Shown: positions 1 to 64,000 of the stretch, piece after piece
How positions within the stretch are numbered: the first letter of the stretch is position 1
Layout of the letters: the number at the start of each line of letters is the position of its first letter
NCBI GenBank assembly: GCA_036874045.1
Contig: CM072343.1
Location: forward strand, 15,830,001-15,894,000
Source: Cymodocea nodosa
Taxonomy: Eukaryota > Streptophyta > Magnoliopsida > Alismatales > Cymodoceaceae
Reading direction: 5' to 3'
DNA length: 64,000 nucleotides
Translations under genes and position numbers: made by a program
Notes under the pieces: generated by a model
What the model saw: only the letters and a program-made list of their open reading frames with translations
Databases searched by the model: none
Told to the model about the DNA's origin: nothing

Positions 1-2
1 AC

Positions 3-122
3 ATTCCTCACATTTCATCCAGTGAAGAACAAGCTGACATCTTGACCAAGGCTTTAAGCCGTAGGTCCTTTGACTCAATGTGTGGCAAGCTAGGATTAGT
101 TGATATATACTCTCCAGCTTGA
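3..122 (+). pseudogene. 3' end of copia pol (RNase H C-terminus)
   Basis: The frame starting at base 3 reads through to a TGA at 120-122. It contains EEQADILTKAL followed by a KLGLVDIY-type tail, which is the conserved end of Ty1/copia RNase H (consensus ADIFTKPL...KLGM.DI). The stop is followed within 10 bases by a GAGGAGGAG polypurine tract and then an LTR start, as expected for the end of a copia polyprotein. The rest of the element lies outside the window to the left. Confidence 0.85.
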
Positions 123-129
123 GGAGGAG

Positions 130-255
130 TGTTAGTGTTATATGGATCTTAGTGTTATATGGATTCTTATATAGATCCATCTCTTGTATATAAATAACTA
201 CATCTACCTTAATGAAAAGTGAACAATAAGAGATTTTACTTTCACGTTTCTAACA
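130..255 (+). repeat. Short 3' LTR of copia element (left edge)
   Basis: This 126-bp LTR directly follows the polypurine tract GAGGAGGAG. It begins TGTTAG and ends CTAACA, a 6-bp terminal inverted repeat. It has an internal duplication of TAGTGTTATATGGAT and a TATATAAATA box near its middle. Only one LTR is in the window, so the assignment rests on the termini and on its position next to the RNase H end. The LTRs of elements A and C are of similar length and layout. Confidence 0.8.
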
Positions 256-1446
256 AACCTGATGATTACTCTTTTGATAAAGCATGGTCTAAAAGAACTA
301 CGTTGTCCTACAATCCACTTCCAAGTCAATCAAGTAGATAAGGACAAAATTAGAATGAATGAAACGTAAATTCTATCATTGACTATCTACAACCAAGTCC
401 ACGATCACTACTAGTAATACAAGCGCAAGAGGCATCCTAAGAACCCCACCATACTTCTAACTAGCCTCTTTATCAACATCCTACATATTGGCCTCAACCT
501 ACACTAGCAAAATCCCATTTTCATTGATTTAAGAATATCTAACTATGAGATTTCTCATTAACTTGCCACTACATCAATAACATGGGTATGTCATTGAGTA
601 CAAAACATATTATATTCATATGTTATGGTAAGATTATGTTATTTGGAAAGAGAATCAGATATGCAAAGAGACCCAAGTAGTAGAAGACCACCATAAAGGG
701 CAACAAGGTGATTTTGAACCAACTAGGCACTCTACTTGATATTGAGGTGTAACAAAATTAGTATTATTTTTGCTGAATGTTCAAAACATTTTCTTTGATG
801 GTATAATGTATTTTTATTATATTCTGAGAATTTAAGTTGGTAGTATAATGCATTTCTAATTTCAAAAATGCCTAAAAAATTATTCTGATTATTCTAGAAT
901 GTGCATTTTTTATTACTTTATCTTGTCTTAAAATTTACAATGAAATACATATGTTTAAGCCCTTTTTGAGGACTTTTGTGACTTTACTGAAATTTTCAGT
1001 GAAGTCCAAAATATTTCCTTTTTATGTCAAATCAAAATTAGACAAAGCAGAAGTTGAATTCCTTGGCCAAGCACAACATAGATGATGTTTATTAATACCT
1101 GTTAATGATAAGGGTTTTTGTTGTCCCTTGTCTACCTACTCAGTCAAGTTCAATGCAAAGTCGTAACACTTGCCTAGTGTCTCTAAGAATAAGGACACCC
1201 CGTTCAAGTTACATGATCGAGCACAACACTGAGTTGTGATGCTGGATTTTATCAAGGACAAGGATTTCTACAAAGTACTAACTCATTACCTACCTACCAA
1301 GTTGAGTGCAACATGGAAATCTAACAGTTTACCTAATGTCTCTAGGATAAGGGTACCTTATTCAAGTTAATGTGTTGAATGCAACATAAAGTTGTAACAC
1401 ATTGGTATGATCCATTAGTTTAGGATCTAATGGCTTAGGATAGGTG
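256..1446. other. TPC1 intron 5: non-coding, old repeat remnants
   Basis: No gene or intact element is recognisable. The stretch is AT-rich with no long open frame. Two imperfect direct repeats lie in its right part (listed separately). It belongs to the large intron following TPC1 exon 5, provided the gene continues beyond the left edge. Confidence 0.4.
1130..1410. repeat. Two imperfect direct repeats, ~110 bp each
   Basis: Bases ~1130-1245 and ~1288-1410 share the same order of words: TACCTAC, CAAGTT.AGTGCAA, CCTA(G/A)TGTCTCTA, ATAAGG, TTCAAGTTA, and an ending near GTTGTAACAC or GTTGTGATGC. A related core (TAGTGTTT.CCAA.GATAAAGG) recurs at ~2087 and ~10812 next to copia RNase H remnants. 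This is probably decayed retroelement sequence. Confidence 0.45.
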
Positions 1447-1779
1447 TTAGTTTTCAGTTACTTGAAAGTAACGTTCATTAATCCAATGGTTGTGGTTGGG
1501 CCATAATGGATAGAATGTTAATTTGTATGAATAAACGATAAACCTATTCTGCAGTTGGAGTATTATAAATAATAATGAAAGTAATGAAACCCACAAGCAT
1601 TGATTGAGTTCCACATGTTCTTGTATGTGTAAACTTGACAGAGGTTGGGCAATGTTCCACTGGAATCCCCTACCTTGATAGTCATCATGGTGCTCTGGAG
1701 GCTTTCCACTAGACTTGCTACTATCAAAATTCTCATCTCCTTCACTATCAAAACACAACTCAGATCTAAACAAGTACAC
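1447..1779 (-). other. Unrecognised open frame with coding-like composition
   Basis: The minus-strand frame is open for about 110 codons. Its first half is acidic and polar (FDSEGDENFDSS, PEHHDDYQGRG), unlike the low-complexity frames of the surrounding AT-rich DNA. I recognise no domain. It lies inside the TPC1 intron among copia remnants, so a retroelement linker region is the likeliest origin, but it could also be a captured gene fragment. Confidence 0.2.
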
Positions 1780-3431
1780 GAGAAGATGTCTTAGATGTAA
1801 TGAATGTAATTAAGTATAGGTGACATTACTATATATTAATGTAAAAATTGGTTTCCCCATGTATAACCATTGGTGTTCTCCATATATTAGAGTTATTAAA
1901 TGTATTGTAAGTTGTATTGCATCCTTCCTTGTGACCTTTATAAAAGAAGCTTTGTGTTTTGTTAATGAAGAGATTCTCTTCCACCATTTCATTATTTTCA
2001 ACAGGGTGGACACAGTTTCTAGTGACCTACATTCAATGTCCAATGATCAAGGAGGTTGCAAGATCATGCCACATGTACTTAGTGTTTACCAAGGATAAAG
2101 GTTGTCAAGTGTAGAAATATGGCACTCACTAAATGTCAGGAGTAATGCTATTGCTCAATAAGCAAAAAATTCAATATGCCTAAAACAAGGGTCTGGTGCT
2201 TCGTCAATGACTTAGTCATGGCCAAAGGGAAGGAGAGAAAGGATGAAAGCTCCAAGCAATGGTAGTCTGCCCTATCATGAGGTGCAAGAGTCTAAGCTCC
2301 ATGTCATCCACTACACTAACACCATCCTCTAAGGGCCCTTCTTCACAAAGCTCAACCTCGCCACCTTGGCCTTCGATCTCAACTAGGAAAAGGCACGTGA
2401 TCATCAAGGGTATCCCCCTCTCCTTCAATGAATTCCTCTCCAAGGACTCCCACAATGTCTCTATGGGTGGCGATTTCAATATCAAGATATTAGAGAAGGC
2501 TCTTAAAGTGTGGAATTTCAAGTTCATTCCCCACAATTCACCTATCGCAAAGCCATCAAAATTATTGATTCTACATTAGGAAGGTGGATGGGGAGTGGCA
2601 TAATTTCAATAGTCTCTATCCAACACTAAAACATCTTACCAAGTTTTATCTCTTTACTTATCTAGACACTCTTAAAGGTAGTGAGTGGAGTATTTTCCTT
2701 GTTAGAGGTAACTTCCCAAAGGAGTCCCATATACACATCTGATAATAGAAAAAAAAAACCTGTTACTTTCAACTTGGGCTCATATTTGCAAGCTTCAGTG
2801 CTTTTGACCATAGGAAAAGAAGTTTCATATTTTGCAAATTATCCATTGAGAAGTGGGATTTTTGTACATATGTGATAATGGGTTAAAAGCCTAAAGGTAA
2901 TGTGAGTTTGTTCAAACTAATTCTTCATCCATCTATAATAAAAACATACATACTATAATATATACACATATATACCTTACTATAAATATCTATAAAAGCA
3001 ATGCCACCATAGACAACAAACAATGCCTTCATCCATCTATATATGCATTCTTAAAAACAAGAAACAATGCTACCATAAAAACAATTCTTAAAAACAACAT
3101 CATTCTGTCTAAAACTGAAACTAGAATTGTTTTACATTTTAGCATGAAAAAAGTTTTTGCAACAACTATGTAGTAAAGTACCAACTACATCTTCTCCTGG
3201 CCAAGAATATTTTATCCTACTCCAAAAATGTGAGCATCTTCTACTGATGCCCTCTATTCCTTAAAGTATTTTGTCTTCAAACAAGAACAATTTCAATAAT
3301 GCATGAATGCTACACTTGTAAAAAAAAAAATTAGTAAATTACCATTGTAAACAAGATAATTTATGAATAACATAATTTAGTACACTGCCATTGTAAAAAT
3401 TTATGGATGACAAAGCAAGCATAATACAAAA
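1780..3431. other. TPC1 intron 5: no recognisable gene
   Basis: Bases 2080-2190 resemble 10808-10925, the lead-in to a copia RNase H relic, so part of this stretch is old copia sequence. A plus-strand frame at 2259-2579 is open and somewhat GC-richer, but I recognise no domain in it. Bases 3390-3430 resemble the DNA to the right of element A (GCAAGCA.AATACAAA repeated at 8354-8410), so this flank was already repetitive before A inserted. Confidence 0.4.
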
Positions 3432-3574
3432 TCTTGAGAAAGAAGATTACTATTCCATTAATCCCAGACAAGAAAAAAAAGGGGGATATATATATATCCT
3501 CGCTTACATGAATATTCATTAAGACTTAAATTGATCTAAGAAAAAGAAGACAATATAATAAAATAACTCTAACA
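3432..3574 (-). repeat. 3' LTR of element A
   Basis: On the plus strand it runs from TGAGAAAGAAG (3435) to TAACA (3574). It matches 8212-8350 along its length, apart from small indels in an A-run and a TA-run. An A-rich then TATATATA stretch may be the promoter region. It is followed by the plus-strand complement of the polypurine tract. Confidence 0.85.
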
Positions 3575-3686
3575 CTCTCCCTCAACCTGGACTATATATA
3601 TCACTCAAGTTCAACTTGTTACAAAAGTTTTCAAATATTCTAACTCCAAGGCCTTTGGTGAGGATGTTAGCAAATTATTCTTCAAA

Positions 3687-4217
3687 TTAAATGTAAGGAG
3701 TAGATATGACCTTCCTCAAGACATTGTTTCTAATAAAATAGTAGTCGACTTCCACATGCTTGGTTATCTCATGAAAGGTAGGATTACTAGTTATATATAT
3801 TGTGGTTTGGTTACCACAATGCATAGGTATGAGACCACTAATATTAACTCCCATATCTTGAAGTAGAGTCTTCAGCCATATCAATTCCAAAGTGGCATTA
3901 GACATGGCATGATATTTAACGTCTACACTAGATTTTGAGATCATGTTCTGCTTTTTACTCCTCCAAGTGACCAAGTTACCTCTAAGAAAGAATAAGTAAC
4001 CAAAGGTGGGCTTTCTATCACTCTTGTCCCTAATATAGTCAACATTAGAGTAACCTTTAATTGTCAAATGACCATTCTTCTTGTATAGGAGATCTTTATT
4101 AGGAGTCTTCTTAATGTAAGATAGTACATAAATTACTCCTTGCCAATAAACCATCCTAAGAGCATGCATAAATTGACTAAGGAGGCTAATGACATAGCAA
4201 ATGTTAGGTCTAATCAC
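3687..4217 (-). pseudogene. Element A RNase H and end of RT
   Basis: The 176-residue open frame matches the copia RT thumb and RNase H: RPNICYVISLLSQFM, then LVTWRSKKQNMISKSS with the VKYHAM version of the usual AEYRAM, then MHCGNQTTIYITSNPTFHE and TKHVEVDYYFIR. The acidic residue of the DNQ motif is Gly here (HCGNQ), and AEYR has become VKYH, so the catalytic centre is damaged. The frame stops before the terminal ADIFTK motif. Confidence 0.85.
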
Positions 4218-4700
4218 AATCAGGTATATAAGTTTCCCAATAAATCACTTGTATTGTCTTGGATTCTTAAATAATGAACTTGCTCAATAAGAGTATTTTT
4301 GGGTTTACAAATCTCAAGACCAGTCTCTCTCAATAGATCTAATGCATATTTCCTTTAAGATAAAGACAAATTCCCTTTGGAATATGCAAACTCCACTCCC
4401 AAGAAATTCCTTAGGGTCCCTATGTCCTTGGTAGAAGTGTTGGCAAAGGAAGCATTTAGTTTCTTTGATTCTTTGACCATCACTTCTTGTTAAAAGTATG
4501 TTATCCACATAAATGACTGGAATAACAATACCACGAGAGGTGTGCTTGATAAAAAAAGAGTAATCAACATTGCAACTATCAAAGTCTTCACTACTCCACA
4601 TAATGTTGCTAAATTTTTTAAACTAAGCTTTTAAACTTTATTTTAAACCGTAGATAGCCTTATTGAGTGAGCATATAGTGGACTAAATCAAACATATTAA
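4218..4700 (-). pseudogene. Element A reverse transcriptase remnant
   Basis: Broken minus-strand frames carry the copia RT core: CSLNKAIYGLK (~4650-4680), then FDSCNVDYSFFIKHTS, then the active-site box IPVIYVDNILL (~4500-4530). The YVDD motif reads YVDN, so the second catalytic Asp is lost. Just upstream on the minus strand the frame jumps from FDLVH (start of the integrase core) straight to CSLNKAIYGLK. About 1.5 kb of integrase and N-terminal RT is therefore deleted. Confidence 0.8.
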
Positions 4701-5943
4701 TTGAAGACGTAAGACTCAAACACTTAAAGGTAGCATAGGTGTGCTTCCCTAGCTGACATGACTCACAATCAAATGGAGAGATAGAAACTCATAGAAGAGG
4801 TTGAGGAAGCTTCTCATGAGACAGATGACCTAATTAACAGTGCCACAAGAAAGACGTGTCTTTAGTGAATGTGTATGTGATCAAACCACGAAGAATATAG
4901 TCACAAACCAACAGATAAACTTTAAAAGAATTTTGCCTATGTCCTAAACCAATCCTTCATCCCGTATGCAAGTCTTGAAAAATACATTGAAATGGGAAAA
5001 AAGTGATTGAACATTGTAGTTGAACTGTTATGACACTAATAGATAAAAGGTTAAATGAGAAAGTAAGAATATAAAAGACATTGTTCAGTTGTATTTAAAA
5101 AGAGACTTAAACCTCTCTTATACTAGATACAAGACATAAATGACCATCAACAATGGTAATAGAGGATTTATCAGTAATGGTGGTTAGGTAATCAAATAGG
5201 GTAGAATTACCTAAGATGTGTGTGAATGCTCTAGAGTTTATTATCCATGAATCATCACTTCAAGCAATTAAGGTAGTATTAAGGTTTATACTTGGATGAG
5301 TCGAGGTAGCATGAACACTCATAGTAGTAGAACTAAAACCATGCAACTGAAGGAGGTGATTATACTTTGCCTATAAGATAGTAACAAACCATCCAATAGT
5401 AGAAGCATCAGGTATGCGAATAGTCTCTGTAGTAACATAGGTCATCTATAGCTTCATATAAGGAAATTTATCACAACATTTTTCCAACATATATCCTAAT
5501 TTGCCACACCACTAACACTTAGGATGTTGTTGATCACCACAACCTTCATTGTGTCTTCGTCTTTAGCCACCCAAAGCCATAAGAGTAGACTAATCAACAG
5601 AAGGAGCAGTGGACTATGTGGAAATACGAAACACCTTGGTGAATGTAACATTCAAATTAGGAAGTGTCTCAACACTCAACATAGGACCATGAATTTGTGA
5701 GGCAACATTTGGATTAAGGCTAGTTAAGTAGAGGGCAACAGCAAGCTCTTCTCTATATCGACGGAATTTGGAAATATCTACAATTGGCAATTGCTAGAGA
5801 TTTAACTCATTGATTAAGCTTCTAAAAATGCAATAATGTTCCTAGCAAGTCTTGTCTTCCTATCGACATTGAAATAATTGTTCATAGACTTGAAAGATCT
5901 TTGAAATATTTTTCTCATAACCATACATTTACCGAAGTATGTC
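4700..5943 (-). pseudogene. Element A integrase zinc region, protease and gag knuckle, degenerate
   Basis: In scattered minus-strand frames I can read an integrase zinc-finger end (CESCQLGKHT), a protease-like WIINSRAFTHILG (family form WIIDSGASTHMTG, with Asp and Gly both changed), and a gag zinc knuckle WCGKLGYMLEKC near 5480-5520. The knuckle has Tyr where CCHC knuckles have His. Several stops interrupt the region. Order and spacing match an ordinary copia gag-PR-IN. Confidence 0.65.
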
Positions 5944-6201
5944 CTAAATTTTCTTGGCAAAGCATAACATAGAGACCCCATGAGTAACTACAAGCTCCAT
6001 ACAAGATAATATCCAAGAAATAATAGTCATATCATCAACATACCAATCTTTATAAGTGGAATCCTTAACATCTAGAGGAGGTGAATATAGATGATGCTCT
6101 TGACAATGAACAATCACTATATTCTCAAAACTCTGACCCCACAAAACATATTTAGGCCCATTAAACTTCTCAGTAACACTAGGAAAATGTTTAAGAAACA
6201 A
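5944..6201 (-). pseudogene. Element A gag N-terminus
   Basis: An 86-codon frame contains FNGPKYVLWGQSFENIV and YKDWYVDDMTIISWIL, typical of copia gag (UBN2-like: substrate-embedding region with NY..W). The gag of element C (32880-33250) has the same words (LNGSKYMLWA.NFETIVI, YRDWYVDDVAIIS), so the two elements are of one lineage. The N-terminus is lost to stops. Confidence 0.75.
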
Positions 6202-6506
6202 ATCACTTTAGTATGAACTAGAGGAGGAGGCCATGGAAGAACTAGTAAAAGGACAGCAACCACCAAATAGCAAGGAAGGCTATACAGGTAGGAATTGGTT
6301 GGACCAAACTACCCAACCAAGATAATGACAACTAGGGGCTTGACTAGACTATCACAACTCTACAAACATGCTCCAAGGAGGAATTAGACAAACCACATGC
6401 AATCGAGAGGGATAGTTGACATTGGCAACTACTCCGATGCCAACAATTGACTTGAGCAGAGGTGGAACGAAGTCCTCCTCAACCTAAGTTGAAGAGACAT
6501 CCCTTA

Positions 6507-7971
6507 TGTTAAAATCCTTATATTTTGATAATACAAAAATTCATGTAAGGTATTAAAATGTATTTCAAAGGTACGAATGAAGTGTCAAAAGCCAAACAAA
6601 AGTCAAACAGATCAAATGAATACTAATTCAGAAAAACACTAAGGAAATTATTGAGTTATAGTAAATCGGATAGTCTCACAATTAGTCAAAAGGTTTCACA
6701 ATCTTTTCAGAAGGTTTCAAGTTAAACTGTCTGAATTTTGAATTACAGAATAACTGCAAGATGGAAAGGTCAATCGAATAGTTTCAAGAAGATTTCAGAA
6801 GGATTCAAGTGAAATAGTCTGAAAGACAAGAAATTTCAAAAGGTTTCAAACTATACAAACCAAACCTAAATAATCTCACGTGCAGAACTTAAAGAATCAC
6901 TTGATAAGCATAATAAGATAACTGTTCGAGTTTTTCAGATAATTACAAGATAACTATTCAAATTTTTCGAAGGGTTTCAAGCAAACTGTCCGAAACTAAG
7001 AAACCTCATATGCAAAACTTAAAAAATCACATGACAAGTATGATAAGGTAACTGTTCGAGTTTTTTGGATAGTTTTAGGATAACTATTCAAGTTTTTCAA
7101 AAGGTTTCAAGCAAACTATCTAAAACTAAGAAGTATCATATGCAAAACTTAAAGATTCACGTGACAAGCCAAAAGGAATAATTGTTTGAGTTTTTAAATA
7201 GTTTCAGATAACTGTTCGAGTTTTTCGAATAGTTTCAGAATAATTGTTTGAATTTTTTAAATAGTTTCAAGTCAGCTACTCAAAATTTTGAAAGGTTTTA
7301 AGAAGACATATATTTAAATTATACTAAACGATAACTTACTATATTTGAGACTGATCAATCAGTAAGTACAACAAGCTGAATATTGTTGAAAGAAAATTAA
7401 TCATTATACCTCTTGGTATAAGAATTATTAAAACGGGAAGAATAAGAGATAACGATTATTCATATACATCTATATATAGAGCTGCACAAAAATTACAGGA
7501 ACATCACAAATTCAATAAGTACAAGATTAAAAGAGTCTCAAGCAAATTCAAGTGTCAAAAGCTCTTTGTGCAAAATCTCTGATTGAAAAATAAAGTGTTG
7601 GTTCATGAGTTTTGACTTGAAAACTCAAGATTGGTTAAGAGCTTAAATCTAAAAACTCAAAGTGTTGATTGCTGAGCTTCTACTTGAAAACTCAAGATGT
7701 TGGTTTTTGCTTTAACCTGAAAGTAAAGGTTGTAAGTGATTAATCACTTAGTGAAGCCAAAGCTGTGTCTTGAGAGTGGACTAACCGTTAGTGGTGAATT
7801 ACCTAAAAATTTACTTGTATACTTTTATTCCTTGCTTTAAGTATTTTTTGCATTAACTGTTATAATTTACATTGCATACACATTCATAAGTATTTAATTA
7901 ACTCAAATTAGTTATAAAAATAATACATTTACCATTCACCTCCCTTTTAGTAAGTCCATATGATCCTAACA
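6507..7971 (+). mobile_element. Solo LTR, SIRE/Maximus-like copia, inside element A
   Basis: This 1465-bp block starts TGTTAAAATCC and ends CCTAACA. It is bordered by CCTTA (6502-6506) and CCCTA (7972-7976), a 4-of-5 target duplication. The opening (TTGATAAT after TGTTAAAATC...) and the closing part (ATCACTTAGTGAAG, GTGAATTACC, TTTAATTAACTCAAATTAG, then CACCTCCC before the end) resemble the long LTRs of SIRE/Maximus copia elements as I know them. The middle holds many degenerate copies of AACTGTTCGAGTTTTTCGAATAGTTTCAG. A TATATATAGAG box lies near 7475. No internal region or second LTR is present. Confidence 0.7.
6660..7320. repeat. Degenerate short-unit repeats within the solo LTR
   Basis: Words such as TTTCAGAAGGTTTCAAG, AACTGTTCGAGTTTTT and CATATGCAAAACTTAAA.AATCAC recur every 50-120 bases on one strand, with progressive divergence. 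This is an internal tandem-like expansion of the LTR's U3 region. Confidence 0.6.
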
Positions 7972-8208
7972 CCCTAGGAGAAGAAGCTTCACACAATCAG
8001 ACAAACGTGTGACAAAGAAGCATCATTGTCTACCCACGAGAAGATTGGAGTTGCAACGATTGATAAAGTGAGTGCAAGAACCCAAGGCGAGTAGAGAGGG
8101 GAGTCGCTGGCCAAAGAACCACACGTCTAAAGTCCCATTCGGGCAACATGCGCACGATGGAAGAGACAGTCACTGAAGCCTTAAGACTGTATTAGAGCTC
8201 TGATATCA

Positions 8209-8350
8209 TTTTGAGAAGGAAGATTACTATTCCATTAATCCTAGACATGAAAAAAAAATAGAGATATATATATCCTAGCTTACATGGATATCCATTTAAG
8301 ACTTATGGATTTAAGAGAAAGAAGACAATATAACAAAATAACTCTTAACA
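8209..8350 (-). repeat. 5' LTR of element A and adjacent primer-binding site
   Basis: Plus-strand TGAGAAGGAAG (8212) to CTCTTAACA (8350). It is bordered on the left by AGAGCTCTGATATCAT, the complement of a tRNA-iMet primer-binding site with one change from TGGTATCAGAGC. It pairs with 3435-3574. Confidence 0.85.
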
Positions 8351-9696
8351 CAAAAGATGATAGGTCAAGCACAATACAAAGGACGATGAAGCAAGCACAA
8401 TACAAACTCTAATTTATGGATGATGGAGCAATGCATAAACTAAGAACAATACAAAGGAAGAGGAAGCAACCCCATTTTATGGGTGTTGCAAGGGAATACC
8501 TAAAGGACATCAAAAAGTAGCAACCATCATTGAGCAAGGAACTAGCATCATTAAACAATCTTTAAGGGATTTCAAATCATTGAAAGCACTACAACGATGG
8601 AACTCAAAGGGGGGTAAATCATCTAACTGTGTGAAGATCAAAGGGGGCAAATCACCAAAAAGCACTATAAGGACAACTCAATGGAAAGCACTCAAAGGAG
8701 GTAAATCATCTAACTATGTGGAGATCAAAGGGGGAAAATCACCCAAAAGCACTATAACAACAACTCAATGGAAAGCACCATGAAGGAAGCTTTGTAAGGA
8801 AGCCTTGTGAAGGTGAAAGGGCATCAAACAAATGGAATGAAGTTCAATAGACACGTCAACAAGCGATTGAATCAGATGAGGAAGCTTTCCAAGGGTGATG
8901 TCATTGAATGAACAAAGGGAAAAGGTGTAAAGGCATCAAAATGTGAGGATATTAGGTAAAAGGGTATCAAGCAAGGGAGATTTCCATTGGGCAAAAAGAT
9001 TTTCCAAGAGGGAAGGGGGAGAAAGATCAAAAAGGCCAACCTTTTATATGAGAGAAAGTTTAACTTTCCTTTCTCAAGATTTTGACATGCACAAATGACC
9101 TACAACCTTAGAATTTTTTTTCAAACTTTCCTTTCCAAGAATTCCAACATACACAACCCCCCTTCATAAATGTCAAAGCAAGAGCAACAAAATTTAACTG
9201 CTACAATCCAAGCAAGCTTAATGGACATGGTTATATACAAGTTAACTCCAATACAAGCAAGTGGAAGTCTAAAAGTTGGGACCTAGTTCACCCAACAAAC
9301 AGAATTGTAAACTATATAAAAAGTATATTAGAAACTAGTGTAATCAAAAAGGATGAGGACCAAGCTGATTTCATCATAGTTGTGGAGAACAAATGGTAAA
9401 TAGTGGAGCTACACTAGACTTCATTATGTTTCAAACTTACAAGGTTTTTGATGGCCATTTTTTTGTTTTTGCCCATCTAAAGCAAAGCAACACTTTGAGA
9501 AAGTGCCTGATGGCCAATGTATCTTTTGTATGCACTTCAAAAGGTTTCCAGTAATTTTTCTAGGGAGATACAAATATTTTTTCTTGGGATAGTATCTTGG
9601 ACTTTCTCATTACACCAAGGAAGATTATGGTTATCATTTGTATTGTGTGCATATGGAAAATATGCACTTGTCAACATATTAATTGCCTTAAATATG
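8351..9696. other. TPC1 intron 5: no recognisable gene
   Basis: The stretch is rich in short repeated phrases (AAGCAAGCACAATACAAA, GGGCATCAA, CAAGGGAGAT), with no open frame that I can assign. It contains the 87-bp tandem duplication listed separately. Confidence 0.4.
8603..8777 (+). repeat. Two tandem 87-bp units
   Basis: The sequence from GTAAATCATCTAACT through GGACAACTCAATGGAAAGCACTC is repeated with an 87-bp period (TAACT at 8624 and 8711). Because 87 is a multiple of three, the plus-strand frame stays open through both units and gives a repeated GGKSSN..IKGGKSPKST peptide. I see no sign of a real gene around it. Confidence 0.7.
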
Positions 9697-9955
9697 ACAA
9701 TTACTATATTGTTAAAAAAAAATTGAATATGACCTTCAATGAGTGCAAAAGCCAAATACCATGACAAAGCATACACAACATGCAAAATGATGTGGTTCAA
9801 ATCTCTATTGATAAAACTTGGTCTTTTTATAGATACTTCCATGTACATGCATTATGATTATCAAACCATTATATTCATCACCAACAATGTAACCTTTCAT
9901 GAGCACATTAAACATATAAAGATGGATTATTATTACATCCATGAGATTGTGGTGA
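9697..9955 (+). pseudogene. Copia RNase H relic, copy 1 (interrupted by a LINE)
   Basis: The plus-strand frame from about 9739 reads SAKAKYHDKAYTTCKMMW, then HYDYQTIIFITNNVTFHEH and KHIKMDYYYIHEIVV. This is the copia RNase H signature (SSAEAEYR, CDNQ.AI.IA.NPTFHERTKHIE.D.H). The upstream Asp-Asn of the CDNQ motif has become YDYQ. The frame breaks off at 9955, exactly where the LINE begins. It runs antisense to TPC1. Confidence 0.8.
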
Positions 9956-10164
9956 GCCTTTTTTTTTTCTAAAATCCCCGTTCTATTAAAGGGATGGGGT
10001 CCCAAAAAAACATATTACATGAGGGATGCTACTCAAAGCTATCAAACAAGAAAAAGTAAGGATTATACAAGAATCCTACTACCAAAAAGATCTCAAGCCA
10101 CCTTGCAACTAGGAATGTTCCACCAATTGAGAAGAATATGACTTTTGGTTTTGCTAGAAAGCTC

Positions 10165-10600
10165 GACAAGTTTAGGAAGGTTTTTTTCTTTTTCAATGAT
10201 CTACCCTCTTTACCAGAGAATCTACCACTCTATTTCCATCTTTATAAACCTTTATTATAGATGATATTTGGGAGGAGAGTTCCACAAGGCTAGTCCAGAA
10301 TCCGATGCACTTGATTCTCAAGCATTTTCCATGTACAATAGCTTGATATGATAGTGCCAAATTAGTTTCCATCTCTACCTCAAAGAGTAGTAACTACTTT
10401 TCAATGCATAAATTTAAACCATCCCAAAGAGCTCGAGCTTTTGTTGTAAGGCAGTCTCTACCTCCATGATAATTGTAGAAGACTGCAAAGAAACCCCTGA
10501 AATCATTTCTAATAATGTCTCCACCTGACATGTGAGAAAAGTCAGCTGCATCATCCACATTCAGCTTTCATTATCCCTACCTAGGTCTAGACCAAGCCAC
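10165..10600 (-). pseudogene. LINE-type RNase H (RVT_3) domain remnant
   Basis: The minus-strand frame reads KLNVDDAADFS, GGDIIRNDFRGFFAVFYNY, then TKARALWDGLNLCIEK, one stop, LLLFEVEMETNLA, and finally IKVYKDGNRVVDSLVKR. This is the plant LINE RNase H order: NVDGA..GGIIRD, then EA.ALL.GL..C, then the VESDS position, then HV.REGN.VADSLAK. Changes from the catalytic pattern include DGA to DDA at the first Asp motif (the Asp is kept) and Glu to Lys in EA (KARAL). One internal stop shows it is dead. It is too broken to appear as a long open frame. Confidence 0.8.
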
Positions 10601-10638
10601 CCATTTGATCAGTTCCACACCAGTTGCCTATTGTGTAC

Positions 10639-10797
10639 TCATGTCAAAAGCAATTTGGAAATTTTTGAAGCTCTATTTAACCTGTACTTGGGCAACCACA
10701 AATGAGGTTTCTTTGTTTCCATGAATGTTATCACATATACCTTTCCAACACTCCCAAAGGAGGTTGGCCGTGAAGCATTTCCGACATTTATATGGAC
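10639..10797 (-). pseudogene. LINE sequence upstream of the RNase H domain
   Basis: The minus-strand frame is open (SFGSVGKVYVITF..., PKYRLNRASKISKLLLT) and runs towards the RNase H domain. It fits the linker between the zinc-binding RT tail (zf-RVT) and RNase H in plant LINEs. The frame reaches the 5' truncation point of the insert at 10797 (it reads on into flanking DNA to 10827). Confidence 0.5.
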
Positions 10798-10807
10798 ATT
10801 GTGGTGA

Positions 10808-11215
10808 ACTTGCCTAGTGTTTGCCAAAGATAAAGGCTTTCAAATGTAGAGTTATGACACACTCTATGTAAGGAGTAATCTTGTTACTCAATATAGCAAA
10901 AATCGAATGTGGTCTTCAAATTGAGTGCAAAAGCCAAAAATCATGCTACAACACAAACAACATGCAAAATGATGTGATTTAGATCTTTGTTGATCAAGCT
11001 TTGTTTTTCTATAGATGCTTCCATGATTGAGCATTGTGATCATCAAACCATTATAATCATCACCAACAATTTAACCTTTAGCAAGCACATAAAAAATATA
11101 AAGATGGACTGTTACTACATCCATGAAATTAGGGTGAAAGAAGTCATTTTATATCCTACACTCAATTTTCGAAGTAGCAAACAAACATTTTGCCAAAAAA
11201 CCTAAGCGGAGTATT
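10808..11215 (+). pseudogene. Copia RNase H relic, copy 2
   Basis: It repeats the words of copy 1: SAKAKNHATTQTTCKMM, EHCDHQTIIIITNNLTF, KHIKNIKMDCYYIHEIRVKE. The preceding stretch (10870-10920) gives QKSNVVFKLSAKAK, matching the copia KKQNVVARSSAEAE region. CDNQ is CDHQ. Nucleotide similarity to 9697-9955 is obvious over about 240 bases, so the two are duplicated or sister insertions. Downstream there is a degraded tail and then a probable LTR. Confidence 0.75.
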
Positions 11216-11269
11216 TAAGTCACTTTGTGACAGGCTATACATAATAGATATTAATCCACCAACTTGGAG

Positions 11270-11410
11270 TGTTAGAGCCATTATTAAATATATGGATTAT
11301 TAGATATCTACTTCATTTGATAGTCTTGTGCAACCCAATATATATGTAATCTTTCCAAGTAATAATAGATTATTCTCTCATTTTCTCCTCTAAGAAATCA
11401 TTGCATCTTT
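11270..11410 (+). repeat. Probable short LTR after RNase H copy 2
   Basis: It begins TGTTAGAGCC right after CAACTTGGAG, in the position of a copia 3' LTR. The end is not clear, but the ~140-bp size and the opening match the short LTRs of the other elements. No partner LTR is visible. Confidence 0.5.
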
Positions 11411-11609
11411 GAGTGTGTAATCAAAATAAAACAGTGCTACATGTATTAAAATGGAAATTCATCACAATTATGATTGCCAAAATAATTTAAAACGTATTGG
11501 ATCAGTCCAATAAAATTAGATCCTTAAAAAAGAGAGCTATAACGATAGATAAATTGTAAACTCAGTCAAATAAAAGGAGGGATAATTATATATTGGTTTC
11601 AAGTCTTAC

Positions 11610-11740
11610 CTAATGGACAAAGCAAGAAAGACAACACGTATGTATGGAGCAATCCGAAAAGGTAGTAGAGTAATAGATGCAGGCGACATGAAAAGAATAT
11701 AAACCAACATATCACACACTAAAAGCATCAAAAGCAAGAC
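11610..11740 (-). CDS. TPC1: TPC1 exon 5 (two-pore channel: S3-S4 of voltage-sensor domain 1)
   Basis: The exon is bounded by an acceptor GCATATGCAG (before 11740) and a donor GTAAGAC (after 11610). It has 131 nt in phase 0 at its start and leaves two bases of a split Arg codon. It encodes VCDMLVYILFMSP (S3) and then LPFRIAPYIRVVFLALSI, the S4 helix of the first voltage-sensing domain. The FRIAPY.RV......SIR pattern is highly conserved in plant TPC1. TPC1 is the slow-vacuolar cation channel of the tonoplast. The downstream exons (pore 1, EF-hands, domain II) are not in the window and must lie left of base 1. No frame damage is seen. Confidence 0.9.
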
Positions 11741-12539
11741 CTGCATATGCACCAAAAAGTCAATGACTGGATGCAAATAACAATAAAATATACAAGTATT
11801 AAGCAATTTTGAACAGCATACCTAGGAAGCATGCAAGTGATGGCATGGAAATGTAACCGCATATGTAGTAAGCCAAAGTTTAAAAAATTATTTATTAGTT
11901 GCATGTCTTTTATTTCATATAAGCCTTAGATTTTTTACATTTATATTACAATTAGATGACTAAAACAAATTTGTAATAGCAAAATATTAATATTCAATTT
12001 TAGAGAATGTTACAAATTAGTTGATAATAAATATAAAAGAATGTGCAACTGAAATGATATACCACCAATGCAACTTTTTATGTTATTCATATTGATAAAA
12101 ATGATATTACAATTAAACAATCAGGACATGTAAATGAGTATAATTTTACACTTTTTGTCTTTCATAAGGAGAATACTACAATTATTGTACTACCAAAAAT
12201 TATACAAATTTAACATAAACTGCATCTCTTTGTTTTTTCCTAGAACGAAGGAGCAAAACACAAAATTAAAAAAAAAAACATAATGCAGTAGGTACAAAAA
12301 GTGTAAGACATTAGAGTAGTGATTAACAAAAAAAGGGCAAGATAAGTAGGAATCCAAACAAAAGCAAATAAGACATCATAGACAAAAGTTTAAAATTTTC
12401 AAGGTTGACTTTAGCCCTTGCCACAATTCCTGTTCATGAGCACTTTCTATATCAACACAGTCACATCATTGTACAACACATATAGTATGACTTTTCCATT
12501 CAAGGAACAACTTTGATACACAAAAAATTATATGATTTC
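11741..12539. other. TPC1 intron 4, left part: no feature seen
   Basis: AT-rich intron sequence with no recognisable element or open frame. Confidence 0.5.
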
Positions 12540-12722
12540 TTTCTATTAAGTTCAGGGGTATTATGGTCTTTTCATTTATTTCATAACTAAGTTATGTATC
12601 CTATAATACTCTTCCTAATCAATACAATCCCTAATTCTTCTTCTTCTTGACTTCTCCTTCCTCTCTCCTCCTCTCAACCAGCCACCAACCTCTTGAACAC
12701 TCACTACCGTCTGATGTTCAAC

Positions 12723-12734
12723 TTGGTATCAGAG
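12723..12734 (+). other. Primer-binding site (tRNA-iMet) of element F
   Basis: TTGGTATCAGAG is complementary to the 3' end of plant initiator tRNA-Met and is the standard copia priming site. It marks the right limit of the 5' LTR just before it. Confidence 0.75.
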
Positions 12735-13135
12735 TTCACATGTTGGGTGCCCATTCTCTTCATGCAATAATCGTCCATTCTCTTCATGCAATAATTGTCC
12801 ATTCTCTTCCCTATTGTTGTTGGCATCATTCACAATAGGCAACTAACTGTGTGCGGTAGGGTGGCTCCTCCATCAATCTGACAAACATTTGTCTATCAGC
12901 TTGTTAGCTTCTATCTACCAGGCTATTAAAATAGATGATGTCCCTTCCAATACACTATCCTGTTAAAGGTCCAAGGGTGCCCATCCTCTCTAATGGAAGT
13001 TGTTGTGAATGTAAAAAATCTAAGGCTTTGTTAACATGATGCAAGGAACTTCTTCTCCAGTAAAAGCTTTCTTTCTACATAGATTCCTTCTCTAGCCAGC
13101 AACCTAGGTATATTTTTGTTGCTCTAGCTTTTACC

Positions 13136-14030
13136 TTGAACAGATTTCTTGCTATTCCACCTCAACCCTCCTTAAGGATTTATAGAGGGTATAGATTAGT
13201 GATCAACATCTCAATGGAACATCCTAAAGTTGAATGGAAACAACTATATCCACAAAGTTTTAAGAAGTTTCTGATTGCCCATAGATATTTTCACCACATC
13301 ATTCAACCCCTATCTAATGACAAACATACTAGTTATGAGTAGTTTATTACTAATGTTGCGGTAATATCTTAGATGTTGAACAACATTAAGCCCAAAGTAG
13401 CAAGTAATGTAGTTCTATTAGAACCAACCAAAAAAATATGGGATACTCTACAATTAACATATGGAAATGAAAAAAATATTAGTCAAATTTTTGAACAATT
13501 ATTTACTAGTCACCAAGGGGAGCAAACAACACAAGAGCACTTTACTCATTTCAGAGCTCTTGCATATGAATTAAAACTATATTAGCCTATTACTACTAAT
13601 ATTCAACAAAATCAATGGTATCATGATAAGTTGCTAGATACTGCATATCTCAATAGTCTTAAACCTAAGCTTATCGAACTCATTCGAAATTAAGTCCTTA
13701 GTAGTGATAGTTTGCCAAATCTCTAAAATGTTTTCTTAAAGGCATTATGTTCATCCTCAGCCTCTTCTTCAGTAGCTAAATAGTCTACTATGACAGTTTG
13801 AGGCCATGGATATTCTGGAGGTCAAGGGGGTGACCGAGGAGGTCATGGGAAGATACACTACAAGCATTATAGTCATACCAACCACCAATTTGACAAGTGT
13901 TGGCAAAATTTTAGCAAACCAAAATATGCTTAGTGAACTACTAAGACCAGGGTTATTACATAGGAGACTAGGAGTGATGCATTTAATCAAGGTGGATCTT
14001 CAACTATTGTCCTTTAACACAAGCTAAATA
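13136..14030 (+). pseudogene. Element F gag remnant
   Basis: Broken plus-strand frames read NNIKPKVASNVVLLEPTKKIWDTLQLTYGNEKN, then EHFTHFRALAYELKLY, then LDTAYLNSLKPKLIELIRN. This is the copia gag core (UBN2 family: ...T...IW..L...Y......F..L). Downstream a Gly-rich stretch (GGQGGDRGGHG) is followed by KHYSHTNHQFDKCW, a zinc-knuckle relic. At least five stops interrupt it. Confidence 0.7.
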
Positions 14031-14166
14031 TGTTGAGATCTTACAGTTAAGGGAACACTAGATTCCAACTACTGCATCTCATGTTGTATCATCCTCTTCA
14101 GGTATAATTGTCTTCCTAACCTCACACAATAACTCTTAGATTGTAAATTCTAGAGTCTCATCCTAC

Positions 14167-14430
14167 ATGATAGATACTCATGATATCTTTACCCACCTTA
14201 ATAGTTTTTCCGATGTTAACTCTATTTTTGTAGCTAATGGACAAACCCATTTTGTTTCTGGAGGAGTTATTCAAGTTACACTGAATATGGCCCTTGACCG
14301 TGCCTTGTTTGTTCCCAATTTTCTAATTAATCTCCTCTCAATTGGTACTCTTACTGAAACTCTTTCCTATACTACAACCTTCTTTCCATTTCATTATGCT
14401 TTTCAGGACCCATTGATGAGGAAGAGAATA
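14167..14430 (+). pseudogene. Element F protease remnant
   Basis: The open frame contains SIFVANGQTHFVSGGVIQV and ALFVPNFLINLLSIGTL, matching the copia protease after its active site (VANG....GSG...L.NVLYVP...NLLS). The DSG active-site triplet upstream is not recognisable. After LSIGTLTETL the similarity ends abruptly, the likely left edge of an internal deletion. Confidence 0.7.
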
Positions 14431-14640
14431 TTGCTATTCCACCATCAATTATCCACCCAGCTATTGCCACCAGCCAGGGCCATCTCCTCCATATTTGCCA
14501 ACAAGGCCAGAAACCTTACCCACTTCTATGCCACCACTAGCCTGTTTCATTCCCAATAGCCCATTGTTGCCCCCTCCTTCCACTACAACCACCTCCTATC
14601 TCAAGCCCTCCATGTTTAAGATGATTGAAGCAACAAAGAT

Positions 14641-15452
14641 TGGGCACAAATCCACCCTTCAAATCACATAATCAACAATCAAAAGTACAATCAAATAATT
14701 TTGTTGTGTATCTTACTAGCAGAGGGTCCACATCAATACCTACATCATTGGAAATGTGATTCCTAAGATTTAGTCTCGTGATCAATTGAAAACAACCAGT
14801 GATAAAATCAACTCCTATTTGTACAAGATCAATGCCACAAGACATTATCACTAGCATAGCATGAATGCTGCAAAAGCCATGCAATATAGAGAATTCTGTA
14901 AAGTTGATATGGTAACAAATTTTCTCTAGCCATTTTATCTCAAATTCATGTACACCAAAAATCACATCCAAATAGTGTTTGTCAACAACTTAAACCTCAC
15001 AGCAATTTCATAAATCCCTTTGCAAGAATGGTTGGAATAAAATTACCAAAATTTATTGCACCTTCCTTTTTGTAATCAGCTTAATAAAGAAAGGTGACAA
15101 AAGTCACACCATTGAGAACCCCATTTGTAAAAACATCATTCACAATACACAAACAGTCAAACTGGAGAAGACAAAACTTCAAACAGAAAAGGACAGGGAA
15201 CCCAAATGGCCCAGTTCTTTATCACCATCCTCGTGAAAATCATAGACCTGATCTCCTCTTTAGAGAAATTTTGGTTATGGAAAGCATATTATGCCACTAC
15301 AATATAGGAGACTCCTACCAATAGTATTTATCTCTTCTTTTCATGAAGACTAGAAATGTTCAACTTTTATCGTGACTGTAAAAACTCTTGAGGTAGTTGC
15401 ATGTTTAATCAACTAAAGAAATGACTTAATTTAAAACACAAGAAATGAGAAC
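14641..15452. other. TPC1 intron 4, right part: no feature seen
   Basis: No domain or element end is recognised here. The open frames at 14672-14971 (minus) and 15094-15324 (plus) have no recognisable motif. Confidence 0.4.
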
Positions 15453-15548
15453 CTTCAGTATGTTCAAGCGATTTTTCCAGTAGTGATTGGGACCTTCATA
15501 GGACATTGGAAAGAGTGAATCAACAATAAGAATGAGTAACGTTAATCC
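15453..15548 (-). CDS. TPC1: TPC1 exon 4 (S2 and S2-S3 linker of domain I)
   Basis: A 96-nt exon of exactly 32 codons. The acceptor TTTATTGCAG precedes 15548 and a GT donor (GTTCTC) follows 15453. It encodes LTLLILIVDSLFPMSYEG, then a basic amphipathic end (YWKNRLNILK). The FP.SYEG motif and the R-L-N-.-.-K that leads into S3 are hallmarks of plant TPC1. It joins exon 3 (ends FIYE) and exon 5 (starts VLLL) with no phase change. It is too short to stand out as an open frame and was found by following the protein family. Confidence 0.9.
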
Positions 15549-16619
15549 CTGCAATAAACAAGAAGGAATTAGTTAAATGGAAAGAATAATACACCACCAT
15601 TCACACAGAAGAATGTACAAAGGCATCCATGAATCAAAGTTATTTTCAAAGGTCCAACAGAAAACCTTTATAGAAAACTTTTACCAGAATATATATTTCA
15701 CATAGAAATCATTTTATGAATTCATAGGACCATGAAATATAAATAAAACTATAAAAGAAATTTCACAGGTAGGAATACAACAGCTAGCATTATGAATTAA
15801 CTTTTCACACTGTTCCTGAAGAAGGTCCTATAAATGCTTCATATGTATATAAACAAAACAAAAATAATCTCCAAAAGATACTAGATGTGAAAGTCCAACT
15901 CAAACCTAGTTGGCAGTGAGTCACCAAGTCCTACATCATATAAGCTCTGGCTCTATTTTCTTTTCTACAGATATAAGACATTGTCTCAACATGCTTCCTC
16001 ACTTGTGACTTATTTTATATGTCTACAAATGGCTCACACCATCAAATTTACTCTGATATTAAGTAAAAGTCTAACTTAAAACTAATTAGTAATGAGTGGC
16101 AGGTCCCACATCATATACATCTAATTTTTGTTTTCTTTTCCATAGATGTAGGACTTTGTCTCAACACCAAATATTATTAATCAAATATCCTAAGCATGGC
16201 ATTTAAACAAATATATAATAAACGAGACCATCTGCAGAATTACTGTGAAATTGTTTAGGGATAAGAATCAGGAACGATAAGTAAACTATAAAGCCAAATG
16301 TATTATGCACCACAGCTTCAAATAACCCCATAATAAAATGCTAAAGAAAAAGAGAATAATGGATTGTAATTATCAAGTTACAACCTCACAAGTTTGGCAC
16401 AATGACAAAGAGCAAACCTCAGGCCCAAACAATCAAGGCATGTGCTCAAGTGATCAACTGATGTGAATGAGATTGAGAATCAAAGCATGTGTCACAAGCT
16501 ATAATAGCTAGACCACCTTGTCTAGTTTTAGAAAAATCCCTTCAGTTAAAGTACAAAATCTTCAGCTTTAGAGTTATGGTGGAGAGGAAAAAATGAGTTA
16601 TGTTCCATCACTAATGAGT
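15549..16619. other. TPC1 intron 3, left part
   Basis: No gene here. It holds the duplicated repeat at 15885-16172 and otherwise AT-rich intron sequence up to the target site of element D. Confidence 0.5.
15885..16172. repeat. Two tandem copies of a ~150-175 bp dispersed-repeat-like unit
   Basis: Copy 1 (from GTGAAAGTCCAACTC) and copy 2 (from GTAAAAGTCTAACTT) share GAGT, a CC-ACATCATATA phrase, TTTTCTTTTC.ATAGAT and GAC.TTGTCTCAACA. The phrase AGTCC.ACATCA...GACTTTGTCTCAACAC is one I associate with abundant dispersed plant repeats, but I cannot name the family. Confidence 0.55.
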
Positions 16620-16624
16620 GATTA
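16620..16624. other. Target-site duplication of element D, left copy
   Basis: GATTA directly precedes the LTR start TGTAATAATTAGG. The same five bases follow the other end of the element at 26056-26060. Confidence 0.75.
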
Positions 16625-16951
16625 TGTAATAATTAGGACTGTAGAAATAGGATTTTGGTGAGTAAAGGAAGATCAAGAAAAATGAAGTCTAAGACCAGAA
16701 CTTTGAAGAACTGCAACCTTTTCTTCTATAGATTTTAATAGGAGGATTACATGGTCTACGTGCATACCCAAGACATTATATAGCCTCTTACAATCAGTTA
16801 TAACCAATTAAGCTCACTCATCACACGTTCAGGATGTGTGTTACATGCAGATTCAGACCAAGTCAATAACTGAAAATTGACATAACAACAACAAAAGAAA
16901 AAAACACAATCTCTTAAAACATAATTTTGCACATACATAATTTAAACGTAG
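16625..16951 (-). repeat. 3' LTR of element D, first segment
   Basis: It is homologous to 25704-26030 with scattered differences and small indels. It is cut at CGTAG (16947-16951), the B1 target site. It resumes at 21975 after the second copy of CGTAG. Confidence 0.9.
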
Positions 16952-17182
16952 TGTTGTACAAGAGAGAAGCGATAAAAACCAAACACACAAAGCCAAAATT
17001 TACGTGGTTCCCCAACTTGGGTACATCTACGGATGAAGAGGGATTTGGTTTTCTATTCAAATGGAGTACAAAAGAATTAGCAACACAATGGGTGCCCTAG
17101 GTCCATGCTTAAATAGCATAGACAATACAATTGGTCAAATGACCAAAATACCTTTATACTAATTTAAGTCATATATTCAACA
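16952..17182 (-). repeat. 3' LTR of B1
   Basis: 231 bp, TGTTGTACAAG to ATTCAACA. By eye it differs from the 5' LTR by about 18 substitutions, nearly all transitions, and one 7-bp indel. A following ATCTCCACCTTGACTT is the complement of the polypurine tract. Confidence 0.95.
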
Positions 17183-17251
17183 ATCTCCACCTTGACTTGA
17201 ATTATAACTCCACCTTGAGCAAAGCTCTCCATCACAATGACCCAAGAAGGG

Positions 17252-18262
17252 TCAGCTGCATCCATATATATTGAGCAAGTCAAGACAATGCTTGAACTTA
17301 CTCTCAATCACCCCTTTCGTGAACATATCAGCTGGATTGTCTTTTGTGTTGATCTTCAAAATCTTTATTCTGTCTTCACTTCTAAAAAAGTGATATCTGA
17401 CATCAATGTGTTTAATATGGTCATGAAGCACATTGTTCTTTGCTAAACAAATGGCACTGAAACTATCACAAAAGATATCAACCCTGTCAACTTGTAATCC
17501 AAAATCTCCAAGTAGTCCTTTTAGCCAGATTCCTTCCTTTGCAGCTTCAGTCATTGCCATGTACTCAGCCTCGGTAGTGGAGAGCGAAATCGTAGGCTGA
17601 AGTGTAGATTGCCAACTGACAACTGAACCTACCACTGTAAAAACATATCCTGTTAAAGATCTTCTCTGATCAGCATTTTCAGCAAAGTCTGAATCTGAAT
17701 ATCCTGCCATATTGCAACTTTGTTTGACATCATATATCAGTCCAACATCTGGAGTTCCTTTCAAGTATCTGAAAATCCTCTTTACAGCCTGCCAATGGAT
17801 CTTCCCTGGATTTGACATAAATCTACTTACCACACTAAGAGAATAGGCCAAATCTGGGCAAGTACATACCATTGCATACATCAAGCTCCCAACAGCTTGG
17901 GAGTAAGGAACGCACTGCATGTATTCCTTTTCTGATTGTGTTTGAGGTGTCATAACTAAATATAATCGAAGATTCCTATCATAGGGTGTTCCAATGGCTT
18001 TACTAGAAACCATTCTAAATCTATTTAAGATCTTCTGTACATAGCTATGCTGATGGAGAAACAACTTTTCAGCACTTCTATCACGATGTATCACCATCCC
18101 TAGAATCTTGCCTACAGCTCTTAAGTCTTTCATTGCAAATTCAGACTTCAAAGTATTCTTCAAATCCTGTATAACATTGATATCTTTAGATGCAATTAAG
18201 ATATCATCAACATACAAGAGCAAGTATACATGTGTGTCATGATTTAAGTGTTTGATATACAC
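17252..18262 (-). pseudogene. B1 RT C-terminus and RNase H
   Basis: A 336-residue open frame carries the RT active-site box LLLYVDDILIAS near its start, then KILGMVIHRDR, the thumb (GSLMYAMVCTCPDLAYSLS), and RNase H (SDSDFAENADQRRSLTGY, STTEAEYMAM, FCDSFSAICLAKN, HIDVRYHFF, DNPADMFTK). The YVDD and RNase H acidic residues appear intact here. The inactivating lesions lie upstream. It is nearly the same as the B2 frame at 34366-35628. Confidence 0.95.
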
Positions 18263-18660
18263 ACATGAATCAGAAGTGCTGCGTAGGAAACCAACTTTGG
18301 TAATAAAATAATCAAATCTTTTATATCATTGTCTTCAAGATTGCTTGAGTCCATATAGGACTTCTTAAGCTTGCAGACCAAATCTGATCTCCCTTTCTTT
18401 GCAAAACCAATTAGTTGTTCTATCCATATTTCTTCTTCTAAATCACCATGTAGAAAGGCTGTTTTCACGTCAAGCTATTTAAGTTCTAAGTTCTTTGTTG
18501 CAACAATAGCCAAAAGAACTCTGACAGACGTGTGTCTGATGACTGGTGCAAATACTTCATTATAATCAATGCCTTTCTGTTGAGAATAGCCTTTTGCCAC
18601 CAATTTTGCCTTGAATTGTGTTCCAAGATTGTCTTGTGTTCCAACTTTTCTTTTAAACAC
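18244..18660 (-). pseudogene. B1 reverse transcriptase, front part (frameshifted)
   Basis: Two frames separated by a stop read QFKAKLVAKGYSQQKGIDYNEVFAPV, then LDVKTAFLHGDLEEEIW, then VCKLKKS. These are the copia RT fingers and palm. The stop falls where B2 has Gln (LELEQFDVK in B2, LELK then stop in B1). After CKLKKS a frameshift replaces the LYGLKQSPR motif that B2 keeps. Confidence 0.9.
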
Positions 18661-18682
18661 CTACTTGCAATCTACAACATTC

Positions 18683-19438
18683 TTATCTTTTGGGCGCTTC
18701 ACTAAATCCCATGTCTGATTTTTTTTGAAGGGACTGAAGCTCCTCTTGCATAGCTTCCATCCAATGAGCAGCATCTGAATCCTTTATAGCAGCATCATAT
18801 GTTAAAGGATCAATAGCTTCCTCCACTTCACTTGCAGCCTGCAAGGCAAAAACAATCATATTGCTAAAACCATACTTCTGCGATCGTTGAGGAACCCTTC
18901 TAGGTCTATCTCTAGCAACACATCTCTCTTGTGATTCCTCCTCAAGTTGATCTGCATTTTCATCTGAGTCCACATGTTGGTCTTTATCTGAAGCTGTTTG
19001 TTCCGGGACAATATGACGTGATAAGTCAAACTCCACCTGTTCAGGGGTGCTGGATTCTTCTGACACTATTGGTGACTCTCCATTTTGCATTAAAATAGCC
19101 TCATCAAAAGTAACATCACGACTGTGAATTACTTTTCTTGTCTTACTGTCAAAGATTCTGTACCCTTTGACTCCGATGCCATATTCAACAAAAATACCCT
19201 TTCTGGCACGTGGTTCTAGTTTGCCATTATCTACATGATAGTATGTTGTACAACCAAAAATCTTTAATTTGGAGTAATTTGCAGCCCTATTCATCCACAC
19301 TTCATAAGGTATCTTGTCACCTATACCACTGAAGGGAGATCTGTTGACAAAATAAAATGTTGTGTTCACAGCCTCAGCCCAAAATTTCTTCTCTGATCCG
19401 GCATGAAAAAGCATGCACCTTGCTTTCTCCAACAACAT
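18683..19438 (-). pseudogene. B1 integrase C-terminal part and linker to RT
   Basis: It contains LLEKARCMLFHAGSEKKFWAEAV and TTFYFVNRSPF (C-terminal part of the integrase core), IPYEVW (the GKRP-like region), LKIFGCTTYYHV, ARKGIFVEYGIGVKGYRIFD, then the acidic linker and HWMEAMQEELQSLQ at the RT entrance. All are typical copia landmarks. A stop upstream (plus 19469-19474 region) separates it from the catalytic part. Confidence 0.9.
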
Positions 19439-19615
19439 ACGGTTCAGACATTTTACTACTCCATTTTGTTATGGAGTGCCTCTAACTGTGTAGTGTCTAA
19501 TGATACCCACTTCTTTACAAAAGTTGTCAAACTCATGAAAGTAAAATTCCAAACCATTGTCAGTTCTCAAATATTTCACCTTTCTACCAACTTGATTTTC
19601 AACTTGAGTCTTCCA

Positions 19616-20191
19616 CTATTTAAAGCTCTTGAAAGTCTCACTTTTATGTTTCAAAATGAAAATACATGTCATACGTGAATAGTCATCCACTATAGAAAGG
19701 AAATATCTGGAACCTGCTAGGGAGGGTTGTTGAGAAGGTCCCCAACAATCTGCGTGGACATAATCTAATGCCCCTTGAGTGGTATGCTCTGCTGTTCCAA
19801 ACTGCACATGTTTTTGTTTTCCATAGATGCAATGTTTGCACAATTCTACATCAATGAATTTGTGCCCATTCAGTCTGCCCAAACTGCTAAGTTTCTGCAT
19901 TCCTCTCTGCCCCAAATGACCCATTCTTGAGTGCCAAATTGCAGAAATGGTTTGCTGATTACTCATAGCTGCGACAGCATCTCCTACAACTGAAGAACCT
20001 TGCAGAATATATAGAGGCCCATTTTTTACTCCTTTCATCACTACCAATGAGCCTTTTGAGACCAACAATTTGCCTCCTCCTCCTAAATACTTGAAACCCT
20101 TGGAATCAAGTGTCATCAAGGATATCAAGCTTTTGCCCAGCTTGGGCACATGCCATACATCTTCAAGGATTCTCATCGTGTCATCATGCAT
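19616..20191 (-). pseudogene. B1 protease C-terminus and integrase zinc finger/core start
   Basis: It reads VWHVPKLGKSLISLMTLDSKG (protease end) and then the HHCC zinc finger WHSRMGHLGQRGMQ...CKHCIYGK. The DDE core follows with first Asp HADCWGP and second Asp SIVDDYSRM. The frame ends shortly after KHKSETFKSFK, before the catalytic Glu. Confidence 0.9.
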
Positions 20192-20272
20192 CTTGAATCT
20201 AATTATACCAATGCCAACTCTTAGACAAACATCATCATTTGCTAATCTAACTTGTCCTCCATCAACAGTCTG

Positions 20273-21184
20273 TTAAGTATAAAAATACTCCCTATTGGGA
20301 GTCATATGATGAGATACTCTAGAGTCTAAGATCCAATGTTGATCTGTATATGCACTACAGCAAACAGTCAAAAAAAAGTCACCTTCAGACGTTGAATCTT
20401 CTTTTTCAACTACTGACACACTCCCTTTGGATTTCAATTTAGGACAATTTACCTTCCAATGTCTCTTTTCTTTGCAATAATTGCAAGTATCCTTAGAGTA
20501 CTTGCCTCTAGATTTACTCCTTCCTCTATGCCTGTTATTGCTGTTTTGTTTTTGTTGACGTCCCCTATTATATCCCTGATGTACGGACAAACCAGATGCA
20601 CTTGCATCATTGCTCCCATGTGTAACCATGTGTCTGAGTTCTCTTGAATGAAGACTGAACCTCACTTCCTCTAATGTGATAGTGTCTCTGCCAACTACGA
20701 AGGACTGCACAAAATTTTCAAATGACAGTGGAAGTGAAACTAGTAAAATGAGAGCAGCATCCTCATCTTCAACAATCACACCAATGTTTCGTAGCTCTAT
20801 AAGAATAGTGTTTAATTGATCCAAATGTTGCTTCAACGGTGTACCTTCCTTTATTTTTAAAGAGAACAACCTCTGCTTGAGCAATAATTTATTAGTAAGG
20901 GACTTTGTCATGTAGAGAGTCTCCAACTTGTTCCACAACCCAGAAGTTGTGGTCTCATCAGCAACTTCAATAATAACCTCATCTGATAGGCATAGTAAAA
21001 TAGTTGAGTGAGCCTTTTCTTCTTGTTGTTCATATTCTGCAGATTTTTTATCCATAGTCGACTCCTTGTTTAAAGGTGTCCAAATGCACTGTTGCTTCAA
21101 CAAAGCCCTTATTTTTATTTGCCAAAGGCTGAAACTATTTTTGCCATTAAACTTATCTATTTTCAAAGTCGGTGTTGACATCAC
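20273..21184 (-). pseudogene. B1 gag and start of protease
   Basis: A 303-codon open frame beginning with Met: gag core (FNGKNSFSLWQIKIRALL, TTTSGLWNKLETLYM), a basic stretch (RGRSKSRGKYS), then a CCHC zinc knuckle CNYCKEKRHWKVNC, then the protease start WILDSRVSHHMT. The DSG triplet reads DSR, so the protease active site is damaged. It ends in a stop at FYT, where B2 reads on (FYTYQTVDGG). Confidence 0.95.
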
Positions 21185-21731
21185 AAAAATGTGTAAATTC
21201 TACGCAAAAATCACTGTTTATCTTCAAAAAATAGACCAAAAAAGCCAACCTTGTGTACTGACTTGTACACACAATGTTGTTGTGCATCGGACTAAAGATA
21301 CCACTGTGGACAACGCACGATCTACAGTCTCGCGGATGGCAGGCGAGCAGACGTGCGGGTGGCAGAGGAGCAAGCAGCAGTCGCGCGGGCGCTGGCGGAG
21401 GCAGACCCAGTCGCGCGGTTGCTGGCAAAGGCAAACGCAGTCGCGCAGGTGCTGGCTTCCAAATGAACGCACGCAACAGATGCGCAGACGTACGCATGCA
21501 GGCAAACGCGCAGACGTACATGTGCAGACAATCTCGCGCGAACGGATGCTGAGTGACGAACGCGCGGATGGGTGATCTGCAGTCGAATAGGCGACTGTCG
21601 AAGATGGCATGAGCAGATGTGCATGTGTGCGAACACGCGGACGGCGGCTACTATTCTTCTAGTTGATTTTCTCCCAAAAAAAAAATAATATTTCCTTTCT
21701 CTTCCAAAGAAACCCTAGCTCTGATACCAAT
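21185..21731 (-). other. B1 untranslated leader, CpG-rich with 30-bp repeats
   Basis: The region lies between gag and the primer-binding site. Bases 21330-21600 are strikingly GC- and CpG-rich against AT-rich surroundings. They hold two clear copies, plus decayed ones, of a ~30-bp unit containing GGCAGACCCAGTCGCGCGG or GGCAAACGCAGTCGCGCAGG. In B2 the same array has at least five units. The open frames here on both strands are by-products of this composition. The right end is the primer-binding site complement (21718-21731). Confidence 0.75.
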
Positions 21732-21969
21732 TGTTGTGCAAGAAAGAAGAGAGAAGCGATAAAAACCAAACACACAAAGTCAAAATTTACGTGGTTCTCT
21801 AACTTGGGTACGTCCACGGATGGAGAGGGATTTGATTTTTTATTCAAATGGAGTACAAAAGAATCAGCAGCACAATAGGTACCCTAGGTCCATGCTTAAA
21901 TAGCATGAACAATACAATTGGTCAAATGACCAAAATACCCTTATACTAATTCAAGTCATATATTCAACA
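21732..21969 (-). repeat. 5' LTR of B1
   Basis: 238 bp, TGTTGTGCAAG to ATTCAACA. It is preceded on the plus strand by AGCTCTGATACCAAT, the complement of the tRNA-iMet primer-binding site, which touches the LTR. Confidence 0.95.
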
Positions 21970-21974
21970 CGTAG

Positions 21975-21996
21975 GACTAAAGCAATAAAGCCAACA
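21975..21996 (-). repeat. 3' LTR of element D, second segment
   Basis: GACTAAAGCAATAAAGCCAACA completes the LTR interrupted by B1. The intact partner reads the same at 26034-26055. ATCTCCTCCTTGC then follows, the complement of D's polypurine tract. Confidence 0.9.
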
Positions 21997-22060
21997 ATCT
22001 CCTCCTTGCTTTAGATACTACAAACTCCATTTTTCTCCCTTAACAGCTGAAACTTGTCCA

Positions 22061-22330
22061 CTAGAAGAGGCTTAGTGAAGAGATCTGCAAGTTGATCAAC
22101 GTTCTATAATAGGTTAACAACACTTCACCCTTGCTTTGCATCTCTCTTAAGGCATACAATTTAATATTGAAATGCTTAGTCTTCCCATAGAAGACTGGAT
22201 GACTGAAAATAGCTATGCAAGCTTGATTGTCCATAATAATATTAGTTGCAGATTCCTGAAGTAGTTGCAAATCAGAGAGGATTTTTCTTAACTAGATAGC
22301 TTGATTTGTGGCTACATTAGCTACAATTAC
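22061..22330 (-). pseudogene. Element D RNase H end
   Basis: A short open frame with MDNQACIAIFSHPVFYGKTKHFNIK, the copia DNQ..I.I..NP..H.RTKHI..K motif, ending in ...LTYYRTL, where QLADIFTK would be expected but is lost. It overlaps the end of the preceding frame, so there is a frameshift. Confidence 0.85.
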
Positions 22331-22960
22331 TTCAACTTTAACAGTAGATTGAGTCACCAAATCTTGTTTTTTGTAACTCCAAGAAAACACACTTGAACCA
22401 TATTGAAAACAATACCTAGAAGTACTCTTGAAATCCACCAGAGAGCCTCCCCACTCACTGTCAGAGAACCCTTCCAGATTTGTTGTATTTTCACATTTAA
22501 ACCTCAAACTATAATTTGCAGTATCTTTAATGTACCTTAATAGCCTCTTAGCAGCCTGCAGATGTTCCTCATAAGCACATTGCATAAACCTTGACAGGTA
22601 GGTAGCAACAAACAGAATATCCGACCTTGTAGCAGTAAGATACATCAGAGACCTCACTATACTCCTGTAAAGTCTTTCATCTACTCTTCTGGAAGTTGAA
22701 GTATTATAGAGTTTTTCTTTATGATGCATAGGAGTCTTCATTGGTTTGCATTCAAGCATGTGAAATCTATCCAATAAATCCATTGCATACTTGCATTGAT
22801 TTATTGAGATTTCAGAATCAAGTTGATGTATTTCTAGTCCCAAAAAATAGGGCATAAGGCCAAGATCAGACATATCAAAAGTTTTCATTAGATGTTGCTT
22901 TAGTTCAACTATACCTGTGATGCTACTTCCAGTAATTAAGAGATCATCCACATATAAAGA
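22292..22960 (-). pseudogene. Element D RT C-terminus and RNase H start
   Basis: A 219-codon frame beginning at the active-site box LYVDDLLITGSS (the frame enters one codon inside it). It includes PYFLGLEIHQ, KYAMDLLDRFHM, GSLMYL-like RSLMYLTATRSDI, RLLRYIKDT, and FSDSEWGGSLVDFKSTSRY of RNase H. YVDD is intact. A frameshift of a few bases just upstream breaks the link to the RT front. Confidence 0.9.
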
Positions 22961-23037
22961 AATAATTAAGAGTTAACCTTTAGAATCCTTTTTAATATAT
23001 AAAGCTACTTCAAAGAGACTTTGTGTAAAGCTCAAAT

Positions 23038-23640
23038 TTAATAGGAGAGAATCAATTTTGAATACCATGTTAGAGGAGTTTGTTTTAGCCTATAGAGAGC
23101 CTTCTTCAATGTACAAACTTTACTTTCATTTTCTAGAGATGGAAAACCTTCAGGTTGTTCCATATATACATCTTCCAAGAGTTCTCCATTTAGGAAGGTT
23201 GATTTTACGTCTAAGTGATGTATTTTCCACCCAAAATGAGCACTCAATGCCAACAATAGTCTTATAGTTTCAAGTCTTGCTACAAGAGGAAAGGTATCTA
23301 GATAATCAACACCAAACTCTTGTGCATAGCCCTTAACCACTAGTCTTGCTTTATGCTTATTTACAAAGTCATCGGGATTTAACTTAACTCTAAAAATCCA
23401 CTTCACACTAATAATTTTCTTTTTATTAGGAGGAGTTTGTAACTCCCATGTGCCATTCTTTTCTATAGAATTCATCTCCTCTTCCATAGCCTTCTTCCAA
23501 TGAGGAAGGTTTAGAGCTTGTTCAACTGAAGTAGGCTCATTTTGAGCCAGATTTGAATACAAATATAACTCAGGAAGCAATCTAGTTCCACATACTAGAG
23601 TGTGATCAGGTTCACCAAAGTGATCTTCTATAACATCCAT
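23038..23640 (-). pseudogene. Element D RT N-terminal half
   Basis: It encodes HWKKAMEEEMNSIEKNGTWEL, VKWIFRVKLNPD, HKARLVVKGYAQEFGVDY, IHHLDVKSTFLNGELLEDVYMEQPEGF and LKKALYRLKQTP, the standard fingers and palm of a copia RT. LYGLKQ has become LYRLKQ. The frame is otherwise uninterrupted for 200 codons. Confidence 0.9.
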
Positions 23641-24230
23641 GTCAACATCAATTTCAAGAACACTTTCTAGGATTGTAGGTTCCTAAACTGCATGCTGCCT
23701 TCTAGGATTTTTAGATGAATTTTAAGAATCAGAAGCTTTATTCCAGTCCCAAGATGAATTTTCATCAAACTGAACATCCCTAAAAATGATTAGTAGATTA
23801 TAGACCTTGGCTGATGAACTATAGCCAATAAAAACTCGTAGTGTAGCTCTTGGATTTAATTTATCATGTTTAACATGTGGTACATGTGCATAACATAAGA
23901 AACTAAAGATTTTTATATGCTTTAGAGAAGATTTATAACCAAACCAGTCTTCAAAAGGGGTTTCTTCATGTAAGACCCTAAAAGATAATCTATTTTGAAT
24001 ATATACTGCAATAGAGCAAGCAGATTTATGTTTAAGAAAATAAATCCAGCAGTACCTTTAAAGTCATCAATAAAGAGAATGAAGAGGCACTCATAGGTCT
24101 AGCTAAATCTCAATGGACCAGCTGCAGCTTTTCTGTAACCCTCCAACTAAAAGAGGTGAAGCTCCTTCTGCAAGCCTTTCCTATTTCACACACATTGCAG
24201 GTTGAGTACACTTTTCTGAAAATAGGCAGT
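23641..24230 (-). pseudogene. Element D integrase remnant with core deleted
   Basis: Scattered frames read HVKHDKLNPRA and FIGYSSSAK (the C-terminal GKRP-side region). Upstream are CNVCEIGKACRRSF (the Cys pair of the zinc finger) and ATEKLQLVH with PMSASS. Between PMSASS and the SACSIAV region most of the DDE core, including the catalytic Glu, is missing. The element therefore could not integrate on its own. Confidence 0.7.
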
Positions 24231-25040
24231 CCAACAATGAAATTTCATTACTGAACTTTAACAATCGATCAATGTGGCAATGCCCTAGTCTCTTGTGCCA
24301 CAGAATAGTGGTAGCATCATCTTGGCAGTAGGAGGTTTTATAATCTTCTTCAGGACTGAACAGAAAATTGTGCCCATGTTTCTTCACCATAAACAACTCA
24401 TTTCCAGCAAGATCTTGAACCAAGTAATATGAATTATTAAATATAAGTCTAAGACCACTCTCCATTAATTGACCAACACTTAATAGATTTTGGTTGAGGG
24501 CAAGTACATACAATACATTACGAAGGATTCTAGGACCAACAGGAGTGGAGAATCTAATATTTCCCTTGCCTTCAGCAACCATATGGCTTCCGTCACCTAT
24601 CCATACAATTGAATGTAGAGGTTTTAAGTTGATGAATAGACCTCTGTCAGAGGTCATATGGTTGGAACAACCAATGTTTATCGTCCAATCATCAAGAGAT
24701 GATTGAATTCTTCTGGTTGTGACATTAAAAAGATGTTCTTCCTCCTGTTGTTCAGTCTGCTGCCCTTCTGCATCATTCTTTTGCATTTTTTTGCAAATCA
24801 CAGCCTCATGCCCAGTCTGATTGCATTTAGTGCATCTTGCATTGGGCCTTTCCAGCATTTGAAGGGAAGATGTCCCTTCTTCCCACAATGTTTACATGGT
24901 AGGTAATTTTTCTTTTGTTTTACTCTTTTGCCTGAGTTTCCTTCTTGTCCAGAAGTGTCATCTTCTTGGCCTTTTGGACCCTTCTTCTCTACAGTTGGTT
25001 TCACCATCAAGGCTTCTTCCACACTCCCTTCTAAACACAT
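24181..25040 (-). pseudogene. Element D gag zinc knuckles and protease
   Basis: Two overlapping frames carry two CCHC knuckles, CKHCGKKGHLPFKC and CTKCNQTGHEAVIC, about 25 residues apart. A protease follows: WTINIGCSNHMTSD (family form W.IDSGCSNHMT, with the catalytic Asp replaced by Asn), then SVGQLMESG. WHKRLGHCHIDRL, the start of the integrase zinc finger, ends the frame. Confidence 0.9.
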
Positions 25041-25049
25041 TAACAGGTG

Positions 25050-25355
25050 CTATTCTTGTGCTTGTAATGCACTCAATAGCTCTGCCAAAGGGATATTTGC
25101 AAGATCTCTTGTGTTTTCTAGGATAGTAATGGAGACTTCATATTTTTCAAGAATAGAGACTAGAATTTTCTCTACAATTCTAGCATCAGAAAAACTGGTA
25201 CCTAGCAAATGTACCTTGTTTGCAATGGATAACATCTTGTCAAAGTATTCTTTGATACTCTCACTTTCTCTCATCTTTAGCAGCTCAAATTCCCAGATCA
25301 AATTCAACAATTTCATGGATTTGATCCTCTCATCTCTAGCGTATTCAACCTTCAA
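25050..25355 (-). pseudogene. Element D gag, middle
   Basis: It reads VEYARDERIKSMKLLNLIWEFELLKMRESESIKEYFDKMLSI and RIVEKILVSILEKYEVSITILENT, the gag UBN2 region. Stops on either side separate it from the N-terminal frame and the zinc knuckles. Confidence 0.9.
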
Positions 25356-25381
25356 GTAATCCTATATTTCCTTGGCAGTTG

Positions 25382-25651
25382 TCAAGGACATGATCGGGTG
25401 AAAACAGAAGAAGAAACAGAAGCAAAAAGGCAAGCCTTTGCCTTTGATTTCCTTGTCTTCTTCTCCTTGTGTGACTTTAATTGAGCCATGGTGGGATTGT
25501 GCAACAAAGAAGGAACATCATAATCTTCCCTTACTGCTTCCCACAAATCTAGGGCCTCCATACAAGTGGCCATCTTGATCACCCATTGCTGGTAGTGCTC
25601 GCCATCGAAGGTGGGAGGTGCAACATAAGAAAAAGATGCATTGGCATCCAT
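25382..25651 (-). pseudogene. Element D gag, N-terminus
   Basis: The frame starts at Met (MDANASFSYVAPPTFDGEHY) about 50 bases inside the primer-binding site, a natural gag start. It continues through LDLWEAVREDYDVP, KSHKEKKTRKSKAKACLFASVS, and shifts frame after SVFTRS. Confidence 0.9.
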
Positions 25652-25703
25652 TGTAGAGTAGAACTCAACCCTCTATACGATTTTCCTAGGCTCTAATACC
25701 AAT

Positions 25704-26055
25704 TCTAGTAATTAGGACTGTAGAATTAGGATTTTTGTAAGGAGTAAAGGAAGATCAAGAAAAATGAAGTCTAAGACCAGAACTTTGAAGAACTGCAACC
25801 TTTTCTCCTATAGATTTTGATAGGAGGATTACACAGTCTACATGCATACCCAAGGCATTATATAGCCTCTTACGATCAATTATAACCCATTAAACTCACT
25901 TATCACATGTTCAAGATGTGTGTTACATACAGATCCAGACTAAGTCAATAACTGAAAACTGAAATAGTAGCAACAAAAGAAAAAAAACAAAATCTCCTAA
26001 AACATAATTTTGCACACACATAATTTTAACGTAGGACTAAAGCAATAAAGCCAAC
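25704..26055 (-). repeat. 5' LTR of element D
   Basis: 352 bp, ending AAAGCCAACA at 26055. The other terminus reads TCTAGTAATTAGG where the left LTR reads TGTAATAATTAGG, so the terminal TG has mutated to TC. GGCTCTAATACCAAT, the primer-binding site complement, abuts it at 25689-25703. GATTA follows at 26056-26060. Confidence 0.9.
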
Positions 26056-26060
26056 AGATT

Positions 26061-27466
26061 ACACATTTATTATAATTACTTGCCTATCCATCAAAGTAAT
26101 TAAGGCTGCTTAGGCACTACCTAGGAAGCAAGGCATGAAAAGATCATGCATTAAAAGTATGATTTGCTTTGTCTTTAAGTGGATATTCTGTCAGATTTGT
26201 TTAATCATACACACACACGTAGGGTGTCACATGGGTTGGGTCGGATCCAACCAAGGGTAGGAAGAGTGTCTAGAGTGTCTGTTGATCAGTGGCTGTCCTC
26301 TCTTTTTTAATGTTGAGAGGGCCAGGGTTTAGGAGAAGGCTCTAGCACCATATGGTGAGAGAAAAAATTATCGATTTTCATTACTAAGGAGTAAATACAT
26401 ATTTGTGGTGGATGCATAATAATTCATATAATAGGATCCATTTATCACTAATAAGGTATCCATCTAAAAAAAGCAATTTCACTAATTTCATTGGTTGAAT
26501 CTTTCTTTCACAATTTCAACAATGGCAGGTCAAGGCTGGCATGGATGAAGCATGATTGATAACATCATATTCCTACTAAGATTCAATTATTTACCTGGAG
26601 ATTGATCAAGAAGCTCTCTAAAAATACAAGTTGGCAAATGTCCCTATTGTCATATGGAGGAGCAGAGCTGCTAGAATTCTTCCTCAAATGCTCTCTCATA
26701 AATGACTGGTGATGTAATCATATGGTTACAATTTTGAAGGGGGCATGCCACTTTTCTGGTTATGAGGGTGGACAATTGGAAGTTGCAAAGAAGCTTAAAA
26801 CCTGGTTTAGAATTTTTTTGTTGTTTGGTTGTATAAACAAAATGAATGAAAAAATAGAATTATACAAGCATATATATACTTTCTGATGTAAATCTTAGAA
26901 GAATTTGAGATGCATTTGATAACAGAGAGGATTGTAGCCATAGATTGTTCTTTCCTTTGTCTCATTTATCTCTCAATGTATATGATATTATATTCATACT
27001 TCTATTTTTTTTAATAATGTTTTCTTCCTTACAGCTAAAAAACTACTCAAATGAGGTGATCCAATTTACACACTGGAAGATGGCTACCTTTCATATCAAT
27101 ATCAAGAGAAAGGGGAAAAGAACAAAAGAAAGTTCAGCGGGAAAAGTAGACAAGGGACCTTGAGGGTGGGAGACCGTGAAACTAAAATAGAGAATCGGTC
27201 TTTAAAAATGAGAAGTATTTTACTATCAATGAGGTCCAGACGCAAGATCTCCACATAATGGAACACTTGACTTGAATGAGACTTTGATCCCTATTGGTGA
27301 CTTCCATATAAGGAGGGAGATGAGCATATGATGTCATATTTTTGACATATTCATTTAGCTGGATTTTTGTAAGTTATGAAAACCAGTTATAGTTTAAAAA
27401 AAAACTAGCGTCTGACAATAATAAAATAGGAGTATCCAATTACATAAATAAAAATAAATATCTAAC
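26061..27466. other. TPC1 intron 3, right part
   Basis: Apart from a probable LINE fragment at 26525-26760 nothing is recognised. It is AT-rich, with a short ACACACAC run at 26210. Confidence 0.4.
26525..26760 (+). pseudogene. Possible LINE zf-RVT fragment
   Basis: Plus-strand frames give KIQLFTWRLIKKL, which resembles K..LFAWRLL...L of plant LINE zinc-binding RT tails. After a frameshift comes KCPYCHMEEQS, like the following C..C....E...H. It is short and frame-shifted, so support is limited. Confidence 0.4.
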
Positions 27467-27571
27467 CTCATAAATAAATGATCCTGCACTGGTTAGATAA
27501 GGAAGCTGCCCAAGATAATAATACTCTCGATCTTGGCAAAATTGACCCTTTTGTAGACACCATAATGGCTT
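27467..27571 (-). CDS. TPC1: TPC1 exon 3 (S1-S2 loop)
   Basis: A 105-nt exon of exactly 35 codons. The acceptor CTAAATTTTCAG precedes 27571 and the donor GTTAGAT follows 27467. It starts with KPLWC and continues to DREYYYLGQLPYLTS and FIYE, the invariant luminal S1-S2 loop of plant TPC1 (PLWC, YYYLG.LPYLT). It is separated from exon 2 by an ordinary 200-bp intron. Confidence 0.95.
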
Positions 27572-27771
27572 CTGAAAATTTAGAAACACACGCCTTTCGT
27601 AAGCCAGCACGATAATAAATGGTCATCAAGATACTGAATATACCTAAGCTAATCTAAAGTCTAGTTATGTGGCCTGTTCTTGTAGACACGGATGGAGAAA
27701 AGTTAACCACAACTATGTTACAGTGATGCTTTTTTTCATATGCAAGATGTCAATCTCAATGGGAGACAAAC

Positions 27772-27915
27772 CTCAAGGAAATTCAACAGGATTAATGCAA
27801 AAAGATTGAGAGACCACAGAAAATCAAGCTTAATATAAATGAGGTAGAACTTTGTCGCCATTCCAAATCTATGATCATCAAGAACTTCCTCAGGCAATCC
27901 AATGCCATCTTCAGC
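27772..27915 (-). CDS. TPC1: TPC1 exon 2 (S1 of domain I)
   Basis: A 144-nt exon of exactly 48 codons between the acceptor TACATTTTCAG and the donor GTTTGTC. It encodes AEDGIGLPEEVLDD, a tight TPC1 signature directly after the N-terminal QRAAALVDL of exon 1. Then comes the first transmembrane helix (LDFLWSLNLFALILLNFLE). All reading is open and in phase 0 at both ends. Confidence 0.95.
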
Positions 27916-28518
27916 CTGAAAATGTATAATACAATTATTGCATGACTAAATGCGGCAAATGACTTCAACTAGACATAGCCTATGAAATATATAAATTGAA
28001 TTCATCATTTTAAACTTATAAATCTAAACTAAAATAACATCACAGATTACAACTTTAAAAAAATCAAAGTCAATATATTGCACTTTGCAATGTAAGAAGG
28101 TGAATAAAAAAAATGAACTCCATATGATAGGCTATTATTACAAGATATGAAACAAAAAGTTGCAGAATTCTGAACAGGCTTTCTTAAGAATTGATATGAT
28201 AAAAGTAAGGAAGCTAAAAGCATCTTAACCACATATTTCCAAATTCTTTGTACCAAACCATTGAATGAAAGAAAACCAATGTGCACTTGAATTATTATTG
28301 TAGACATCCCACTTTTATGTAAATTGGGTTGGACTTGTAGATCAATCCAAACCGCTTCCTTATCTAAGGTTTACCTCAATCGAGCTTTCAAATGTATACC
28401 TTATCATAATTCCAATCGATAGAATGCATTAATTCCAAGCATCGACTCCATCATCAACATTGCTTCTATCTTCGATTGCATTTTCACCTCAATCGGTGTG
28501 GTTAAAAATAACATTAGT
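27916..28518. other. TPC1 intron 1, left edge: no feature seen
   Basis: AT-rich intron DNA with no recognisable element up to the LTR of element C. Confidence 0.5.
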
Positions 28519-28639
28519 TGAATGGGAGGAGAATGACCAAAAGAAAAATCACTTTCCATTGATGCAAAGTAGGTATTTATATAAGACCATAAATGGATCC
28601 ATAGGAATAACATAAGATAACTATTATAAGCTGCTAACA
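28519..28639 (-). repeat. 3' LTR of element C
   Basis: 121 bp, TGAATGGGAGG to GCTGCTAACA. It has a TATTTATATAA box in the middle, and the polypurine complement CTCCCCCTCAAGC directly follows. Confidence 0.9.
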
Positions 28640-28723
28640 CTCCCCCTCAAGCTGAATTATATATATTAGTGAGACTTAGCTTGTTACAAAAATTTTCTAA
28701 TACACCAACACTTAAACCTTTAG

Positions 28724-29068
28724 TTAGAACATCTGCCGTTGATCTTTTGACTGAGTGAACGGTGTGGTTATGATTCTTCTCGAGACATTGTTGTAGATAA
28801 AATGGCAATCTACCTCCACATGTTTAGTCCTTTCATGAAATGTGGGATTGCTAGTAATATATATAACAGCTTGATTATCACAATGTAGGAGCATAGGTCC
28901 AATCTCTTCTACCTGCAATTCATGTGTCAAGGTCTTCAACCAAATGAGCTTAGAAGTAGCATTAGTCAGGGCTCGATACTCGACTTCAGCACTAGATTTA
29001 GAGACAACACTCTGCTTTTTACTGCACCATGTAATCAAATTTCCTCTAAGAAAGGATAGATATCTCAA
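28724..29068 (-). pseudogene. Element C RNase H
   Basis: It reads LRGNLITWCSKKQSVVSKSSAEVEYRAL, LHCDNQAVIYITSNPTFHERTKHVEVDCHFI and then a truncated end. CDNQ is intact. It is close to element A's RNase H, supporting common lineage. Confidence 0.9.
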
Positions 29069-29352
29069 GGTTAACTTTTTGTCACTACAATCATCGACAT
29101 ACCCAGCATCAACGAATCTTTTAATGCGTAAGTGTCAATGCTTCTTGTAAAGAAGACCTTGTCCAAAGGCTTCTTGATATAAGATAAGCCTCTAATAACT
29201 CCCTACTAGTGAATCTCACGTGGAACATGCATAAACTGACTAAGAAGATTGATAGCATATGAGATGTCTGGTCTAGTGACCGTTAAATATATCAATTTCC
29301 CAATAAGTCTTCTATATTACTCGAGCTAACCATATAATAGGATATTTTTGCC

Positions 29353-29920
29353 CTAGAAGGCATGATTTGACTTAATAAGAGTATTCTCTGGTTTGCACCA
29401 TTCAAGCCTTGTTTCTTTTAGAAGGTCAAGAGCATATTTTCTCTGTAACAAGGAAAGACACCTCTTGGAGAAAGTAAACTCAATACCCAAGAAGTATCTC
29501 GATGTGCCCATATCCTTGGTAGCAAAGTTTTGACGAAGAAAACGTTTTGTTTTATCAATATCCTCTTGATTACTTCCTATCAGTAACATATCAACATATA
29601 CAGCAAGAATAATGATACCCCATGATGTATGCTTGATAAAGAGTGAGTGGTCAACTCGACAGCTATCAAAGCCTCCACTCCACATAACACTATTGAATTT
29701 TTCAAACCATGCCTTGGGACTCTGTTTGAGTCCATAAATAGCTTTGTTTAGAGAGCATACTTGAGTCTCCCCTTAAACAGCATACCCTAGCAGTTGTTCC
29801 ATGAATACATGTGCATCCAAATCCCCATAAAAGAAGGCATTCTTTACATCTAGCTGTATTAAGGACCAAGATTGATTTACTATTATAGAGAGGAGAACCC
29901 ATATAGAGACAAGCCAAGCC
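29353..29920 (-). pseudogene. Element C reverse transcriptase, active site damaged
   Basis: Frames read CLNKAIYGLKQSPKAW (in the frame-shifted upstream piece), FDSCRVDHSLFIKHTSWGI, then AVYVDMLLIGSN, TKDMGTSRYFLGIEF, YALDLLKET. The YVDD box reads YVDML: a 3-base loss has removed the second Asp codon (plus 29580-29600). A second break after TRLEWCKP-NT precedes the thumb. Confidence 0.9.
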
Positions 29921-30084
29921 ATAGGAGAGAAAGTCTCACTGTAGTCTACTTCGTATTCTTGAGAGAAGCCTTAAGCAACTAATTGAGCTTTATACCTGTC
30001 TATAGTCCTATTCATCCTTCTTTTGATGGTGAAAACCCAATGACAAGAGACTATGTTCACTTGTTTAGGACATGGAACCAAATC

Positions 30085-30360
30085 CTAGGTGTCATGAGAT
30101 AACAAGGCATCCATCTCTTCATCGATTGCCTGCTTCCAATGAGGAACCTGTAGAGCTTCTGTATAATTCCTAGGTAAAGCCTCAGTAGAAATGACAAGGG
30201 CAAAATTACAAAACATAAGGTTAAAATTATCATAGGAAACAAAATTAGATAAAGGAAGAAGGGTACAAGACCGAGTCTCCTTGCAGAGGACGATCAGTAA
30301 GCTGTCGGTATCTGATATGGAAGAGAGCTCAATTGTGGATGCAGAGGCAGGTTCAGACAT
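30085..30360 (-). pseudogene. Element C linker before RT
   Basis: The frame from Met (SEPASASTIELSS) through LPLSNFVSYDNFN to ALPRNYTEALQVPHWKQAIDEEMDALL is the variable linker and the P.NY.EA...P.W..AM..E..AL entrance of copia RT. It begins directly at the junction with the hAT segment, so its N-terminal part is lost. Confidence 0.85.
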
Positions 30361-30362
30361 AT

Positions 30363-31585
30363 TTTATAATTAATTAATTCTTACATATTTGTTCAACTAA
30401 AATCATTATAGTCATCAACAAATATACTAAAATCATATACTGATGATAATGATGGTTGTTTTAGCATATAAGATGTATGTTGTGTTTGTTGCATTTCATA
30501 TCATAGAACATATAAATCAAACATGTTTAAATTTTCTTCTGCATTTTCAATTGTTCCATTAAATTCCTACATTTAAACAATTTTGTATTGCAATGATTAA
30601 TTTTCTAACAACTTTTATTTTAATCTTAATATCTAAACAAGTATTTAATGTATATAAAAAATATATATTATTCCCAATACTTTAAAAAAATTTCTTTCAT
30701 TTTTAAAATTATAGGTGTAAAAATGGATAATTGCCATAATTATTAAAAATTCTTACAATATAATATAAATGGTGTATTACATCAACAAAGGTAGAATAAT
30801 ATATCCCAAATAAATATTCAATTGTATTACAAAATAGTTTTAAAAAATTAATAAAATAATTACCTATTGTAAAATCATTTTCATTTAATGATATTATACT
30901 ATCATCAATTCTACCATTGTAATAAATTTTTATAATTTCTTTACAAGGTAAACAATTATTTAACATTAAATACAAATAATTTCATCTATGAAGAATATCT
31001 ATTGTAAATGTCTTACGTGGTAAATCAAAAGAATCACATATATGATTGAATTTTTGTTGATGTCTATCACAAGTTAAAATATAAATTAATGTAGTTCTAA
31101 TATTTTCAATAAAATGTTTTATTTTTTCAATACCTATTTGAACTATAAGATTAATTATATAACATATACATCTTTGGTGAAATAAAACAAAATCATTTAG
31201 TAGAGTTAATTTATTTGTAAACATAAGAATAATTGCAATATTATTAAATACATTATCAAATGTAATACTAACTACTTTTTCTTTAATTCCATAAAATTCA
31301 AAAATTTCCATAATAGTACAAAAAATATTTTAAACATTATGTGGATGATTTATTCTTCTAAATCTTTTTTTTTTTTTTTGTAAAACTTAATTATCATTAA
31401 TAAAATATACAATAACAACAATATATTCTATTTTAATTTTACCCTTCCAAATATCAGATATAGATGCTATAAATGTATTTATAGAATTTATTATATTAAT
31501 TAGTTTCATTCTAAATTTATTAGAATTTATTAAAGATCAATAATATCTTAGCTAATTGTATTTCTAGAAACATTTTTAAACATAA
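30363..31585 (-). mobile_element. hAT transposase segment captured inside element C
   Basis: About 1.22 kb, nearly identical to 40376-41612 in the same orientation. It encodes the hAT transposase core (next entry) without hAT ends. On the right it joins element C right after the integrase words GYKYYV, and on the left just before the linker frame. No 8-bp duplication flanks it: only CAT is shared at the two junctions (ends of ...CAGACAT and start of CATAATAC). It has replaced the integrase core instead of simply landing in it. Confidence 0.85.
30709..31480 (-). pseudogene. hAT transposase core, copy in element C
   Basis: Reading upstream to downstream on the minus strand: SDIWKGK and EYIVVIVYFI (start of the RNase H-like fold), then IMEIFEFYGIKEKVVSITFDNVFNN (the second-Asp region, DNA.NN), FHQRCICYIINLIVQ (the conserved R-C-..H..NL box with His replaced by Tyr), and DLPRKTFTIDILHR next to YLMLNNCLPCKE. 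Family: plant hAT (Ac/RICESLEEPER type). Stops and the missing C-terminal dimerisation domain make it non-functional. Confidence 0.85.
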
Positions 31586-31800
31586 TACTTGTAACCTTTG
31601 ATAGAAGGAATCCGACTAGATCTTCAAACATCACAATGGACCAAGTCAAACTTATTACACGAAGAGGAAAGACGAAGACAATTAAAGGTAGCACGTGTAT
31701 GCTTACCTAATTGACAATACTCACAATCAAAAGAAGAAACAAATGCCCAAGGAAGAGCCTAGCGTAGTTTTTCAAGTGATAGATGCCCCAAATGACTATG
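31586..31800 (-). pseudogene. Element C integrase zinc finger, truncated core
   Basis: Minus-strand frames give HLGHLSLEKLR (the His pair), CEYCQLGKHTRATF (the Cys pair), then FDLVHCDV.RSSRIPSIKGYKYYV, the start of the catalytic core with its first Asp. The sequence passes into hAT DNA straight after YKYYV. Confidence 0.8.
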
Positions 31801-32049
31801 TTAGGTGAACGAAGAGCCTGCACTAGACATGCATGCGATCAATTCATGAGGAACATAATCATAGACCAGCAAATACACTCCATTGGGTTGCTTATCCCCC
31901 AAACTAATCCTCTAACCCATTTGCAAATCCTAAAAGGTATAATGAAAAAGATAGAAGGTAACTTTACAAGATAGTTGAACAGTAATGGTACTTATGGATA
32001 ATAAGTTGAAAGAGAAATCTAGAACATAAAGGACATTGTTTAGTCAAAT

Positions 32050-32560
32050 TTGAGAGGAGACTTGGATTTCTTCATGACCAGATATAGGACATGAACGACC
32101 ATCAGCAATAGTCATGGAGGATTTATTTTGCATGGACATCAACCGATCAAAAATGCTAGAAGTACTTGAGATGTGGGATGAGGTGTCGAAGTCTATTATC
32201 TAGGAATCATCATTTGAAGCAACTAAAGCATTAGAAGTACCTATACCAAGATAATAGGATGTGGCCTGCGTACTCATGGTAGTGGAACTAGCTCTATGTG
32301 ACTGAACAAGACGATTGTACTCAACCTATGAGATAGTGACAGTGAGCTCAGAAGTACCAGATGGGTCAGCCATGCCAATCCCATTAGAAGAAGATACATG
32401 TACTAGTGGGGGCTTGAGATGAGGGAACTTGTCTCAGCATTTCTCAGATTGATATCCTAACTTACCACATCATTGGCATTTAGGACATTGACGATCACCT
32501 CGTCCCCCAGAACCTTGACCACGCCCCTTGCCACCAGATGTAACAAGTGCAGTCTGATCA
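32050..32560 (-). pseudogene. Element C protease and gag zinc knuckle
   Basis: Minus-strand frames contain IIDFDTSSHIS (family IIDSGASTHIS, with active-site SG changed to FD), VLYVLDFSFNLLS, and upstream a knuckle CQWCGKLGYQSEKC after GRGQGSGGRGDRQC. The knuckle has Tyr for His, the same change as in element A. Stops interrupt. Confidence 0.75.
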
Positions 32561-32879
32561 ATAACAAGTGTGAAGAAGACAGAGTAGAAATCTGTAGAGC
32601 TTTGGCAAAAGTCTCATGGAGATTAGGCATGACATTTGCTCCTGAGATAGGACCACGAATCTGAAAGGCAACTTCAGGATTCAGACTGGCGAAATAAAAA
32701 GTGATAGTAAGTTCCTCTCAGTATCAGAGAAAAGTGGACACATCTATGGTGGGAGGCTAATATACATTAAGCTCATTTATTAGTCCTTGAAAAATACTAT
32801 AATGTTCTTTACAGGTTTGCTCCCCTTGTCAAAGATGAAACAAGTCATCATAAATCTGAAGTATTTTGGAAATATTCTT

Positions 32880-33250
32880 CTCATGGACATACATCTATCT
32901 AAGAGTAACCCACATCTCACGAGCTAGGCAGAGTATAGATACGCCCCGAGCCATGAAAGGCTTCATGCTGAATAGCATCAAGAGATGATTGCAACATCAT
33001 CAACATACCAATCTCTATAACTCAGGTTCTTGACATCCAGCGACAATGAGTGTAAATGATGTTCCTAACGGTGTCTAATGACAATGGTTTCAAAATTTTA
33101 AGCCCACAACATATACTTCGATCCATTTAGGCATTTAAAGACATCTAGAAAATGCCTAACAAGAAGCAGAATGGACTGACTTCCCTAATAATAACTAAAT
33201 TGTCCAAATGTAGCCATCTTGCTTCCACGTAGAGTAGAGGACAATGGCTA
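32880..33250 (-). pseudogene. Element C gag N-terminus
   Basis: It reads MATFGQFSYY, FLDVFKCLNGSKYMLWA.NFETIVI, HLHSLSLDVKNLSYRDWYVDDVAIIS, with stops. It matches element A's gag word by word. The start Met lies about 540 bases inside the primer-binding site. Confidence 0.8.
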
Positions 33251-33758
33251 GACAGGGAGGATAACTTTCAGATGGGACTACCTAAAGAGGAGAAGAAACT
33301 CGGACAGGACTATCTGAGAGGACCACAAGCTGGACAGCTCGAGGTTGCCAACAAGAGCAGACGGATCTACACGTGATTACTAGTCGCAACTAAATCCATC
33401 AGAAGAAGTTGCGATCCGTCGAGGATCGTGTTGACAGGAGCAAATGGAACTGTCCAATCCTATTCAGGAGATATAAAGATTCTTTGATGTCCTTTTCATA
33501 TCTCTCAAAGAATCTTGACGTACTGACAGGAGTGGATGTGACTGTCCACATGAATCCAAGTCTAGTCGAGCTACAGGAGATGGCCGAGCTACATCGACGA
33601 CCAATTTGATGCCAACCATCAGTGGCAACGTCAATGTGTGGAGGGCCTGTAGGCAGAGACAACTAGCAACTAGTAGGCGAAGACGACTAGGTGGGGAAAC
33701 ACGGGGAGAATCGATGGGCAAATGGTGAAAAAAAAAGACCCTAGCTCTAATACCAAGT
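33251..33758 (-). other. Element C leader and primer-binding site
   Basis: Untranslated leader between gag and the 5' LTR, GC-richer than its surroundings. The right end has GCTCTAATACCAAGT (33744-33758), complement of the tRNA-iMet primer-binding site with one transition. Open frames here on both strands look incidental. Confidence 0.7.
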
Positions 33759-33890
33759 TGAATGGGAGGAGAATGACCAAAAGAAAATTCACTTTTCATT
33801 GATGCAAAGTAGGTATTTATACAAGACCATAAATGGATATCCATTTATCACATAGGAATAACATAAGATAACTATTATAAGCTACTAACA
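33759..33890 (-). repeat. 5' LTR of element C
   Basis: 132 bp, TGAATGGGAGG to GCTACTAACA. It carries an extra TATCCATTTAT-type 11-bp stretch absent from the left LTR. Confidence 0.9.
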
Positions 33891-34050
33891 ACAGTCAAAT
33901 TGATCAAAGTTAATGGTCAATTGTTGACCAATGATAGCATCACTTCCTTTGGTAGTCTATAGTACGACATTTACCTATCCAAAGGCACAGATTGATACTT
34001 TCCATGTGTTGAACACTAATTCACTACTTGTATTTTGATGTTCAAGCAAA

Positions 34051-34055
34051 TGCAC
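34051..34055. other. Target-site duplication of B2, left copy
   Basis: TGCAC abuts the LTR start TGTTG. The same five bases follow the element at 39276-39280. Confidence 0.9.
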
Positions 34056-34296
34056 TGTTGTGCGAGAGAAAAGAGAGAAGCGATAAAAAAAACCAAACAC
34101 ACAAAGCCAAAATTTACATGGTTCCCCAACTTGGGTACATCCACAAATAGAGAGGGATTTGGTTTTCTATTTAAATGGAGTACAAAAAAATCAGCAGCAT
34201 CATGGGTGCCCTAGGTCCATGCTTAAATAGTATGGACAATACAATTGGTCAAATAACCAAAATACTCTTACACTAATTCAAATCATATATTCAACA
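34056..34296 (-). repeat. 3' LTR of B2
   Basis: TGTTGTGCGAG to ATTCAACA, 241 bp. Its sequence is close to both B1 LTRs. Confidence 0.97.
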
Positions 34297-34365
34297 ATCT
34301 CCACCTTAACTTGAATTATAACTCCACCTTGAGCAAAGCTCTCCATCACAATGACCCACGAAGGG

Positions 34366-35628
34366 TTAGCAGCATCCATATATGTTGAGTAAGTAAAGAC
34401 AATGCTTGAACTTACTCTCAATCACCTCTTTCGTGAACATATCAGCTGGATTGTCTTTTGTGTTGATCTTCAAAATCTTTATTCTGTCTTCACTTCTAAA
34501 AAAGTGATATCTGACATCAATGTGTTTAATACGGTCATGAAGCACATTGTCCTTTGCTAAACAAATGGCACTGAAACTATCACAAAAGATATCAACCCTG
34601 TCAACTTGTAATCCAAAATCTCCAAGTAGTCCTTTTAGCCAGATTCCTTCCTTTGCAGCTTCAGTCATTGCCATGTACTCAGCCTCGGTAGTGGAGAGCG
34701 AAATCGTAGGCTGAAGTGTAGATTGCCAACTGACAACTGAACCTACCACTGTAAAAACATATCCTGTTAAAGATCTTCTCTGATCAGCATTTTCAGCAAA
34801 GTCTGAATCTGAATATCCTGCCATATTGCAACTTTGTTTGACACCATATATCAGTCCTACATCTGCAGTTCCTTTCAAGTATCTGAAAATCCTCTTTACA
34901 GCCTGCCAATGGATCTTCCCTGGATTTAACATAAATCTACTTACCACACTAAAAGGATAGGCCAAATCTGGGCAAGTACATACCATTGCATACATCAAAC
35001 TCCCAACAGCCTGGGAGTAAGGAACGCGCTGCATGTATTCATTTTTTGATTGTATTTGAGGTATCATAGTTGAAGATAATCGGAGATTCCTATCATAGGG
35101 TGTTCCAATGGCTTTATTAGAAACCATTCCAAATCTATTCAAGATCTTCTGTACATAGCTGTGCTGATGGAGAAACAGCTTTCCAGCACTTCTATCACGA
35201 TGTATCTCCATCCCTAGAATCTTGCCTACAACTCCTAAGTCTTTCATTGCAAATTCAAACTTCAAGGTATTCTTCAAATCCTGTATAACATTGATATCTT
35301 CGGATACAATTAAGATATCATCAACATACAAGAGCAAGTATACATGTGTGTCATGATTTAAGTGTTTGATATACACACATGAGTCAAAAGAACTGCGTAG
35401 GAAACCAACTTTGATAATAAAAAAATCAAACTTTTTATACCATTGTCTTGGAGATTGCTTGAGTCCATACAAGGACTTCTTAAGCTTGCAGACCAAATCT
35501 AATCTCCCTTTCTTTGCAAAACCAATTGGCTTTTCCATCCACATTTCTTCTTCTAAATCACCATGCAGAAAGGTTGTTTTCACGTCAAATTGTTCAAGTT
35601 CTAAGTTCTTTGTTGCAACAATAGCCAA
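34366..35628 (-). pseudogene. B2 reverse transcriptase and RNase H, long open frame
   Basis: 420 codons without a stop: LEQFDVKTTFLHGDLEEEMW, CKLKKSLYGLKQSPRQWYKKF, LLLYVDDILIVSED, KILGMEIHRDR, GSLMYAMVCTCPDLAYP, SDSDFAENADQRRSLTGY, STTEAEYMAM, FCDSFSAICLAKD, DNPADMFTK. YVDD and the RNase H motifs are intact, so this is the best preserved pol segment of the window. A stop upstream (near 35690) separates it from the RT entrance. Confidence 0.95.
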
Positions 35629-37068
35629 AAGAACTCTGATAGACGTCTGTCTGACGACTAACGCAAATACTTCATTGTAATCAATGCCTTCCTATTGAGA
35701 ATAGCCTTTTGTCACTAATCTTGCCTTGAATTGTGTTCCAAGATTGCCTTGTGTTCCAACTTTTCTTTTAAACACCCACTTGCAATCTACAACATTCTTA
35801 TCTTTTAGGCGCTTCACTAAATCCCATGTCTGATTTTTCTAAAGGGACTGAAGCTCCTCTTACATAGTTTTCATCCAATGAGCAGCATCTGAATCCTTCA
35901 TAGCAGCATCATATGTTGGAGGATCAATAGCTTCATCCACCTTACTTGCAACCTGCAAGGCAAAAGCAATCATATTGCTAAAATCATACTTCTACGATCA
36001 TTGAGGAACCCTTCTAGGTCTGTCTCTAGCAACACATCTCTCTTGTGATTCCTCCTCAGGTTGATCTACATTTTCATCTGTGTCCAAATGCTGGTCCTTA
36101 TCTGAAGCTGTTTGTTCCGGGACATTCTATTGTGACAAGTCAAACCCTACCTGCTCAGGAGTGTTGGATTCTTCTGACACTATTGGCAACTCTCCATCTT
36201 GCATCAAAATGGCCTCATAAAAAGTAACATCACGACTGTGAATTACTTTTCTTGTCTCGCTGTCAAAGATTCTGTACCTTTTGACTCCAATGCCATATCC
36301 AACAAAAATGCCCTTTCTGGCACGTGGTTTTAACTTGCCATTATCTACATAATAGTATGTTGTACAACCAAAAATCTTTAATTTGAAGTAATTTGCAGCC
36401 CTATTCATTCACACTTCATAAGGTATCTTGTCATCTATACCACTGAAGGGAGATTTGTTGACAAGATAAGATGTTGTGTTCACAGCCTCAACCTAAACTT
36501 TCTTCTCTAAACCGGCATGAGAAAGCATACACCTTGCTTTCTCCAACAACGTATGGTTCAGACATTCTGCAACTTCATTTTGTTGTGGAGTGTCTCTAAC
36601 TGTGTAGTGTCTAGTGATACCAACTTCCTTACAAAAGTTGTCAAACTCATGAGAGCAAAATTCTAAATCATTGTCAGTTCTCAAATATTTCACCTTTCTA
36701 CCAACTTGGTTTTCAACTTGAGTCTTCCACTACTTAAAGCTCTTAAAAGCCTCACTTTTATGCTTCAAAATGAAAACTCATGTCATACGTGAATAGTCAT
36801 CCACTATAGAAAGGAAATATCTGGAACCTACTAGGGAGGGTTGTTGAGAAAGTCCCCAACAATCTACGTGGACATAATCTAATTCTCCTTGAGTGGTATG
36901 CTCTGCTGTTCCAAACTACACATGTTTTTGCTTTCCATAGATGCAATGTTTGCACAATTCTACATCAATGAATTTGTACCCATTCAGTCTGCCCAAACTA
37001 CTGAATTTCTGCATTCCTCTCTGCCCCAGATGACTCATTCTTGAGTGCCAAATTGCAGAAGTGGTTTG
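35629..37068 (-). pseudogene. B2 RT entrance, linker and integrase, several stops
   Basis: Frames at 36127-36408 (LKIFGCTTYYYV, ARKGIFVGYGIGVKRYRIFD) and 36493-36693 (KYLRTDNDLEFCSHEFDNFCKEVGITRHYTV, then PQQNEVAECLNHTLLEKARCML). The latter is the end of the integrase catalytic core. The catalytic Glu region reads NEVAECLN (family NGVAER.N). At 36740-37030 the second Asp region and the zinc finger are visible but broken. Confidence 0.85.
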
Positions 37069-37938
37069 CTAATCATTCATAGTTGTAGCAGCATCTCCTA
37101 CAATTGGAGAACCTTGCAGAATGTATAGAGACCCATTTTTTACTCCTTTCATCACTATCAATGAGCCTTTTGGGACCAACAGTTTGCCTCCTCCTCTTGA
37201 ATACTTGAAACCCTTGGAATCAAGTGTCATCAAGGATATCAAGCTTTTGCCCAGCTTGGGTACATGCCATACATCTTCAAGGATTCTCACCGTGCCATCA
37301 TACATCTTAAATCTAATTATACCAATGTCAACTCTTAGACAAACATCATCATTTGCTAATCTAACTTGTCCTCCATCAACAGTCTGATAAGTATAAAAAT
37401 ACTCTCTATTGGAAATCATATGATGAGATACTCCAGAGTCTGAGATCCAATGCTGATCTGTATATGCACTACAACAAACAGTCAAAGAAAAATCACCTTC
37501 AGACGTTGAATCTTCTTTTTTAGCTACTGACGCACTCCCTTTGGATTTCAATTTGGGACAATTTACTTTCCAGTGTCCATTTTCTTTGCAATAGTTGCAA
37601 ATATCTTTAGAGTACTTGCCTCTTGATTTACTCATTCCTCTATGTCTGTTATTGTTGTTTTGTTTCTGTTGACGTCCCTTACTATCTCCTTGATGTACAG
37701 TCAAATCATATGCACTTGCATCATTACTCCCATGTGTAACCATGTGCCTAAGTTCTCTTGAATGAAGACTGGACATCACTTCCTCCAATGTGATAGTGTC
37801 TCTGCCAACTACAAAGGACTGCACAAAATTTTCAAATGATAGTGGAAATGAAACTAGTAAAATCAGAGCAACATCCTCATCTACAATAGTCACACTAATG
37901 TTGTGTAACTCTATAAGAATAGTGTTTAACTGATCCAA
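37069..37938 (-). pseudogene. B2 gag C-terminal half and protease
   Basis: It starts right after a stop at 37939-37941. It contains the gag tail, the CCHC knuckle CNYCKENGHWKVNC (intact) and the protease start WISDSGVSHHMISN. It continues through VWHVPKLGKSLISLMTL to the protease end. The active-site triplet DSG is kept here, unlike in B1. The frame runs on into the integrase N-terminus. Confidence 0.95.
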
Positions 37939-37941
37939 ATG

Positions 37942-38298
37942 TTACTTCAACGGTGTACCTTCCTTCATTTTTAAAAAGAACAACCTCTGCTTAAGCAATA
38001 ATTTATTAGTAAGGGATTTTGTCATGTACAGGATCTCCAACTTGTTCCATAACCCAGAAGTTGTGGTCTCATCAGCAACTTCAATAATAACCTCATCTAA
38101 TAGGCATAGTAAAATAGTGGAGTGAGCCTTTTCTTCTTGTTGTTCATATTCTACAGATTTTTTATCCATAGTCGACTCCTTATTTAAAGGTGTCCAAATG
38201 CCCTGTTGTTTCAACAAAGCTCTCATTTTTATTTGCCAAAGACTGAAACTATTTTTGCCATTAAACTTTTCCACTTTCAAAGCCAGTGTTGACATCAC
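37942..38298 (-). pseudogene. B2 gag N-terminal half
   Basis: The frame begins with Met in the same context as B1 (FNGKNSFSLWQIKMRALLKQQ). It ends at a stop in EGTPLK-stop-HLDQLNT where B1 has Gln, so one C-to-T change (CAA to TAA) splits an otherwise whole gag. Confidence 0.95.
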
Positions 38299-39034
38299 AA
38301 AAATGTGTAAATTCTATGCAAAAATCATTGTTTATCTTCAAAAAACAGACCGAAAGAGCCAACCTTGTGTACTGACTTGTACGCACAGTGTTGTTGTGCG
38401 TCGGACTGAAGATACCACTGTGGGCAATCCACGAAGAGGGCAAACGCACAGTCGGCAGTCTCACGAATGGCAGGCAAGCAAGGCGAGCAGGCGTGTAAAC
38501 AACGGTCGAGCAGGCGAGTAGTCGCGCAAACGGTAGGCGAGCAGACGTGCAAGCGGCAAGGGAGCAAGCAGCAGTCGCACGGGTGCAGGCGGAGGCAGTC
38601 GCGCAGGCATAGGCAGAGGCAGACACAGTCGTGCAGGTGTTGGCTGAGGCAGACGCAATCACGTAGGCGTTGGTAGAGGCAGACGCAGTCACGCAGGCGT
38701 AGGTGGAGGCAGACGCAGTCGCGCAGACGCAAGCGGAGGCAGACGCAGTTGCGTAGACATAGGCTTCCGGACGAACGCGCGGAGACAGATGCGCGAACGT
38801 ACGCGTGCAAGCAAACGCATAGACGTACATGCACAGACAATCTCGCGCGGACTGATGTTGAGTGACAAACGCGTGGACGGACGGTCTGCAGTCAAACGAG
38901 CGACTGTCAAAGATGGCGTGAGCAGATGCACGTGTGTGCGAACACGCGAACAACAGCTGTTGTTCTTTCGACTGATTTTCTCCCAAAAACAATCTTTTTT
39001 TTCTCTTCCAAAGAAACCTCGCTCTGATACCAAT
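38299..39034 (-). other. B2 leader with CpG-rich 30-bp tandem repeats, and primer-binding site
   Basis: Within 38400-38960 a 30-bp unit of the form AGGCAGACGCAGTCGCGCAGG followed by a variable CGTAGGCGG-like end is repeated at least five times in register between about 38605 and 38765, with decayed copies on both sides. The stretch is full of CG dinucleotides, in sharp contrast to its surroundings. The right end is CGCTCTGATACCAAT (39020-39034), the primer-binding site complement. Confidence 0.8.
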
Positions 39035-39275
39035 TGTTGTGTGAGAGAAAAGAGAGAAGCGATAAAAAGAACCAAACACACAAAGCCAAAATTTACGTGG
39101 TTCCCCAACTTGGGTACGTCCACGAATGGAGAGAGATTTGGTTTTCTATTCAAATGAAGTACAAAAGAATCAGCAGTACCATGGGTGCCCTAGGTCCATA
39201 CTTAAATAGCATGGACAATACAATTGGTCAAATGACCAAAATACCCTTACACTAATTCAAGTCATATATTCAACA
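39035..39275 (-). repeat. 5' LTR of B2
   Basis: TGTTGTGTGAG to ATTCAACA, 241 bp, followed by TGCAC. Confidence 0.97.
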
Positions 39276-40224
39276 TGCACAAATCAATATATTTTTAGGA
39301 TTGTTCAACACTTCTAAGACATTTCTACAACCTTCCGAAATTAATTTCTCCTTATCAGATATCATTTTAGACAAACAGATCAGACCAAAATAATTAAAAA
39401 GACACTCAAAACAAACCCTGAAATTTTCATTTTTTATCATTTTCTCTCCTCACCATGTTAGCATGACATGTGGCACATTACACCAACCACCTCTTGACAT
39501 GTGGTAGCCTCTGATTGATTGGTCAAAAGACTTCATCTAATGAGTCAATGGGAGATTGACATGTGGCACCCTACTTTCTCTCTCCTTTATGTCAATTTTG
39601 TGAACCAACCAGAATAGGACAAATGGTAGCATAGTTAGGACTTCTTCCTTCTCTCCTTATTAGAATGGACAACTAAGATTCATCCACATGGCTTTTGTTC
39701 GACGACTGAGATCTAACCTTCGTTTGATGACCTAAATTTAATTAGAAATGTAAGTGGGCTAAACTAGCCAAACCTAGCTTATAAAATAAAGGCTCATACA
39801 AGTTGTAGGCCAAGCCAGGCTAGCTTGCAAAAGTTAAAAATTTTGTAGAGTTGGCTTGGCCTAGCCTACAAGTTAGTAAGCCAATTTTTTTAATTTTATT
39901 TAATATTTTATATATATTTTTAATAAATATATTAAATTAAATCTAAATATTATTAAATCACAACATTTGAATATATCAACACAAAAGAAATAAATTATTT
40001 CATTTATAAATACATCAATACATTAACATCAAGTTATCATTCATCACCATATTCAAACATAAGTCAAAAAGTTAAAATAAATTATTTTATTTACAATTAA
40101 AATTAAAATTACATTATAAGTTGTTATGACATAAATATTATAACAAATATTTCTACATTTGATTTATATAATTACATTGAAATATTCAAATTTTTAAATT
40201 CATCTGTAAAATCATTTTGCTATT

Positions 40225-41660
40225 GTTATCTATAATTGCGAGCAATTTTTTAGTCTTTAACATACATTAAAACTTCTATAATATCATTTTTTAACTTTAC
40301 TCTTTTATTATCTAATATATTACCACTAATACTAAATAATTGTTCTAGAAAATTAAGATTTTCTCTCATTAAATAGTTATAATTAATTAATTCTTGCCTA
40401 TTTGTTCAACTAAAATCATTATAGTCATCAACAAATATACTAAAATCATTATAGTCATCAACAAATATACTAAAATCATAAATTGATGATAATGATGGTT
40501 GTTTTAGCATATAAGATGTATGTTGCATTTATTGCATTTCATATCATAAAACATATAAATCAAACATGTTTAAATTTTCTTCTACATTTTCAATTGTTCC
40601 ATTAAATTCCTACATTTAAACAATTTTGTATTGCAATGATTAATTTTCTAACAACTTTTATTTTAATCTTAATATCTAAACAAGTATTTAATGTATATAA
40701 AAAATATATATTATTCCCAATACTTTAAAAAAATTTCTTTCATTTTTAAAATTATAGGTGTAAAAATGGATAATTGCCATAATTATTAAAAATTCTTACA
40801 ATATAATATAAATGGTGTATTACATCAACAAAGGTAGAATAATATATCCCAAATAAATATTCAGTTGTATTACAAAATAGTTTTAAAAAATTAATAAAAT
40901 AATTACCTATTGTAAAATCATTTTCATTTAATGATATTATACTATCATCAATTCTACCATTGTAATAAATTTTTATAATTTCTTTACAAGGTAAACAATT
41001 ATTTAACATTAAATACAAATAATTTCATCTATGAAGAATATCTATTGTAAATGTCTTACGTGGTAAATCAAAAGAATCACATATATGATTGAATTTTTGT
41101 TGATGTCTATCACAAGTTAAAATATAAATTAATGTAGTTCTAATATTTTCAATAAAATGTTTTATTTTTTCAATACCTATTTGAACTATAAGATTAATTA
41201 TATAACATATACATCTTTGGTGAAATAAAACAAAATCATTTAGTAGAGTTAATTTATTTGTAAACATAAGAATAATTGCAATATTATTAAATACATTATC
41301 AAATGTAATACTAACTACTTTTTCTTTAATTCCATAAAATTCAAAAATTTCCATAATAGTACAAAAAATATTTTAAACATTATGTGGATGATTTATTCTT
41401 CTAAATCTTATTAATTTTTTTTGTAAAACTTAATTATCATTAATAAAATATACAATAACAACAATATATTCTATTTTAATTTTACCCTTCCAAATATCAG
41501 ATATAGATGCTATAAATGTATTTATAGAATTTATTATATTAATTAGTTTCATTCTAAATTTATTATAAAGATCAATAATATCTTGGCTAATTATATTTCT
41601 AAAAACATTTTTAAATTGTGGACAATAAGCTTATAAAATGTAATCTTAAAAATATTAACT
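40225..41660 (-). pseudogene. hAT transposase with C-terminal dimerisation domain
   Basis: It has the same core motifs as the copy in element C: ISDIWKGK, VVSITFDNVFNN, FHQRCICYIINL, RKTFTIDILHR then YLMLNNCLPCKE. Beyond the shared segment it continues at 40225-40372 with FLEQLFSISGNILDNK and VKLKNDIIEVLMYVKD, the hAT dimerisation domain (S..FS..G.IL...R..L....VE.L...KD). The protein is broken by several stops, and the BED-finger end is not recognisable. Confidence 0.85.
40410..40469. repeat. 30-bp tandem duplication specific to this hAT copy
   Basis: CTAAAATCATTATAGTCATC plus ten more bases occurs twice in direct succession. The copy in element C has it once. The duplication therefore arose after the two copies separated, or was lost from the other. 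Confidence 0.8.
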
Positions 41661-41830
41661 ATCACCAAAATTAATAAATAAATTTTAAATATTCTCTAAC
41701 ATTTCTAACATCATTGTAATATTACTTTCAAAGTTGAAATTAATTTATTTTTAAATCATTTTACTTTTTCAAAATTTTTATATAAATAATTAGTTAAATA
41801 TCTAAATAAATGATTTATCTAGAACTCTCT

Positions 41831-42244
41831 GGTCAAGCTAACTAGCCTTGCCTCTCTTTCTCTTTTTCAAGACATAGAAGTCATTTGCGTGTAACATATT
41901 ATATTGTACCATATGATTTTTTTAGGTTACCATTCTAATAGACAAGATAACAATTCCTTTTTCCTCGAGACGTGGAAAATCTTCTCACTCCCTTACGTTC
42001 TCAAGTCTTACAATGTTGACCGGTTTAATCTGATATTCAACAATCGATGGTATTCCCTCTACCTAGAATCATTAAAAACATTAAGGATAGAAGGAACAAC
42101 AGCATCAACTCTTTGACTCTATTTTCCCTCTACGCTGAATCATCTAGGGCCAGAACGTCAGAATAGATCGCAAGGAAACCAAAGAAATCCATCCGTTGCA
42201 TTTCTACGGACAAAGCAAGCACCAACGTAAGAAAATCCACTCAC
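41831..42244 (-). other. TPC1 intron 1, right edge including donor site
   Basis: From the donor GTGAGTGG after exon 1 (42244) leftwards. No element is recognised here. Confidence 0.6.
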
Positions 42245-42433
42245 CAAATCGACAAGTGCTGCAGCGCGCTGGTAAGACGACCCGGAGTTGATGGCATTCG
42301 ACCTGCTCTTGCGGTCGTAGAACACAAACCAGAGACGTCCATCGTCGACTCTACCACCATCCCCGTCGCTGCCACCACTACTACTCCGATCGATTACGCC
42401 GTGGGATTCATCGGTGATGAGTGGCTCCTCCAT
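42245..42433 (-). CDS. TPC1: TPC1 exon 1 (vacuolar two-pore cation channel, N-terminus)
   Basis: The first coding exon has 63 codons and ends at the donor GTGAGTGG in phase 0. Plant TPC1 is the Ca-regulated, voltage-gated slow-vacuolar channel of the tonoplast. The exon begins MEEPLI and ends SSYQRAAALVDL, matching the family's MEDPLI...FQKAAALVDL, and the next exon opens AEDGIGLP as expected. E-E-P-L-I fits the acidic dileucine-type vacuolar sorting signal known at this position. An in-frame ATG at 42448 (MSYGE) is five codons upstream. I chose 42433 by family alignment. The middle (Ser/Gly/Asp-rich, then RLWFVFYDRKSR) is variable in the family. The exon is GC-rich, unlike its introns. Confidence 0.93.
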
Positions 42434-44244
42434 TTCCCCGTAGCTCATCTCGGTGCTTCCTCGACTCCCGAGGGTAGTGTCTGTCCTTCGCGTCACCGTC
42501 GCAACTCAGCGGAAGAAACACCCCCATATTTGTGCAAAAGTGATCAGTTATTCAGTTGGCTTTGTGTCGTTGTATCGTGGGTCCGTGGTGGTAGTGATGC
42601 AAAAGTGATCGCGAAAATATATTCTTTTAATTTTTTGTTTCATGATATTAAAATTTTATCAACCATATTAAATGAAGAAGCTGGTACAACTAACCTTTCT
42701 AATTCATTATCCAGAATATCCTTCAATTCTCAATAAATTCTCTTTGACTATCCCTAATTGCTATCAAAACGTAAGTTTCAATTTTTAACCCTATTTATAA
42801 TTTACCTCTATGTTTGTATGTATACGACAAAAGGTAATAAAAAAAAGATTTATTTGTATGCATTACATAAAGTTAAGAAAATTAAGAATTTAAAATTAAA
42901 ATATTTAATATTAATATTAAAACATAAAAGGTAGATGTTAAATTTAAACCACACCTCAATTATAAAACCATAGATAAAAATTACGAATCAAAGTTCAGAT
43001 CTCAAGGAAGCGACGTAAATTTTAAAACAATACAACAAAAGACAAGGAAAATTTAAACATCAATATTAAGACCAACAATATTCGTTAAACTTCTTTAAAT
43101 TTACATTTATATTGGTGTCATCGTATCTATCACCAAACATCGAATTTTATAAGAACCTCATGATTAAGCGTGTTTGTGACTCTACCAAGATGAGTGCACG
43201 TGATCGTACCTTTTCTAAAAAAAAATTACATTTATGCAAATTTAAACTTATGATCTTGTGAATAATATCTAAATACAGGACGTTGTGTAAATCTCTCGCT
43301 GCAGCTGATTGATCATAAATGAAGACTTGAAATAATTCTTGTTATTTCTACCATGACAACAATAAATAATTTTACATTACTTTTAAGATATTCAAAAGAA
43401 TTCCGGTACTAAAATAGTTTACCGTTGTCCATTCACAATTGTAAAATAGTTAGGATTACTTAATGAATAGAATTAATATTTAATGATAACCACTCAAAAT
43501 TAGGGTAGGCATTTCCGTAATTTCATTATGTTTGAAGACTCACATTTTAGTAAAACAACCGGATATGTTTTATCTGTCTTTTTATTTTCACGTGATATGT
43601 CTCGATCCACGGCATGCGCGCACTCACGACACGTTCTCCAGTAGCCAGAGGGAAAAAAAAAAAAAAAAAAAAAAGGAATTTGGTGGTTGTGTACGGGTCA
43701 TTGATTCGTTGAACAAGCCATGCTTGTTTGTACAAAAAAAAAAAACAGAAAGGAAGAGTTAAAATATTAAATCTATATTACATTCCAGAATTATCGTTAT
43801 GAAATACGGCATAAATTAATCGTTCGAATCACAAAAATAATGTCAGACATAATTTAATCTAGAGTAAATTGATACAACATAGCACGATCATCATATATAA
43901 TAAAGATTAACATATATAGCAGAGAGATGTGAGACAGATAAACATCCGTACATGTCAAGGTCAATAAATTAAAGAAAAATTTGAGGGTCCTATCTTTATT
44001 AGTGATTTCACCTTAACGTGGTCCGTTATTAAAGACAGAAAAAGAATCGTTTGACGACGGTGGTTTGGATAGGATGGTGCGGACCCTGCGGTTGTCCTTT
44101 TTTATATAATTTGTTTTTTTTTTTATCGAAGAAATATAAGTTATTTTTAACTGATGTCTTCAAATATTTTATGAAAATTAATGGTGGCATTTGATTAAAG
44201 TAACATATTTTATGCTATTCCTTCTATATTATATATATAGAGGT
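42434..44244 (-). promoter_or_regulatory. Upstream region of TPC1
   Basis: This is the 5' flank of TPC1 up to element E. The first ~140 bp upstream are GC-rich and probably 5' UTR. No confident TATA box can be picked out. A 22-bp A run lies at 43652-43673 and a GC-rich patch GCATGCGCGCACTCACGACACG near 43612. I see no other gene, and the open frame opposite exon 1 (42401-42736) is incidental. Confidence 0.4.
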
Positions 44245-44249
44245 CAATA

Positions 44250-44471
44250 TGAACAGAGAAAGGTTACGACGACACAAACGATTGAAGAAAGGTACAACGG
44301 AAGCTGTTAATAAAGAACGAATCGTACATGAGAAATGTAGACAACGTAGATGAATGGAGAAAAGGCAAAAGGCTTTAGAAAATTATTGTTGATATTTATA
44401 TGAAGGGGTACAACCATAAAAAAAAAAGAGGTAACAATAAAATACAATATGCAAGGAAAATAAAATTTACA
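44250..44471 (-). repeat. 3' LTR of element E
   Basis: TGAACAGAG to TTTACA. It is diverged from the right LTR by substitutions and several indels, suggesting greater age than B1, B2, C or D. Confidence 0.7.
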
Positions 44472-44599
44472 CTCCACAAGTTGAGTGCTATATATGTCAT
44501 ATATTCTCAACTTGCTCGATGGAAAATCTTGAGATTTAAAGGTTTAGTGAATGAATCTACTAATTACTCCAAAGATGTAACATGTATAAATTAGATGAT

Positions 44600-44770
44600 T
44601 TTTTTTTTCTCGATCTTCTTCTCTAAAACAAAGTGACGATCGAATTCTATATATTTGATTCTTTTATGAGAAACTAAATTTTTAGCAATATAAATTGCTA
44701 GTTAATTGTCACATAATAGCTTGGCTAGTTGTTTGTGTGAGACTTTAAACTCATGAAAGAGATATAGTAT
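44600..44770 (-). pseudogene. Element E RNase H end
   Basis: The minus frame reads LLCDN, one stop, then LAIYIAKNLVSHKRIKYIEFDRHFVLEK, the DN.AI.IA.NP..H.RTKHIE.D.HFV motif of copia RNase H. It is broken by a stop and bounded by AT-rich filler. Confidence 0.7.
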
Positions 44771-44996
44771 CCATTAGATTTCTCTTACAGTAGTTGCCAT
44801 CACCCTATATTCTATTTTCTTAATTTCTTAAGTTGACTTTAAATTGCTACTTTTTGATTTTTATCTTTCTTAATTTCCTATTTTCTTAATTTCTATACTT
44901 TCTAATAGACTCTAAATCTCAAGTATAATCTTCTTGATGAGCATTTAGCTCCTCCTTCATGTCATGAGCCCATTTGAGGTCTCTAATAGCTTCCTT

Positions 44997-45640
44997 TTAT
45001 GTGTTCAATTTAGTGTGATTGGTGATGACATTTATAAAGGCAGCATAATAGGAGATTAACCTATGATTGAAAATGATCTGATTGATGGGAAACCTAGTAG
45101 AGTGGTGTTTGGAAACATTGCAAATATAATCATTAAGGTAACTAGGCTTCTTGTGCACTTTATTAGGTTTTTTGTGGGCAAGATTAGTAGAAAATAGGTG
45201 CAGATTCCTTATCGTGTTGATATCATTGGTTTCATCATCATGTTCATTCCCATTATTATTAGCTAAAGCATGTTTATGAGAAATATTGTCCTTGAAGGTA
45301 GGATTCAAGATTAAAATAGGTAAGATAGGATCATTAAAGTAAGAGCTTCTTCCATAAAGGGATAGATATTTTCTTGAGAAAATATATCCTTTCTTGTAAT
45401 TAGTCTCTCATTGTCCATGTCATATAGTTTATATCTCTTTTGACCTTGGTGATGTCTCAGGAAAACACTCTAGAGATTTTAGAATCAAACTTGTTTTTAT
45501 GAATGGGTCTAATGGCATAAACAAGAGTTCCAAAAATTCTAAGACAGTCATATAAAGGCCTCTTATCATACAGGATTTCATACAAGGTTTTAACTTGAAG
45601 AACCTTAGTTGGTGTCCTATTGATTAAGCAAGCTGTCATG
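44997..45640 (-). pseudogene. Element E integrase C-terminus and linker
   Basis: The frame at 45457-45639 reads TACLINRTPTKVLQVKTLYEILYDKRPLYDCLRIFGTLVYA, the LINR.P...L..KTPYE.L..K.P.Y..LR.FG..CYA signature. The frame at 44997-45308 is the polar linker before RT (YDRFSPSH-like region replaced by NDYICNVSKHHS). No RT follows; the sequence jumps to the RNase H end. Confidence 0.8.
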
Positions 45641-45969
45641 AAAATGTAGTTGCTCTAAAATTTGTTAGAACATCTAGTCTCATATTTCAAGACTATGCTA
45701 GTGTTCAATTCTATGCTCAAAAGGGAGAGATTTAAATTCCTTAGAAGAAAACTCACTACCATTGTCTATCCTAAAGTACTTTATAGCTTTATCAAACTTG
45801 GTACGAATTTTTGTAATAAAATTCTTAACTAACATATGCACTTCAACGTTACTAATCATAAAAAAAATATCCAAGTAAATTTAAAGTAATCATCAATCAT
45901 GATAAGAAATTATTAATAACCATCTATACATGATGTAGCATGTTTACCTTAAACATCAATATGCATGAT

Positions 45970-46245
45970 TTAAAAAACACCACTACTAGAACTATTACTA
46001 CTATGGAAAGACAACTTAGTTTGTTTAGCTGTATGACAAACATCACAATCAAAAAAGGAATTATTTTCAACTACTTTAGTAAAGGGAATTTGTTGAAGTT
46101 TTATACTAGATAAATGTCTCATTCGCTTATGCCAAACATCCAAAGTCACAACATTAGAAACAATGCAATTTGAAGGAAAAGATGATTCAACAAGAATATA
46201 AGGTTCATATATTTCTTTAGCCAAACCAATTGCAAACTTCTTCAA
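45970..46245 (-). pseudogene. Element E protease-integrase junction
   Basis: It contains VTLDVWHKRMRHLSSIKLQQIPF and CDVCHTAKQTKLSF, the HHCC zinc finger of integrase (first pair H....H, second C..C). The catalytic core beyond SSNSSSSGVF is broken. Confidence 0.85.
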
Positions 46246-46744
46246 ATCCTACACAACACATAGAGAATGTAAGAAATGGCAAGTACGTTTAATTTGATAT
46301 GTTAGCTTGCTGACGGATAATAGGTTTGTTTTGAAATAAGGAATATACAACACATTATTTAATTGCAAATCAGGAGTTAAACTAATCTTACCCCTACGAC
46401 CTATAGGTATAATTTCTCCATTTGGGAGCTTAACAGGGGCATATTGATTTGTAGATTCAATAAAGTAAATACACTTAAATTACCATATGTGTTCAGAAAA
46501 AAGCTCTTGAATTAAATATTCAGTCATATTTATCAGTGTGATTAAAAATCGTTTTTTACCTACAGCATTGGCAAAATTTAATATCTCTTCAAGAGCAGTT
46601 TCAATCAGATTGATATTTTTTGATATTGCTCTTTTGTAAATGAATGTATCTTCTTTCCAACATTGAAAGTAATGTAATTGGAACTTTTAGTTGAATTCCC
46701 TTGGATAGCTTTTTTGGTCCTAGATGCATCTTGTGAAGTTTATG

Positions 46745-47200
46745 TCATGAAAGAAATTCTATAATCCAAAAACATTTATTTATAGTGTGTTCATCTCCAT
46801 CATAGTGAGTACAAATAAGCGTGGTGTTTTTCTTTCTTTGCTTGTTTCCTTGTCTTTGAGAGTAACCAATCTCTTTGTTATCTTTAGTTTTCTTAGAGTC
46901 GGTAAATTTATTAACAGCCATAACCATATTTTCTATCTACCCTAAATTATGAGTGATGCTCATTTGCTTTTACTCTTGAAGAACAAGGGCACAATTTTTG
47001 TTTATGTCAGGTAAATGTTCCATCGAGATGATATCTCCCTTAACAATTGAAAATGTTTCATTCAGGTCTAATAAGAATTGAATCATCTTTTCTTTCTCTT
47101 TGACCTCAATAAGATATTTCATTCCTCCACATGCATAGGCTGGAGGTGATGTGTAGATACTTAGCTCATTCCATGAGATTTTGGTCCAACCAGATGTCAC
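46745..47200 (-). pseudogene. Element E gag
   Basis: Two frames. The one at 46970-47200 reads MKYLIEVKEKEKMIQFLLDLNETFSIVKGDIISMEHLPDINKNCALVLQE, the gag K...E.E.V..FL.GLN......R..IL.M.PLP....A...VLQ.E region. The one at 46745-46927 has a knuckle ICTHYDGDEHTINKCFWI in which the second Cys is Tyr. Confidence 0.85.
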
Positions 47201-47332
47201 CTTTGCTTGGGTGTTTCTATCATGTGGAAGTCATCGTTGAGATAGGGAACTACCAAGAAAGGTAGCCGAGTGTTATTCTTGTCACTTTGCATCAAGTAGG
47301 CTAGATATCGATTATATATTCTGATACCATAC

Positions 47333-47531
47333 TCGAAAAGAAAAGTTGCAGCACAAGCGATTAAAGAAGGGTGGAGCAGAAGCTATGATTTCGATAAACA
47401 ATGAACTGTGCAGAAGAAATGGATGTGATGTAAGTAATGGAGAATGGGCAAAATGCCCTAGAGCACTATTATTGATATTTATATGAAGAGAGATACATCG
47501 ATAAAGTACAATATACAAGGAAAATAAAGTT
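47333..47531 (-). repeat. 5' LTR of element E with primer-binding site
   Basis: The pair of 44250-44471. TTCTGATACCATAC at 47319-47332 is the complement of GTATGGTATCAGAA, a tRNA-iMet primer-binding site. Confidence 0.7.
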
Positions 47532-47534
47532 CAA

Positions 47535-48855
47535 TAGTAAATCATTAGATAAAACAATGATAAGGACAAGAAATGTAAGTTAAACTTAGTAAGTATGATC
47601 CTATTGTTTGGTAAGAATAAATACATAATAAGTAATAAATTAGTTCAACATTTGCATATCATCTATAATCAACTGAGTTTTCGCCTATCACATGAAATCA
47701 CTTGTAACTCCAACTAGCACTTAGTTGATGACATTCATGCAAATCAACTTTGCTGTTAGCTCAACCCAGTTCACGAATAGATTCCTTGCAATGTTGTTTC
47801 CTTGCCATGGTAAATCATTTATGCATTTAGCTTATGCATAATTCTCTTGCCACCAGAATAGGATCTCATCCCTGCACTTCATTCATTGATGCATATCCCA
47901 CAATCCATGCCATTAAGAATTTCATCCTGCACATGGTTGCGTTCTTACATAATTTGAAATGATAAGAATTTTACCTATTGTTTAGGTAAGATTCTAGACT
48001 GTAATTAGTTTGTCCTATGTATTATCTTCCTGCCATCTTATCTTTACCATGTTAATTTATTCTATTGTGAATGCTTATCACACTATCTCAGCTACCTTTC
48101 ATTGTGAAAAGTTATTTTAATGTGCACATTGTTGTCAAACAAAACTCTCAAACTAAGACCATAAAAAACTATAAAATTGAAGCATAACTCTCAAGGATTT
48201 TAGCCTGTTTACACATATCTTTTTCTATAGCAGCTTTTCTTAAAACGACCCACTAGCATGACTTAGGACACTGCACTTAGTCTAAGGTATACTACACAAC
48301 CTCCTCTTTCTTAGTCATTCTTAGTCCAATCAAATCCTCTTAGTCTAAGGTACTGCACGCCTCCTCTTTCTCATCCATTCTTCCTTAGATAAAAGTTCAC
48401 CCATCGATCAATGTCATCGACGATTGTTGACGAAGCATAAAAAAATCCACGTTCTTGTGAAAAATGTATGTGTAACCTCGTTTTGAATATTTGATAATAA
48501 AATAAGTTTAATGTTATTATAGCATTGAACGTGAGTTTTTCTTGGAATTTTGAATGCCCTCTTATTATGTATGTATTTTTAGAGTACAACTTGGTATACA
48601 TATATTACATATATGCGTCAAGGGATCTCCCAAGGATTAACAATTAATTTTACATCTTATATTTTCTCAAGGATGTCTCGTATGTATCATATCAATTGCA
48701 TTGAATAAATCAAATTTCATTATCATTTGCAAATAAAGTACAAATTAATGTTGTATAATATAACTCTTGCAAATAAAGAAAAATGGCAGAAAATATTCTA
48801 AATCTGTCGTTGGACTTTTCGTGCTATTATAAGGAGACTCTACTTGACTTAGACT
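47535..48855. other. Intergenic region, no gene seen
   Basis: AT-rich. Bases 48250-48385 hold two imperfect copies of CTTAGTCTAAGGTA.TGCAC....CCTCCTCTTTCT. Nothing else is recognised. Confidence 0.4.
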
Positions 48856-48859
48856 CCTA

Positions 48860-50125
48860 CCATGGAATATTTAATATTTTAAGTATTTGGTATTTATGTA
48901 TCTTATCTTTTATATATTTTGACGTCTTATATTTCTTTTAAGTTAAAATATAAATTTTTATAGATAGCTTATATTTATATCTAGAAGTATTTAATATCTT
49001 TCATATATTTTAGCGTTATCACTTTTTGTTTAAGCCAAAATATAAATTTTGTAGATAGTTTATACTTTTGTCTAGAAGTATTTAATATATTTATATATAT
49101 ATTGGCATTATCATGTTTTGGTTAGGCCAAAATAGTTTATACTATTCTCTAAGAGTATTTAATATATTTTTATATATCTTGACATCTTATATTTTGTTTG
49201 TACCAAAATATAAATTTTTACAAATGGTTTATACTCATATCCAAGAGTATTTAATATCTTTTATATATTTTCTTTTATATGTAAACAATTTATACTCTTA
49301 TTTAGGAGTATTTGATGTCTTTTATAAATTTTGTTTAAGCCAAATATAAATTTGGTAAATAGTTTATACTCTTATCTAGGAGTATTTAATATCTTTTATA
49401 TATTTCATTTTTTTATAAATAATTTATACTCTTGTTTAGGAGTATTTAATATGTTTTACATATTTTGGTATTAAACTAAAATATAAATTTTATAGACAAT
49501 TTATACTCTTATCTAGGAGTATTTAATATAGTTTTTTATTTTATATATTTTGACATATTATATTTTGTTCATGTCAAAATATAAATTTTTATAGATAGTT
49601 TATACTCATATCTAGGAGTATTTAATATCTTTCATATATTTTGGCATTATCATGTTTTGTTTAAGTTAAAATATAAATTTTGTAAATAGTTTATACTCTT
49701 GTCTAGGAGTATTTAATATATTTTTTATTTTTTACCTTTTAAAAATAGTGTATACTCTTGTTTGAGAGTATTTAATATATTTTGGCCTTATCATGTTTTT
49801 ATTTATACCAAAATACAAATTTTGTAGATAGTTTATATTCTTATCTAAGAGTAGTTAATATGCTTTATATATTTTAACATTAAACTGAAATATAAATTTT
49901 ATAGACAATTTATATTCTTATCTGGGAGTATTTAATATCTTATATATTTTTTTTTTATAAATAGTTTATACTTTTGTTTAGAAGTATTTAACATATTTTA
50001 CATATTTTGGTATTAAACTGAAATATCAATTTTATAGACAATTTCTACTCTTATCTAGGAGTATTTAATATATCTTTTTTTTTATATAAATAGTTTATAC
50101 TCTTGTTTAGAAGCATTTAACATGG
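48860..50125. repeat. Tandem satellite S1: ~17 units with ATACTC...GAGTAT dyad
   Basis: The phrase TTTATACTCTT.TCTAGGAGTATTTAATAT recurs about every 60-95 bases, some 17 times, joined by AT-rich spacers (ATATTTTG.CAT.ATATTTTGTTTAAGCCAAAATATAAATTTT). Each core has ATACTC and GAGTAT as inverted halves around 6-8 bases, a potential hairpin. Spacer length varies, so units are of unequal size. Confidence 0.85.
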
Positions 50126-50144
50126 TTTTATGTATTTTGCAAAC

Positions 50145-50340
50145 GAAACCTTCAATTGGACCTTTTGATTTGATTAAAGCTTTTTTTTAGCCTTTAGTTG
50201 TACTGATGATGGGTTTCAGTTCAATCGAGATATATATATATATATATTTCTGGTCTTTAGTCAAACTATATGATGATTTTGGTTCAACCAAAATTTGTTA
50301 TATATATATATATATATATATTCTTAGCATATATATATTT
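50145..50340. repeat. S4-like units and TA microsatellites
   Basis: It contains TTGATTTGATTAAAGCTTTT, GGTTTCAGTTCAATCGAG and TTTTGGTTCAACCAAAATTT, related to the arrays at 54040-54475. (TA)n runs lie at about 50228-50247 and 50298-50322. Confidence 0.65.
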
Positions 50341-50479
50341 AAATGTCACTTGACATTTGCCAAGTTGTGTGTATTGACCCAAAATTCGGGTGGCATTTCT
50401 CTTATGATTTTCTTTTTTTGTTTTGCTTTTTTTTCTCCTTTTAAAGGGAATGCCTTAAGATTTAACATATCTTGATCTA

Positions 50480-50800
50480 TCTCTTAAATATCCTCCTTTT
50501 TATATTTAAGATATTTGACTTTATCTTAGACACTTATATTTTGTATTTAAAATATTTTGATTTTTTTATTATTTCCTTATTTTAGTTTTTTAATTTTATT
50601 TTAGATACTTATATTTTACATCTAAAATGTTTTGTTTTGATTTCTTTTCCTAATATATATATATATTACTTTAGATATTTGATTTTATTTCAAATACTTA
50701 TATTTTATATCTAAAATATTTTGATGTTTGATTTCCTAGATATTTATATTTTTATATCTAAGATATTTGATTTTTCTTTTTCTCTTTTTTTCTTAAATCA
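50480..50800. repeat. Tandem satellite S2: palindromic TTAGATA/TATCTAA units
   Basis: Units of about 45-65 bp built from (TT)AGATACTTATATTTTGTATCTAAAATATTTTGATTT. The halves TTTTAGATA and TATCTAAAAT are inverted copies, so each unit can fold. Confidence 0.8.
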
Positions 50801-51125
50801 AGTTCATTGGATTTAGGCAATATAACGAATTAACTCTATTGGGTTTAGTCAAATTCAACAAACTAGTTTCGTTAAATTTAGCCTAATCTAATAAACTAAA
50901 TCTATTAAGTTTAGTCAAATCTAATGGAATAATTCAATTGAGTTTAGCATAACATAATAAACTAATCTGTTGAGTTTAGTCAAACTCAATGAACTAATTT
51001 GTTAGGTTTAGGCAAATCTAGTACTTTAAATTCATTAAGTTTAGGCAAATTCTACAAACTAGTTTGTAAGATTTAGATAAACTCTACAAACTACACATAT
51101 TATGTTTTTAGTTAAAGTCCACAAA
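50800..51125. repeat. Tandem satellite S3: ~37-bp units
   Basis: About nine units of the form TCTATTGAGTTTAGTCAAAT followed by CTAATGAACTAAT, diverged and lying between two S2 blocks. Confidence 0.75.
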
Positions 51126-51129
51126 CTAT

Positions 51130-51600
51130 TTCTAACTACTTAGTTATTTTATATTTCTATATCTAAGATAGATTTCATTTTAGATACTTATATTTTGTAT
51201 CTAAAATATTTTGATTTTAATTTTTTAGATATTTTTATATCTAAGATGTGTGATTTTATTTTAGATATTTCTATTTTGTATTTAAAATATCTGGATTTTG
51301 ATATATTTTTTATATTTAGGTATTTATAGTTTATATCTAATACATTTAGTTTAATCTAATTTTTGCATATATTTTAGATATTGCATCTTATCACTAAAAT
51401 ATTTTAATTTAATTTCAATTCAAGGTACTTGTCTTTTGTATCAACAATATTTTAATTCCAATTTCTTAGATACTTACCTTAGATATTTATATCTTATATC
51501 TAAGATATTTAGTTTAATCTAATTTTCATAAATACTTTGGATATTTATGTTCTATATCTAAAATACATTAATTTTGAATCTTAGATATTTATATTTTATA
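51130..51600. repeat. Satellite S2, second block
   Basis: Further TTTTAGATATTTATATTTTATATCTAAGATATTTAATTT-type units in the same orientation as the first block, ending sharply before GGAACCCGTTAGCGC at 51601. Confidence 0.8.
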
Positions 51601-53484
51601 GGAACCCGTTAGCGCACATTGAAAAATTTAGATGCAAAGGAAATGAAAAGTTCAAATGAAAATGAAATGGAATGTCTAGAATGTCAAAATTTTCGTAGAG
51701 ATTTAGTGCATCTATCGAAAAGTTCAAAAAGTAAAATTCCAATGAGAGGTTTAGTGCACATCAGAATATTTAAAAATTGAAAAGGTAATGAAATAAATTA
51801 TAAAATACTACCTAAAATTGTGTAATTGATATATCAATATATAATTTAATATTTAAAAATAAAAATAATATTAATGAATTGAAATAATATTAATTTATTT
51901 GATGTTTAAATATAATTATGTACATTAAATGTAAAAATATTTGATGTAATTACAAAAATAATGTATTTTTAATTTAAACTTAGAAATAAAATAATTATTT
52001 TAACTTTATGACTTGTGTTTGAATGTGTTGATGGATGATTAATCGGTTCAAATCATAAACTAATTAGTTGGGAGTAGTTTCAATTAGATAAGTTAAGTTA
52101 GTTTTAGAATAGTTTGTGTTACATTAGATTTTACATTAAGTTAGCCATGGCACAGGATAATTTAGGTTTAAGTTATAAATTTAAGTATAGTTTAAATTAG
52201 TTTACCCATAACAATGATGACACAAAAAAATAAATAAATAAAAATAAAATTTTAACATAATAATAATAATAATATTTTTTTAACTAATTTTTTTTGGTTA
52301 AAAAAATTATCTATAATGCAATCTTTAAAATTATATATATAAATATACTATTATCAATCAATTTAACTGAGTTCTAATAATATAAAATTATTATCATATA
52401 TGTTATGGTGGTTGAACCAAATTTACATCAATTTGATCAAATGGTAAAGAAATAAAGTTCAAAAAAATGACTAGCTAGATTCTTCTCTATTTTTCTCGAT
52501 TTTTTTAAATTCTTTTATATTTCTTTTTAATTTCAACTGTTGACGTCAAAATGACTGGTTAGATTCTTCTTTCCTATGCATCAATGGTTGTAATCATTTC
52601 TTCATTCCATGACAAACATCATGGACATAAATCATGTAACATGATTTTCCGATGCAATTCCTGTAACTACTCTTCATCATACATTGGATATAATAACTGG
52701 TCTATGGAGTTAACATAACTTAATAGACTAATTCTGTTTGATTAATTGCTAACTGAATGAGTTAGATCCGCTGAGTTACATACTAACTCATGAATTTAGT
52801 TTCTTTCTACAGTTTAATACAATAAACATGAAATAGAATGATTTAATTAACGATCTAGTTAATTCCTTTAAATTATGCATATTCTCCAATTAAGCCTCAG
52901 ATTTGAGTAAATGTAACATACTGGTCTAATTCCTATCTGATAAGTTAAATAACATGCCATTAATAGTTAATTAAGCCTTAACATTATACATTTTTTCACT
53001 CTAAACAATTCTATTAATGAGCATAGGATTCTTGTTGGCTTGATTATGAAATAGTAATTTTGGACATTCCTTCTTATACTAGTATCGTATTGAGTTTAAT
53101 TACTTCTTAGTTGCTATTGTTATTATATTTAAATTGAGGATGCATTATATTGAGATTGATATGATATTTTTATTATGCTTTGCTCATAAAATGTTTGTCT
53201 CCTCTTTTACAAAAGTGACAGAGACTTGGGATTTAAGTACTGCCTTATTAGAGATGAGTGTGGTTGTAGATAAAATTCATTGACTTGTAACTATAAGATG
53301 AAATTAAAAACTCATGCTATATATCTTACTGATTTTTTTGTGTAATTATTAGACCTATTGCAAATCTTATTTTTACTAGGTACTAAGCCTTATATGAATA
53401 ATTCAAGGGAGATTCTACCTTAAATTTTTGGGACTTTCCCTTGGATGGTCATGTGGCGATTGTAACGTCCAATGTAGGGCATGA
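51601..53484. other. AT-rich interval splitting the S2 satellite
   Basis: The array stops at 51600 and restarts near 53485 after TGTAACGTCCAATGTAGGGC. The interval has no satellite units and no recognisable coding. It may be an insertion into the array, but I could not find terminal repeats or a duplication. Confidence 0.4.
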
Positions 53485-53995
53485 CATCTTATATCCAAGA
53501 TATTTATATTTTTTATATCCAAGATATTTAATTTTAAATATTAGATATTTATATTTTTATATCTAAGATATTTAATTTAATCCAATTTCCATATATATAT
53601 CATAGATATTTATATTTGAAATTCGTTAATTTTAAATCTTAGATATTTATATCTTACATGTAAGATATTTAATTTAGTTTCATCTTTCTTTTTTTAAAGT
53701 ACTTTAGATATTATTTTTATATCTAAAATACTTTAATTTTGAATCTTTGATATTTATATTTTATTTATATACTTTTAAAACTTTTAGATTTTTTAAGTTT
53801 CTTAGATATCTTTATATTTTTATATTTAAAATATTTAATTTTATTTTAGATACTTTTTATTTTGTATCTAAAATATCTTAATTCTCTTTTTTTATATGCT
53901 TTTATTATTTTTTTGTATTATACTTTTTTTTAATATTTAATCTTAACTTCTTGGAAGATACTTTGATTCTTGATGTTTTAGATAATTATGTTTTA
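53485..53995. repeat. Satellite S2, third block
   Basis: Again AGATATTTATATTTTTATATCTAAGATATTTAAT-type units, about ten, becoming more degenerate to the right. Confidence 0.8.
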
Positions 53996-54019
53996 TATAG
54001 CTAAATCGTTTTAATTATA

Positions 54020-54475
54020 TATTGAATATTCAAATTCAGTTTTACAACTTTTGGTGAAATGGAAGGAGTTTTTCTCTTTTTTTTATAATTTTTTAATCTA
54101 TAGTTGAAGTAAAATAAATTTTGGTTCGACCAAATTTTCTCTTTTTTCAATAAGTATAGTTTATACCTTTGGTCAAAGTTGAAACAAAAATTCGGTTCGA
54201 TCAAAACTCTTCTTTTTTTTATATAAACACCATTTCTAACCTTTGGTCGAATTAAAGGAAAATTTCGGTTCAACCAAAGTTTATACATAAGTTATTATTA
54301 TTTTATTCATTCATCTATTGTTATTTCTTTAACAAAAGTCCATTGGTTAGATTTTTCGATTTGATTGAAGTTTTTTTTATATTTTATCATTTATATATAT
54401 ATACATATTTCTTTACACTGATCTTTCGGTTAGACTTTTTGGTTTGACTAAATTCCATATATATATATAATTATT
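54020..54475. repeat. Tandem satellite S4: GGTT(C/T)GA(C/T)CAAA units
   Basis: At least five units of ~60-75 bp contain CTTTGGTCGAATT or TTTGGTCAAAGTT, then AAACAAAAATTCGGTTCGATCAAAA. The core words GGTCGAA and TTCGATC / TTCAACC are partly inverted. Confidence 0.75.
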
Positions 54476-54639
54476 AGTTATAATTTTTTCACTTACAGAC
54501 TAGATGCATATTTACTTGAATCTGATCTGACATTTTGTAAGTATCAGGTGCTTATTTATTATTTAAATGTTATTGTGGCATTTTTCTTTTTCTTTTTTTT
54601 TAATATTTTAATATTCTCTTATCATAGTCAAATACTAAA

Positions 54640-55010
54640 AGAAAAATAACTCCATTAATGTCTACTCTTTCATGATTCACAGAGGTAAGAAAATACTTGA
54701 AAGACGACAATTTCGTCGGTGTCTACTTTCCTAATATATTTCAAGGATCCAAGAAAATGAACGAGGAGAATATGACTCTATCAATGTCTACCTTCCTTAT
54801 ATCATTTCTTTTTCATAATTCTTTCCAAAATTTAAGAAATTGAAGGAGAAGAGGATGACTCCATTAGTACTCACCTTTCTTGAAATATTTCTTTTAGAAA
54901 ATTTGAAAGATAGCAATTCCATGAGTACTTATCGTTCTAATATTTTCTGGAGAAAAAATAAAATATTAAGAGATAACAACTCTTTTACTACCCATGTTCC
55001 TTATTTTACC
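54640..55010. repeat. Tandem satellite S5: ~60-bp units
   Basis: Six diverged units of the form GATGACTCCATTAATGTCTACCTTCC followed by TTATATTTC. An open frame across them (54840-55106) follows from the repeat and is not taken as a gene. Confidence 0.6.
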
Positions 55011-55900
55011 GAAACAAAGAGAAATAAAGAAGAATCAAAAGAAGAAAAAAAAATGTTATCGTCTTTACTTTTTTTTTTTTTTTTTAGGAGTTCATTTTAT
55101 TCATGATCATTTAACTTTTTCAAAGAAAAGGACTCTATCTATCATAAACCTTTTTGAAGTTTGGGTGAGTGTATAAAGCGCAATTGATGTAACCCGGTGA
55201 AAAGCTTTTTCTAAGCTGTACACTCCTTTTATAGATTTCCAATGGAGTGGCAAGAGCAACGTCATCATGCCTATTGTGGTAAAAATACAAAAAATGTGAG
55301 ATTATGTATTTCCTAAAACTTCAATATTTCTTTTTCGTTCTATTTTTTTTTTTTATGTACGTAGGATTTTGTTATCGTTTCATTTCATTATTCATTTTTT
55401 TATTTCTTTTCTTTTTTAACATCCCGTCGTTCATTTTCATTACGTTTTTTTCCCCCTTTCTATCCGACGTGTCTAATTTTGTTGTTTTTTTCTTTTTTTT
55501 TAACATTTGCTTTTTTCTAAAATATTTAATTTAAACTTTACTTTAGATATTTAATCTTTCTATTTAAAATATCTAACTTCATTTTAGACATTTTTTTTGT
55601 TCGTTGATGTTGTCATTTTTATCATATTTTATTTGTTATTATTATTTCAAATTTTTTAATTTTCTTTTTTTTCCATCCACATATAGATACTTACGATTAA
55701 AAATATTGCAGGTGCTTATTTTATTGTTTAGGTATATTATTTTAAAATTTATTAATATTGAAATTTACATTTAAAATAAATACTTATAAAATAAATAAAT
55801 TTATTTATTTTACATACAATTTCTAAATTGTAAGTTGATATATTTAAATTATAAAATAAATATTTTAATACCATTTTAAAAAAAATAAAATATAGTGTGG
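55011..55900. other. Low-complexity T-rich region before RPL27
   Basis: Long T and AT runs with a few S2-like units at 55515-55600. No gene. Small T-rich open frames here (many Phe/Leu codons) are composition artefacts. Confidence 0.6.
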
Positions 55901-55904
55901 TCGA

Positions 55905-56065
55905 CCAGCCCACTAAATAAAAGGCTATTGGGCTTTGGTGCTTGTACAGCTCGGCCCGATGTTTCTAGGGTTCACAATTTCATCTCTAAAGATTCCCCGG
56001 AGGCTCCTAGGGTTTCATCATTTCGTCTGCCAGCGGCGTCGTAAGGTACTCCTACTCCGGCCAAA
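55905..56065 (+). promoter_or_regulatory. RPL27 promoter and 5' UTR
   Basis: Two site II-type motifs, AGCCCA (55907-55912, i.e. TGGGCT on the other strand) and TGGGCT (55929-55934), are followed by TCTAGGGTTC (near 55965) and a telo-box-like CCTAGGGTTT (56006-56015). This combination is characteristic of plant ribosomal-protein and other growth-coupled promoters. CTAAATAAAAGG (55913-55924) may serve as a TATA-like element. The start context CCAAAATGG is good. Confidence 0.7.
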
Positions 56066-56473
56066 ATGGTGAAGTTCCTGAAGCCGAACAAGGCGGTTAT
56101 TGTCCTGCAGGGGCGGTTTGCCGGAAAGAAGGCGGTGATCGTCCGCAATTTTGACGACGGTACACGGGAGAGGCCGTACGGGCACTGCCTTGTGGCCGGT
56201 ATTGCTAAGTACCCGATGAAGGTCATCCGGAAGGACTCGGCGAAGAAAACAGCGAAGAAATCGAGGGTTAAGACGTTCTTCAAGCTCGTCAATTACAACC
56301 ACATCATGCCGACACGTTACACCGTCGACATCGACTTGAAGGACGTTGTCAACCTTGATGCGTTCCAGTCTAGGGATAAGAAGATCTCCGCTCTCAAGGA
56401 GACCAAGGCCAGGTTCGAGGAGAGGTTCAAGACCGGTAAAAATAAGTGGTTCTTTGCCAAGCTCCGGTTCTGA
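56066..56473 (+). CDS. RPL27: 60S ribosomal protein L27 (eL27)
   Basis: An intact 135-codon, intronless ORF, the usual length and gene structure for plant RPL27. The protein is a small basic component of the cytosolic large ribosomal subunit. It opens [20 protein letters not shown] (KOW-like fold: [15 protein letters not shown]), continues with [39 protein letters not shown] and ends [19 protein letters not shown], all hallmarks of eL27. Codon use is GC-rich, in strong contrast with the flanks. No frame damage is seen, so it is most likely a live gene. Confidence 0.98.
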
Positions 56474-57091
56474 TCTTCGGCGCGGCGGAGGTCATTGTTC
56501 CTTGCTCTGCATTTGGTTCGTTTTCTCGTTACGAAGGTTTTGCTTGAAATGGCTTGTCTTTTTTTCGCCTGTACTGTGGATGATGTCTTAAACAAAAGTT
56601 GATGCTTTGATCTTGGTCTGGGAATCTAGGAGGATTTTGAAACCTATTCGCACTTTATGTAATTCTTAATGTTTCCAGTTTTCTCTGTATTGTTTGAATT
56701 GACGAATGGCAACTACTTGTCTATTTAGTTTCTTGTTGTAATGTAGATTAGGGGAGGTATTATCTTGTCATGAACGTCTGCCATCTAGAACTGATATGGA
56801 GTTTTTTTGATTTTGTTGTTTTGGTTCTGTTGGATGTCTCTCAATAAAACTTGAAAAACCAAAAGGAAGGTATGCTAAAGACCTTTTACAAAAACACACG
56901 CACATGCACGATGGAGATCAACTTGGGACCAGCTACTACAACCGGTGTGGTCATCTCAAAATGAAAGTTTGGGGTATGGATGGTCGTTTGCTGTCCAACC
57001 TGTGTCTCTTGTTGGACTATTTTTTAAATGTTGTCTCCTTTTTTAGAAACAGTGGAATTTTGCTGTTGGCACTCATGGTAAGATTACCATG
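56474..57091 (+). other. RPL27 3' UTR and downstream flank
   Basis: The 3' UTR follows the stop at 56471-56473. AATAAAAC at about 56844 and several TGTAA words may be poly(A) signals, but the end cannot be fixed. No other gene is recognised. Confidence 0.5.
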
Positions 57092-57772
57092 GGTGTCTAA
57101 AGGTTATGTGATCGCATGCTTTGCACGTGATAACATGATCTTTCCATTTTGTTTTTTTTTTTGATAAGAGCCTTTGGTGTTTGTAATCATAGGATGCATT
57201 TGTTTGTACTAACTTCAACGTTGCATAGTAATAGAATCCAGGTTATGTTTTAATAGAACTGGGGGTAAAAATGTAGGTTACATTTTAATTTAATTCAGTC
57301 TAAGTTTTAATAGAATCAATGTTATGTTTTAATGCAGGTTATTTTACGTTTTCTAATTTTACATTTTGTTTTCGGTTTTAATATAATTTCAATAAAATCG
57401 ATTTTATTAAAATCTAACCTTGAATTTATTGAATTGCGATGTGAATTTTATTAAAAGATAACCTAGGCTGAATTAAAATGTAACCTGCATAGAATTGAAA
57501 CGTATCTTGCAATTGAAACCCAAATTCTATTAAAACGTAACCAAGATTGAATTGAAATGTAACCTAGATTGAGTTGACATGTAACTTGCAATTTTAACCT
57601 CAATTCTATTAAAATATAACTTAGATTCTATAGCCATGCAATGTTGAAGTTGATGTAATCAAACACACCCTATGATTACAAAATCCAAAGGCTCTTATTG
57701 AAAAAGAAAAATCAAATGGAAAGGTCATGTGATCACATGTAAGGCATGCAATCATATAACCTTTAGGCACCT
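57092..57772. mobile_element. Foldback/MITE-like element with long inverted arms
   Basis: The left end GGTGTCTAAAGGTTATGTGAT is the inverse of the right end (complement GGTGCCTAAAGGTTATATGAT). The arms match over at least ~170 bp (GCATGC, TTTCCATTT, TAAGAGCCTTTGG, GTAATCATAGG, ACTTCAAC.TTGCAT). They continue, more diverged, through repeated AGGTTA.ATTTTAATAGAAT words towards the centre near 57420. No coding capacity. The long arms suggest a Mutator-like or foldback element. A target duplication was not found. Confidence 0.75.
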
Positions 57773-57895
57773 ACAGCAAATCCTGTAGCCTGTGGTTGTC
57801 AATGGCAAAATTGTATTCTTTTGAAAATGCACCCAGGACAATGTTCAATATGCTCATTGGAGTGTAGGATGTTCTGTTTTTTGAAGATGGACGTT

Positions 57896-58330
57896 TTGAT
57901 TATGTTTAAGTACTGCAGATGGACTTCCACTTGTTGAGAACTTAATTTGGTTATGTTTAATTTACTGCAGATTGACTTCCACTTGTTTAGAACTTATTTT
58001 GGTTATGTTTAATTTACTGCATATAGACTTCCACTTGTTGAGAACTTATTTATGTTATGTTTAATTTACTACAGATAGACTTCCACTTGTTGAGAACTTA
58101 TTTTGGTTTTGTTTAATTTACTGCAGATTGACTTTCACTTGTTGAGAACTTATTTTGGTTATGTTTAATTTACTGCAGATGGACTTCCACTTGTTGAGAA
58201 CTTATTTTGGTTATGTTTAGTTACTGCAGATAGACTTCCACTCGTTGAGAACTTATTTTTGTTATGTTTAATTACTGCAGAAAGACTTCCACTTGTGGAG
58301 AACTTGTTTTGGTTATGTTTAATCACTGCT
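57896..58330 (+). repeat. Minisatellite, eight units of ~54 bp
   Basis: The unit GGTTATGTTTAATTTACTGC followed by AGATAGACTTCCACTTGTTGAGAACTTATTTT is repeated eight times with few changes (GACTTCCACTTG or a variant every 52-57 bases). The low divergence suggests recent expansion. Its position after the foldback element and its single orientation argue against coding use. Confidence 0.9.
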
Positions 58331-61130
58331 GTTTGTTATGTTAACTAGCTCGGTTGGAGTTGCTTAACTAAAATTGTTTTGTGTTTATTACCTATGTTGT
58401 TGATCTATGAAATATTGGCATGCACTTGTGTTGTTGCTCTAGATATGTGCTTGAATAGGTGTTGCAAAATTTTACTGATCTATCTCTTTCTGGATTGAGA
58501 TTTTTTTTGGCATATGAATATCTGGAAGCCTCCTATGAGACCAGAATGTTTGGTCCAACGTATTTCTCCTCATCCATTTCTTTTACCCACCTCCAAACCT
58601 TTTATCACTGTACATCACTTTTTTTTAATGACCAAGTTACCTCTTCTTGATAAACACATCGATGAAACACTTGAGCCCCATCCGCCTCTTTCCTCGTATC
58701 AAGTGATGTATATAACATGCCAATCTAAATCAATTTCATAAAATCAAGAAAAATCCAAGATTATATGAGATTAATTCATGGATTTACTAACAGAGAATAA
58801 TTAAAAAAGGTGATTCTCGTGTAAAAAAGAGATGAGAAAGAACTGTTAGGTCTTCATCCGATTCTGCTCGAAAAATTTGTTCTGGTTCGATTTTCTCATG
58901 CCTTGTGGTTGCGTCAACTTCGTCGTCTTTTCGATCCATTACATAAGAAACGTGGGCTGTATTTATTTTGCTGCAAAAGGTATTAAGTAGGCCTATCTTG
59001 AATAAAACTTGCGTCTGGATTAGTATAGTGCCTTTCTGTTAATGGCTATGCAGTCGTTTCAAATATTTTTTGTGAAGAACTGCCTCGTTTGTCTACATTC
59101 TCCTCAATGGTTAAGGATTTGAATATCCATAATAATATCCAAATTTAGACAACCACCACACCCAAATTTGTTAATTAGATGACTAAAAAGGGAAGTGATG
59201 GAATCATCCCATAGATGAACATGATAGGCATCTTCTATTCATTTGAAATTTTGCTTGCATGTTTTAATATAATAAATTCAATCGAATGGTTTGTACTTTT
59301 GATTTGCAACCTCTAATATTGAAAATGAAGGGAAAGCATCAACCTATTTGGTACTTATGTATTCATATATAAGTAGTATAGACCAACTATGTATATTATA
59401 TATTTATGTATCCATAGAGAGAGAGGTAAAATTTTGTGATTTTTCTTGTAGTATTGTAGTTCATTAGTTTTGATTCTATGTTTCATGTTAATCTTATATG
59501 ATATCTATAATAGGCCATATGAATTATTCACTTTCAGTTTTATTTCATTATAAGATTTATCAATTCTTTTGTCTATTGACATAATAATGTTAATATAATA
59601 TGGCTAATAGAAGATGTGTAGTGCATTATGGAGATCAAACTCTTTTATTTGGATAAACATTTTGGGTTGAAGAAATAGGTTGGATTAGATTCATTCATTA
59701 AAATTTCACACTCGGTATACATCATTAAAATCAACACAATTATTTAAATTTGAGATTTGCAAACTTAATTTGATCCTATTCATTAAGAATAGGCATTTTA
59801 GTGGATCCATTGCACTTTTACTTGCTACCCATTTATCCACTGTCTTAATGAGTAAGGATTAAAGTAGACTATTTAAGGTTACATATTAACCCATTCTCCC
59901 ATGAGTATTTATGTAATTTTTCATATATCATATTTATGAGTTAAGAATCATTGTAAAATAGGAGTATAATTTATACATTTTATACATATGTAATGTAATG
60001 TTCTTAAATTTTTTTATATTGCAAATGATCTATATTCTAATATTTATGTAGTGGTAAGTTATTATGGATGAACGATAACAACGTGTGAGATTTTGAGTTT
60101 ATCATGTGTCAATTCACAAACAAAAACTAAGAATGAGAACTTTTAGTTATCATTATTTCTATTAAGATTTTCTATATGATTTATATTATCTTATTTTTAA
60201 CATGTTACTCAAAGTTAATATCTATCACAAGTTTTTTATTTACTAGTTATTTATAGTTTTCTAGAAGTCTTTTAGTATAAATAAGTTCATTAAATAGTAT
60301 AAATTTTTATTTAATAATAAATAAAAACTTCATTCATTTAAAAATAACTAATTTTCCATGCTTTTCGTTAATATCCATGTTCTCAAAGTTAATATATTTT
60401 TTCCCGCTTTTCATTAAAAATGACTAATTTTAAATAATTTCTACTCCAAGGTGCACGTTGCAAAAAATTTTAAAAAAAGATGATAATATAAAAAACCCCA
60501 CGAAGCATCTGTTGAAGGGCATACGTGGAATTCTGTTATTGTGGTGTACACTTAAAGAATTCTGTTATTGTGGTGTACACTTCAAGAATTCTCTTTAATA
60601 ATAGTATAATATAATATACGTGTAAATTATACAATATATAATTTGAAAGATGAAAATTAAAATATATAATCATATATTTGAATGTGAGAAGTAGAACAGA
60701 TTATTAGGAAGACTTAAACGATGGAGTTTATAATAATCACATATTGTCAGTTTGTCATTATACGACTGATTTTCTTTTAAATCCTCGACTTAATAATGCT
60801 GAAGTTTACGTCGATTTATAATTATATCATTTATCTTTTATTTTATTTTGTTATACCAAAACTCTATTATCTCCATCCTTGTACATTTTATTTGATGCAA
60901 ATCTTTCAATTCTCTTTCTGTAACGTTAATCAATTTATATTTTTTGTTTTTTCTTTATGAGATGGATAAAATTAAAAAGGGTAGCTTCCAGTTATGCTAC
61001 TACAACTAAGATAAGAGTCAGATGAGTTTTCCAAAATTATAAGTCAGAGTAAGGTTAGACAAAGAAAAAAGAAAGAAAGGAGAAAAGTAGAAAAAAAGAG
61101 AGGAACAATACAATTAGTTGACATTTTTTC
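58331..61130. other. Intergenic region, no gene seen
   Basis: AT-rich. An open frame at 58514-58741 has no recognisable motif. A 31-bp duplication lies at 60530-60592 (next entry). Confidence 0.4.
60530..60592. repeat. Two tandem copies of a ~31-bp unit
   Basis: GAATTCTGTTATTGTGGTGT plus ACACTTAAA (second copy ACACTTCAA) occurs twice in a row. Confidence 0.8.
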
Positions 61131-61265
61131 CTTTTATAGCGTCAACTTACCTCTTAAGGGTAAAGGTGTCCTAGTTGATATTGGTGCAAGCGAAATTAGC
61201 ATCATTAGTGTGGCTAGACATTTTAGGCTAAGTGTACGTTCCAGTTTGATTGAATTTTTTTCATA
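61130..61265 (+). pseudogene. Possible retroelement aspartic-protease fragment
   Basis: The plus frame reads VNLPLKGKGVLVDIGASEISIISVARHFRLSV, reminiscent of the Ty3/gypsy-type protease A(L/V)VD(T/S)GA(S/T)..FIS...A..L.L, with Ile for Thr/Ser in the active-site triplet. It is a single short match with no flanking domains. Confidence 0.35.
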
Positions 61266-61940
61266 TAGTCTCTACCAACACTAACCGCCAATTCATATAT
61301 TCTATTTTTACTTTAATTTGTTTTGTACTCAAACTCTCTTACTTTGTTAATATAATATAAAAAAGATCTATCGGTTTACGTTCATAAAAGTCATAACTAC
61401 TTTTTAAATTATAAATATTTATTTTTATGAAATTTTAATATTTTTACTTAGATTTAAATCTAAAATATTTGTTCCCAACTTTACAACAACGAAAATGGAA
61501 GACCGACTGCACTTTTAATTGTTAGTTAATCTGTAGTATCCTTAAGATAACATAAAATTTTAAAAGTATCACAACTTTTAAATTCTAGCCATTTATTAAA
61601 ATATATAGATTATAGTGCACCGTTGACTTGCATACGATGCCCTAAGTATTTCTTGATCAATAATAATAAGATAATGTGGTTGATTTTTTTCAAATATCTT
61701 TTCCTCTTAGATTCAAATTGATAATGGTAATAGTTTGTGTTCGTGAGTGAGACTTCAGGAGAAGTATCGTAGTTATTTTTAAATCAAGTATTATTATTAT
61801 TATAACTATTTAACGATACATTTTGGCAGTGACGAAGAACTTTTATAATATTATTAGTATGAATCTGAGATCGAATTCGTATATTTCAACCTATGATTAA
61901 TTTATTAAAAAAATTTATTATAAATATAAAAAAAATTCTT
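61266..61940. other. Intergenic AT-rich DNA, nothing seen
   Basis: No recognisable coding or element before the GC-rich leader of the next gene starts near 61945. Confidence 0.5.
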
Positions 61941-62349
61941 ATGGGCCCCACAGATATCCAAGTAGAGACCAACGAACCATCCCTCCCGCCCAAAGTAATC
62001 TCCTTCCAGAGATCCACGACTCGTAGGCTCGTGTGGCAGTTCCCTCACCCCGATTTCGCCATTCCGGAGGCGACGTCCGCTCCCTCCGACGGGAACTAGA
62101 TCTTCGACGCTCGGTTCGAGATCCTAGAATCGCTTTTGCTCCCATCCGGGGATTCCGCAGCCTCCGTATCACGATCACGACATACAGATCTGGAAACTGC
62201 AGGTAGTGGAACGAAAACGCGGATTTATCTGGCTAATAAGGGCTTTCCTACCAGTGGAGGCACCGGATAGGAGGATTGGTTCTGGAAGAGTTGGATTTTG
62301 AGGGAGGAGGGACGATGAGAGGGAGGGAGAAGTGTGGTTCCGAGAAAAT
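61941..62349 (+). promoter_or_regulatory. GC-rich promoter/5' UTR of the right-edge gene
   Basis: Base composition switches abruptly from AT-rich to GC-rich at about 61943 (TGGGCCCCAC), which also holds a GGGCCC site II-like word. The region leads to the ATG at 62350. Short open frames on both strands are attributed to composition. Confidence 0.5.
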
Positions 62350-62353
62350 ATGA
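62315..62353 (+). promoter_or_regulatory. Upstream ORF overlapping the main start codon
   Basis: ATG at 62315 opens a 12-codon reading frame (MRGREKCGSEKI) ending TGA at 62351-62353. Its stop overlaps the main ATG at 62350-62352 as ATGA. Such an arrangement can lower main-ORF translation or permit termination-reinitiation. Confidence 0.6.
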
Positions 62354-62590
62354 CTGGTTTGGGTCAGCGAACAGGGAGCAATGGGTCGTTGCCACAGCAG
62401 AATGGAGGGATTATGTTGCCCGTCCAGTCTACATCTGCTCCCGCACGGAAGCCATCGAAGGCGCTCTTGGCAAGGGAGAAGGAGAAGGTGCTTTCCAGGA
62501 TCTGTAAGTTCGTTGGTAGGAGGAGGGTTGGGATGCTCCTCCTGGCCGCGGTGTCCTTCCTCGTTCTTGTATCGATCATCTCGACATCCA
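62350..62590 (+). CDS. First exon of a probable type II membrane protein (partial)
   Basis: The frame from ATG 62350 reads MTGLGQRTGSNGSLPQQNGG, a basic stretch (RKPSKALLAREKEKVLSRICKFVGRRR), then one hydrophobic helix VGMLLLAAVSFLVLVSI, then STS. A short basic cytosolic tail before a single helix is the layout of Golgi type II enzymes such as glycosyltransferases, which is an inference from topology only. The exon probably ends at 62590 (CCA then GTAAAG) or at 62596 (AAAG then GTCCTT). An in-frame GTG at 62332 was not chosen. The rest lies beyond the right edge. Confidence 0.75.
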
Positions 62591-62596
62591 GTAAAG

Positions 62597-64000
62597 GTCC
62601 TTGCAATTTATTTCTATCGTACATATTTTTACCTTTAGCTTTTCTATATGCCGACGATTAAATTTTCAATCAAATAACATATTAACGTCAGCAACTACAT
62701 CAGTATTACGAACTCTCTGACTCATGTGCTTCGATAAAAATTAACACTGAGTATCTATATTGTAATTTACTCATAAGCAGGACATTTTTATACTGTTTAT
62801 TAATAATAGTTTGACTTGAGCAAGAAAATTGCTTATGAGCTGATCGATTGATCTTTTATTTGATATTGTACCTTGCCTTCGATACGGGCATGGCATGGTA
62901 TGATCCCCATGAAAATTTCTGCTAAATTAATGTTTTTGAAAAATATTTTCACCACCACCTAAAAGAAAAGGATTCATGTGGGTGATTTTACTTGGTAGGA
63001 TTAAGATATTAATTGTTTTGTTGTCTGTACATCACCGCCTTTTTCTAGGACTCAAATATGTGGGCTCTAGGGAATTGAAATGGAACTAAACTTATGTATT
63101 TTTAGTTGCTAAAGTAAAATTAATGAAATAAAAGGAACAGATGTCATTGCATTAAAGTATAGAAATCTCATGAGAACACGATAACTTTTATGATGTTGAA
63201 AAATCTTATGTCGTTGGAATTCTCTCTGTGCCAGTTTTGTTATCTTTCAGGAGGCAGTGTTCCAGGTGTCTTAAGCGTCCAACATAGTTTTTACAAAATG
63301 TCAACCAGCTAGTAAGTTATTTTTTCTTCAAACAGAGAGTCAAGAATACTCTCTGTGTCAGTCTTGTTATGTTTCACGAGGCAGTGTTCCAGGTGTCTTA
63401 AGTGTCCAACATAGTTTTTTCAAAATGTCAACCAGCTAGTAAGTTATTTTTTCTTCAAACAGATATTCAACTTGGCTCCACTAACCCAGAAACTGTGAAG
63501 ACATTGACTTCCTTATAATGAAACAATGCTAAATTGTCTACTCACCGTTTATGCTGATTAAACCTTGCATGTATATAATTTTCAGTTAGAAAACTACATA
63601 AAACTAAGGTGGCATAGAATAATAATTTCATCTTGAAATAATTATTGAGATTAACATTTGCAGAAATGCCTTCCACAAATATTTGCATTAAGTCCTAGAA
63701 CGTACATGTGCCAATGTTTAGGTTTTAATAAATTTCTTCAATTTTCCATCTAGTAAAATAAAAACATAAATCAACCCAAGCAAACATCATGTCCACATAA
63801 AAACATCCATGTTCAGAGAAATTAGTTATTCATACTAAAAGAACTACCTGTTGACAAGTTGTTGAGACTCTAGCTTAGGTAAACTCTTGATTGTTCTATC
63901 AAATATGAAGAATAACAAATGTTATATTTCCATAATGAAATGTAATTCAATGCTGATAGAAATAGCCATTTTGATTCCCATAAAGGGATGGTCTCCCATC
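62597..64000 (+). other. Probable first intron of the right-edge gene
   Basis: AT-rich DNA with no open frame of note, following the splice donor. It contains the duplicated 127-bp unit at 63218-63465. No second exon is recognised before the window ends. Confidence 0.5.
63218..63465. repeat. Direct tandem duplication, unit ~127 bp
   Basis: CTCTCTGTG.CAGT.TTGTTAT plus GAGGCAGTGTTCCAGGTGTC, GTCCAACATAGTTTTT, AAAATGTCAACCAGCTAGTA and TTTTTTCTTCAAACAGA occurs twice in a row, with about 8 differences by eye. Confidence 0.9.

Follow-up and report, generated by a model that had tools for sequence, protein, structure and literature searches.

How can a channel gene be recognised, and trusted, when its first five exons lie scattered over more than 30 kb of repeat-laden DNA, and what has become of the gene to which they belong? 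The question is raised by a stretch of the Cymodocea nodosa genome (374.6 Mb, 28 contigs), here called the window, meaning the whole 64,000 nucleotides analysed (C15:15830001-15894000, with window position 1 at C15:15830001). The initial annotation had read in it the start of a plant TPC1 gene whose introns had been stretched by retrotransposons. We consider it probable that the window contains the 5′ end of a whole gene of 23 exons for TPC1, the slow vacuolar channel, and that this gene, copy A, is a retained and altered paralogue. The gene structure and a tandem duplication are near certain; less secure is the view that copy A is being kept and is not on its way to loss.

Gene Structure in and Beyond the Window

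An AtTPC1 sequence (equal to PDB 5e1j at 732 of 733 residues) was compared by tblastn with 264 kb of contiguous sequence, made up of 20 stretches and the window and free of N. The search found the five window exons in order and the rest of the TPC1 exons collinear with them on the minus strand, in keeping with the proposed gene identity. The exons stand in frame where they had been placed, with the same codon counts; the proposed sizes of introns 1–3 were reproduced, and the four internal junctions and the exon 5 donor are of GT-AG type, with no frame damage. The features of the window, in the order of the coding strand, are:

42434..44387, minus strand: upstream stretch, partly matched upstream of the second copy (copy B), 71-77% identity in pieces
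42245..42433, minus strand: exon 1, 63 codons, donor gtgagt
27916..42244, minus strand: intron 1, 14,329 bp, with Copia-type pieces and repeat pairs inside
27772..27915, minus strand: exon 2, 48 codons, tblastn E = 5e-13
27572..27771, minus strand: intron 2, 200 bp
27467..27571, minus strand: exon 3, 35 codons, tblastn E = 7e-11
15549..27466, minus strand: intron 3, 11,918 bp
16625..26056, minus strand: insertion in intron 3, 9,432 bp, absent from copy B
15453..15548, minus strand: exon 4, 32 codons, tblastn E = 1.5e-6
11741..15452, minus strand: intron 4, 3,712 bp
11610..11740, minus strand: exon 5, 43 codons and 2 bases, tblastn E = 8e-8
1..11609, minus strand: first half of intron 5, which runs on to C15:15818611 and measures 22,999 bp as a whole (more than 11.6 kb had been claimed)
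3431-3575 and 8208-8351: repeat pair in intron 5, with a Copia element between its members

Since the coding strand is the minus strand, later exons lie at lower coordinates, to the left of the window. Extension in that direction, which the initial annotation had proposed for finding the pore, EF-hand and domain II exons, recovered all 18 further exons (exons 6-23, C15:15818610-15714849), in order and in frame. The full model comprises 23 exons and 755 codons and spans 157,585 bp from ATG to stop (C15:15714849-15872433), so that the span of more than 30 kb first reported was a lower limit. In the PDB it matches AtTPC1 best (5e1j, E = 5e-303, residues 40-751). Eight introns longer than 9 kb make up 91% of the span, and the intron lengths in bp are:

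Copy A, introns 1-11: 14329, 200, 11918, 3712, 22999, 197, 748, 157, 447, 37652, 16791
Copy A, introns 12-22: 154, 1289, 9714, 183, 2184, 18808, 162, 915, 1770, 10899, 89

A script and inspection by eye together fixed the short exons and the junctions. A 22-exon model was rejected as a complete gene, being out of frame at its end and thus lacking a C-terminal exon, and an R-rich exon sought in intron 21 of copy B gave no good candidate. The last gap was settled by an exon of 35 nt that is conserved in both copies and has good splice sites; adding it closes both frames. At the other end, exon 1 alone is weak in the AtTPC1 tblastn (E = 0.019) and is the most divergent exon between the copies, that of copy B being 5 codons longer. 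Its start codon may be either of two, because a second in-frame ATG occurs at 42448, 15 nt upstream of the start first proposed, and copy B has one too.

A Tandem Copy and the Growth of Introns

The initial annotation had allowed that the window gene might be a dead partial copy, lacking its downstream exons, beside a second intact TPC1 locus. The second locus does exist, yet the downstream exons of the window copy are all present, so a dead partial copy is rejected. Copy B is a complete TPC1 of 23 exons and 760 codons (C15:15536007-15658891, 122,885 bp), lying 55,957 bp downstream of copy A on the same strand with identical intron positions, and Ion_trans matches fall in it at C15:15613512 and 15560550. 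Exons 2-23 are equal in length in the two copies, all 22 introns are of GT-AG type in both, and neither contains a stop. The intron lengths of copy B in bp are:

Copy B, introns 1-11: 3597, 124, 2469, 9928, 27329, 177, 745, 157, 394, 19222, 9882
Copy B, introns 12-22: 154, 1224, 18614, 185, 2176, 17185, 161, 939, 1765, 4086, 89

When the whole genome was searched with AtTPC1, all 26 matches fell within these two loci, a result that a small TPC1 fragment elsewhere could escape, as the search missed several short exons of both copies. Homology between the copies begins about 2 kb before the ATG and is lost about 130 bp after the stop codon, and 42434..44387 is probably a promoter region carried inside the duplicated unit. 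In the collinear blocks of the gene, most mismatch rates fall within 0.03-0.12. Gene conversion between the copies was considered for the seemingly more divergent exon 1 and upstream stretch and is not claimed, the mismatch rates giving no clear boundary.

The claim that retrotransposons stretched the introns is supported. Eight of nine open frames from the window introns matched Copia-type gag, integrase-side or reverse-transcriptase families in Pfam; the ninth matched no family. With these eight pieces as probes, matches were found on both strands in introns 1, 3, 5, 10, 11, 17 and 21 of copy A, that is, in seven of the eight introns longer than 9 kb, and intron 14 had no match to the eight probes. 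The matched protein-like stretches are a small share of the introns (1.1-5.8 kb each), and only in intron 3 is filling by a retrotransposon established; the other large introns have presumably been filled in like manner. Intron 3 of copy A equals that of copy B plus 9,432 bp, the site being empty in copy B, and the added sequence is one Copia-type element inside which another is nested; it has TG...CA ends and shows a 5-bp target-site duplication, TAATC. This insertion evidently came after the gene duplication. Its outer LTRs differ by 8.6% (22 of 28 changes being transitions), slightly more than the flanks differ between the copies (6.5-7.2%), a figure that by itself would not point to a later insertion.

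Other introns add to this history. The Copia element in intron 5 of copy A shows no clean target-site duplication. An old Copia common to intron 5 of both copies was considered and rejected: the shared blocks merely flank copy A's element, and element-to-element matches between the copies reach 64-68%. Intron 10 has about 26 kb in copy A where copy B has about 0.55 kb. In intron 21, a small Copia piece (C15:15723890-15724267) overlaps a block common to copy B, which suggests that some intron growth preceded the duplication. For a 241-bp LTR of intron 1, the 619 candidates in the genome include at least 40 scored copies, and the intron 1 repeats 30396-31580 and 40439-41615 were rejected as the LTR pair of one element, as they cross another repeat pair.

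Taken as a sequence of events, the unit over which the copies are homologous, with limits about 2 kb ahead of the ATG and about 130 bp beyond the stop, would have been duplicated in tandem, when many introns may already have been long, a view drawn from intron length and from a few blocks common to both copies, the long introns of copy B having been read in part. Each copy would then have gained elements of its own, and the giant introns of both would be removed by ordinary splicing.

The size of these genes can be set against others of the same genome. For eleven myosin motor domains of about 680 aa the spans are 3.5-19.0 kb, with a median of 8.2 kb; for eleven glucan-synthase domains of about 820 aa they are 2.3-44.7 kb, with a median of 12.9 kb. 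Matches were grouped into loci by hand, and the spans are lower limits because only matched exons were counted. These sampled genes thus mostly measure 3-45 kb, and the Arabidopsis TPC1 gene is a few kb long. TPC1 is an outlier in size, yet on a continuum: with glucan-synthase genes of up to 44.7 kb, long introns here are not peculiar to TPC1. Extracts of published work describe large, repeat-rich introns with prominent Copia elements in grapevine (PMC3058033) and in Chloranthus (PMC8626473), where the part consulted reports that of 2,184 orthologues 876 are genes longer than 20 kb; rice has 2 of that size and Arabidopsis none. Introns built of repeats with Copia prominent are common to those cases, as far as the extracts go, and to this one; the difference lies in a single 158-kb gene, in a 375-Mb genome, duplicated in tandem. 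Among the literature titles listed, none was found on TPC1 with long introns, transposable elements or tandem duplication, which does not prove absence.

Divergence of the Two Copies

In the 13 of 22 introns compared, which are the short ones fully read in both copies, 458 of 8,181 sites differ (5.6%) and 62 indels occur, whereas the coding sequence of exons 2-23 (2,076 bp) has no indel. Over those exons (692 codons) dS is 0.066 and dN 0.044, a ratio of 0.66 with a bootstrap range of 0.44-1.04, so that full relaxation is compatible with this measure alone. Such figures bear on the idea that the pair is an assembly artefact, two haplotypes set in a row. A possible precedent lies on C6, where two glucan-synthase loci with identical scores stand exactly 73,050 bp apart, but the TPC1 copies differ by the amounts just given and carry many copy-specific insertions. 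Their homology ends sharply about 130 bp past the stop, alleles so different would be unusual, and the joined 264-kb stretch contains no N; the artefact is very improbable.

The changes are unevenly shared. Exons 2-23 contain 65 residue differences; Arabidopsis sides with copy B in 29 of them and with copy A in 7, and in the other 29 it matches neither copy (p = 3e-4). At 427 sites where Arabidopsis and a rice sequence agree, copy A alone departs 24 times and copy B alone 5 times. By these comparisons copy A, the one in the window, is the divergent copy. It could conceivably be a dying paralogue, unconstrained since the duplication, gathering harmful substitutions and keeping an undamaged frame by luck. 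Its lone departures, the extent of the between-copy dN/dS range up to 1, and the changes at T264, E637, D240, W505, R550 and the C-terminal RRR would all fit such a fate. Against it, the frame of copy A is free of stops and frameshifts, and each of its 22 introns keeps its splice dinucleotides. A lineage free since the duplication is expected to have suffered 6.6 frameshifts, 2.1 stops and 2.5 splice hits, 11.2 disabling changes in all, and the probability of none is 1.4e-5, on the assumption that the two lineages evolve at the same rate and that the short introns are neutral. To account for the residue changes, copy A must have been unconstrained during a fraction of about 0.38-1.0 of its history after the duplication, which leaves a probability of 1.4e-5 to 0.014 for an undamaged copy A; when all unpolarised changes are assigned to copy B, the value for an intact copy A after partial relaxation rises to 0.003-0.014. 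We therefore regard a dying copy A as possible and rather doubtful.

Channel Residues and Their Meaning

Copy A has the two-repeat channel layout, being collinear with AtTPC1 over residues 40-751. In exons 2-21, 408 of 654 residues are identical to AtTPC1 (5e1j) in copy A and 428 of 654 in copy B. Like AtTPC1, both copies have the voltage-sensing arginines R537, R540 and R543 of IIS4, and also D454, E528 and N631 (residues here are in Arabidopsis numbering). Unlike AtTPC1, both have E456Q, E457N and D606N. The EF-hand region between the repeats is mixed in both: the EF-hand 2 stretch ELDDSGDFK (D376/D377/D380) is kept, and the EF-hand 1 loop (DKSKRGFLYKNQ) is degenerate, without most of its acidic residues. 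Copy A alone shows D240G, T264K, W505C, R531H, R550C, E637Q and others, and is changed also at the C-terminal RRR; copy B retains D240, T264, R531 and E637 and alone has D607G. The pairing of copy A residues with those of AtTPC1 is seen in the HMMER alignment as well.

T264 is what we take to be a filter I residue. Judged by filters I and II together with D269 and E637, the pore is conserved in copy B; copy A keeps D269, G630 and N631 and departs through T264K and E637Q. These departures lower the case that copy A conducts like TPC1, not the case for its descent. In the part of PMC6424560 consulted, filter I lines the ion path with backbone carbonyls, so the side chain of T264K need not close the pore; its presumed counterpart there, by likeness, is Thr271-Ala272 of human TPC2. 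An extract of PMC8508871 describes D269 and E637 as a luminal Ca2+ coordination site beside the filter, conserved in plant TPC1s.

Across the luminal Ca2+ sites D240/D454/E528, E239/D240/E457 and E605/D606/D607, copy A has D240G, E457N and D606N and copy B has E457N, D606N and D607G, the other residues being kept. D240 belongs to two such sites, according to a portion of PMC10665017. The same portion describes the TPC1 of Vicia faba, a hyperexcitable natural variant, which both copies resemble in E457N and D606N; there E605A is paired with D606N for the hyperexcitable effect, and both copies differ in keeping E605, with D607G in copy B.

It is quite unlikely that copy A is an ordinary working TPC1 whose substitutions are tolerated. 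Its open frame and its retention of R537, R540, R543, N631, D269, D454, E528 and D376 agree with that idea, but T264K puts a lysine in filter I where copy B keeps T264, and E637Q removes one of the two Ca2+-site pore residues named in the extract of PMC8508871, both of which copy B keeps. Most likely copy A is a retained paralogue whose conduction is reduced or altered: it has stayed open and spliceable, with its pore, luminal Ca2+-site and S4 residues changed. Copy B has kept the canonical residues, and the SV-channel function most likely falls to it, with luminal Ca2+ inhibition that may be weak.

An unlikely extension of this retained-paralogue reading makes copy A a neofunctionalised, expressed subunit whose pore, with T264K and E637Q, would conduct poorly or not at all and which, in A+B dimers, would act as a brake on vacuolar excitability or as a selectivity switch. 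R1H gives a proton leak in other voltage sensors, and R531H might add one here. R531 is named R1 in the part of PMC13095418 consulted, where gating rests on R537, R540 and R543; its standing as the R1 equivalent is disputed between that paper and PMC5065317, as far as extracts of both go.

Neither the tandem copy nor the pore and Ca2+-site substitutions were foreseen by the initial annotation. Giant, intron-swollen genes are a known kind; the scale and the tandem pair are unusual, and a repeat-masked annotation may break such a gene, which serves as a warning. Here two neighbouring giant genes encode one channel, with nearly all their length in introns, and they differ at the very residues to which structural papers assign conduction and the sensing of luminal Ca2+. 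If copy A is expressed, a single plant would test both how a duplicated vacuolar channel diverges and whether dimeric TPC1 can be tuned by a partner subunit. If it does act as a brake, the plant would have evolved its own dominant-negative TPC1 through tandem duplication of a gene of the 100-kb class.

A tandem partner for the window's TPC1 gene

The TPC1 gene of the window (copy A) lies in tandem with a complete second TPC1 gene of 122,885 bp (copy B), which occupies C15:15536007-15658891. Between the two copies, open frames on the plus strand at C15:15673288-15676269 resemble a Gypsy-type pol, as judged by eye only.

The true start of copy A could be either the ATG at window position 42433, as the initial annotation had it, or a candidate in-frame ATG located 15 nt upstream (window 42434-42448). 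The five codons of this upstream stretch are identical in copy B.

Glucan-synthase loci on contig C6

Two glucan-synthase loci with equal match scores occur on another contig of the same genome:

C6:15889007-15901915, glucan-synthase locus
C6:15962057-15974965, glucan-synthase locus

The pair is spaced by exactly 73,050 bp and is adjoined by more copies; it could either have arisen very recently by tandem duplication or be a repeat in the assembly.

Repeats and open frames in the introns of copy A

Where the Copia of intron 1 has one of its ends (window 38261-39153), three open frames overlap one another, all simple and repetitive in composition; similar open frames occur in intron 10 (C15:15800399-15800969). 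Intron 1 also contains an AT-rich repeat in two copies:

window 30396-31580, AT-rich repeat
window 40439-41615, AT-rich repeat

These copies differ at only 14 of 1,177 sites, and the pair is far younger than the adjacent Copia LTRs.
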